From Planctomycetaceae bacterium (lineage in GTDB: Bacteria; Planctomycetota; Planctomycetia; Pirellulales; PALSA-1355), in the NCBI GenBank assembly GCA_003153375.1, contig PLYM01000254.1, forward strand, positions 1 through 38,104: a DNA stretch of 38,104 nt, read 5' to 3'. Shown piece by piece: positions 1 to 38,104 of this stretch (positions are counted from its first letter, which is position 1; each line of letters opens with the position of its first letter). A model generated the notes under the pieces. It was not told the DNA's origin and made no database searches. It saw only the letters and a list, made by a program, of their open reading frames with translations. The translations under genes and the position numbers were made by a program.

Positions 1-333
1 GTTAAATGTTGGGATTGGTATAATATCCTTTTCGGGGATGACGACGAGCAAGTTGTTTACAGGCTCTTCTCCAAATATCCAAAGCAAGCCAGGTGCGTCG
101 TATGGATTCCAGTGCTTCATAAGGCCCCTCCATAGCCGAACGTCTTCAGCGCCTTTGTTGGTTCGCACATCTGTATCCTGTTGCGCTTGTTGTAGCGCTA
201 GAAACGCGTGCCGCTGCCGAATCCAGTTGATGCTGTGGAGAACCCATACCATGACGATTCCAAACACCGTTACTAATATGAATAGCGTCCGCAGCGAGTA
301 GGCAAACCAGCGGCGTTTAGGGGCGGAAGCCAT
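1..333 (-). CDS. Planctomycete-type membrane protein, 3' end outside window
   Basis: The frame is open from an ATG at 333 to the left edge (111 residues, no stop), so the gene continues beyond the window. The N-terminus is basic (MASAPKRRW) and is followed by one hydrophobic helix at about residues 12-32, beginning SLRTLFILVTVFG. A charged stretch NWIRQRHAFLALQQAQQ follows. This anchor plus an 'xxIRQRxxxL' linker is very common in planctomycete hypothetical proteins, often ahead of leucine-rich or unknown domains. The visible remainder has no motif I recognise. The start lies 5 bases after the stop of the small gene at 339-482, so the two are probably co-transcribed. Function unknown. Confidence 0.75.
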   Translation of the reverse strand, partial: MASAPKRRWFAYSLRTLFILVTVFGIVMVWVLHSINWIRQRHAFLALQQAQQDTDVRTNKGAEDVRLWRGLMKHWNPYDAPGLLWIFGEEPVNNLLVVIPEKDIIPIPTFN

Positions 334-338
334 GGCTC

Positions 339-482
339 TCAAATCGTTGGCGACGCGAATGGGCGGTTGAGCATCGAGCCGAACCCAGCCATGAGGCAAC
401 CGATTCCTGCTCCGATTGCTGACGTTGAAAGTAGCAACGAAGTCAGTGTGAATTGCGGACGTTTGTCTGGGCCTGCGCTCAT
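339..482 (-). CDS. Small single-span membrane protein (47 aa)
   Basis: A short reading frame starts at ATG 482 with MSAGPDKRPQFTLTSLLL, followed by a glycine/alanine-rich hydrophobic segment (about residues 10-36). 'RPQFTLTSLLL' is the leader seen on many small planctomycete membrane proteins. A longer upstream start at 569 is open but would run through the terminator at 509-538, so I prefer 482. No strong ribosome binding site is visible, and the gene begins only 26 bases after the terminator, so either readthrough or a promoter overlapping the hairpin is needed. Function unknown. Confidence 0.6.
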   Translation of the reverse strand: MSAGPDKRPQFTLTSLLLSTSAIGAGIGCLMAGFGSMLNRPFASPTI

Positions 483-508
483 GCCCTGATTGTAACCGGC
501 TGCGCATG

Positions 509-538
509 AAAAAAGCCGTCCCTGAGGGGACGGCTTTT
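509..538 (-). terminator. Intrinsic terminator of the histidine-rich protein gene
   Basis: A perfect stem GCCGTCCC/GGGACGGC with a 4-base loop is flanked by A-runs on the left (plus strand) and T-runs on the right. Read on the minus strand, the stem is followed by six T residues. It sits 28 bases beyond the stop of the gene ending at 566. The flanking A/T runs extend the pairing and could let it work on both strands. Confidence 0.9.
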
Positions 539-565
539 GCGAGGCGCGGTTGGTACATGTTCCGC

Positions 566-2491
566 TCAATCGTCGTCGCGGTCACGGGACGGGGGACCGT
601 GGTGACGCGGGCCGGGGCCGTGGTCGCCGTGGCGGTGACGAAGGCTGGCGAAGTGGTGGTCGTGGTGACCGTGATGGCCGCCGTGCCGGGCGTCGCCGTG
701 ACCTGGACTATGGTGGTGCCCATGCTGCGCGAACTCGGGGCCATGCGGACGGTGGCCCTGATGGCCATGCCGACCGGCAAACTGGTGGCCGGGTCCGTGA
801 TGACCGTGGTGTCGGTAGCCGTGATGATGGGCGTGGCCATGGTGGCCATGACGGTAACCGGCGAAACGGGAGCCGTCGTGCCCGTGATGACCGTGAGCGT
901 GATGCCCGTGGCCGTGATGGCGACCCGCAAACTGATGACCGTCATGGTGGCGACCGTGATGATGGCCACGGTGATGGTGGCTGACATACTGATGGCCGTG
1001 ACCGTGGTGACGGCCGTGGGCAAAGTTCGGGCCACGGTGATGGCCATGATGATGGTGGGCAAACTGATGATGTCCGTGGCCATGATGCCGGGCGAAGTCA
1101 CCACCGGGACGATGATGCCCGTAGGGTCGGTTGTGCCCTTGCCAATGATGGCCGTGGAAGCTGGCAAAGCCTGGACGCGGGCCATGCGGTCCGCCGGGTC
1201 CGGCAAAGGGAGGCCGGGGTCCGTGAGGACCGGCAAAGCGCGGCGGAGGTCCGCCGGGACCGGGGCGATGATCGCCACGACCAAAACCACCAGGACCGTG
1301 ATCGCCGCGGGCGTGATCGTCGGGACCATGATTGCCGCGACGTTCGTGACGGGCTTCGCCATCGCGCGGCCCGGGCCGTTGATCTGGACCTGATTTGTCT
1401 GGACCTGAGTCACCGGGGCCCGCTTTAGGGGCGCCACGATGACCGTGCCGGTTCCCGCGCGGGCGATGGTGATGTCGGGGACCGTCGGGTCGGTTGCCGC
1501 GATCGCGATCAGCGCGGTCGCGCGGACCATCGGGAGGTCCCGGAGGGCCCTTGGGGCCAGCGCCGTCCGGAGGGCCATCGGGACGACGATCGCGCGGTCC
1601 GCGGTCATCGCCCACGGCTTGCGCGATCTGGTCCCAGACCTTGTCATTCGCGTTCGATGCGATGCCGGTGGCAGGCTGAACGTGATCGGCAATAGCGGGC
1701 TCGGCCTTCGGCGCTTCGGCCGTGGCGTTGTTGTCGGCTGGCGTGGTGAAGCTGGCCAGGTGGAACACGGCCCCTAGCGGTCCGCCGATCGCGGCCTGGG
1801 CGGGGGCGTTACGACGCAGCGCGGCGCCGGGGCGATTGGCTCGACCTTGCGGACGCACGGTCTCGCCCTTGAAAGGCTCGCCGAGCAGCGATTTCCATTT
1901 GTCTTTTTGCTCATTCGACAACACGCCGAGCGCCTTCTCGTTGGCGCTGGCGCGAAGCTCGTCGAGCTTCTTGCGGGCAGCGGCTCGGTCACCGCCTCCG
2001 CCGCCGGCTTGGAAGGCTTCGCGCAGCTCGGATTGGGTGCTCTGTTGAATGCTCTTCAACTTGTCCTTTTGGTCGCTGCTGAGGTCGAGCGACGCGGACA
2101 CTTCGGGATCTTCCAACGCTACCGCGCCGCGTTGTTGCAGGCTGATCTGCTTGAATCGTTTGAGCTGGTCTTCCTTCAAGATCGTGGAGAGCGTGGCCTG
2201 ATTGGCCTTTTGTATCTCGGCGAATTTGGCTTGCCGCTCTTCGCGGCTGAGATCGCGCAGGCCGCCGGCGCCAGCGCGCTGTTTTTCAAGTTGTTCCGTG
2301 ACTTGCTTGACCTGGTCGTCCGAGAGCTTGAGTTCGGACTGGACCGACTTTTGTCCCAGCAGGCCCAAGGAGCTGAATCCGGCTCCCATGCCGCCGCCAA
2401 AACCACCGCCTCGCTGTCGTTGTGCCCAGGCACCCGGCGCCGAGAGCGCCACCAATGCGAACACAAGACCCAAATAACCCAGCTTCTTCAT
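566..2491 (-). CDS. Secreted Spy/CpxP-like protein with a long histidine-rich tail
   Basis: The protein is 641 aa from ATG 2491, chosen because an AGGAGAAGG ribosome site precedes it and it opens a clear signal peptide (MKKLGYLGLVFALVALSAPGAWA). Residues about 45-205 are helical and charged, with two LTxxQ-like units (LKLSDDQVKQV and LDLSSDQKDKL) and the intervening ILKEDQLKRFKQI. This is the pattern of planctomycete Spy/CpxP-type periplasmic proteins. From about residue 315 it turns Pro/Gly/Arg-rich. From about 430 to the end it is dominated by His-Gly runs, punctuated by a 'FA' or 'YA'-like pair every 12-25 residues (RFAGP, DFARH, QFAHH, QFAGR, EFAQH, HFASL). Such tails can bind Ni, Zn or Cu, but binding here is inference. 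It stands alone before a strong terminator. Confidence 0.85.
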   Translation of the reverse strand: MKKLGYLGLVFALVALSAPGAWAQRQRGGGFGGGMGAGFSSLGLLGQKSVQSELKLSDDQVKQVTEQLEKQRAGAGGLRDLSREERQAKFAEIQKANQATLSTILKEDQLKRFKQISLQQRGAVALEDPEVSASLDLSSDQKDKLKSIQQSTQSELREAFQAGGGGGDRAAARKKLDELRASANEKALGVLSNEQKDKWKSLLGEPFKGETVRPQGRANRPGAALRRNAPAQAAIGGPLGAVFHLASFTTPADNNATAEAPKAEPAIADHVQPATGIASNANDKVWDQIAQAVGDDRGPRDRRPDGPPDGAGPKGPPGPPDGPRDRADRDRGNRPDGPRHHHRPRGNRHGHRGAPKAGPGDSGPDKSGPDQRPGPRDGEARHERRGNHGPDDHARGDHGPGGFGRGDHRPGPGGPPPRFAGPHGPRPPFAGPGGPHGPRPGFASFHGHHWQGHNRPYGHHRPGGDFARHHGHGHHQFAHHHHGHHRGPNFAHGRHHGHGHQYVSHHHRGHHHGRHHDGHQFAGRHHGHGHHAHGHHGHDGSRFAGYRHGHHGHAHHHGYRHHGHHGPGHQFAGRHGHQGHRPHGPEFAQHGHHHSPGHGDARHGGHHGHHDHHFASLRHRHGDHGPGPRHHGPPSRDRDDD

Positions 2492-2634
2492 CGTCCTTCT
2501 CCTGGTGACTCGCCTGATGCCGCGCCGTGCGGGGAGCACGATCGACCTTTGGCGCTCATGTCCCTAGTGGATGAAACCGCGCAGCGTGCGGGGAGTTCCG
2601 AAAAAACCGGGCGGAATGCGGGGGGGCAGGCCGG

Positions 2635-2751
2635 AGGCGGGAGGCCGGAGGGAAGATGGAGGAGCGTTAGCGGTGTGTGATGATTCGTGCCGGATAGCGC
2701 CTTCAGCGTTCGGCTCTTCGCCTCCAGCCTCCGGTCTCCAGCCTCCCGCCT
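2635..2751. repeat. Imperfect inverted purine-rich repeat between two genes
   Basis: AGGCGGGAGGCCGGAG at 2635-2650 recurs in inverted form at 2736-2751 with one mismatch; the right copy overlaps the stop of the ketosynthase-like gene. Both arms sit in longer tracts of GGAGG/CCTCC units. It may be a degenerate repeat or a weak terminator. No gene is seen in 2492-2749. Confidence 0.45.
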
Positions 2752-4066
2752 ATTCCCCGTCCCACTTCCGCACCAGCACGGCGCTGGCCTGGCCCTGGGG
2801 CGTGACGTTCACGTTCAGCACGCTGTTGCCCGCGGCAACCGGCTGGGCGACGACGTTGATTGGGCAGGCAGGATCGGGTGTATCGTAGTTCAAGACGGGG
2901 AAGAGCTGGCCGTGCTGAATGGCCAGCACGCTGGCGATCAGCTCGACCAGGCCGCTGGCGGCGCCGAGATTGCCAAAATAGCTCTTGGCCGCGGTGACCG
3001 GCACCTGGCCTGATCCGTTTTCGAACACGCGGCGAATCGCACGGGCTTCGTCCTCGTCGCAACTGCGAGTGCTCAGCCCGTGGGCGTGGACGTGGCCCAC
3101 GTCGCTCGGTTTGCAGCCGGCGTCGCGCAGGCTGCCGGCCATCACATTGGCCAAGGCGGTCTCGCGCTGGGAGATGCCCTGCTGATTGGCGACGGAGCTG
3201 GAGGCGGTGCCGATCATCTCGCCATAGATCTTGGCGCCGCGGGCTCGAGCCGACTCGAGTTCTTCGAGCACGATCGTGGCGGCGCCTTCGCCCAGCACCA
3301 TGCCGCTACGATTCAAATCGAACGGCCGGCTGGCGCGGGTGGCTTCGACTCCGTTGCCGGCGACTTCTTCTTGCGTCAGCGCGTGTACCATCTTCATCGG
3401 GTGCACGCGGGTGCCGGTCGCTCCGGCGAGCATCACGTCGGCGCTGCCGCGGACGATCGTGCGAAAGGCTTCGCCCACAGCCGCGTTGGCGGCGGCTTCG
3501 CGCATGGTCAGCGAATTGTTCGGGCCGCGCAGATCGTTGAAGATCGCGATGTGGCTGGCCGGCATGTTCGGCAGGTACTTGAGCAGCCACAGCGGCGTGA
3601 CTTGCGGAATGCCGTCGGGCGCCCAGCGGCTGAAATCGAAATTGCCCTGCTCGTCAATACAGCGCTGAATGCCGGCCGTGAAATCATCGGGGAGCGTGAG
3701 CATGTAGTCGGTGCCAAACACGACGCCCGCGCGCTCGGGATCGAGCTTGCCGACGGGCAAGCCCGCGTCGGCCAGCGCGCACTGAGCGCTGGCCACTCCC
3801 ATTTGCGATTCGCGCGACATCAGCTTGAGGCCCTTGCGAATGGCTTTCTTCTGTTCGCCTTCGACCGGGCCGAAGTTGTCGATCGCGCCGGTGAAGTCGT
3901 GGGCTTCGGCGGCGAATTTGGTGGGCAGGTTCGTGGCCGGAAAGGCCGTCAACGGCGCGACGCCGCTGCGGCCGGCCGCCAGGGCTTCCCAAAAGGCCTC
4001 GAGCCGATTGCCCAAGGGGCTGATCAAACCCATGCCGGTGATGACGACGCGTCGTAAACTGCTCAT
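2750..4066 (-). CDS. Ketosynthase-like protein lacking the catalytic Cys
   Basis: The 438-aa protein has the thiolase-fold layout of beta-ketoacyl-ACP synthase II: VVITGMGLISPLG at the N-terminus, a RGPN motif before the nucleophile elbow, and FDLNRSGMVLGEGA later. Aligning RGPN and GEAF with FabF puts Glu190 (MREAAANAAVGEAF) where FabF has Cys. The first active-site His is kept (HAHGLST), but the second is Asn366 (KSYFGNLGAASG instead of KSxxGHxxGAAG). The triad is therefore Glu-His-Asn. Family knowledge: ketosynthases without Cys act as chain-length factors or malonyl-ACP decarboxylases, usually with Gln at this site. The gene lies downstream of fabF and the secreted protein at 4181-5458. 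It could be a partner of FabF or a decarboxylase; the exact role is unknown. Confidence 0.85.
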   Translation of the reverse strand: MSSLRRVVITGMGLISPLGNRLEAFWEALAAGRSGVAPLTAFPATNLPTKFAAEAHDFTGAIDNFGPVEGEQKKAIRKGLKLMSRESQMGVASAQCALADAGLPVGKLDPERAGVVFGTDYMLTLPDDFTAGIQRCIDEQGNFDFSRWAPDGIPQVTPLWLLKYLPNMPASHIAIFNDLRGPNNSLTMREAAANAAVGEAFRTIVRGSADVMLAGATGTRVHPMKMVHALTQEEVAGNGVEATRASRPFDLNRSGMVLGEGAATIVLEELESARARGAKIYGEMIGTASSSVANQQGISQRETALANVMAGSLRDAGCKPSDVGHVHAHGLSTRSCDEDEARAIRRVFENGSGQVPVTAAKSYFGNLGAASGLVELIASVLAIQHGQLFPVLNYDTPDPACPINVVAQPVAAGNSVLNVNVTPQGQASAVLVRKWDGE

Positions 4067-4180
4067 AGTTGTCTACCGAAACCGCGCGAGCGATGCGATC
4101 GAGGGGATCGCGGGAGATTGTGATTTTAGTGATCGAGCCCGGGATTGGCGAGCCGCACGGAGCGGGCGAAACGCCGCGAA

Positions 4181-5458
4181 TTAATAGCGATTGCGATAAA
4201 CACTGGCGTTGCGCTGGCCCGGCGTGGGGGTGGCGGCGGTTGGCGTGCCCACCTTGCCCTTGCTCTCGACCAGCACCAGCATCTCGGCCCGGGTGGGCGA
4301 GGCCAACGCGGTGAGCGGGTTGGGCGTGGCGGCGACCGGAGCCGGGCCGACGCCCAGGCTGATCAGCAGCACCTGGTCGGCCGGCCAGCGAAAGCGCTCG
4401 TGCAACCGCGTCGTGATGCCCTGCGGCACTTCGATCTTGGTGCGCTGGCCGCGGACCTGCGCGGTCGAGATGTCGATCATCACGGGGATCATTTTCTCGA
4501 TCTGGTTCACCTCGCAGCGAATCACGGCGTCGACCACCTTGCCGTCGAGCGACAACAGCGGATTGAATTCGAGTTTGAAGCCTTCGTCATACTGGGCCAT
4601 CTGCGGCTCGAAGCCGCCCCAGGCGTCGGTCTTCAGCAGCAGGTCGCGCACGTAATTGCGCGGCCGCATGGCGGGCACCTGCGTGCTCTGGCCGTTGTTG
4701 ACCAGCAGATGCGGCGTGCTCAGTTCCTGGAAATCGCTGCGACGTCGCAAATCGGCCGAGAGCAACGCGGCGTCTTCCTTGGCCAGCAGCCAGGCTTGCA
4801 CGCCTTGGGTTTGCGTGGTGACCGGATGCAGCATCTTGTGGGCTTTGGCTCGCCAGTTGGGACTGCCAACCGTCAGCACGCGCATGCCGAAGGCGTGCGA
4901 CTCGGCTTCGGTGTTGACGAAGCGGTCGACCATCTCGGCCACGGTGGCATGCATTTCCGGAGTGTGAAAGACGCGCAGGCGGCGGCTGTCGATGCTCAAG
5001 AAAGCGAGCGGCTGCGTGTGCCAGGCTTCGTAGCCGGTCTCGCGCAGAATCCAATCGAGGATCGCCTGCTCGGGGCGGTTGGTCGAGGTGACGCGCGCCG
5101 TGTAGGGGCTGATGTCGTAGTCGCGCCACTCTTGGCCGGCATCGCTGGGCAGCGAATCGGGTCCCTTGGTGACACGCGCCACCGGTTGGCGGGCGGTGAT
5201 GTTGAGCGGCTTCGCCGGATCGCCGCCGTCGGGCGAGATGGGCGTTTCGTTGCTGGCGCGCACGACGCCGTTGGGCGTGCGCCATTTGGCGCCGCTGGTA
5301 GTGGTGGGAATGGGTTGCGCGTCGGCGGGCTCTTTGGCCGCCGCGGCCGTGGGGCGAGTCGGATCGGCGGTCGAGGGCACGTCGCGCCGCGTTTGGGCCT
5401 GCGCGCTAGCGGCCAACAATACAGCGGCCGCGGCGATCGAACAGCATCGGGCAAACAT
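4181..5458 (-). CDS. Secreted protein of unknown function (425 aa)
   Basis: ATG 5458 is preceded by AAGGAGG at good spacing and opens a signal peptide (MFARCCSIAAAAVLLAASAQA). The track-length start 42 bases upstream lacks this. After a Pro/Ala/Thr-rich linker (to about residue 85) there is a folded region with a SPYTARV..NRPEQAILDWIL segment and a VNNGQSTQVPAMRP segment. Next comes a beta-rich block, FKLEFNPLLSLDGKVVDAVIRCEVNQIEKMIPV. The last block loosely resembles the 'NGQ...v/a' and strand-rich part of secretin (type II/III) proteins, but I cannot assign the family. The tail is Pro/Thr/Ala-rich. It is followed 114 bases later by the Cys-less ketosynthase-like gene on the same strand. Confidence 0.75.
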   Translation of the reverse strand: MFARCCSIAAAAVLLAASAQAQTRRDVPSTADPTRPTAAAAKEPADAQPIPTTTSGAKWRTPNGVVRASNETPISPDGGDPAKPLNITARQPVARVTKGPDSLPSDAGQEWRDYDISPYTARVTSTNRPEQAILDWILRETGYEAWHTQPLAFLSIDSRRLRVFHTPEMHATVAEMVDRFVNTEAESHAFGMRVLTVGSPNWRAKAHKMLHPVTTQTQGVQAWLLAKEDAALLSADLRRRSDFQELSTPHLLVNNGQSTQVPAMRPRNYVRDLLLKTDAWGGFEPQMAQYDEGFKLEFNPLLSLDGKVVDAVIRCEVNQIEKMIPVMIDISTAQVRGQRTKIEVPQGITTRLHERFRWPADQVLLISLGVGPAPVAATPNPLTALASPTRAEMLVLVESKGKVGTPTAATPTPGQRNASVYRNRY

Positions 5459-5801
5459 CAGATCGGCCTCCTTGCCTCGGCGCGGCTGTCGCGGCCCCAT
5501 GGACCGGCAAGCGCGCTAAATCCTGGCGGATGAGGGGGCGAAGTATAGGGACCGGGCCAACAGGGGGCAAGAGCGGCTGAACGCGCGATGCGCCGGGCCG
5601 TGTCCAGACTCGCAATCAGGCGGTCCTGGAATCGAATTCGGGTGCCACTGCTGGCTTGTCCATCAGTGGAAAACTCGCGAGGCTTGCAGGCACTGCTGGA
5701 CAAGCCAGCAGTGGCACCCAGAGTGGGCATGGGACGCAAGCTTGGGTAGAGCACGGAAGAGGCGGTCACGCATTCGGACCAGCACGGCGATCAATGCGGC
5801 G
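5459..5801. other. Gene-free stretch between fabF and the secreted-protein gene
   Basis: No coding region is seen in these 343 bases. The main content is the inverted-repeat element at 5640-5719. The part nearest 5458 carries the ribosome site of the secreted-protein gene. No convincing -35/-10 pair was found. Confidence 0.6.
5640..5719. repeat. Perfect 23-bp inverted repeat made of two REP-like hairpins
   Basis: The arms at 5640-5662 and 5697-5719 are exact reverse complements over 23 bases and enclose 34 bases. Each arm carries its own smaller hairpin. At 5691-5713 CACTGCTGG and CCAGCAGTG pair around ACAAG. At 5646-5668 the same stem occurs with one mismatch around CTTGT. Two inverted palindromic units joined by a short linker is the architecture of a BIME/REP-pair element. 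It lies downstream of fabF and could protect or end that transcript (inference). Confidence 0.8.
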
Positions 5802-7055
5802 TTAGGCGGCGTGGCCGTTACGGAGGGTGCCGACAATGATCGAGGCATTGTGGCCGCCGAAGCCGAAGCTGTTGCTCATGGCGGCACGCAGCTTGCGCTC
5901 GCGGGCTCGGTTCGGCGTGTAGTCGAGATCGCAGAGCGGATCGGGATTGTCGAGGTTGATCGTGGGGGGCACGACATTGTCGCGCACGGCCAACATCGTG
6001 AGCACCAGCTCCACGCCGCCGCTGGCGCCCAGCAGGTGGCCCAACTGGCTCTTGGTGCTCGAAATGCTGATCTGGCTGGCATGGTCGCCAAACACGCGCT
6101 TGATGGCCGCGGTCTCGGCCTGATCGCCCAGCAGGGTGCTGGTGCCGTGGGCGTTGATGTAACCGACCGAACTGGGGTCGAGCTCGCCGTCTTCCAGGGC
6201 CCGCTTCATGGCCCGGGCCGCGCCCAGGCCATCGCCATCGGGCTGGGTAATATGTCCGGCGTCGGCGCTGGCGCCATAGCCCAGCACTTCGCCGTAGATG
6301 CGTGCTCCGCGGCGTTTGGCGTGCTCCAACTCCTCGAAAACCAGCATGCCGGCGCCTTCGCTGAGCACGAAGCCGTCGCGATCGCGATCGAACGGGCGGC
6401 TGGCTTGCTGCGGCGCGTCGTTGCGTTCCGAGAGGGCCCGCATGTTGGCAAAACCGCTGATGCCCATCGGCGTGATGGCGGCTTCGCTGCCGCCGGTGAT
6501 CATCAGGTCGGCCTCGTCGTGCTGGATCGACTTGAAGGCGTCGCCCATCGCGTTGGTGGCGCTGGCACAGGCCGTGGCCACGGCGTAGTTGGGTCCGCGC
6601 AAGCCGAACTCGATCGACAGCTGACCGCTGGCCGCGTTGAGCATCAGCTTGGGAATGGTGAATGCCGAGACTTTGTCGGGCCCTTTGTGCAGCAGCCGCT
6701 CGACCTGCGTTTCGATCTCGTGCAGGCCGCCGATGCCTGAGCCGACGATCACGCCGGCGCGAAAGGGGTCGATTTTATCGATCTCCAGGCCGCTATCGCG
6801 CATCGCGTCGATGCCGGCGACCATGGCAAACTGCGTGAAGCGGTCGATGCGCTTGGCATCCTTGGCCGACATGTAGTCGCCGAAGGACCAATCGTGAATA
6901 TCGCCGCCGAAGTGGACCTTGTGCTCGGTGGTGTCGAACAAGCGGATTTCGTGGACGCCACTCTCGCCGGCGAGAATGCGCTGCCAAAGATCCGCGACCT
7001 TGGAACTGAGCGAGGTGACCACGCCCATCCCGGTGACGACGACACGCCGTTTCAT
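5802..7055 (-). CDS. fabF: Beta-ketoacyl-ACP synthase II
   Basis: This enzyme carries out the condensing step of fatty-acid elongation, joining malonyl-ACP to the growing acyl chain in the cytoplasm. At 417 aa it has the normal family length. The catalytic set is complete: Cys163 in ATACASATNAMGDAF, the first His in INAHGTSTLLGD and the second in KSQLGHLLGASGG. N-terminal MKRRVVVTGMGVVT is canonical. I take ATG 7055; a GTG at 7064, directly after the acpP stop, is in frame and would add three residues. It is 9 bases behind acpP, so it is expected to be translated in the same operon. It contrasts with the Cys-less paralogue at 2750-4066. Confidence 0.97.
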   Translation of the reverse strand: MKRRVVVTGMGVVTSLSSKVADLWQRILAGESGVHEIRLFDTTEHKVHFGGDIHDWSFGDYMSAKDAKRIDRFTQFAMVAGIDAMRDSGLEIDKIDPFRAGVIVGSGIGGLHEIETQVERLLHKGPDKVSAFTIPKLMLNAASGQLSIEFGLRGPNYAVATACASATNAMGDAFKSIQHDEADLMITGGSEAAITPMGISGFANMRALSERNDAPQQASRPFDRDRDGFVLSEGAGMLVFEELEHAKRRGARIYGEVLGYGASADAGHITQPDGDGLGAARAMKRALEDGELDPSSVGYINAHGTSTLLGDQAETAAIKRVFGDHASQISISSTKSQLGHLLGASGGVELVLTMLAVRDNVVPPTINLDNPDPLCDLDYTPNRARERKLRAAMSNSFGFGGHNASIIVGTLRNGHAA

Positions 7056-7064
7056 GAATGCCAC

Positions 7065-7301
7065 TTAAGCCTGGGAACTTTCGATGTACTGAACCGCTTG
7101 TCCCACGGTTTGAATCTTTTCCGCGGCATCGTCGGGAATGGTGATGTCGAACTCCTCCTCCAACTCCATCACCAACTCGACCGTGTCGAGAGAATCCGCG
7201 CCCAGGTCATTCACGAAAGATGTCTCGGGCGTGACCTTTTCCTTGTCGACACCCAATTGTTCTGCCACGATGTCAATTACTCGCTCTTGAACTGACGCCA
7301 C
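7065..7301 (-). CDS. acpP: Acyl carrier protein
   Basis: This 78-aa acidic helical protein carries acyl chains on a phosphopantetheine arm during fatty-acid synthesis. The attachment Ser37 lies in [11 protein letters not shown], and the recognition helix [16 protein letters not shown] is intact. The start is GTG 7301 (giving [12 protein letters not shown]), because family members begin here and GGAGG lies 9 bases upstream. The longer frame to 7409 adds a non-homologous stretch. fabF follows within 10 bases. A good sigma-70-like promoter at 7532-7561 would give a leader of about 225 bases. Confidence 0.96.
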
Positions 7302-7435
7302 CTTCACGATCCTCCAACTGAATCCACGATCGGGTAATTCGATCCCGAGCAAAACAAGAAAATTGCCACCGTTCGCCACGGCGCCTCGCTGGCCTGGGTT
7401 GGAACTCAACCCGGCCGCGGCGCACGCGACACGCT

Positions 7436-7480
7436 CGTAGGATGTATGGTTTGGGCCATCCCAAACACGTCCAGCCTACG
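7436..7480. repeat. Imperfect hairpin in the acpP leader
   Basis: CGTAGG at the left end pairs with CCTACG at the right end, and GTTTGGG pairs with CCCAAAC around a CCAT loop; the middle of the stem is mismatched. It lies within the predicted acpP transcript, about 135 bases ahead of the start codon. It may be a decayed dispersed repeat or a leader structure. Confidence 0.5.
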
Positions 7481-7531
7481 CCAAGTAACTCAAGCCTTTA
7501 CGGAACTCCTCGCCAGCACTGGCTCTTACAA

Positions 7532-7561
7532 AAAATAGAGGATTTCCATAAGACAGGTCAA
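7532..7561 (-). promoter_or_regulatory. Candidate sigma-70 promoter of acpP-fabF
   Basis: On the minus strand, TTGACC (7561-7556) is followed after 18 bases by TATTTT (7537-7532), in an AT-rich pocket of otherwise GC-rich DNA. It lies about 230 bases upstream of acpP and downstream of fabG, giving acpP-fabF its own promoter. Confidence 0.5.
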
Positions 7562-7726
7562 GATAGATTGTTTTACCCTCGCTGTCCATATCACCTTGCA
7601 GCCCCAGCACCCTGCAATCTGGCCACCTCTAGCAGACGCCGCTCAGGCCCACGAGGTCACATGGGTCATTCCATCGTGCGGCCCCTGGATCACGAGTTGC
7701 AGGAATTAGCCGTGCTGAGCGCTCTA

Positions 7727-7758
7727 TGATGATTCTTCATAGTGATGATTCGTCATAG
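7727..7758. repeat. Two tandem 16-bp palindrome-like units downstream of fabG
   Basis: TGATGATTCTTCATAG (7727-7742) is followed directly by TGATGATTCGTCATAG (7743-7758), one mismatch apart. Each unit with its flank forms a CTATGA/TCATAG inverted repeat. The arrangement resembles a pair of operator sites; an acp/fab regulator is possible but not shown. Confidence 0.55.
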
Positions 7759-7803
7759 TCTGGGGGAGATTTTCCCGGGGTTCGCCAAAATCGAAGCACA
7801 GGT

Positions 7804-8583
7804 CTAAGCGCAGAGGCCGCCATCGATCACCAGAACCTGGCCGGTGATATAGCTGGCCGCCTCGCTGGCGAGAAACAGCACGCCGGCGGCAATCTCTTCT
7901 GCCTCGCCCACCCGCTTTACGGGAATTCGCTTCTTGACCTCATCTAACACGACCGGGCCCAGGGCATCGGTCATTTCGGTTTTGATGAAGCCCGGCGCCA
8001 CGGCGTTGACCGTGACCTTGCGGCTGGCCAGCTCTTTGGCCACCACCCGGGTCATGCCGATCACGCCGGCCTTCGAGGCGGCATAGTTGGCCTGGCCCGC
8101 GTTGCCGGTCAGGGCCGAGACGCTGGCGATGTTGATGATGCGGCCATAGCGCCCCTGCATCATCGGCCGGGTGACGGCCCGCATGAACAGGAACGAGCCG
8201 CGGAGATTCGTATTGATCACCGAGTCCCAGTCGTCGTCGCTCATCCGCGGAATGAGCGTGTCGCGGGTGATGCCGGCATTGTTGACCAGGATTTGCAGCT
8301 TGTCCCACTTTTCGACGACGGCGTCGACCACTTGCTGCACGCTCTCGGCGTGGGTCACGTCGCAGGCAAAGGCCTCGGCCGTGCCGCCCGAGGCGCGAAT
8401 GGCCTCGACGGTTTCGGCCAGCTTGTCGACGCTGCGGGCGACGCAGGCCACCTTGGCGCCGGCCGCGGCCAGAGCGAGGGCCACGGCGCGGCCGATGCCG
8501 CGCGACGCCCCGGTGACGATGGCCGCCTGGCCGCTGAGATCCACTTGAAAGGCACGCTTGGGCTGGTCGTTCATGCGCCGCAT
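7804..8583 (-). CDS. fabG: 3-oxoacyl-ACP reductase
   Basis: This enzyme reduces 3-oxoacyl-ACP to 3-hydroxyacyl-ACP with NADPH in fatty-acid elongation. The 259-aa short-chain dehydrogenase has the cofactor motif TGASRGIG, NNAG, and the catalytic Ser-Tyr-Lys set in IASVSALTGNAGQANYAASKAG. The end VLVIDGGLCA is typical. Two in-frame ATGs (8583 and 8574) are possible and neither has a strong ribosome site; I give the longer. It lies 74 bases behind fabD, in the order fabD-fabG-acpP-fabF common in bacteria. Confidence 0.96.
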   Translation of the reverse strand: MRRMNDQPKRAFQVDLSGQAAIVTGASRGIGRAVALALAAAGAKVACVARSVDKLAETVEAIRASGGTAEAFACDVTHAESVQQVVDAVVEKWDKLQILVNNAGITRDTLIPRMSDDDWDSVINTNLRGSFLFMRAVTRPMMQGRYGRIINIASVSALTGNAGQANYAASKAGVIGMTRVVAKELASRKVTVNAVAPGFIKTEMTDALGPVVLDEVKKRIPVKRVGEAEEIAAGVLFLASEAASYITGQVLVIDGGLCA

Positions 8584-8657
8584 CCGTTCGGAGTGTCGAA
8601 GAAGAAGTTGTCCTTAACTGGGGGGCATCTGGCGGTTGAGGCCGGACGCCCGTCGCG

Positions 8658-9566
8658 CTAATCGAACACGCCCTGGCAGGAGACGCGGCGTTCGATGCGC
8701 TTCAACAGGCCACGCAAAACGCGACCGGGGCCGACTTCGTAAAACTGATCGTAGCCCTCGTCGAGCAGCCGGCGCATCGATTCTTCCCAACGTACTTGCG
8801 AGACTACCTGCTTGACCAGCAGGTCGCGAATCGCGTCGGGTTCGAAATGGGCCTGGGCGTCGACGTTCGAGATCACGGGGATCGTGGGACGCGTGATCCG
8901 CGTTTCGGCCAGGGCCGCCTTCAGCTTGTCGACGGCACTGTTCATGATCGAGGTGTGAAACGCTCCGGCCACGGCCAGGGGCACGGCCTTGATCGCGCCG
9001 GCCGGACCCGCCAATTCGGCGGCCCGTTCGCAGGCTGAATTGGTGCCCGAGATCACGATGTTGCCGGGGCAAAGGATATTGGCGATTTGCAGCACTTCGC
9101 CCCCGCGGGCTTTTTCGCAAAGCTGCTCGACCTGCGAGCGCTCGAGCCCCAGGATGCTGACCATGCCGCTGGGGGTGGCGTCCGAGGCCTCTTGCATGGC
9201 TTCGCCACGCAGGGCCACCAGTCGCAGCCCGTCGTCGAATTCCATCGCGCCGGCAAAGACCAGCGCCGTGTACTCCCCAAGGCTCAAGCCGGCCGTGGCT
9301 TCGCAGGCCAGCACGGCATCGGGCGAGTTCTTGCGCAGCAGTTCGATGGCGGCCAGGCTGGTGACGAACAGCGCGGGCTGGCTGCCGCTGGTCGAGTCGA
9401 GCTCCTCGGCCGGGCCCTCGAAGCAGAGCTTGGCCAGGTCGTAGCCCAGGATTTCGTTGGCCCGATCGTAGAGCCGCCGCGCGGCGGGCAGGGTCTCGGC
9501 GGCCTGGCGGCCCATGCCGACCGTTTGTGCGCCCTGGCCAGGAAATAGGAATGCGATCTTGCTCAA
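8658..9566 (-). CDS. fabD: Malonyl-CoA:ACP transacylase
   Basis: This enzyme moves malonyl from CoA to ACP to supply elongation units. The family's N-terminus SKIAFLFPGQGAQ begins directly after a TTG codon at 9566-9564, with AGGA about 9 bases upstream, so I choose this TTG start (302 aa, normal length). No ATG gives a homologous start. The nucleophile is Ser95 in GLSLGEY (Leu replaces the more common His of GHSLG, as in plant and cyanobacterial relatives). The catalytic His204 is in GAFHTSIM. It lies between rpmF and fabG. Confidence 0.95.
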   Translation of the reverse strand: MSKIAFLFPGQGAQTVGMGRQAAETLPAARRLYDRANEILGYDLAKLCFEGPAEELDSTSGSQPALFVTSLAAIELLRKNSPDAVLACEATAGLSLGEYTALVFAGAMEFDDGLRLVALRGEAMQEASDATPSGMVSILGLERSQVEQLCEKARGGEVLQIANILCPGNIVISGTNSACERAAELAGPAGAIKAVPLAVAGAFHTSIMNSAVDKLKAALAETRITRPTIPVISNVDAQAHFEPDAIRDLLVKQVVSQVRWEESMRRLLDEGYDQFYEVGPGRVLRGLLKRIERRVSCQGVFD

Positions 9567-9625
9567 CGTCGGGATTCCTGCTGTCGGGTGGAAGCTGGAA
9601 AAATTGAGCAGGGAACGTCGGCGAG

Positions 9626-9663
9626 CCGCCCAGTGCCAGCCCGGACCGCCCAGTGCCAGCCCG
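9626..9663. repeat. Two tandem 20-bp copies in the rpmF-fabD spacer
   Basis: The unit CCGCCCAGTGCCAGCCCG plus GA occurs at 9626-9645 and again at 9646-9663 (the second copy without GA). It lies between rpmF and fabD and looks like a recent slippage duplication. No function is suggested. Confidence 0.7.
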
Positions 9664-9706
9664 CCAAAATGCGCCGGCCCGCCAATGCGCGCTGGGGGAC
9701 CGCGCG

Positions 9707-9889
9707 CTACTCTTCGGTGATTTCGACCATCGTGCGGCCTTGGTAGTGGCCGCAGTTGGGGCAAATGCGATGCGAGGGGATCGCGGTGCTGCACTGCGGG
9801 CAGTACTCGAGCCGCTTGGGCTTGATGGCGTTGTGAGCACAGCGGCTACCGCTGCGGGCGTTCGAATGTTTGCGTTTGGGTACAGCCAT
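9707..9889 (-). CDS. rpmF: Ribosomal protein bL32
   Basis: This is a small (60 aa) large-subunit ribosomal protein. MAVPKRKHSNARSGSRCAHN is the family's N-terminus, and ATG 9889 is chosen for that reason. A four-Cys zinc ribbon follows (CPQCSTAI and CPNCGHYQG), then the usual GRTMVEITEE-type end. It heads the fatty-acid cluster, as in many bacteria where rpmF precedes plsX/fabH/fabD, although plsX and fabH are missing here. A perfect -35 lies just upstream. Confidence 0.97.
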   Translation of the reverse strand: MAVPKRKHSNARSGSRCAHNAIKPKRLEYCPQCSTAIPSHRICPNCGHYQGRTMVEITEE

Positions 9890-9970
9890 GGCAATCAACC
9901 TTCTGTCGGAGCCCGACAACCGGGCCCAAGTTCAACGTGGACAACTTGTTGCACTTGATGCAAACGGCCC

Positions 9971-10000
9971 ATCGTAAACCAGCCGCCGGGAAGGTGTCAA
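9971..10000 (-). promoter_or_regulatory. Candidate promoter of the rpmF-fab cluster
   Basis: On the minus strand, a perfect TTGACA (10000-9995) is followed after 18 bases by TACGAT (9976-9971). The predicted leader to rpmF is about 75 bases. This is one of the best sigma-70-type matches in the window. Confidence 0.65.
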
Positions 10001-10018
10001 GCGGAGCGCGGGTGCGTC

Positions 10019-10633
10019 CTAACTGTGTGGTGGCCGGGGCAGGCACGGGCGGGGCCAGCAGGTTCGCTTCGGAACCAAGATCAGGAAAGGCAACGCGATT
10101 AGCGGTCGTGCTCCGATAGTTGCCGCCCGAGCCAGTGGCAACCCATAGTAGTGGCCAAAATCCTCGCCTTCGATGTCCTGCTTGAACGTAATCATCCCAG
10201 ATTCAAAGCCGAGTCGAGGGTGTTGCAACCACGGACGCACCGGCCCGAGCGGAATTCCGACGACGAAACACAAGAATGCGATGCCGAAAAACAGCGACCG
10301 CAAACTAAACCGTCCTCGACTCTTCAAGGCCAGGCCAGCAATAGCGGCGAGAAGCGTTCCGGCCCCGAGTGGAATGAGTAACGTGCACCACTCAATCAAG
10401 ATTGCGTGGATGGCCAGTTCCGATTGATAGCCGGTGAAACCACCTTCGTTCGCTATTTGGGCGGCCTACCAATCGCCCATTCTGGCGGAAGCTCTCAAAG
10501 CTTCTACGCACCCGAGCCCAATCCCGATGGAAACAATCGCAGCCCCCAGCAGCAAAAAGAAACCAAGGCGGCGCGAAACATTGTCGCTCATTGGTAGACC
10601 TACCCCGCTACGTTCCCTTGAAGACTCCGTCAT
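10019..10633 (-). pseudogene. Membrane-protein gene split by an in-frame TAG
   Basis: Reading from ATG 10633, 55 codons end at a TAG (10468-10466). The same frame then stays open for 22 sense codons and continues through a 126-aa frame (first near-start TTG 10399) to a stop at 10019. Joined, the product is about 204 residues: one hydrophobic helix near the N-terminus (RLGFFLLLGAAIVSIGIGLG), a loop, then two or three helices with the planctomycete motif RGRFSLRSLFFGIAFLC. The second half has no ATG and no ribosome site, which fits one gene broken by an amber codon better than two genes. A TGG or CAG to TAG change or readthrough are both possible. The start overlaps the upstream stop (ATGA). 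Function unknown. Confidence 0.55.
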
Positions 10634-10872
10634 GTTTTGCGTCCTTCTCCGAAGCGGTCGAATTCCTGGCCGCATTTGGGGCACGATGATCCTCCCCACA
10701 TGAATTGTCGAGCGTTGCGCGGGAGTCGCAAGGCCGGCAGTTTCTCTCCGCAGTTCGGGCAAGGTGTGTTCCCGCGTATCTTGTAGGCGACCGTGAGAAC
10801 TGCGCCCCCGCCAACGATTGCACCGATGATCGCACCGGCGATCGCAGCAGGAGTGAAATCAAAGTCGAACAT
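10630..10872 (-). CDS. Small membrane protein with a zinc-ribbon tail (80 aa)
   Basis: MFDFDFTPAAIAGAIIGAIVGGGAVLTVAYKIRG forms one glycine/alanine-rich membrane helix. The soluble part carries two CxxC pairs, TPCPNCGEKLPAL and SSCPKCGQEF, spaced as in a zinc ribbon. An AAGGAG lies 11 bases before ATG 10872. Its stop overlaps the start of the next (broken) gene as ATGA, so the two were translationally coupled. It is a metal-binding membrane-anchored protein of unknown role. Confidence 0.75.
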   Translation of the reverse strand: MFDFDFTPAAIAGAIIGAIVGGGAVLTVAYKIRGNTPCPNCGEKLPALRLPRNARQFMWGGSSCPKCGQEFDRFGEGRKT

Positions 10873-10925
10873 AGCAGACTGGCTCCTTCTGCTTTTTCGT
10901 CAGCCGTTGTCGTCACGCTCGCATT

Positions 10926-11150
10926 TCACCACTTCACATTGCCGCCGTCGTATTGCTTGAGCAGCCAACTGAATGCGGAAACGATGGCGGTGCCTGCGGC
11001 CAGGGCTGCCCAGGCGCGCCAGTTCCAAGGATTGAACCAGCCGAACCATGAGCACAGAGCGATCACGATCACCAGCGCGATGGCAACTTTGATCCGGTCG
11101 CTCACGGGCGCAGCCCATGCTCTTGTGGTGGAAGTCAATGGTTCCGTCAT
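10926..11150 (-). CDS. Small two-helix membrane protein (74 aa)
   Basis: ATG 11150 gives MTEPLTSTTRAW, followed by two hydrophobic segments, about residues 19-37 (IKVAIALVIVIALCSWFGW) and 44-62 (AWAALAAGTAIVSAFSWLL). A longer start at 11222 would overlap the transporter-like gene upstream, so I prefer the shorter one. No ribosome site stands out. It belongs to a run of small membrane proteins on the minus strand and has no recognisable family. Confidence 0.55.
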   Translation of the reverse strand: MTEPLTSTTRAWAAPVSDRIKVAIALVIVIALCSWFGWFNPWNWRAWAALAAGTAIVSAFSWLLKQYDGGNVKW

Positions 11151-11188
11151 TGTATCGCGCGAATGGACCGATTGCGGCCGATCGCAAT

Positions 11189-11521
11189 TCACCAAGACAA
11201 ACTCGGCCCGAATTGAATACACAATCCGCCGAGGACGATGATGGCCAGACCGATCCAGGTGGATGTTGGAATGGTTTCACCAAACATAAATTTACCGGCC
11301 AATACGCTGATGACGGCGAAGACGGCGACGTAGACGCCGAGCAGGCGCGAGAAATCCCAACTCACGGTGTTGACGACCAGGCCATAGATCGCCAGGGCCA
11401 GGCAGCCGGCTGCGATCCAGCCGATTCCGCCGCCGCGCAGGCCGCGGCGCACCAGGGCGTCGCCGCCGACTTCCAAACACGCGGTGCCCACGAAGATCAA
11501 CCAGGCTTGAACGTGCTGCAC
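11189..11521 (-). CDS. SMR/EamA-type small drug-metabolite transporter
   Basis: The 110-aa, four-helix hydrophobic protein has the length of the small multidrug resistance (SMR) family. The first helix keeps the membrane Glu followed by a basic residue in the SMR pattern (VGTACLEVGGDALVRRG). The last helices (FGETIPTSTWIGLAIIVLGGLCIQFG) resemble the family end. The start is GTG 11521, because AGGAGA sits about 7 bases upstream; the longer frame adds a basic non-homologous tail. SMR proteins work as antiparallel dimers exchanging cations or guanidinium for protons. The substrate here is unknown, and a general EamA-like role is the alternative. Confidence 0.75.
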   Translation of the reverse strand: MQHVQAWLIFVGTACLEVGGDALVRRGLRGGGIGWIAAGCLALAIYGLVVNTVSWDFSRLLGVYVAVFAVISVLAGKFMFGETIPTSTWIGLAIIVLGGLCIQFGPSLSW

Positions 11522-12767
<1,246 letters not shown>

Positions 12768-12864
12768 GGTCTTTTCACTTTCTTGCGGCGCGCTGTTTGC
12801 AAGTATCGGCGACAGTATCAACGAGAGGCCACTGGCGCTCGCGACATCTCGTCGCAAAACGCGT

Positions 12865-12878
12865 GCTAGCATGCTAGC
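12865..12878. repeat. 14-bp perfect palindrome GCTAGCATGCTAGC
   Basis: An exact palindrome lies about 110 bases upstream of the candidate promoter. It could be a dimeric regulator site; it contains the CTAG tetramer twice, which is usually rare in bacterial genomes. Confidence 0.5.
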
Positions 12879-12974
12879 AGGCCACAAGCTCGAAGCGCAG
12901 GATGCAAAAACGGACGGCACGAGGCCGGCTTAATAGCTCGACCTCGCAGGCCCAATACAAAATGTGCTCTGACG

Positions 12975-13003
12975 TTGACACTCTGAAAACACTGGAGTAC
13001 AGT
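12975..13003 (+). promoter_or_regulatory. Strong candidate sigma-70 promoter upstream of the flagellar cluster
   Basis: A perfect TTGACA (12975-12980) is followed after 17 bases by TACAGT (12998-13003). The first downstream gene starts 366 bases later at 13369, implying a long leader. It could drive the hydrolase-like gene and perhaps the genes through fliJ. Confidence 0.55.
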
Positions 13004-13368
13004 CCCCGACTTGATTGCGGCGTGTTACGGTTTCGTAAGCATGGAGCTGGCGGAAACGGCCGGAACGAGAGGCATGGTTTCAGGCGGAGCGTTCGTGCTT
13101 TTTTCGAAACGAGTCTCGCCATGTTGCTGTTTGACACGCTGAAGAGGGCGCTGGCCGCCCCCACGCTCCCGCGGTTCACCCAACCGCCGAGTTTCCGTTT
13201 CTCGCTGCCAGGTCTTTTTCTCCCGGCGATCAATCCTCGCCTGCTACTCGCCCATGCAAAGCTGCCGACGTGCGCCGCGCGCCGTCGTTCCAGGATGGAC
13301 CGGTTGATGCGTTAGTCCGACGTGCCGCTAATTTCGCCCGAACTCTCAACCCGCCATAGCGAAGAATC

Positions 13369-14199
13369 ATGAATCGAATTCAAAGCCTCGTCAACGACGC
13401 CTTGGGCACAGTCACGAAGTCTTCGAAGCCCAAGGCCGCCAACGGCTTTGACGCACGGGAAGATGGCCAGCCCCTGGGTGTTTGCGAGTCGCTTCAAGGC
13501 ATGTTCGAATCGACGGGTGAAGTCGAGGATGCGCATTGCATCTTCACTCCCCTGCACTACGAACGAAACTATGCTTATCCGTTGATCGTGTGGTTACACG
13601 GTCCGGATGACGACGAGCGGCAGGTGACGCGGATCATGCCGCTGGTGAGCATGCGCAACTATGTGGGCGTGGGCCCGCGGGGTACGCTGGCCTCGACGCA
13701 AGTGGCCGGCGGCTATAGCTGGTCGCAAGGTCAGCGGCATATCGTGGCGGCCGAGCAGCGCGTGCTGTCGGCCGTGGCCGCCGCGCGGCGCTGGCTGAAT
13801 GTCGCTCCTTCGCGCATCTATCTGGCCGGCTATCAGGGTGGCGGCACGATGGCGTTCCGCATCGCGCTCAATCACCCGCAACTGTTTGCCGGCGTGCTGT
13901 CGATCGGCGGCGGCTTTCCGTCGACGTTGTGTCCGTTGGGCCAATTGCACGCTGCCCGCAGTCTGCGAACGTTCCTGGCGATCGGCAAGGAGAGCAAGCT
14001 CTATCCCGAGCCGCAAGTCTGCGACGACCTGCGGCTGTTTCATGCCGCCGGCATGTCGCTCAATCTGCGGGTCTATCCGTGTGCCGACGAGGTGCTGAGC
14101 AACATGCTCTCGGACATGGACCGCTGGATCATGGAGCAAGTGGCTCCCTGCGAACCGGTGGAACAGGACCAGCCCGACTATCGCCTTCGCGGCAAGTAA
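13369..14199 (+). CDS. Alpha/beta-hydrolase-like pseudoenzyme (phospholipase/carboxylesterase fold)
   Basis: The 276-aa protein has the core pattern of the phospholipase/carboxylesterase family: PLIVWLHG (oxyanion loop), a long helix, then RIYLAGYQGGGTMAFRIALNHP at the nucleophile elbow, FAGVLSIGGGFP, and a C-terminal MLSDMDRWIMEQV. The elbow should read G-x-S-x-G but is G-Y-Q-G-G, with Gln156 at the Ser position. Near the end PCADEVLSNML stands where active members have a catalytic His. Two of three catalytic residues thus appear lost, and binding or scaffolding is more likely than hydrolysis (inference). No signal peptide is seen. It is the first gene ahead of the kinase-like gene and fliE. 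Confidence 0.8.
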   Translation: MNRIQSLVNDALGTVTKSSKPKAANGFDAREDGQPLGVCESLQGMFESTGEVEDAHCIFTPLHYERNYAYPLIVWLHGPDDDERQVTRIMPLVSMRNYVGVGPRGTLASTQVAGGYSWSQGQRHIVAAEQRVLSAVAAARRWLNVAPSRIYLAGYQGGGTMAFRIALNHPQLFAGVLSIGGGFPSTLCPLGQLHAARSLRTFLAIGKESKLYPEPQVCDDLRLFHAAGMSLNLRVYPCADEVLSNMLSDMDRWIMEQVAPCEPVEQDQPDYRLRGK

Positions 14200-14247
14200 G
14201 CGGCGCCTTCGCGGCAAGTAAGCGGCGCCTTCGCGGCAAGTAGGGGC
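14182..14247 (+). repeat. Three tandem 22-bp copies spanning the gene's stop codon
   Basis: The unit beginning CGCCTTCGCGGCAAGTAA occurs at 14182-14203, 14204-14225 and, diverging at its end, 14226-14247. A fourth, decayed piece follows. The first copy encodes the last codons and the TAA of the hydrolase-like gene, so each copy repeats the C-terminal codons plus a stop. Confidence 0.85.
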
Positions 14248-14487
14248 GTCTCGGCGGCAAGTCAGCGGCATCTCAAGCCTCTGGTGCGCCTGGCCGCGCT
14301 TCGCGGGTGCTGCCATCGGGGGCAATTCGACCTGCGCGGAGCCTGTCTGGGCTATCGCCGGGTGCCCGACCGCGAACGCGCATTGACCGCGTGGGGCGTT
14401 TCCAGTACAAACCCCGCCGCTTATCCCGGCGCGCAGGGCCGAGTCGCCCTGCGCGGTTATCCTTCGAAAACTCTCCTGAGACGACGC

Positions 14488-15291
14488 ATGGATCAGCCCG
14501 ACATCTTTCAAGATCCACTTTCGCTCGCGCACTCCGAGATGGACGACATGGCGGCCGAGCAGGGCGAGGGTTTGCACCTCGCGCAGCTGACGCCGTCGAG
14601 CCGCGAGCAGGAGCGGAAGAATCGCTGGGCCGAGTTGGGTCGGATTTCGTCGCGCGTGGCTCGCGAAGTGCGCGACAACCTCGGCCCCGTCACGCTCTAC
14701 CTCAGCCTGCTGCGCCGCCGCATGTCGGACGACTCGGGCAGCATCGACATTCTGGACAAGATCACGCCCGCCATCGCCGCGATCGAAGCCACGCTGGGCG
14801 ATCTGATGAATCTCACGTCGGAGCGCGATCCGAAGCTGCAGTGGGTCAACGTGCGCGGCGTGATCGACGAGGTTTACGCCTCGTTGGCTCCGCAACTGGC
14901 GGCGCAAGAGGTGGAAACCGTCACCGACGTGCCGCGTCACTTGGGCATCCTGGTCGACGCCATCCTGCTGCGCTCGGCGATCGTCAATCTGGTGCTCAAT
15001 GCGCTCGAGGCCATGCCCGATGGTGGCCGTCTGGTCGTCACCTCCTACACCGGGCGGGGCGGATTGGAATTGGAAGTGGCCGATAGCGGCCCCGGCTTGA
15101 GCGACGACGTGCGCAGTCACGCCTTCGAGCCGTTCTTCTCGACCAAAAACGGCGGCGTGGGCCTGGGCCTGGCCGTCGTGCACCGCGTGGCGCAAATGCA
15201 CGGCGGCAGCGTCGTGGCGATGAACTGTCCGGAAGGTGGCGCCGCCTTCACGCTCCGCTTTCCGCAACGCGCCTCGCAAGCCGCCGCTTGA
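14488..15291 (+). CDS. Histidine-kinase-like ATPase with Arg at the phospho-acceptor site
   Basis: The protein is 267 aa from ATG 14488; upstream sequence in the same frame looks non-coding. It has an N-terminal HisKA-type helix pair and then a complete GHKL ATPase domain: N box NLVLNALEAMPDGG, G1 VADSGPGL, F box FEPFFSTKNGG, G2 VGLGLAVVHRVAQMHGG. This layout resembles NtrB/FlrB kinases that control flagellar genes. The H box reads VAREVRDNLGPV, so Arg59 stands where the phosphorylated His should be. There is no sensor or membrane segment. It lies 80 bases upstream of fliE. It may act as an allosteric or phosphatase-type regulator rather than an autokinase (inference). Confidence 0.8.
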   Translation: MDQPDIFQDPLSLAHSEMDDMAAEQGEGLHLAQLTPSSREQERKNRWAELGRISSRVAREVRDNLGPVTLYLSLLRRRMSDDSGSIDILDKITPAIAAIEATLGDLMNLTSERDPKLQWVNVRGVIDEVYASLAPQLAAQEVETVTDVPRHLGILVDAILLRSAIVNLVLNALEAMPDGGRLVVTSYTGRGGLELEVADSGPGLSDDVRSHAFEPFFSTKNGGVGLGLAVVHRVAQMHGGSVVAMNCPEGGAAFTLRFPQRASQAAA

Positions 15292-15371
15292 ATCCATGGG
15301 CCTCTTGAACAGCGGGGGCCGCACGACGCACCGCCAGAGGTCAGAAACGCCAGGGGATATCGAGAACGATC

Positions 15372-15683
15372 ATGCAACCGATCCAAGGCTTGGGGCCGCT
15401 GGTGCCCGTGCAGATGATCTCGGCCTCGAGCCCACGGGCAATCGCGGCCGAGACGAACGTCGCGGGTCCGTCGTTCAAGGAAATGCTGCTCAACTCGCTC
15501 CAACGCGCCGCCAGCATCGAACAGCAAGGTCAGCAAACGGCAGCGACGAGTGGCGGCCATACGACCCCTTCGCTCGCGGCCCAGACGGCGATCGATCGAG
15601 CCCAGGCGGCCGTACACACGGCCACGCAAGTGCGCGACGCCCTGTTGGGGGCCTATAACGAAATCAAGGATTTGCGGATTTAG
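15372..15683 (+). CDS. fliE: Flagellar hook-basal body protein FliE
   Basis: FliE links the MS ring to the rod and is the first export substrate. This 103-aa protein has the family's layout: a variable N-terminus, then FKEMLLNSLQ and two amphipathic helices ending in ATQVRDALLGAYNEIKDLRI. The usual C-terminal 'MRMQV' ending is changed to KDLRI. It is followed by fliF after 67 bases. The flgB and flgC genes that usually precede fliE are not here; the kinase-like gene is in that place. Confidence 0.88.
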   Translation: MQPIQGLGPLVPVQMISASSPRAIAAETNVAGPSFKEMLLNSLQRAASIEQQGQQTAATSGGHTTPSLAAQTAIDRAQAAVHTATQVRDALLGAYNEIKDLRI

Positions 15684-15750
15684 TCAGCACGTACCTACGT
15701 TCTTCCTCGCGCGTTCGAATCGGCGCGATAGTTAAGTCGAGAGTCCACGG

Positions 15751-17220
15751 ATGGATTATCTCCAAAAGGCCATCGGCCAGCTGATCGAGTTGCTCAAGGC
15801 GATGCCCGCCGGCATGCGGGCAACCGTGGGCCTGCTCGTGGTCGTGGCCCTGGTGAGCGCGGCTTATCTGGGCAACGAGCAGCTCGCGGGCAGCGACGCC
15901 TATCTGATGGACGGCGAAACGTTTTCGGCCAGTCAGTTGCACGCCATGCACGCGGCGCTGGGCAAAGCCAATCTGGAAGCGAGCATCGACGGCGCTCGCA
16001 TCAAGGTCTCGCGCGGGCAGGAATCGAAGTGCATGGCCGCGTTGGCCGAGGCCGGCGCGCTGCCGGTCGAGTTTGGCGGCTATCTGGAAAAGGCGGTGAA
16101 CTCGAGCGGCTTCATGACGCTCAATCGCAATCAGGAAGCGGCCATGCGGATTGCCAAGCAGCGCGAGTTGCAAAACATCATCAACACGATGGTCGACAAG
16201 TCGCTGGTGTTGATCGACGAGCAGTCGGACCACGGCTTTCCGCCCAAGAAGATCATCACCGCCTCGGTCAGCATCCAGCCGCGCGGCCAGCAACCGCTGG
16301 ACGAGAACCGCATTCCGGCCGCCATTCGCAACCTGGTCGCTAGCTCGGTGGCGGGCTTGAAGCCCGAAGCGGTCACGGTGGTCGATTTGAGCACCCAGCG
16401 CACGTATCCAGGCGCCAGCAGCGGCGACAGCCACGGGCCGCTCGCGCTGGGTGAGTATGCGGAGCTGAAACGTTACTATGAGCGGGAGTATCAGGAAAAG
16501 ATCAGCCGCGCGCTGGCGCCGCACGTCGCGGGGGCGCTGGTGACGACGAGCGTGGAACTCGACGCTGAAGCGGCCACGCCCAGCGGAACGGGTGATGCCG
16601 CGCCGCGGCCGTTGGCACAGGCGGGTCGGTCGCCCAAGCGGGTGGCCGTTTCGATCGCCGTGCCGCACGCCTACTACGAACAAATCTGGCGCCAGTCGCG
16701 CCCCTCGTCGACAGCCGACAGCGTTCGCAAGTCCGACGCCGCCGTGCTGAGCGGAATCATCGCGACCGAGAAGCAGAAGATCGAAGCCCTGGTGACTTCG
16801 CTGCTACCGAATCGCGAGGCCGCTGGCGCCGGCTCTCAGGTCATGGTTTCGACGTTCTATCCGGTCGCTGAATTGCCGCCGCCCGAAATCGCGCCCAGCG
16901 AGCAGGCTTGGGCGTGGCTGAGCGAGCATGGCAAGACATTGGGCCTGGTGGGGCTGGGGCTCGTGGGATTATTGGCGGTCCGCAGCCTGGTGCGTTCCAC
17001 CGGGCGCTCCGCGGCCGTATCAACGCACGACGCCGACACGGGCCTGGGGCTCTCAGGCGATCAAGCACTTGCCAAGTCGGCACCCAACGTCGCGCACGAC
17101 GCCGCGCGGCATCGCGCCCCGCTGAGTCCCATGTTGCGTGGAGATCTGGCTGACATCGTGCGCGACGACCCCGAGGCGGCGGTGACGATCTTGCGAACTT
17201 GGATCGGCAATGCCGGCTAA
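15751..17220 (+). CDS. fliF: Flagellar MS-ring protein FliF
   Basis: FliF forms the MS ring in the inner membrane on which the rotor and export gate assemble. The 489-aa protein has a first membrane helix (about residues 23-41, ATVGLLVVVALVSAAYLG). The periplasmic ring-building motifs include ESKCMAALAEAGALPVEFGGYLEKAV and RQ-type LVASSVAGLKPEAVTVVD. A second helix lies near residues 395-418. The cytoplasmic end DDPEAAVTILRTWIG matches the FliG-binding segment. It is somewhat shorter than the usual 530-560 aa. Its stop overlaps the fliG start by 11 bases. Confidence 0.93.
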   Translation: MDYLQKAIGQLIELLKAMPAGMRATVGLLVVVALVSAAYLGNEQLAGSDAYLMDGETFSASQLHAMHAALGKANLEASIDGARIKVSRGQESKCMAALAEAGALPVEFGGYLEKAVNSSGFMTLNRNQEAAMRIAKQRELQNIINTMVDKSLVLIDEQSDHGFPPKKIITASVSIQPRGQQPLDENRIPAAIRNLVASSVAGLKPEAVTVVDLSTQRTYPGASSGDSHGPLALGEYAELKRYYEREYQEKISRALAPHVAGALVTTSVELDAEAATPSGTGDAAPRPLAQAGRSPKRVAVSIAVPHAYYEQIWRQSRPSSTADSVRKSDAAVLSGIIATEKQKIEALVTSLLPNREAAGAGSQVMVSTFYPVAELPPPEIAPSEQAWAWLSEHGKTLGLVGLGLVGLLAVRSLVRSTGRSAAVSTHDADTGLGLSGDQALAKSAPNVAHDAARHRAPLSPMLRGDLADIVRDDPEAAVTILRTWIGNAG

Positions 17221-18232
17221 CGCCATGAGAAAGAAACATCGCAATCTGCGCAAGGCGGCCATTCTGTTGGCCAGTCTCGAGGCCGACCATGCCGAGTCGC
17301 TGCTCGCGCAAATGGCGCCGGCGCAGGCCGAGGCATTGCGCCAGGCCGTGGCTCGACTGACCGACATCGATCCGCAAGAGCAGGACGACGTGATCGAGGA
17401 GTTCTTTCGCATCGGCCCCTTGGTGCCCGACAAGCACTGCTCGGGCCTGGAATTGGACGACCATCTGCCGTCGCAACTGTCGGTGGTCGAGTCCGCCGAC
17501 GAGGCGCCCAGCGCGCTGGCAAGTCCGGCGGCGCCGTTTCATTGTTTGCATGCCGCGCCGGTCCGCTCGCTGTCGCCGTTTTTGGAGCGCGAGCATCCGC
17601 GGACGATCGCGGTGGTGGCCTCGCATTTGCCCGCCGAGCGCGCCGCCGAACTGTTGGCCGGACTGCCGGCCGAATTGCAGATCGAAGTTGCCCGCCGGCT
17701 GGTGGACCTGGAAGAGACCGATCCGGAGATACTCCGCGAAGTCGAGCGAGGGCTCGAATCGTGGTTGGGCGAACAGCTGCGCGGAGACCGTCGCCGGGCC
17801 GCCGGCATCGCGGCACTGAACAACATTCTGGGCGCTGCCAGTCCCGGCACGAAACAGCACATTCTGGCCAACCTCACCCGGCACGATCGGCAACTGGCCG
17901 GCCAGCTCAAGGTTCCCTTGCAGCCGGCGCTCACGTTTGCCGAGTTGGAACGGCTCGATGCCGCGTCGCTGACCGTCGTGCTACACCATGCCCCGGGTGA
18001 ATTGCTGGTGCTGGCGCTGGCCGGCGCGTCGCACGAGTTCGCCGAACGGGTTTTTGAATTGTTTCCGCCGGCCGAAGTGCGAGCCTTGCGATCGGCCTTG
18101 CGCCACTTGGGCCCTACGCGGCTCAGCGACGTCGAAGACGCGAAGCACGAGCTCACCGAATTGGCGCGGCAGTTGGAGCTGCGCGGCGAAATCATGCCCG
18201 ACGTTCGCGGTCGATTGAGCGTGGCCGTCTAG
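17210..18232 (+). CDS. fliG: Flagellar rotor/switch protein FliG, divergent
   Basis: FliG joins the MS ring to the C ring and normally receives torque from the stator. The 340-aa protein has all regions: N-terminal RKAAILLASLEADHAESLLAQM, middle-domain FLEREHPRTIAVVASHL (the EHPQ motif as EHPR, residues 128-131), and C-terminal GPTRLSDVEDAKHELTELARQLELRGEI. Aligned by eye to the torque helix of other FliG proteins, the conserved charges are replaced: Lys by Ala271, Arg by Ala288, the Asp pair by Ser295-Ala296. The start may be ATG 17210 (overlapping fliF) or ATG 17225. Stator coupling may therefore be altered (inference). Confidence 0.9.
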   Translation: MPANAMRKKHRNLRKAAILLASLEADHAESLLAQMAPAQAEALRQAVARLTDIDPQEQDDVIEEFFRIGPLVPDKHCSGLELDDHLPSQLSVVESADEAPSALASPAAPFHCLHAAPVRSLSPFLEREHPRTIAVVASHLPAERAAELLAGLPAELQIEVARRLVDLEETDPEILREVERGLESWLGEQLRGDRRRAAGIAALNNILGAASPGTKQHILANLTRHDRQLAGQLKVPLQPALTFAELERLDAASLTVVLHHAPGELLVLALAGASHEFAERVFELFPPAEVRALRSALRHLGPTRLSDVEDAKHELTELARQLELRGEIMPDVRGRLSVAV

Positions 18233-18311
18233 GTTCCGCGAGCCAGACCGCGCGAGACGATGTCGGCTGTCGACAACTGTTGCACCCGTCGCACACGACG
18301 CTGGGAGATTT

Positions 18312-18965
18312 ATGGCGACCATCATCAAGGGCACGTCCACGCCGCGGGCTGCCGACGGCGCGCTGTTTCACCTCGACGATCTGGGCGATCGGGCCAAGGA
18401 GTATCTGGAACAGGTGCGGCACCAGGCCGCCGAGATCGTGGCCCAGGCCCAGCAGGAAGCCGTCGAGATTCGCCGCCGGGCCGAGGAAGAGGGCCGTGCC
18501 GCGGCGCTCGAAGCGGCCGAGACGGTGCTCGACGAAAAAGTGACCCGGCAGCTGGGCTCGCTGTTGCCGGCCTTGCGTGATGCGATCGACGCGATTTGCC
18601 GGGCGAAGGCCGAATGGATCGCGCATTGGGAGCGCTCGGCCGTACACGTCGCGGCGGCCATCGCTGGACGCATCGTGCGTCGCGAAGTCGAGCGCGCTCC
18701 GGAAATCACGATCACGCTGGTCAAGGAAGCGCTCGAGCTGGCGTCGGGCAGCAGCGAGATTCAACTGCGTTTGCACCCCGATGACGTCGCCGCGCTGGGC
18801 GGACAGATCTCGCGATTGGCCGAGGAATTGGTGCGGCTCGGCAATCCCCAGATCGTGCCCGATGCGACGATCGAAAAGGGTTCCTGCCGCGTCGAGACCC
18901 GCTTCGGCACGATCGATCAGCAGTTTGCCGCACAATTGGCCCGCATCGAACAAGAATTGACCTAA
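18312..18965 (+). CDS. fliH: Flagellar export ATPase regulator FliH
   Basis: FliH is the peripheral stalk that holds FliI at the export gate. The 217-aa protein has a coiled-coil N-terminal half rich in A/E/R with spaced glycines and glutamates (about residues 25-75). Its C-terminal V/FliH domain, AAAIAGRIVRREVERAPEITITLVKEAL, ends GSCRVETRFGTIDQQFAAQLARIEQEL. GGGAG lies just before ATG 18312. It sits in its usual place between fliG and fliI. Confidence 0.92.
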   Translation: MATIIKGTSTPRAADGALFHLDDLGDRAKEYLEQVRHQAAEIVAQAQQEAVEIRRRAEEEGRAAALEAAETVLDEKVTRQLGSLLPALRDAIDAICRAKAEWIAHWERSAVHVAAAIAGRIVRREVERAPEITITLVKEALELASGSSEIQLRLHPDDVAALGGQISRLAEELVRLGNPQIVPDATIEKGSCRVETRFGTIDQQFAAQLARIEQELT

Positions 18966-18981
18966 GCAGCCAGGGCGTTCG

Positions 18982-20304
18982 ATGCAAACATTGACCGACA
19001 TGACCGATCAGATCCGGCAGACGATGCCGACGGCCATCCGCGGCAGCATCGTGCGCACCGTGGGCAGCACGGCCTCGGTGGCCGATTTTCCCGCACCGGT
19101 TGGGGCCCTGGTCGAGATCGAACGGCAGGGGAGCGAGCCCGCGCTGGCGGAAGTCATCGGGTTTCGCGATCAACTGACGCTGGTCTATCTGCTCCATAGC
19201 GTGAATGGCCTGAGGCACGGGAACCGGGTGCGGCTGGTGCGGACGTCGCGTTGGATTCGTGTGGGCGACGAGTTGCTGGGCCGCGTGATCAACGCCCAGG
19301 CCGAGCCGATCGACGGGCGGCCCCGGCCCGTGCTGCACGAGCGGGTGCCCTTGGATCGAGCACCGCTGTCGGCGATCGAACGGCCCCGCATCGATACGCC
19401 GTTGTCGACGGGCATTCGCGCGATCGACGGCCTGTTGAGTTGCGGCAAGGGGCAGCGGATTGGCATCTTTGCTGGCTCGGGCGTCGGCAAGAGCGTGACC
19501 TTGGGAATGATGTCGCGCTATACCACGGCAGACGTGAACGTCGTGGCGCTGATTGGCGAGCGCGGCCGCGAAGTGAATGAATTCATCCAGCGCGACCTGG
19601 GGCCGGCCCTCGACAAGACCGTGGTCGTCGTGGCCACGAGCGATGAGCCGGCGCTGGCGCGCGTGCAGGCGGCCTTCACCGCCACGGCCGTGGCCGAATA
19701 CTTTCGCGACCTGGGACGCGACGTGCTGCTAGTCATGGACTCGCTGACGCGGCTGGCGCTGGCTCAACGCGAAATCGGACTGGCCGCCGGAGAACCACCG
19801 ACCACGCGCGGCTTTCCGCCTTCGGTGTTCAGCCAACTTCCCAGACTATTGGAGCGAGCGGGCTGCAGTCCGCGCGGCAGCATCACGGGGTTCTACTCGG
19901 TGCTGGTCGAGGGCGATGACCCGAACGAGCCGATTTCCGACACCGTTCGCGGCTTGCTCGACGGTCATATCTGGCTGGCCCGCAAGTTGGCCGCGCGGGG
20001 CCATTATCCGGCGATCGACGTGCTCGAGAGCGTCAGCCGGCTGATGACCGAAGTGGCCGACGACGAGCATCGCGCCGCCGCCCAGCGCGTGCGTGAATTG
20101 TTGAGCGTGTATCGCGAGCACGAGGATTTGATCTCGATCGGCGCCTATCGTCGCGGCGCCAATCCCTCGGTCGATCTGGCGATTGAGCAGTTGGGGCCGA
20201 TCAACGATTTTCTGCGTCAGCGGGTCGACGAGCGTTCGAGCGTCGCAGAGGCTCGCGAACAGTTGATGGGCTTGTGCCAGCAGGCCCAACGGCAAACGAG
20301 CTGA
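18982..20304 (+). CDS. fliI: Flagellum-specific export ATPase FliI
   Basis: FliI is the hexameric ATPase that unfolds and delivers export substrates at the base of the apparatus. At 440 aa it has full length. The Walker A motif GSGVGKS is at about residues 167-173, followed by GERGREVNEF, the Walker B LLVMDSLTRLALAQREIGL near residue 250, the conserved GEPPTTRGFPPSVFSQLPRLLERAG block, and LVEGDDPNEPISDTVRGLLDGHI. All catalytic motifs look intact. It starts 17 bases after fliH with AGGG upstream. Confidence 0.97.
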   Translation: MQTLTDMTDQIRQTMPTAIRGSIVRTVGSTASVADFPAPVGALVEIERQGSEPALAEVIGFRDQLTLVYLLHSVNGLRHGNRVRLVRTSRWIRVGDELLGRVINAQAEPIDGRPRPVLHERVPLDRAPLSAIERPRIDTPLSTGIRAIDGLLSCGKGQRIGIFAGSGVGKSVTLGMMSRYTTADVNVVALIGERGREVNEFIQRDLGPALDKTVVVVATSDEPALARVQAAFTATAVAEYFRDLGRDVLLVMDSLTRLALAQREIGLAAGEPPTTRGFPPSVFSQLPRLLERAGCSPRGSITGFYSVLVEGDDPNEPISDTVRGLLDGHIWLARKLAARGHYPAIDVLESVSRLMTEVADDEHRAAAQRVRELLSVYREHEDLISIGAYRRGANPSVDLAIEQLGPINDFLRQRVDERSSVAEAREQLMGLCQQAQRQTS

Positions 20305-20327
20305 GGCCCAGCACCGCGTGAGTTGTC

Positions 20328-20786
20328 ATGCCACGGTTTGAATTTCGCCTGCGATCGCTGTTGGCCGTGCGCGAAGCGGAGCGGGCCGCCGCGCGCACGC
20401 ACCTGGCCGCCGCGCAGGTCGAACTCGAGGAGCTCGTTGCCACCCGCGCCCTTCGTCAGCGAGGGCTGGACGAGCAACGTTCCTGGCTGCGCAATCGGGC
20501 CGCGCCCGGCCAGATCGATCCCCAGCGCCTCGCCGCCGCCAGTCGTTACGAGCGCGTGTTGCTCCACGAGCTGGAAGCACTCTTCGCCCAGCAGCAAGCG
20601 CTCGAAGTCGAGACGGAACGCCGCCGTGCCTTCGTCGTCGAAGCCGACCGCGAAGTGCGCGTGTTGGAGAAACTGCGCGAGCGGAAATTCGAGCAGTATC
20701 AGCGCGACCAAGCGCTCGCCGAAGTGAAACGCTTCGACGAAGTGGCCAGTCAGGCGAGGATTCGAGCCGCGGACGAAATGGTGTGA
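20328..20786 (+). CDS. fliJ: Flagellar export chaperone FliJ
   Basis: FliJ is the central stalk of the FliI hexamer and couples it to FlhA. The 152-aa protein is an almost continuous coiled coil, opening FEFRLRSLLAVREAERAAARTHLAAAQVELEEL. This matches the family's start 'F.F.L..LL..RE'. It closes with RDQALAEVKRFDEVA. It is the last gene of the first flagellar block, 23 bases after fliI, and faces the convergent OmpA-type gene. Confidence 0.88.
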   Translation: MPRFEFRLRSLLAVREAERAAARTHLAAAQVELEELVATRALRQRGLDEQRSWLRNRAAPGQIDPQRLAAASRYERVLLHELEALFAQQQALEVETERRRAFVVEADREVRVLEKLRERKFEQYQRDQALAEVKRFDEVASQARIRAADEMV

Positions 20787-20847
20787 CGAATGCCTCGTTC
20801 CTTCCTCGCATGCGAGAGCTTCTGTACCAGCTTCTCGCGCCTTCGTT

Positions 20848-20866
20848 TGTGGGCCAACGGCCCACA
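20848..20866. terminator. Hairpin between convergent fliJ and lipoprotein genes
   Basis: TGTGGGCC and GGCCCACA pair perfectly around AAC. There is no T-run, but the position midway between two convergent stops fits a shared terminator. Confidence 0.45.
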
Positions 20867-20889
20867 GGTTCGATGGGCCGTCGGCACAT

Positions 20890-21654
20890 TTAACGATACA
20901 CGCTGCCGTTGGCCCCGGCGTCGTTCCAGCCGACGACGGGGGTTTCGGGGCCGAGCAGGAAGATTTCGACGCGGCGATTCTTTTGACGGGCTTGGGCGGT
21001 GTCGTTGGGCGAGACGGGTTGATACTGGCCAAAGCCGGTGACGCCCATCCGCGATTCGGGGATGCCCGCTTTGCGCAGGCGGTCGGCCACGGCCAGCGCG
21101 CGGCCGGCGCTCAAGTGCCAGTTGTTCGGATAGCGTTGCCGCACTTCGCGACCCTTGATGCCCAGGGCATCGGCGTGGCCCACCACCATGATCTTCAAGT
21201 CGCGGGCTTCGGGCGACTGAAAGATGTCGGCAAACTCGCGCAGGATGCGATCGGCGCCGGGCTTCAGCTCGGCATCGCCGCTGTCGAACAGCAAATCGGT
21301 GTCGAGCTTACTGACGCCGGTCTTGGCGTCATATTGCAACACCGGAAAACGCTCGGCCAGATCGGCCAGGCGTCCGCTCAAGCCTTCAGGCAATCGGCCG
21401 CGAGCCAGCTTCTGCCGACCGCCGGCGCCCTCGGCGCGGGCCAGGTCTTCCTCGGCCTTGATCAGTTGATCCTCGACGTGGTGCGTGTGGACCTTCAGAT
21501 TCTCGATCTCGGCCAGTTGCGCCTGCGTCTGCTCGGTGAGCGACCGGTTCTGCGATTGCAGCGCCGAGAATTTGGTCTGAGAGACCGTCTTGCACCCGCA
21601 AGCGGCCAGCGCGGTCACTGCCAAGAGGACCAGCGTATGACGGGTAGCAGCCAT
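20890..21654 (-). CDS. OmpA/MotB-type peptidoglycan-binding lipoprotein
   Basis: The protein is 254 aa from ATG 21654, which follows AAGGAG by 8 bases. The lipobox LAAC puts the lipid on Cys19, implying a mature outer-membrane lipoprotein. Residues about 25-75 are a coiled coil. The C-terminal OmpA domain shows LDTDLLFDSGDAELKPGADRIL, then VVGHADALG, NWHLSAGRALAVADRL, RMGVTGFGQYQPV and KNRRVEIFLL. These are the elements that bind the meso-diaminopimelate of peptidoglycan. It has no N-terminal membrane Asp, so it is not a MotB stator. It is transcribed against the flagellar genes and probably serves envelope anchoring. Confidence 0.9.
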   Translation of the reverse strand: MAATRHTLVLLAVTALAACGCKTVSQTKFSALQSQNRSLTEQTQAQLAEIENLKVHTHHVEDQLIKAEEDLARAEGAGGRQKLARGRLPEGLSGRLADLAERFPVLQYDAKTGVSKLDTDLLFDSGDAELKPGADRILREFADIFQSPEARDLKIMVVGHADALGIKGREVRQRYPNNWHLSAGRALAVADRLRKAGIPESRMGVTGFGQYQPVSPNDTAQARQKNRRVEIFLLGPETPVVGWNDAGANGSVYR

Positions 21655-21746
21655 CGATTCGACTCCTTTCGAATCAACCTTCAATCGGTCGTTTAGTTTT
21701 TCCGGCTTCCTGCCGCCGGCAGCTCGCGCCAAAAATCGGCCGCGCG

Positions 21747-23138
21747 TTATTTTTCGAACCAACTCAAAATCGAGCTCATCAGCCAACTGTTTACCGGGTA
21801 GGGGCTGTTCCAGCTCCACATGTTGCGCAGCAAATCGAACATGAACATGCCGACGAACAACAGCAGCATGGCGCACAACGCCAGGCTGGCCACGTTCCAG
21901 CCCGAGTAGGCCGGCTCGGGAGCCACCGCCGCGGGCGCTCCGCCGGCAGCCGCCGCCGTGGCGGCCGCGGGGGTCAAGGCGGCGGCGCTCAACGCGCCGG
22001 CAGCACTCAGCCCTTCGCCCAAGTCCTCATCCAACAGCCCCCCGCCACCGCCGGCGGCCGCTTCGAGCATCGCCGAGCTGGTTGAGGGGCCAGCGTCTTC
22101 GAATTCCACGTCGCCTTCGAGCGCGATCACCTGCGAGCCGCTATCCGACTCCTCGACGCCCGCTTCTTCCAACGGCGTGAGCAGAAAATCGTCGTCGGTC
22201 GGTTGCGCGCCGATTTGCGTGCGAGCCCCGGGACTATCGACTTCCAGATCGTCACCGAGCGCCGCGTCTTCTTCGCCCAGCTCGAGCGATTCGACCGCCG
22301 AGCCGCCCAGGTCGAGCGGGGCTGACTCGAGCGACAAGCCGCTGTCGGCCGGATTGAGCAAGTTGATGCCGCTATCGCCCGAGCGCGACAAGTCGCCGTG
22401 CGAGCTGCCGCCGAGCACCAGATCGCCATCTTCGTCGCCCGTCAGGTCGATTGCCGAACCGCCGGCGGCATTGGAATCGGAAAGTTTGATGCCCGAGTCT
22501 TCACCGAGCTGCAAGGCGTCGTCGTCGCCAAAGGCGAGCGCCGAACCCTCGAGCTTCAAGGCGTCGGAACCCAGGGCGATGTCGCTGGTGCCGGCCGCGG
22601 GGCCGGCGGTCGCCGCGCTGTCGCTAAAGATCTTGGACGAGATACCGCTGTCGGCCGCGCTGTCCATTTCCAGATCGAGCGTGTCGAGCTCGTCGAACAA
22701 GGGACTGACGCCCGAGCCCTTCTTCGAGGGCTCGGCCAGCACGTCGGAGCCGCCCTGCGCGTCGGTTTGCAAGGGGGCGTCGAGATCGACGTCGCTGTCG
22801 TGTTTCGGTTTGGCCAATTGAATATCGCTTTCGGCCGGATCGTTGCGGCTGCTCTTGCCGCCGATGATCGTGCTCGACGTGCTCTCGTTCGAACCGCCCA
22901 ACTCCACCTCGCTCAGCAGGATCGAATCGGGGTCTTCGTCCATTTCGGCAAACTCGCCCTCTTGTTCGGCCGACTCGCGGTCGGCGATCAACCGTTCGAC
23001 GTCCTCGGGCTTGAACTTCCAACTGCCGCCGTCGCGATAGCCGTAGATTTTCTGCCGCTCGCGCATTTCCGTGAGCGTGTCGGGCGTTACGCCTAACATC
23101 TTGGCAGCTTCTTCAAGATCGACGAATTTTCGGGCCAT
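21747..23138 (-). CDS. Excisionase-type HTH protein with acidic repeats and a C-terminal membrane anchor
   Basis: The 463-aa protein has three parts. Residues 1-55 match the MerR/excisionase-type helix-turn-helix (FVDLEEAAKMLGVTPDTLTEMRERQKIYGYRDGG in two turns, then WKFKPEDVERLI). Residues about 60-380 are very acidic and low-complexity. They contain spaced 'DSGI/DSGL/DSDV' units (ADSGISS, EDSGIKL, GDSGINL, ADSGLSL, SDSGSQV). Near the end, after an Ala-rich linker, is one hydrophobic helix (SLALCAMLLLFVGMFMF) followed by a Trp-rich tail. A membrane-tethered DNA-binding-like protein is typical of planctomycetes, with unknown role. Starts at GTG 23141 or ATG 23138 are both possible. Confidence 0.85.
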   Translation of the reverse strand: MARKFVDLEEAAKMLGVTPDTLTEMRERQKIYGYRDGGSWKFKPEDVERLIADRESAEQEGEFAEMDEDPDSILLSEVELGGSNESTSSTIIGGKSSRNDPAESDIQLAKPKHDSDVDLDAPLQTDAQGGSDVLAEPSKKGSGVSPLFDELDTLDLEMDSAADSGISSKIFSDSAATAGPAAGTSDIALGSDALKLEGSALAFGDDDALQLGEDSGIKLSDSNAAGGSAIDLTGDEDGDLVLGGSSHGDLSRSGDSGINLLNPADSGLSLESAPLDLGGSAVESLELGEEDAALGDDLEVDSPGARTQIGAQPTDDDFLLTPLEEAGVEESDSGSQVIALEGDVEFEDAGPSTSSAMLEAAAGGGGGLLDEDLGEGLSAAGALSAAALTPAAATAAAAGGAPAAVAPEPAYSGWNVASLALCAMLLLFVGMFMFDLLRNMWSWNSPYPVNSWLMSSILSWFEK

Positions 23139-23165
23139 CACGGGTGGTTATCTCTGGAGGCCGAT

Positions 23166-23510
23166 CTACCGTTGGTCGAGCATCGAACGGACCTCGCGGG
23201 GCAAGGGGCTCGTGCCGTTGAATTCGGACATTTGCAAGTCCCAATGAATGTTACGCACGCTCTTCAGCACGACAACGCCCGTGGCCAGGTCGATGTGATA
23301 GACACTCATCACATGTTTCTCGGGATCGATCACCGTCACCTGCTGGCGTTGTTCACCGGCGGCGCTTGCCAGGGCAATCAATCCGCTGGAAGTCGCCGGG
23401 ACGGCGGGCGTCGCCCGCTGGGCAAAACCGACGCTCGGAACGACCGCGGAGAGAAACGTGGCCAAGACAAGACTGGCTAACATCCAAGCACCGATGACCG
23501 CGACTCTCAT
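23166..23510 (-). CDS. Small secreted protein of unknown function (114 aa)
   Basis: ATG 23510 follows AAGGA by 7 bases and begins a signal peptide, MRVAVIGAWMLASLVLATFL, ending near GFAQ. The mature part is about 80 residues, with a beta-rich core QQVTVIDPEKHVMSVYHIDL and a tail ending REVRSMLDQR. No family is recognised. It is 27 bases upstream of the HTH/membrane gene on the same strand and probably shares its transcript. Confidence 0.75.
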   Translation of the reverse strand: MRVAVIGAWMLASLVLATFLSAVVPSVGFAQRATPAVPATSSGLIALASAAGEQRQQVTVIDPEKHVMSVYHIDLATGVVVLKSVRNIHWDLQMSEFNGTSPLPREVRSMLDQR

Positions 23511-23561
23511 AAGTAAATCCTTTGCACTTAAGAGCATGGCGGAAAAACGGGGCACAAATCC

Positions 23562-23589
23562 ATTCTAAAAGCCCCGCATTCCAATTCAA
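23562..23589 (-). promoter_or_regulatory. Candidate promoter of the secreted-protein/HTH genes
   Basis: On the minus strand, TTGAAT (23589-23584) is followed after 16 bases by TAGAAT (23567-23562), about 50 bases before ATG 23510. Confidence 0.45.
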
Positions 23590-23726
23590 CACAAATCTTG
23601 CCCAAGCTGCCAGCGCGCCACACTGCCCACAGCGCAACGGCCCCGGCCGAAGTGCCTCGAACAACGGGCGTTTTCCCGCGGAATATCGCTTTTCGTGTCG
23701 ACTTGCCGTGACGAACGCAACAACCA

Positions 23727-23864
23727 GTCCGAACGGACCGGCAGATAGGGTTTTAGGGGTCGCGAGTTTAGTGATCTGCCGCCACCGCGGCAAGAGCAAC
23801 TGGAAACCGCCCGGGCAGCCCCTAGAATAAGGAGCCCCGTTGAGCACCGGCCGGCGATCCGGTG
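23727..23864 (+). promoter_or_regulatory. Hairpin-rich leader upstream of queC
   Basis: Three inverted repeats lie ahead of queC: GTCCG/CGGAC at 23727-23738, GGCAGAT/ATCTGCC at 23740-23780 around a GU-rich 27-base loop, and CACCGG/CCGGTG at 23845-23864. A TAGAAT hexamer at 23823-23828 could be a -10. Queuosine genes are often controlled by preQ1 riboswitches, but I do not see the known class I core, so this is only a candidate. Confidence 0.4.
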
Positions 23865-23895
23865 TCCCCGAGTGTTTCCGTGAGGTTGCCATCCT

Positions 23896-24597
23896 TTGAA
23901 GCCGACCGTGGCCGTACTCTTCAGTGGTGGGCTCGATAGCTCGATTCTGCTGGCACATCTGCTCCGACAGCAGCAGCGTGTGCAGCCGCTGTATGTCGAC
24001 AGCCAACTCCATTGGCAAGGGGCCGAACGCCGCCAGGCCGAGCTGTTCCTGCGGGCCGTCCAGGGTCCCGATCTCGAGCCTCTGGTCGTGCTCAGCCTGC
24101 CGCTGGCCGACCTGTATGCCGACCATTGGAGCGTCACGGGGCGGGGCATTCCCGGCGCGGACGAGGCCGACGAGGAAGTCTATCTGCCGGGCCGCAATCC
24201 GCTGCTGATTGTCAAAACCCACATCTGGTGCCGCTTGCACGGCGTGGCGCAACTCGCCCTGGGCTCGCTCAAGAACAATCCCTTTGCCGACGCCACCGGT
24301 GATTTTTTCCAGGCCTTCGAAGCGGCCATGGATCGGGCCGTGTCAGGGCACGTGCAACTCGTGCGACCGCTGTCGCAATACGACAAGCAGCAAGTGATGC
24401 GACTCGGCACCCACTTGCCGCTGGAGCTCACCTTTTCTTGCCTCAATCCCAGCGACGGACTGCATTGCGGGCGGTGCAACAAATGCGCCGAGCGCCGCGA
24501 GGCGTTCCGCAGTTCCGGACTCACCGATCCGACTTCGTATCGCGCCGCCCCGCGGCCGATCGCCCTCTCAAAGGACCCTGCTCGATGTATCGAGTGA
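23896..24597 (+). CDS. queC: 7-cyano-7-deazaguanine (preQ0) synthase
   Basis: QueC converts 7-carboxy-7-deazaguanine to preQ0 using ATP and ammonia, in the pathway to queuosine-modified tRNA. The 233-aa protein shows the PP-loop SGGLDSS at residues 10-16, the family's PGRNPLLI, and a four-Cys zinc site in FSCLNPSDGLHCGRCNKCAERR. The start is taken as TTG 23896 (MKPTVAVLFSGG), because no ATG fits the family N-terminus; GAGG lies about 11 bases upstream. It overlaps queD by 13 bases, so the pair is coupled. Confidence 0.93.
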   Translation: MKPTVAVLFSGGLDSSILLAHLLRQQQRVQPLYVDSQLHWQGAERRQAELFLRAVQGPDLEPLVVLSLPLADLYADHWSVTGRGIPGADEADEEVYLPGRNPLLIVKTHIWCRLHGVAQLALGSLKNNPFADATGDFFQAFEAAMDRAVSGHVQLVRPLSQYDKQQVMRLGTHLPLELTFSCLNPSDGLHCGRCNKCAERREAFRSSGLTDPTSYRAAPRPIALSKDPARCIE

Positions 24598-24986
24598 CGC
24601 GCGAAATCGACTTCTGCTACGGCCACCGCCTGCTGAACTACGACGGCAAGTGCAAGTACTTGCACGGGCACAACGGCAAGGCCGTGATCACGTTCGAATC
24701 TCCACGGCTCGACGAACGAGGCATGGTGCTCGACTTTTCGGACATCAAGCGCGTGGTGAGCAATTGGATCGACGAGAACCTGGACCATCGCATGATCCTG
24801 CACCGCGACGATCCGGCCCGCGCGGCCTTGGAGAAGCTCGGCGAGCCGGTGTACCTGGTTGAGGTGAACCCCACGGCCGAGAACATCGCCAAGCTGATCT
24901 TCGACTACGCCCACGCCCAGGGTTTTCCGGTCGTGGAGACCGTGCTCTGGGAAACGCCCCGTTGCATGGCAACCTATCGTGCGTAA
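24585..24986 (+). CDS. queD: 6-carboxy-tetrahydropterin synthase
   Basis: QueD makes 6-carboxy-5,6,7,8-tetrahydropterin from 7,8-dihydroneopterin triphosphate, an early step to preQ0. The 133-aa protein has the zinc ligands His14, His27 and His29 (YGHRLLNY and YLHGHNG) and the catalytic Cys23. NPTAENIAKLIFDYA and the ending ETPRCMATY are typical. ATG 24585 lies inside the end of queC and follows AAAGGA by 9 bases. queE is not in the window. Confidence 0.94.
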   Translation: MYRVTREIDFCYGHRLLNYDGKCKYLHGHNGKAVITFESPRLDERGMVLDFSDIKRVVSNWIDENLDHRMILHRDDPARAALEKLGEPVYLVEVNPTAENIAKLIFDYAHAQGFPVVETVLWETPRCMATYRA

Positions 24987-24992
24987 ACGACA

Positions 24993-25032
24993 AACAGTCC
25001 GGGAGGTCCCGAAGGACCTGCACCGGACTGTT
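24993..25032 (+). terminator. Strong two-part hairpin after queD
   Basis: The outer stem AACAGTCCGG/CCGGACTGTT (10 of 10) encloses an inner stem AGGTCC/GGACCT with a CGAA loop. It begins 6 bases after the queD stop and is followed by TTATTCC rather than a long T-run. It very likely ends the queC-queD transcript. Confidence 0.7.
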
Positions 25033-25536
25033 ATTCCCCCCTGGAATAGCGAGGACTCGCGACCGAGCTGTCGCGGCTATGTTTTCGCGCTCTCGGAACT
25101 TTCGTTAAGCGCTGGAGACGTTTGATTGTTGCGCCGACGCTGAATGTATCGGTTGTGACGCCGCATCCACTTTGGAGAATTTTTTCGAAAACCGTCGAGA
25201 GTCGGCCGGCGTCACGGTGCACAGTCCGTATTTCGCCGATGGATAGGCCGCGCGGCCCCACGGTGCGCGCAACGGGCAACACAAACTGCTAGCAACCCCC
25301 TCGCGCCGGAGGGCCTGCAAATTGTTTGATGGTACTCGTCCGCGCGCGGCTTCCGATTCGCGTTGCTAAGGGCGTTCGCTCTAGCGACTTTCGCTCATAA
25401 CTTGTAGCGTTTACGCCGATTTTAAGGGCATAGGCGTCGCGCTGCGCTTGTTGAGCGCGCAGTCGCGGTGCGCGCAAACCGTGTGGAACTTCATGGCTCA
25501 CGCTGCGAATTCACGATCCGCTAAAGGCTCGATTGC
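25033..25536. other. 500-base gene-free region before the TolR/MotB-like pair
   Basis: No frame on either strand looks like a real protein. Only the last about 20 bases hold an AAAGG ribosome site for the gene at 25537. No ExbB/TolQ/MotA-like partner gene is present here. No clear promoter was found. Confidence 0.5.
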
Positions 25537-27813
25537 ATGAGAAAGCGCAAGCGCGTGCAATCGGGCAGCGGCGTCCAGATGTTTCCCTTTCTGGATGCCC
25601 TGATCTGCACCATGGGCGCACTGCTGGTGCTGCTCCATGCCTTTGCGCGCCACGGCCAGGTCGAGGCCGTCAAGAAAGCCGAATCGCAAGTCACCAGCTC
25701 GGGCGACGTGCAAGCCGATCGCGAAGAGTTAGAGTGGCGCATCAACCAACTGAAAGAAGTGCGCGCCAAGGCCGAGGCCAACCTGGGCGAGGAGCGCCAG
25801 CGATTGAGCCACGTCGAAGACCATGAGCGGCGGCTGCGCGAGCAGTTCGAAAAACTGCGCATCGCCGCCGAGGAACTCGAACGTCACGGTAAGCAGACCG
25901 GCGAGCAGGATCAGAAATCGCTGGCCGAGCTGGCGCAAGCCACGTCGAAGTTGAGCGAAGCCAAGGCGGCCGTCACCGATTCGAAACGGCTGGCCGAGCA
26001 GAAGGCCGCGACCTACTCGGTGGTTCCCTACGAGGGGCCCAACTCCACGCGTCGCCGGCCGATCTATATCGAATGCCGGGCCGATTGCGTGGTGCTGCAA
26101 CCCGAGGGAGTGGAACTGCCTCCCGATTGCTTCATCGGCTTCATGGGTCCCGGCAATCCGCTGGCCTCGGCGCTGCGCGGCGTCACCGAGTATTACGCCC
26201 GGCAATCGACCGACGGCAAACCGCCCAGCGAGCCCTATCCGCTCTTGCTGGTCCGGCCCGAGGGAATCGGCGCGTACTATGCGGCCCGCGGCGCGCTCGA
26301 CTCCTGGGGCACCGAATTCGGCTACGAGCTGATCGGCGAGGATTGGAAGCTCGACTTTCCGGCGGCCGATCCGCGGCTGGCCGAGATCGCGAAACAAGTC
26401 GTCGCCGAAGCCCGCGTGCGGCAGCGCGATTACGTGATGAGCATGGCACAAATGTCGAAAAACAATCGGCCCCGCGCCACGTACCATGCCAACTCGCGTG
26501 GCGGCTTCACGGCCGAACGCGGCGGAGGCGGCAGTGGTCGCGGCACTGGCACCGACGGCCGCGGCCCCGGCGGCTGGGACTCCCTGGGCTCCAACTGGGC
26601 CAACGGCGAGGGCGCCGGCGCAGGCTCCGCGGCGAACGGCGTCGGCGGCACAGGCGCCGGAGGCACCACGCTGGGCGGCGGTGGCGGCGGCGGCGATCGA
26701 CTGTTCGGCAGCAGCGGCGGCGGTGGACTCGATGGCAAGGTGGGTGCCGGCGGTGCCGGTCTCGGCGGACAAGGCGGACAATTTGCCAACGGTGGCACGG
26801 GTCCGTTATCAGGCAGTGCCGGCGGCCGTGGTGGCACACTTGCCGGCACTGGCGGCGGACCTGATCTGGCCGGCGGCCCCGGGGGATCGCCTGGCAACGG
26901 CGGCGACTCGTCGAATCCGGGCGGTGCGAGTGCAGCCGGCATGGGGCCCTATGGCTCCGGGCCCTACGGTTCCAACGCCAGCGCGAGCGCCGGCGGCGCC
27001 AACGGCTCGGGCACGGACGGCTCGGGCCGTTATACCACGGGCCCCAGCGCCTCGCAGGCCGATCAGATGGCAGGCAACTCGCGCTATGGCAGCACCGGCG
27101 GTGCCGGGGGCGGTCAAGGCGACGGCGCCTCGGGCGGAACTGGCAATGCACCTTCGAGCGGCTCGCAACGCGGAACCGACGGCCAGCAAAATGGCTCGGG
27201 CAATCAAAGCGCCGGCAGCACCACCAAGACTTATGGCAGTCAAGGTGGCCGCGACACGCAGGGCGCAGTGGGCCAGGCCGGCTCCGGCGCCGCCGGCAGT
27301 GGTGGCTCGTCAGGCAGCGGCTCGCCCGGCGGAGGTTCGTCGGGCGGCAGTTCCTCGCCGATCTCGGCAGGTTCCCCGGCGCCGAACTTCGACTCCTCGC
27401 CGCTGTCGAAGACGCAGAGCATGGCCAAGTCGCGCGGACGCGACTGGGGTCTGCCCGACGCGAGTCCCGCCGCCGCGGCCGCCACGCGGCCGATCCTGGT
27501 CGAGTGCCACAACGACCGCCTGGTGATCATTCCCGAAAGCCGCAACCAATTGCCGAAGGAAGTTCGCCTGGGCCCGCAGGCGCAGGAATCGATGGACGAA
27601 TTTGTTTCCGGCGTGTGGCAACACATGAAGGGCTGGGGCATGGCCGGCAAGAACCTCTATTGGCGGCCCACGCTGGTGATGGACGTCAAGCCGGGCGCGG
27701 CCGACCGCTATGCCGAGGTCAAATCGCTGCTCGCCGACAGCGGCCTCGATGTCCACGAACGCCGCGCCCAAGTCGCCACGCCGCCGGCCACTCAAAAACC
27801 CACTCGCCGATAA
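25537..27813 (+). CDS. TolR/ExbD/MotB-like anchored protein with duplicated domain and Gly-rich linker
   Basis: The 758-aa protein begins with a basic tail, then one membrane helix MFPFLDALICTMGALLVLLHAF (about residues 15-36) with Asp20 placed as in TolR/ExbD (PFxDxxxxLLxxF). Residues about 40-165 are coiled coil. A folded domain (about 175-300) opens RRPIYIECRADCVVLQPEG and includes PLLLVRPEGIGAYYAARGAL. Residues about 330-635 are an extremely Gly/Ser/Ala-rich linker. A second domain (about 648-745) opens TRPILVECHNDRLVIIPES, closely resembling the first. The protein would be periplasmic apart from its tail. It precedes the related gene at 27829 by 15 bases. The ion-channel partner (ExbB/MotA type) is not in the window. 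Function unknown. Confidence 0.8.
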   Translation: MRKRKRVQSGSGVQMFPFLDALICTMGALLVLLHAFARHGQVEAVKKAESQVTSSGDVQADREELEWRINQLKEVRAKAEANLGEERQRLSHVEDHERRLREQFEKLRIAAEELERHGKQTGEQDQKSLAELAQATSKLSEAKAAVTDSKRLAEQKAATYSVVPYEGPNSTRRRPIYIECRADCVVLQPEGVELPPDCFIGFMGPGNPLASALRGVTEYYARQSTDGKPPSEPYPLLLVRPEGIGAYYAARGALDSWGTEFGYELIGEDWKLDFPAADPRLAEIAKQVVAEARVRQRDYVMSMAQMSKNNRPRATYHANSRGGFTAERGGGGSGRGTGTDGRGPGGWDSLGSNWANGEGAGAGSAANGVGGTGAGGTTLGGGGGGGDRLFGSSGGGGLDGKVGAGGAGLGGQGGQFANGGTGPLSGSAGGRGGTLAGTGGGPDLAGGPGGSPGNGGDSSNPGGASAAGMGPYGSGPYGSNASASAGGANGSGTDGSGRYTTGPSASQADQMAGNSRYGSTGGAGGGQGDGASGGTGNAPSSGSQRGTDGQQNGSGNQSAGSTTKTYGSQGGRDTQGAVGQAGSGAAGSGGSSGSGSPGGGSSGGSSSPISAGSPAPNFDSSPLSKTQSMAKSRGRDWGLPDASPAAAAATRPILVECHNDRLVIIPESRNQLPKEVRLGPQAQESMDEFVSGVWQHMKGWGMAGKNLYWRPTLVMDVKPGAADRYAEVKSLLADSGLDVHERRAQVATPPATQKPTRR

Positions 27814-27828
27814 CCCTGGATCGCTCGC

Positions 27829-28806
27829 ATGGCCAGCTCCGAAGCCGAACATGATGACGAAGGGATCAACTCCTTTCTGGACGTGATCTCGAACTTCGTC
27901 GGCATCTTGATCATTCTCGTAATGGTCGTGGGCGAGCGCGCCAAGAACTTTCCGCTGGGGCTGGTGTCGCAATCGCCGGCCGTCGAGCAATTGGAATCCA
28001 CCCGGGCCGAGGCCGAGGCGCTGGAACGGGGTATTCACGAAATCGAAGACCAGCGGGCCACGGTCGAACGCGAGCTGGCCGCTCGCTCGGCCGAGCGCAA
28101 CCAGGTGAGCACCGTGGTGATGGCGGTTGAACGCGACATCGCGGCGCGGCGCACCGCGCTCGACGAAAAATCGCGTCATCGCTACGACGTCGAGCGCGAT
28201 CTGGCCCTGGCCCGCGACGAGCTGAAACGCCTCGAAGACCAGCTCAAGGCCAAGGAAACGGTGGTCGTGCCCGATGCGATCAAGATCGAGAACTTTCCCA
28301 CGCCGCTCAGCAAGACGGTCGACGGCAAAGAGGCCCATTTCCAGATCATCGGCGGACGCATCGTCTTCGTGCCGCTCGATAATCTCGTCGAACAACTGCG
28401 CGACGTGCTGCGCGAGCACGCCTGGAAATCGACGGAACAGGGAGATGTGAACGATACGCTGGGGCCCGTGGGCGGGTTTCGGCTGCGTTATAGCATCGTG
28501 CGGCACGACACGCCGCGGGGGGCCTTCATGCAAGTGGCCCACTGCGACGTGCTGGCTTCTTCGTCCCAACTCGGCGAGCCGATGAACGTGGCCCTGGCCC
28601 CGCGGTCGAAGCTGCGCGACAAGCTCGAGATGCTGCCGCCCCGCCTGTACACGATCACGGTCTGGACTTATCCCGATAGCTTTGCCGAATACCGCGCGCT
28701 CAAGAAGGAGCTGTACGGCATGGGCTACTCCGTGGCGGCCCGCCCGCTGATGCACGGCATGCCGATCGGTCTCTCACCGAACGGCACCAAGTCGTCGTCG
28801 GAATAG
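27829..28806 (+). CDS. Second TolR/ExbD/MotB-like anchored protein
   Basis: The 325-aa protein starts with an acidic tail, then a membrane helix INSFLDVISNFVGILIILVMVVG with Asp18 at its cytoplasmic end, as in MotB/ExbD/TolR. A coiled coil covers about residues 45-145. The C-terminal domain has FQIIGGRIVFVPLDNLVEQL and, near the end, RLYTITVWTYPDSFAEYRALKKELYGMGYSVAARPL. These parallel the 'EC..D..V..P' and 'RP..(x)..Y..v+..L...G' segments of the upstream protein. The two proteins probably work together as the peptidoglycan- or partner-facing half of a motor (inference). fliN follows after about 340 bases. Confidence 0.8.
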   Translation: MASSEAEHDDEGINSFLDVISNFVGILIILVMVVGERAKNFPLGLVSQSPAVEQLESTRAEAEALERGIHEIEDQRATVERELAARSAERNQVSTVVMAVERDIAARRTALDEKSRHRYDVERDLALARDELKRLEDQLKAKETVVVPDAIKIENFPTPLSKTVDGKEAHFQIIGGRIVFVPLDNLVEQLRDVLREHAWKSTEQGDVNDTLGPVGGFRLRYSIVRHDTPRGAFMQVAHCDVLASSSQLGEPMNVALAPRSKLRDKLEMLPPRLYTITVWTYPDSFAEYRALKKELYGMGYSVAARPLMHGMPIGLSPNGTKSSSE

Positions 28807-29149
28807 CCGCTAGCGGCCCGCTGGCGGCACGGTCCGCCTGCACGTCGTGTACGCTGCCTGGCGGACTTCTCGCCCCCTCAATCGGCCCGCTAGCAAGACA
28901 GCGAGGCTTCTGGCGTTGCTGTCGATTCGCGGTTTGGCCGTCGAGTTGACATTGCTTCGGATGCCAATTTTTAGGACAGTTCGCCCCGTTCCCAAGTCCC
29001 TTGGCACTTCACCTCTCCAAGGGATGTTCCGCGAAGCGAGTTCTCGTTGATCTGAAGCATGACCGCCACGGCCAGTCCGCGGCCTGCGCGTGCGCCGGAA
29101 ACAAGCCGGTAACGCGTGGAGCCTCGAGCGCGCTTGCGGCGGGTAGGAA
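28807..29149. other. Spacer between the anchored-protein pair and fliN
   Basis: No gene is seen in these 343 bases. It starts with GCCGCTAGCGGC, a 12-bp palindrome directly after the stop, which may help end the upstream transcript. It also carries the candidate fliN promoter at 28946-28974. Confidence 0.5.
28946..28974 (+). promoter_or_regulatory. Candidate promoter of the fliN-flhB block
   Basis: A perfect TTGACA (28946-28951) is followed after 17 bases by TTTTAG (28969-28974, a weak -10). The area is AT-rich relative to its surroundings. It lies about 175 bases upstream of fliN. Confidence 0.45.
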
Positions 29150-29686
29150 ATGGACTCCATGACCGACAAACCCCGGTCACCATCGTCAGATTTGCAATTG
29201 CGCATCGATCCGCCCGCGCGGCCGCTGCGCGGTGGCGCGATGCCGCAACCGGCCCATCCGCGCAGAGCCGCATCGGAAATCGACGATCTGCTCACGCAGA
29301 CCGAGCGGGCGCTGGCGGCCGCCGGCACCGAGACCGCCACCTCGAGCGCGCCGCCGGTCACGGCCTATCAACTGGACGAATTCACCGCCGCGCCCACGGT
29401 GGGCGATCCGCACGCGCTCGAGCGTATTCGCGATGTGGAACTCGACCTGAAGATCGAGCTGGGCCGCACCCAGATGGCGCTCGAGGACGTGCTCAAACTG
29501 CGATCAGGCTCGATCGTGCCGCTCGACAAGTTGGCCGGCGACCCGGTCGACATCGTCGTCAACGGCAGGCTGGTCGCGCGTGGCGAAGTGCTGGTGCTGA
29601 ATGACAACTTTTGCGTGCGCGTGCTGGAACTGCTCGGCGAAAAGGGCGACCCGTCCGCGGCCAGCATGCTGCAAACCGACTCTTAA
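29150..29686 (+). CDS. fliN: Flagellar C-ring protein FliN
   Basis: FliN forms the lower C ring and helps dock export substrates. The 178-aa protein has a long Ala/Pro-rich N-terminal part and a complete SpoA domain at about residues 95-170. The domain includes [42 protein letters not shown] and [21 protein letters not shown]. The start may be ATG 29150 or ATG 29159; the AGGA is better placed for the latter. The usual upstream neighbours fliL and fliM are absent; the TolR/MotB-like pair occupies that place. Confidence 0.93.
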
Positions 29687-29751
29687 ATCACCGTCGGCCA
29701 ACGGGCCGGAGCCTTTCAAGACAATTTCCCGTTATTACCAAGAGGCCAATC

Positions 29752-30798
29752 ATGGCACGTTCGATTCAAGTGAGCCGGCTGCCCGGGCTGTGGACCATTC
29801 CCGCGGCCTGCTGCATCCTGGCCTTCGGCCATTTCGCCGCACGGGCCGACTATCCCGACTACGCCCCCGCTCCGCCGGCCGCTGCCGACCGCGAGCAGCA
29901 GCCCGCGGCCTATGCCGACGAGCAAACGCCCAGCGGCCCCGCCGACTTGCGCGAGCCGGTCGACCGCTACCCTCGGGCACAGATTCAGTTGCCCAACGAG
30001 CTGCGACCGCACGTGCAACCGCGCGTACAGGTGCCGCCGATGAACGCCACGCTCCCCAGCGCGCCGCCCGCGACGACAGCGCCACCAACCGCGGCCGAAA
30101 ACTCCATCAGCCCGCGTCCTCTGCCGGTCCGCTTTCAACCGGTTGATTACCAGGCGCCCGTCACGGCGCAGCCGACCGGCGAAACGGAGCAACCCTCCGA
30201 TCCGCAAGTTGCCACGGAGATTCCGCCCGCCGCCCAGTTGAATGGAACGCCCACGAGTCCGCAGATCATCGAGAACGCACTCGAACCGCAGCCGGCGATT
30301 CCGTTGGTTCCGCAGTTACCCCCCGCACGCTCAGGCTTTCGCGGCAGCGACTTGCCGCCGTGGGCTGCCGGCGCCGGCAGCCTGGGAATCGTGCTGGGCT
30401 TGTTCCTGGTGTTGGCCTGGGTGATGCGTCGCGGCATGCCCAAGAACGTCACCTTGCTGCCGCGCGAGGCGGTCGAGGTGCTGGGGCGAGCACCGCTCGT
30501 CGGTCGCGAGCACGTTTACCTGGTCCGCTGCGCCAACAAGATGCTGCTGGTTTCGCACTCGGCTGGCAAGTTGGAAACGCTGACCGAAATCACCGACGCC
30601 GCCGAGGTCGATCGGTTGGCCGGCATGTGCCAGCAAATGAATCCGCACAGCGTCACGGCCTCCTTCCGCCAGGTGTTTCAACAGTTCGGCAACACGCCCG
30701 CCGTGCGAGGCTATCCGGCCCGTCGGCCGGCCGACGAGATGGAATTCTCTGACATGGAAGACGTCGGCAACTATTCGATGCGGGAGATGCGCAGCTGA
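29752..30798 (+). CDS. fliO: Flagellar biosynthesis protein FliO with extended periplasmic part
   Basis: FliO helps assemble the FliP ring of the export gate. ATG 29752 follows AGAGG by about 7 bases, giving 348 aa. An N-terminal signal-like helix ([19 protein letters not shown]) is followed by about 170 residues of Pro/Ala/Gln-rich sequence. A membrane helix (about 207-226, [19 protein letters not shown]) and the FliO domain come next, with [45 protein letters not shown]. It is much longer than typical FliO (100-200 aa) because of the disordered linker. It ends one base before fliP starts. Confidence 0.88.
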
Positions 30799-30799
30799 G

Positions 30800-31786
30800 A
30801 TGAACGTTTCTCGGGCTGACGAATTCGCACCGGCTGACTCCGCACGCCCCATCGTGTGGCAGGACGATCGCTCCGCGCCCACGCCCCGGGGCGGCCCACG
30901 GCCGGCCGGCTTGCGGCGCGTGGCCCTGCTGGCGACGATGGCCCTGATGCTCAGCCTGCTGGCGGCGCCCTGGGCGCTGGCCGACAACTCGGTCGGCACG
31001 ATTCCGCCAATCACCAATGCCTCACCGGTCACGACTGCGTCTCCGGTCACCCCGGCCCCCCCCACCGCCAATGCCCCGCCGATCGAACTGCCCGGCGGAC
31101 TGGGCAATCCCGAACGTTGGACGAGTCCCGAGGGTCTCTCGTCAGCGCTCGAGGTCATGCTGCTGCTGACCGTGATCAGCCTGGCGCCTGCGGTGCTGAT
31201 GATGACGACCTGCTTCGTGCGGATCGTGGTCGTGTTGGGCCTGTTGCGTCAGGCTTTGGGCACGCAGCAGTTGCCACCCAGCCAGGTGATGACTTCGATC
31301 GCACTGTTCATGACGCTGTTCATCATGTCGCCTGTCTGGACGCGAGTTTATTCGGATGCCATCAAGCCCTACACCGCCCACGAGATGTCGCTCGAGCAGG
31401 CCTGGGATTCCGGCGTCAAGCCCGTGCGGCAGTTCATGAGCGCTCAGATTAACCGCACCGGCAACAGCAACGACGTGTGGCTGTTCTACAAGTATCTGCC
31501 CAAGGACACTCCGGCGCCGAACAGCTATGACGACGTGCCGCTGCAAGTGCTGCTGCCGGCGTTCATGCTGAGCGAATTGAAGACGTCGTTCCTGATCGGC
31601 TTTCAGATTTATCTGCCGTTTTTAATCGTCGACCTGGTGATCGCCAGCGTCACGATTTCGATGGGCATGCTGATGCTGCCGCCGGTGCTAATCTCGCTCC
31701 CCTTCAAATTGCTGTTGTTCGTGCTCGTCGACGGCTGGCACCTGGTGGTCGGCATGCTGATGGATAGTTTTCAAACGTTCTCCTGA
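30800..31786 (+). CDS. fliP: Flagellar export gate protein FliP
   Basis: FliP forms the core pentameric ring of the export gate. The 328-aa protein has an added basic N-terminal tail and a signal-like helix ([21 protein letters not shown]). The canonical core includes [78 protein letters not shown], and the end [24 protein letters not shown] 30800 follows the fliO stop by one base, so translation is coupled. Confidence 0.97.
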
Positions 31787-31788
31787 AG

Positions 31789-32091
31789 ATGGCGTCCAAA
31801 GAAACCCTTGCGCGCATCGCTCACATGAATCCACAAGAAGCCGTTGACCTGGGACGCGAAGCCTTGCAGATGGCACTGGTGATCGGCGCGCCCGTCTTGA
31901 TCTCAGGCCTGGTCGTGGGCCTGGCCGTGGGGCTGTTGCAGGCGATCACGCAGGTGCAGGAGCAGACCGTTTCGTTCGTGCCCAAGCTCGTGGCCATGGT
32001 GTTGGTCGTGAGCCTGATGTTGCCGTGGCTGATCGGTCAGATGGTCAGCTATGCGCACGATTTGATCACCAACATTCCCAACACGTTGTAA
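31789..32091 (+). CDS. fliQ: Flagellar export gate protein FliQ
   Basis: FliQ is a two-helix subunit wrapped around the FliP-FliR gate. The core MNPQEAVDLGREALQMALVIGAPVLISG and LLQAITQVQEQTVSFVPKLVAMVLV is canonical. The ATG at 31789 is 2 bases after the fliP stop and gives 100 aa. An ATG at 31828 gives 87 aa and matches the normal family start (MxPExV), so the true start may be either. Confidence 0.95.
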   Translation: MASKETLARIAHMNPQEAVDLGREALQMALVIGAPVLISGLVVGLAVGLLQAITQVQEQTVSFVPKLVAMVLVVSLMLPWLIGQMVSYAHDLITNIPNTL

Positions 32092-32103
32092 ACGGAGCCG
32101 GCC

Positions 32104-32877
32104 GTGGATAGCGCGTTCGCCGTTCAGCACCTGCTCACCTTCGTGCTCGTTGCCACGCGCGTTTCGACGCTGGTGGCGATCGCTCCGATCTTTGGCCCGG
32201 CCTCGGTGCCGCTGCGCGTCCGCGGTCTGGTGGCCGTGGCCCTGTCGCTGTTGATCGCGCCGTTGGAGTTCGCCCACAGTTCGCCGCGGCCGGCCAATTT
32301 GATCGACTTTTTGGTGCTGATCGGTGCCGAAGCCCTGGTCGGACTGACGCTGGGGCTGGGGATCCTGATCTTGTTTTCGTCCATGCAGGTCGCCGGGCAA
32401 ATCATCAGCCAGATGAGCGGTCTGCAACTGGCCGACGCCTACGACCCCGGCTTCGACGCCAGCGTTCCGGTCCTGTCGCAACTGATGTTTTATGTGGCGC
32501 TGGCCGTATTCGTCATCATCGGCGGGCATCGACTGGTGATGGAGGCCTTGCTCGATACCTTCGTCTGTCTGCCGGCAGGTCACGCCAGCGCTTCACCAGG
32601 AGTGCTGGCCGCGATGACGGGGCTCTTGGCCGAAAGTTTCATCTTGGGAATCCGCGCCGCGGCGCCCGTCATGGTGGCCCTGCTGTTGGCCACGCTGATC
32701 GTGGGCCTGGTAGGACGCACCCTGCCGCAGTTGAATGTAATGGCGCTGGGTTTCAGCGTCGGCGCGCTGGTCCTGATCGTCACCCTGAGCGTCTCACTCG
32801 GCGCCGCCGCCTGGATCTTTCAGGCCCAAGTCGACCCCGTTCTGCAAACCGTCATGGCGGCGCTGAAACCGCAATAA
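32104..32877 (+). CDS. fliR: Flagellar export gate protein FliR
   Basis: FliR completes the export gate. The 257-aa protein has about six hydrophobic helices and family segments including RVSTLVAIAPIFGPASVPLRVRGLVAVALS, LGILILFSSMQVAGQIISQMSGLQLADAYDP and NVMALGFSVGALVL. The start is GTG 32104, preceded by GGAG 7 bases upstream; no ATG fits. It lies 12 bases after fliQ and 44 bases before flhB. Confidence 0.96.
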   Translation: MDSAFAVQHLLTFVLVATRVSTLVAIAPIFGPASVPLRVRGLVAVALSLLIAPLEFAHSSPRPANLIDFLVLIGAEALVGLTLGLGILILFSSMQVAGQIISQMSGLQLADAYDPGFDASVPVLSQLMFYVALAVFVIIGGHRLVMEALLDTFVCLPAGHASASPGVLAAMTGLLAESFILGIRAAAPVMVALLLATLIVGLVGRTLPQLNVMALGFSVGALVLIVTLSVSLGAAAWIFQAQVDPVLQTVMAALKPQ

Positions 32878-32921
32878 ACTGGCAACGCCCCACAAGCTGA
32901 TCGCGAACTGGTGGCTCATCC

Positions 32922-34013
32922 ATGGCTGAATACGACGGCGACAAATCACTCGACCCCACGCCGCACCGCCGCCAACTGGCGCGCGAGGCCGGCCAGGTCG
33001 CGCGCAGCCAGGATCTGAGCTCGGCCGGCCTTCTGCTGGGCGGGCTCGTGGTGTTGTTCTTCACCGGTGGGGCACTTCTCGATTTTCTGATCGGCCTGTT
33101 GACGGGTTACCTGGGCGGCAGCTCGTGGATGTCGGGCACCGAAGCGGGCCAGGGCATGTCGCTCGAGGCGATCGCCGGCCAGTGGAACAGCCTGATGACG
33201 GGCCTGGCCAAGGTTCTCCTGCCTCTCATCGCGCTGGTCACGCTGCTCTCGATAGTCGTGAATGTGGCGCAAACCGGGCTGCTCTTCCTGCCGGGCAAAT
33301 TGGCGCCCGACTTTTCGCGCGTCAATCCGCTTAGCGGCTGGGGTCGTATTTTTTCGATGTCCGGCGGGGCGCGGCTGGGATTCGGTCTGATCAAGGTCGC
33401 CGTGATCGGCCTGGTGGCGCTCGCGAGCTTGTACGACCGCCGCGAGGAATTGATGTCGCTCTCGGCGCTCGACCTGCCGCAAATTGCCGCGTTTGCCTGG
33501 CAGATTTGCCTGGGCACCTGCGTCAGAATTGGACTGGCCCTGTTGGCCTTGGCCGTGATCGACTATGGCTACCAACGCTTCCGCCACGAGCGGGAGCTGA
33601 AGATGACGCCGCAGGAAATGCGCGAAGAACTGCGCAACATGCAGGGCGATCCACAAGTCGCCGCGCGACGGCGCACGGTGCAGGCCCAACTGGCCTTGGG
33701 CCAGTTATCGCACACGGTGCCGAAGGCCGACGTGGTGATCGCCAACTCTGCCGGAGTGGCCGTGGCTCTGCAATTCGACGCCGAGACAATGCGGGCCCCG
33801 ATTGTCGTCGCCCGCGGCAACGGTGTCATTGCCCAACGCATTCGCCTGCTGGCCGTCGATCACGCGATCACCGTGGTCGAGAAGGACGAGCTGGCCCAAG
33901 CCCTGTTCGACGAAGTGGCGTACAACCGCCCGATTCCCGATCGGCTGTTCGCGCCCGTGGCCGAGGTGCTGGCCTACGTCTATCAGCTCAAGAGCAAGCC
34001 CTTGGCGGCGTAA
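32922..34013 (+). CDS. flhB: Flagellar export switch protein FlhB without the autocleavage motif
   Basis: FlhB controls which substrates are exported, normally by self-cleavage between Asn and Pro in an NPTH loop. The 363-aa protein has the N-terminal 'LDPTPHRRQLAREAGQVARSQDL' region (in two runs), four membrane helices, and the linker RFRHERELKMTPQEMREELRNMQGDPQVAARRR. The C-terminal domain includes LLAVDHAITVVEKDELAQALF. At the cleavage site the sequence is VVIANSAGVAVALQF, with Asn275-Ser-Ala-Gly where NPTH is expected; Asn275 aligns with Asn269 of E. coli. Pro, Thr and His are all missing, so classic cleavage is unlikely. It is the last gene of the block. Confidence 0.95.
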   Translation: MAEYDGDKSLDPTPHRRQLAREAGQVARSQDLSSAGLLLGGLVVLFFTGGALLDFLIGLLTGYLGGSSWMSGTEAGQGMSLEAIAGQWNSLMTGLAKVLLPLIALVTLLSIVVNVAQTGLLFLPGKLAPDFSRVNPLSGWGRIFSMSGGARLGFGLIKVAVIGLVALASLYDRREELMSLSALDLPQIAAFAWQICLGTCVRIGLALLALAVIDYGYQRFRHERELKMTPQEMREELRNMQGDPQVAARRRTVQAQLALGQLSHTVPKADVVIANSAGVAVALQFDAETMRAPIVVARGNGVIAQRIRLLAVDHAITVVEKDELAQALFDEVAYNRPIPDRLFAPVAEVLAYVYQLKSKPLAA

Positions 34014-34017
34014 CTAA

Positions 34018-34040
34018 AGCCGCGCTGTCGCTTCGCGGCT
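34018..34040. terminator. Hairpin between convergent flhB and sulfotransferase genes
   Basis: AGCCGCG and CGCGGCT pair around CTGTCGCTT in the 26-base gap between two convergent stops. The right arm touches the sulfotransferase stop. No T-run is present. Confidence 0.45.
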
Positions 34041-35200
34041 CAACCCGCGGCGGCCACTGGCTTGGGCTGGCAGTAGCCGTACTTGCGCATGTACGGTCCC
34101 CAGCGGCGATCGATCTCATCGCGCAGGCTGTCGGGAATCTGGTACGTGCCCGCCCGATAGTCTTCCTGATCCTTGAAGTATGCGTTCAGCTTGGGCAGCA
34201 CGGTCTCGAATTCGCCCAGCTCCAGGTGATCGTAGAGCTTGCGCATGTGCTCGATCGGGCTACCGACAAAATCCTCGTAGCGCACTTCGAAGAACCGCGA
34301 GGGATCGATCAACAAGCGGTCGCGTTCAAAGCTTTCATACATCCGCTCGAAATTCGAAAAGACGTACTCCTCGAGCCCCTGATGGTTGGGCTCCTGCACC
34401 GCCTGGAACTTATAGAGCGTCTTCCACAGCTTGACGGTCGACCCATAGAGCGGATAAGGATCGCGCACGATGTGTACGAACCGTGCGTCGGGAAACAACT
34501 CCAACAGCGTTTTGATCCGTCCCGTGTGCGGGGGCGATTTCAGAATGATGCGCTTCGCGTCGCGCATCGTGACGCGTTTCAGAAACCATTCCAGCCCGGC
34601 CTTCCAGCGGTCGACTTCCTGCGGCGACAGCCCCTCGAGTGTTAGATACTCGGGATACTGAGGCGGCTCGTTCGGAAACGCCATCGTCAGATACGGCGAC
34701 GGCAGGCCCATGTTGCACAGCGCGAACTCGTCTTCCTGGGGCCGATCCCAGCCGGTGAGCATGTTGTCCATCGGCCGCTTGGCCGGCAGCAGGAACTTGA
34801 ACTTGGTGACCAGCCAGGCGCTCATCAACGCATGGTTCGGCGCCAGGCACTCATAGGTCGTGGGAAACGTATAGCGCCCGTCGAGCACCATCAGCTCGTG
34901 CAGCAAGGTTGTGCCCGAGCGCCAGTGTCCGATGATGAAAATCGGCGCGTCCTTGATCTGAGTGCGATCGAGATAGCGGCGATAGAGGTATTCCTGCAAC
35001 GGCCGCAACGCGGAGTTGAGCACCGCAGCGCAGGAGATCGTGAATGCCAGCGGCCAGCGCGTCAGGCTGATCCGCGCGCCGTTGCGGCGCACCAGCGCCA
35101 GCCACGAACCGAACAACATGCCGTGCCAGAACCGGGCGACCCAGAAATGATACGGATTGACTTCGACCGGCTTGGGTTTCGACGGCGCCCCTGTTCCCAT
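34040..35200 (-). CDS. PAPS-dependent sulfotransferase
   Basis: The 386-aa protein has the 5'-phosphosulfate motif GHWRSGTTLLHELM (about residues 95-108), the 3'-phosphate motif FVHIVRDPYPLYGSTVKLW, and PTTYECLAPNHALMSAWL between them. These identify a sulfotransferase family member that moves sulfate from PAPS to an unknown acceptor. A hydrophobic/amphipathic N-terminal part (FWVARFWHGMLFGSWLALV) may associate with the membrane. ATG 35200 follows GGAG by 8 bases; an in-frame TTG at 35221 is less likely. Planctomycetes have many such genes, often linked to sulfated polymers or lipids. There is no evident link to the flagellar genes. Confidence 0.88.
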   Translation of the reverse strand: MGTGAPSKPKPVEVNPYHFWVARFWHGMLFGSWLALVRRNGARISLTRWPLAFTISCAAVLNSALRPLQEYLYRRYLDRTQIKDAPIFIIGHWRSGTTLLHELMVLDGRYTFPTTYECLAPNHALMSAWLVTKFKFLLPAKRPMDNMLTGWDRPQEDEFALCNMGLPSPYLTMAFPNEPPQYPEYLTLEGLSPQEVDRWKAGLEWFLKRVTMRDAKRIILKSPPHTGRIKTLLELFPDARFVHIVRDPYPLYGSTVKLWKTLYKFQAVQEPNHQGLEEYVFSNFERMYESFERDRLLIDPSRFFEVRYEDFVGSPIEHMRKLYDHLELGEFETVLPKLNAYFKDQEDYRAGTYQIPDSLRDEIDRRWGPYMRKYGYCQPKPVAAAG

Positions 35201-35283
35201 CGTGGCGGCTCCGGTTAACAAGATCGCGGCGAGTCGATCGGCCAGAACACGATCTCTGGCACGGTTCGACCGTCCATCGCACA

Positions 35284-35320
35284 GCTTCCTGAAGATAACG
35301 CAACGCTTCCTAAAGATAAC
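35284..35320. repeat. Two 16-bp direct repeats 21 bp apart upstream of the sulfotransferase
   Basis: GCTTCCTGAAGATAAC (35284-35299) and GCTTCCTAAAGATAAC (35305-35320) differ at one base and are spaced two DNA turns apart. They are about 85 bases upstream of the sulfotransferase start, so a regulator site is possible. Confidence 0.5.
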
Positions 35321-35481
35321 AAGGTCGCCAAGAATCGACTACAGGAACCGCCTCACGGCTCCCTGCCGACGGGGGAAAAGCTCGCTGTTTCGCCTGGACT
35401 ATTTCAAATCAAATACTGAACGTTATTTCCAAACGGAAAAGACGGCTCGTTGCCTGGGCGCGACGTCCGCGCCGCGGGACG

Positions 35482-36045
35482 TTAGCGCGAGGGAATCTCG
35501 CTGGCGTCGTCGGGCCGGCGGGCCACGGTTTGCAGGGCCGCTTGCATCGACATCATCAACTGATGCCCCGGTTTCTTGCCTACGATCCGCTCGAGTGCCA
35601 CGCCGCGCGAGGAGAGGAATTGGATCGTCGGATAGCCCGTCACTTGAAAATAGTGACACACGTCGGGTTCGACGTCGGCATCGACCAGGATGCAGACGAA
35701 CCGTTCCGACAGGCTAATGACCTGCGGGTGCGAGAAGGCTTCTTCGGCCATCTGGTGGCAAAAGTGGCACCACTCGGCCGTGAAAAATAACAACATCGGC
35801 TTGCCCTCGCGCTCCGCCTGCTCGAAGCCGCGCTGGTAGCCCTCGACAAATTGCAACGAGCCACGCTCGATGCGTGAACTTGCGCCGCGTGGTGGACTTT
35901 GCGCTGTCGCGCTGGTCGTCCGGCGCTCCGTGGCGCCGGCCGGCGCGCGCTGACCGACCCCGCCCGGCGTGCCCTCGATGCCGACCTCGCAGCCGGCCGC
36001 CAGAGTCAGAAACCACGTCGCCGCTGCGAGCGCTAAGTGCTTCAT
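35482..36045 (-). CDS. Thioredoxin-fold lipoprotein (WCHFC)
   Basis: The 187-aa protein has a lipobox LAAGC (Cys19), a Ser/Thr/Arg-rich linker, then a thioredoxin-like domain. It includes GKPMLLFFTAEWCHFCHQM (active Cys93 and Cys96), a VDAD strand, and the cis-Pro loop TGYPTIQFL (Pro139). It should sit on the outer face of a membrane and reduce or sort disulfides of exported proteins, as DsbD-gamma or thiol-disulfide lipoproteins do (family knowledge). The start ATG 36045 has a weak GGAT upstream. It is divergent from the gene at 36424. Confidence 0.88.
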   Translation of the reverse strand: MKHLALAAATWFLTLAAGCEVGIEGTPGGVGQRAPAGATERRTTSATAQSPPRGASSRIERGSLQFVEGYQRGFEQAEREGKPMLLFFTAEWCHFCHQMAEEAFSHPQVISLSERFVCILVDADVEPDVCHYFQVTGYPTIQFLSSRGVALERIVGKKPGHQLMMSMQAALQTVARRPDDASEIPSR

Positions 36046-36423
36046 GGAATCAGAATCCAGGGTGTGCGGCGCGGGCCAGGCAATTTCACGACCGGGGACG
36101 AAGGGATGGGGTCGCTGCTGGCGGCAAGAGAAAGACGTGTGACAACCAGTAGAAGAGTATCGTCGCGGCGGAAAAACGAACTTGAATCGCTAGCAACGCT
36201 GCGATCCCGATTTTTCCGGCACTGGCAAACCCTCGCGTCAGGCGTCTGCCGAGTGCGCTGACGCTGCCCCCGGTCGGGAAAAAAGACGACGAAAACGCCG
36301 CCCAAAGGGGGCGCTAGCACGGCCTGCTGGTAAGATAGCGAGCGCCGTCGGTTCGAGATCCTCGATCCGCACGCCAATCCGAAAAGCATCCTCCCACGAA
36401 CGAACACGCGAGGCGTTCATCTG
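36046..36423. other. Divergent spacer without genes
   Basis: No gene is seen in these 378 bases between the thioredoxin-like lipoprotein and the secreted protein. A TAAGAT hexamer near 36330 could be a plus-strand -10, but no matching -35 is present. Confidence 0.5.
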
Positions 36424-37377
36424 ATGAACATTCACCCTGCCAGCACGCGTTTCACGGCCCGATGGTCCTGCTGGGCCCTCCTAGTCTTGATGTCATTTTC
36501 CGCTCTGCCTGCGCGCGCCGAGACGCTGTTGCGCTGGAAGTTCGTACCGCAAGACATCTCGAATTTCACCTTCTCGACTTCCATGCAGCAGGACACCAAG
36601 CTCGAAGACATGAAACTCAAGACGATCGCCGAGCAGGTGCTGGAGACTACGTGGATCATTGGCGACGTCGATGCCGACGGCACCGCCAACATGACGCAGA
36701 CGATCAAGCGGCTGCGGATGGACGTGAAAACCTGGCAGAACGATGTGCTGGGGCAAGCAATCAAACTCGATTCGGCCTCCAAGGAGCAACCCACCGGGCT
36801 GAACGCGGTGCTGGCTCCCATGATCATGAGCCTGGTCAACAAGCCGATTTCGCTGCGGGTGACGCCCTTGGGCAAGATCGTCGAATTCAAGTTGTCCGAC
36901 GAACTGATCGAGGCCCTGAGCACATCGCCCAACGGCGCCAAGATGGGCGGCATCTTTACTCCCGAGGGGCTCAAACAGATGCTCTCGCAAAGCATGCTGA
37001 AGTTTCCCGAAAAGCCGCTCGCCAAGGGAGATTCGTGGAACACGGCGCTCGACGTCGACCAGCAGGACGTCGGCAAGCAAAGCGTCGCCACCACCTACAC
37101 CTATCAGGGCATCGACACGATCGGCGAGCGACCGACTGACGTCATCGATATGAAGCAGGAGTCGAAGATCCAACCCGCCAAGGACGCCACCGGCTCGATC
37201 GAACTCAAGGACCAGAAGAGCTCGGGTGTGATCCACTTCGACAACGCGCGCGGCGCATTGATCGACAGCGAATCATCGACCACGATGAGAATGAAAATGT
37301 CGATGATGGGCCGCACGCTCGACCAGGACATCACGATCAAGACCTCGATGAAGCGCAAGACGGCTGACGCTCGCTAG
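36424..37377 (+). CDS. Secreted protein of unknown function (possibly DUF6263 family)
   Basis: The 317-aa protein has a signal peptide ending at SALPARAE. A mature beta-rich domain starts LLRWKFVPQDISNFTFSTSMQQDTKL, includes RVTPLGKIVEFKLSDELIEAL and ELKDQKSSGVIHFDNARGALIDSE, and ends with a basic Lys-rich tail. The pattern of a lipocalin-like 'RWKF..G....F....' protein with repeated strands is widespread in planctomycetes and may correspond to DUF6263, which I cannot confirm. GAGG lies 10 bases before ATG 36424. No enzyme motif is seen; an envelope or outer-membrane role is likely. flhA follows after about 300 bases. Confidence 0.75.
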   Translation: MNIHPASTRFTARWSCWALLVLMSFSALPARAETLLRWKFVPQDISNFTFSTSMQQDTKLEDMKLKTIAEQVLETTWIIGDVDADGTANMTQTIKRLRMDVKTWQNDVLGQAIKLDSASKEQPTGLNAVLAPMIMSLVNKPISLRVTPLGKIVEFKLSDELIEALSTSPNGAKMGGIFTPEGLKQMLSQSMLKFPEKPLAKGDSWNTALDVDQQDVGKQSVATTYTYQGIDTIGERPTDVIDMKQESKIQPAKDATGSIELKDQKSSGVIHFDNARGALIDSESSTTMRMKMSMMGRTLDQDITIKTSMKRKTADAR

Positions 37378-37679
37378 CGGCTGCCGGCCGGCCTGGCATC
37401 AGACCGCGTTGCCAGCAGAGCCATGACAGCACGCCGGCTCCTCGATCGGCGCATCGCTAGGGCGACTGGCGCGGCATGCCATGTCGGCGTGTCCTTTCCT
37501 GCCTGCTGGCAGCGCAAAGATCGCCAGCACAATTCCTTGCGATCGCGCTGCAGCCGCTCTCTTTGAGGCCGCGCGAAACCCGTCTGGACACTCCTTGCGC
37601 TTTGCTGTAATTTCCGCCCCTCACTTCTGCCAGTTGTCTCGTCGTTCTGACACCGTTTAAACCCGCGAGAAACACTGCC
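37378..37679. other. Spacer upstream of flhA
   Basis: These 302 bases contain no gene. A possible promoter, TGGACA (37585-37590), 15 bases, TGTAAT (37606-37611), has good hexamers but a short spacer. No ribosome site stands out before flhA. Confidence 0.45.
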
Positions 37680-38104
37680 ATGGCAACCGCCGCCATGCCA
37701 CGCGTCGCTTCGCCGTTTGCCCGGCTGCAAGACCTGATCTTGCCCGTTGGGTTGATGGCCAGCGTGCTGGTGATTCTCGTGCCGATGCCGGCGCCCGTGA
37801 TGGACGTGTTGCTGGCATCGAACATCGCGATCGCGGTGATCATCCTGCTGACGACCATCTACGTTCGCACGCCGCTGGAGTTCAGCATTTTTCCGTCGCT
37901 TCTGCTGGCCACGACCCTGGCGCGGCTGGTGCTGAACGTGGCGACGACGCGGCTGATTCTGACACAGGCCCAGGCCAAAGGCATGCTAGCGGCCGGCGGC
38001 GTCGTGAAGAGTTTTGGCGAGTTCGTAACCGGCGACAAGATCGTGGTCGGCGTGGTCATCTTTCTCATTATCGTCGTGATTCAGTTCGTCGTGATCACCA
38101 AGGG
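37680..38104 (+). CDS. flhA: Flagellar export gate protein FlhA, 5' part only
   Basis: FlhA is the nonameric gate that engages chaperone-substrate complexes and uses the proton gradient. Only 141 codons are in the window. The membrane part is canonical: FARLQDLILPVGLMASVLVILVPMP, MDVLLASNIAIAVIILLTTIYVRTPLEFSIFPSLLLATTLARLVLNVATTRLIL, and VVGVVIFLIIVVIQFVVITK at the edge. The gene is separated from flhB by three non-flagellar genes. ATG 37680 fits the family start. Confidence 0.96.
   Translation, partial: MATAAMPRVASPFARLQDLILPVGLMASVLVILVPMPAPVMDVLLASNIAIAVIILLTTIYVRTPLEFSIFPSLLLATTLARLVLNVATTRLILTQAQAKGMLAAGGVVKSFGEFVTGDKIVVGVVIFLIIVVIQFVVITK

Follow-up and report, generated by a model that had tools for sequence, protein, structure and literature searches.

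Flagellar export genes have been described before in bacteria that lack a flagellum. In Buchnera aphidicola, flagellar basal body and export genes have been retained, reportedly without identification of any secreted protein (PMC8109811). In the non-flagellated Lysobacter enzymogenes, retained flagellar export genes are reported to mediate export of heterologous flagellin and to affect twitching (PMC7277350). Non-flagellar type III secretion systems, including an early Myxococcus group, have also descended from the flagellar export apparatus (PMC3459982). For the non-flagellated Chlamydiia, the section on FliO in PMC12248157 names no other member of the operon, and a term search of its main text returned no mention of planctomycetes. 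No description of such a system in Planctomycetes was present among the open-access papers listed, which were the 15-25 best of as many as 420 matches.

The window, which is the whole stretch of 38,104 nucleotides analysed here (contig PLYM01000254.1 of a Pirellulales genome), encodes a flagellar-type export apparatus comprising FliE-J, FliN-R, FlhB and the start of FlhA. In gene order and sequence the locus resembles that of a bacterial flagellum; however, its genome has no matches to flagellin, rod/hook proteins or MotB, and the cleavage motif of FlhB has been lost. We consider it very probable (roughly 0.8) that this cluster is a flagellar type III export apparatus kept after loss of the flagellum, including the gate, ring and switch scheme proposed below. 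Judged on genes alone, this genome shares with Lysobacter and Buchnera the presence of export genes without flagellin. However, Buchnera lives inside host cells as a symbiont and has a genome of 600 kb, whereas the Pirellulales cases span many lineages with genomes of about 2-9 Mb, lack detectable rod proteins, have a disabled switch and reach an endpoint without an ATPase match. The Lysobacter case concerns one strain, with FliI, whereas the Pirellulales form an order-wide graded series in which FlhB becomes truncated and the ATPase match disappears. Unlike the non-flagellar type III secretion systems, this genome keeps FliG, FliM, FliN, FlhF and FliA, and its FlhB is flagellar-like. The FlhB of the window scores 299 bits with the flagellar model TIGR00328 (cut-off 349) and 229 bits with the injectisome SctU-type model TIGR01404 (cut-off 358), which places it below both cut-offs and nearer to the flagellar protein.

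Gene content of the locus and the FlhB switch

The features of the window are as follows (coordinates, strand, description).

13369..14199, +, alpha/beta-hydrolase-like protein without the Ser nucleophile (weak esterase match below cut-off)
14284..15291, +, NtrB-like histidine kinase (HATPase_c 7e-22), phospho-acceptor His lost, ATP-binding motifs retained
15372..15683, +, fliE (PF02049 9e-10)
15751..17220, +, fliF, MS ring (PF01514 3e-17)
17210..18232, +, fliG, C-ring (FliG_N, FliG_M and FliG_C above cut-off)
18312..18965, +, fliH (PF02108 4e-21)
18982..20304, +, fliI, ATPase, GERGR segment retained (PF00006 1e-85, PF18269 2e-26)
20328..20786, +, fliJ (PF02050 9e-07, barely above cut-off)
20787..29149, no strand assigned, insert of 8.4 kb (by Pfam: OmpA-family protein, HTH protein, QueC, PTPS/QueD, two coiled-coil TolR-like proteins)
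29150..29686, +, fliN (PF01052 5e-24)
29611..30798, +, fliO, start uncertain (PF04347 9e-11)
30800..31786, +, fliP (PF00813 8e-76)
31789..32091, +, fliQ (PF01313 4e-27)
32104..32877, +, fliR (PF01311 6e-52)
32922..34013, +, flhB, full length, NSAG replacing NPTE/NPTH (PF01312 1e-99, motif alignment)
34040..35221, -, sulfotransferase (PF13469 1.5e-34)
37680..38104, +, flhA, first part, continuing past the window (PF00771)

The preliminary description regarded fliE-J, fliN-R, flhB and flhA as complete in length. The fliE-J, fliN-R and flhB genes have Pfam matches above cut-off. The flhA gene leaves the window, and its second half continues in a different frame at two N's of the assembly, near contig position 38768; a PF00771 search found no second copy in this genome. 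Downstream of flhA and outside the window (contig C92) are flhF (TIGR03499), an flhG-like gene for a MinD/ParA-type ATPase, and fliA (FliA/WhiG, TIGR02479). FliI was scored on GERGR only, as the Walker A pattern fitted no FliI, flagellated or not. No motA, fliL, fliK or flgD was found at the locus. The absence of fliM, noted at first for this region, does not hold for the genome, in which fliM is located on another contig (C81:169158). Genes for the MS ring, the C-ring, the ATPase and the export gate are all present (FliF, FliG, FliM, FliN, FliI, FliOPQR, FlhB and FlhA). The flagellated relative G019 likewise has its fliM at a distance from the main cluster.

All 25 of the relatives that have flagellar genes carry an intact NPT cleavage motif in FlhB, as NPTE or NPTH, whereas the aligned motif of the window reads NSAG. 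The alignment confirms the motif loss behind the claim that this FlhB would be unable to cleave normally. Among the flagellin-less genomes read, 29 of 31 have lost NPT or have had the switch domain deleted. NPTE is retained in two flagellin-less genomes, G015, in which rod, hook and stator genes are present, and G108, in which the contig breaks off at fliO; therefore, some of the 92 flagellin-less genomes described below are probably flagellates in which flagellin was overlooked. FlhB was not recognised in two further flagellin-less loci (G113 and G167).

Retention of the gate across the order and rival explanations

Among 216 Pirellulales genomes, FlhA was found in 208 and flagellin in 124. 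FlhA is kept in 88 of the 92 genomes without a flagellin match, and in 64 of 65 when the count is restricted to a completeness of 90% or more and a contamination of 5% or less; the type III ATPase match is also missing in 49 of the 88. Of the 45 flagellin-less genomes tested for FliP, 42 have it (the misses are G133, G140 and G148). Nine of the order's family groups, including that of the window, contain similar cases, a count that leaves out f7 and f13 as doubtful. In the most reduced family, 39 of 40 genomes have FlhA (31/31 among those of good quality), and flagellin and ATPase matches are found in none of the 40. The loci read in this family contain only FliF, FliP/Q/R, a membrane-only FlhB and FlhA, with FliO in some, and flhA is located on another stretch. 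According to these gene sequences, many Pirellulales are organisms in which the flagellum is gone, the membrane export machine is retained and the cargo switch is disabled. Because the machine has been retained with a disabled switch after the flagellum was lost, it probably has another, non-flagellar job.

The preliminary description had allowed for an ordinary but diverged flagellum, the remaining genes of which would lie elsewhere in the genome; such genes may also have been overlooked by searches. FliM does lie elsewhere, rod and FliM genes are scattered over several places in flagellated relatives, and the genome is a draft of 291 contigs with 96% completeness. However, searches of the whole genomes of the window's family (G000-G003, one of which is 100% complete) returned no match for flagellin (PF00669), rod/hook proteins (Flg_bb_rod, PF00460) or the stator protein MotB (MotB_plug, PF13677), whereas the same models were positive in 26, 27 and 26 of 39 related genomes, respectively. 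The zeros coincide on the same 12 of these 39 genomes, with the exceptions of G015 (no flagellin match) and G030 (no MotB match). Because these matches are missing in the window's genome and its three family mates, the idea of an ordinary flagellum is unsupported, and the NSAG of FlhB also speaks against it; we regard it as highly improbable. Alternatively, non-motile lineages may be shedding their flagellar genes, with those for export simply not yet lost. The dN/dS values of the gate, ring, ATPase and C-ring genes range from 0.05 to 0.49, compared with 0.05-0.17 for the mdh control, and most export genes exceed mdh, with fliF, fliO, fliJ and fliN reaching 0.35-0.49 (G000 vs G001). These values were obtained by the Nei-Gojobori method with dS often near 1 and are therefore read as constraint only. 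The faster evolution of gate and ring genes and the 8.4 kb insert that separates fliJ from fliN, a gap of 106-419 bp in G001, G002, G003, G020 and G021, fit relaxed constraint or decay, and genes have been lost stepwise across lineages. However, dN/dS of the gate and ATPase is well below 1, FlhA persists in nearly all flagellin-less genomes, including every good-quality genome of the family without an ATPase match, and two fused FliF genes, one joined to a FliG middle domain (G005) and one to FliO (G099), have open frames. Moreover, the gate genes persist longest in the lineages read, and random decay predicts otherwise. A dying remnant is therefore quite unlikely in our judgement.

A single ancestral non-flagellar derivative that was spread between lineages by horizontal transfer would account for the gate tree in one respect, as the reduced G005, G008, G023, G128/G183 and G113/G180 stand apart from their family mates. 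However, a single clade of flagellin-less gates was rejected (p-AU 4.8e-6), the window's family is placed among flagellates, as is G020, beside the flagellated G036 of the same genus, and other placements in this tree are unreliable because of long branches. In addition, the gate is found together with mdh and a kinase remnant in 13 of the 15 gate loci of f8 (the exceptions are G041 and G010, in which the gate is near a contig end) and in G005, which also argues against transfer, and we consider this scenario improbable. The tree requires at least 4 changes, a rough count because of the long branches (G167, G175 and G008) and unlike letter make-up. It is also conceivable, although rather doubtful, that the gate proteins serve a task other than export, as a membrane scaffold, as an FlhF/FlhG polarity mark or in pili modulation as in Lysobacter. 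FlhF and the FlhG-like gene are retained in the window's lineage, which would suit a polarity mark; however, FlhF and FlhG were not seen at reduced-family loci, where the channel proteins FliP, FliQ and FliR are present in 15 of 15 gate loci. Furthermore, the charged FlhA segment MDGASKFVRGD is kept in the window and most relatives, with mostly conservative changes in the reduced family. A retained flagellar export apparatus is thus the reading that we prefer. The flagellum-derived apparatus proposed in the preliminary description is supported by the genome-wide absences, the parallel cases in the order and the loss of the FlhB motif; secretion is a putative function of it. Its general observation, an export cluster with key functions disabled, stands for most of the genes, FlhB and the kinase, and fails in its arguments from fliM, FliG, the hydrolase and the TolR-like genes.

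A proposed export valve

From the gene content, searched-for absences, motif losses, sequence constraint and rejection of a single clade, we infer assembly, protein export, an export route and a cargo of the following kind. FliF would form a ring in the inner membrane, and FliP, FliQ, FliR, FlhB and FlhA would form an export gate within it. FliH, FliI and FliJ, together with the C-ring proteins FliG, FliM and FliN, may deliver cargo in the manner of injectisome sorting platforms. Because rod, hook and filament are missing, there would be no tube, and because MotB is missing, there would be no rotation, so that cargo would exit into the periplasm, a release that we assume. The early-to-late cargo switch is disabled: the FlhB of the window has lost its cleavage motif, and that of more reduced relatives has lost the whole switch domain. 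Further reduction, with loss of the ATPase, C-ring, FlhF and FlhG, would lead to a proton-driven gate in a FliF ring. In Salmonella, flagella can be built without ATPase activity when the proton motive force and substrate levels are raised (PMC4230889).

The best cargo lead, from gene neighbourhood, is FlgM, the gene for which neighbours flhA-fliA in the most reduced family: FlgM and FliA adjoin FlhA in 8 of 8 of its loci, and the same neighbourhood occurs in G005. FlgM was not found in the examined portions of the window's genome, and sigma-28 promoter patterns, with a consensus that we presume, revealed nothing informative upstream of flagellin and gate genes. We tentatively suggest, as a possibility rather than an expectation, that the lasting job of the gate is regulatory, in that export of the anti-sigma factor FlgM sets the activity of FliA (sigma-28), a checkpoint freed from the flagellum. 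If so, the most reduced family would possess a type III valve for proteins, built from FliF, FliPQR, membrane-only FlhB and FlhA, with FliO optional, powered by the proton motive force alone, without ATPase, C-ring or substrate switch, and used for signalling. This would explain both the togetherness of FlhA, FliA and FlgM and the repeated loss of the flagellum with retention of the gate.

The reuse of complex machines has usually been argued from single cases. The Pirellulales supply a graded series: the full flagellum, an export machine that retains C-ring and ATPase, this machine minus the FlhB switch domain, and the gate and ring only. Several of these reduction steps seem to have occurred more than once. 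Two questions are thereby made testable, namely whether a natural type III gate works without an ATPase and whether the gate functions independently of the flagellum in Pirellulales. Flagellar genes in planctomycete genomes are not, by themselves, proof of motility.

Genes and residues beside the gate

The loss of a catalytic residue from the local kinase is confirmed. The window kinase has AREVRD, without the phospho-acceptor His, whereas all 29 readable kinases from loci with flgB/flgC have an intact AHE[VL]RN. The comparison comprised 30 rows, of which one was truncated, and two genomes were represented twice. For the reduced kinase of G107, the predicted structure has a mean pLDDT of 77, and its best PDB matches are mostly histidine kinases (E about 1e-11).

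Two other proposed signs of repurposing are rejected. The loss of torque charges in FliG fails as evidence, as relatives with rod genes are similar in that helix, judged by eye against the charge positions of E. coli. The TolR/MotB-like genes, described as occupying the place of fliL/fliM and considered as a stator replacement, match no MotB or ExbD model and sit in the unrelated fliJ-fliN insert; in the flagellated G019, the same slot holds fliK-flgD-flgE-motA-motB-fliL.

The hydrolase does lack its Ser nucleophile, as described; however, this is not evidence of repurposing, as the Ser is missing in 104 of 104 homologues, including those of flagellated genomes (a few genomes occur twice). The same count weakens the candidacy of the dead hydrolase as a conserved gate subunit, as does its tracking of mdh even where gate genes are absent; in several named genomes it adjoins mdh without flagellar neighbours. 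From these neighbourhoods, the hydrolase is probably a passenger that travels with mdh. A sulfotransferase gene adjoins flhB in many relatives, as it does in the window.

Flagellar export genes without rod, MotB or flagellin matches

The window covers positions 1-38104 of a contig of 59,217 bases (C92) in a 96% complete draft genome of 6.7 Mb, and the following features are considered here.

13369-14199: hydrolase-like protein
15372-34013, plus strand: fliE, F, G, H, I and J, then fliN, O, P, Q, R and flhB (Pfam, all above cut-off)
25537-28806: two coiled-coil proteins, each with one N-terminal membrane-like segment, one of them glycine-rich
37680: start of flhA, which runs on past the window's end

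An apparent frame break in flhA falls at two N's in the assembly, and a search of the window's genome found no second flhA copy. Beyond the window, flhA is followed by flhF (TIGR03499), then by a gene for a MinD/ParA-type ATPase at the place of flhG, and then by one for a sigma factor of the FliA/WhiG family (TIGR02479, above cut-off). The FliM gene sits away from this main cluster, on contig C81.

According to the reference gene order of the flagellin-bearing relative G019, a FlgN-like gene, a kinase, an NtrC-type regulator, flgB, flgC, fliE-J and an unnamed gene are followed by fliK, flgD, flgE, motA, motB, fliL, fliN-R, flhB, a sulfotransferase, flhA, flhF, flhG and fliA; flgB is named by position, and neither it nor the unnamed gene had a match among the genes Pfam-scanned there. 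The window locus departs from this order in that it has no FlgN-like gene, NtrC-type regulator, flgB or flgC, nor any of the genes running from the unnamed one to fliL; all other genes are kept. The flagellin, Flg_bb_rod and MotB models gave zero matches across the window's whole genome and in the other three genomes of its family (G001, G002 and G003), one of which is 100% complete. Among the 39 genomes searched, these models were positive in 26, 27 and 26, respectively. All 12 genomes without a rod match also lacked flagellin and MotB matches, and the sole further misses were flagellin in G015, where rods and MotB are present, and MotB in G030 (81% complete). FliM is present in nine of the 12 rod-less genomes, and the three without a FliM match (G005, G010 and G027) lack an ATPase match as well.

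The two coiled-coil proteins have no Pfam domain above cut-off, and no TolQ/MotA-like partner was seen near their genes.

Loss of the FlhB switch and reduction of the machine

Across 216 genomes of the order Pirellulales, FlhA was matched in 208, flagellin in 124 and PF18269, the C-terminal domain of the type III ATPase, in 161. FlhA is retained in 88 of the 92 genomes without a flagellin match, and the ATPase match is absent in 49 of these 88; in the good-quality subset (completeness ≥90%, contamination ≤5%), 64 of 65 flagellin-less genomes retain FlhA. Of 45 flagellin-less genomes tested for FliP, 42 had it, and one genus can hold both states (G020 flagellin-less, G036 flagellated). Among the 92, some probably do build a flagellum and had their flagellin missed: rod, hook and stator genes occur in G015, and FlhB is intact in G108, where its contig breaks off at fliO. 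In the most reduced family, f8, FlhA was found in 39 of 40 sampled genomes (31/31 of good quality), with no flagellin or ATPase match in any of the 40.

All 25 relatives with flagellar genes, among them G015, have the FlhB cleavage motif (NPTE in 24, NPTH in one; L012-L041), NPTE being this lineage's version of the textbook NPTH. Five flagellin-less genomes of the same set have a full-length FlhB with NSAG (the window), NPAE, NQAE, DAEG or GPSG; in 24 further ones, FlhB ends soon past the last membrane helix and linker, and the switch domain is missing. The motif was therefore lost in 29 of the 31 flagellin-less genomes read, and NPTE is retained in G015 and G108 though both are flagellin-less. 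FlhB was not recognised at two more flagellin-less loci (G113 and G167). The shortened FlhB of G127 continues in frame into a TPR-like protein (L098, about 11381-13132). A TPR-repeat protein is encoded near flhB in G041.

Gene maps distinguish the window type, with C-ring, ATPase, full FlhB and FlhF all present, intermediate types with a shortened FlhB and an ATPase match (G002, G003, G023 and G008), and a minimal type (f8 and G005). At the 15 f8 loci for the export gate, FliP, FliQ, FliR and FlhB were always found, FliF in 14, a kinase remnant in 13 and a separate FliO in seven. FliE, FliG, FliH, FliI, FliJ, FliN, FlhF and FlhG were found at none, the absence of FliG, FliH, FliJ and FliN applying to the loci read rather than genome-wide. 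In the eight f8 genomes where it was read, FlhA sits with FliA at a separate locus. FliF is fused to the FliG middle domain in G005 (L047:15329-17224; C-terminal FliG match below cut-off) and to FliO in G099 (L101:10742-13114). The complete genome of G008 has a second ORF with the C-terminal FlhA part alone (L121:8990-10920; PF00771 positions 314-655), shortly preceded by a small FlgM-like ORF (weak, below the Pfam cut-off).

Constraint, gate history and a possible export role

In close pairs, dN/dS was 0.05-0.49 for gate, ring, ATPase and C-ring genes and 0.05-0.17 for the neighbouring malate dehydrogenase gene (mdh); judged by these ratios, the export-machine genes are constrained, mostly less than mdh. 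A FliP+FliQ+FliR+FlhB tree of 56 genomes, G015 being outside it, implies that the state switched between flagellated and non-flagellated at least four times, and four switches remained without six long or gappy rows and with G108 unscored. In this trimmed set, a single clade of the 26 flagellin-less rows was rejected (p-AU 4.8e-6). The exact number of switches is uncertain because of long branches.

We consider that the gene content most likely reflects an inner-membrane protein exporter that has been retained and handles a single class of cargo. The charged segment of FlhA, which is tied to proton-driven export in Salmonella, is retained; in f8, R replaces K and E replaces D, and G027 has one more change. 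The best lead for a candidate cargo, as suggested by gene neighbourhood, is FlgM. In 8/8 f8 FlhA loci read and in G005, the neighbour of flhA-fliA is a small protein carrying the anti-sigma-28 domain of FlgM; its Pfam match is above cut-off in G027 and G005, and in G005 it passes the NCBI equivalog model too. In flagellated G019, the FlgM gene is ~5 kb from fliA. FlgM was not found in the surroundings of fliA at 16 other loci, including the one that belongs to the window and its counterparts in G001, G002 and G003. That export could run without the ATPase is plausible because Salmonella is reported to be able to assemble flagella in the absence of ATPase activity, given a higher proton motive force and more substrate (PMC4230889).

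Buchnera (PMC8109811) and Lysobacter (PMC7277350) are already known to have genes for flagellar export while lacking a flagellum. Among the open-access papers listed for flagellar loss or Planctomycetes (the best 15-25 of up to 420), we found no description of a graded series within one order, of a link between flagellum loss and lost FlhB cleavage, or of a family-wide endpoint without an ATPase match, which is weak evidence of absence.

Kinase and hydrolase-like neighbours

The kinase segment AHE[VL]RN occurs in 29/29 readable kinases of flgB/flgC loci. In the window, Arg stands in place of this His; G001 retains it. In the f8 sequences, the His segment has either disappeared or can no longer be recognised, the ATP-binding half is still there but its motifs have decayed, and a C-terminal tail around CPEGG is conserved; the predicted model of one f8 kinase still resembles histidine kinases. 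The hydrolase-like protein is a conserved pseudo-enzyme, the Ser nucleophile being absent in 104/104 sequences (the window's protein and homologues), and its gene often adjoins that of malate dehydrogenase in Pirellulales. A scan of named genomes with this pseudo-hydrolase gave 279 relatives; of the best 80, 79 are labelled with a planctomycete group and one just 'bacterium'. Cultured organisms among these 80, such as Blastopirellula marina, are Pirellulales, from which we take the window's order; the closest of the 80 is a genome from a groundwater metagenome labelled Planctomycetia (L146).
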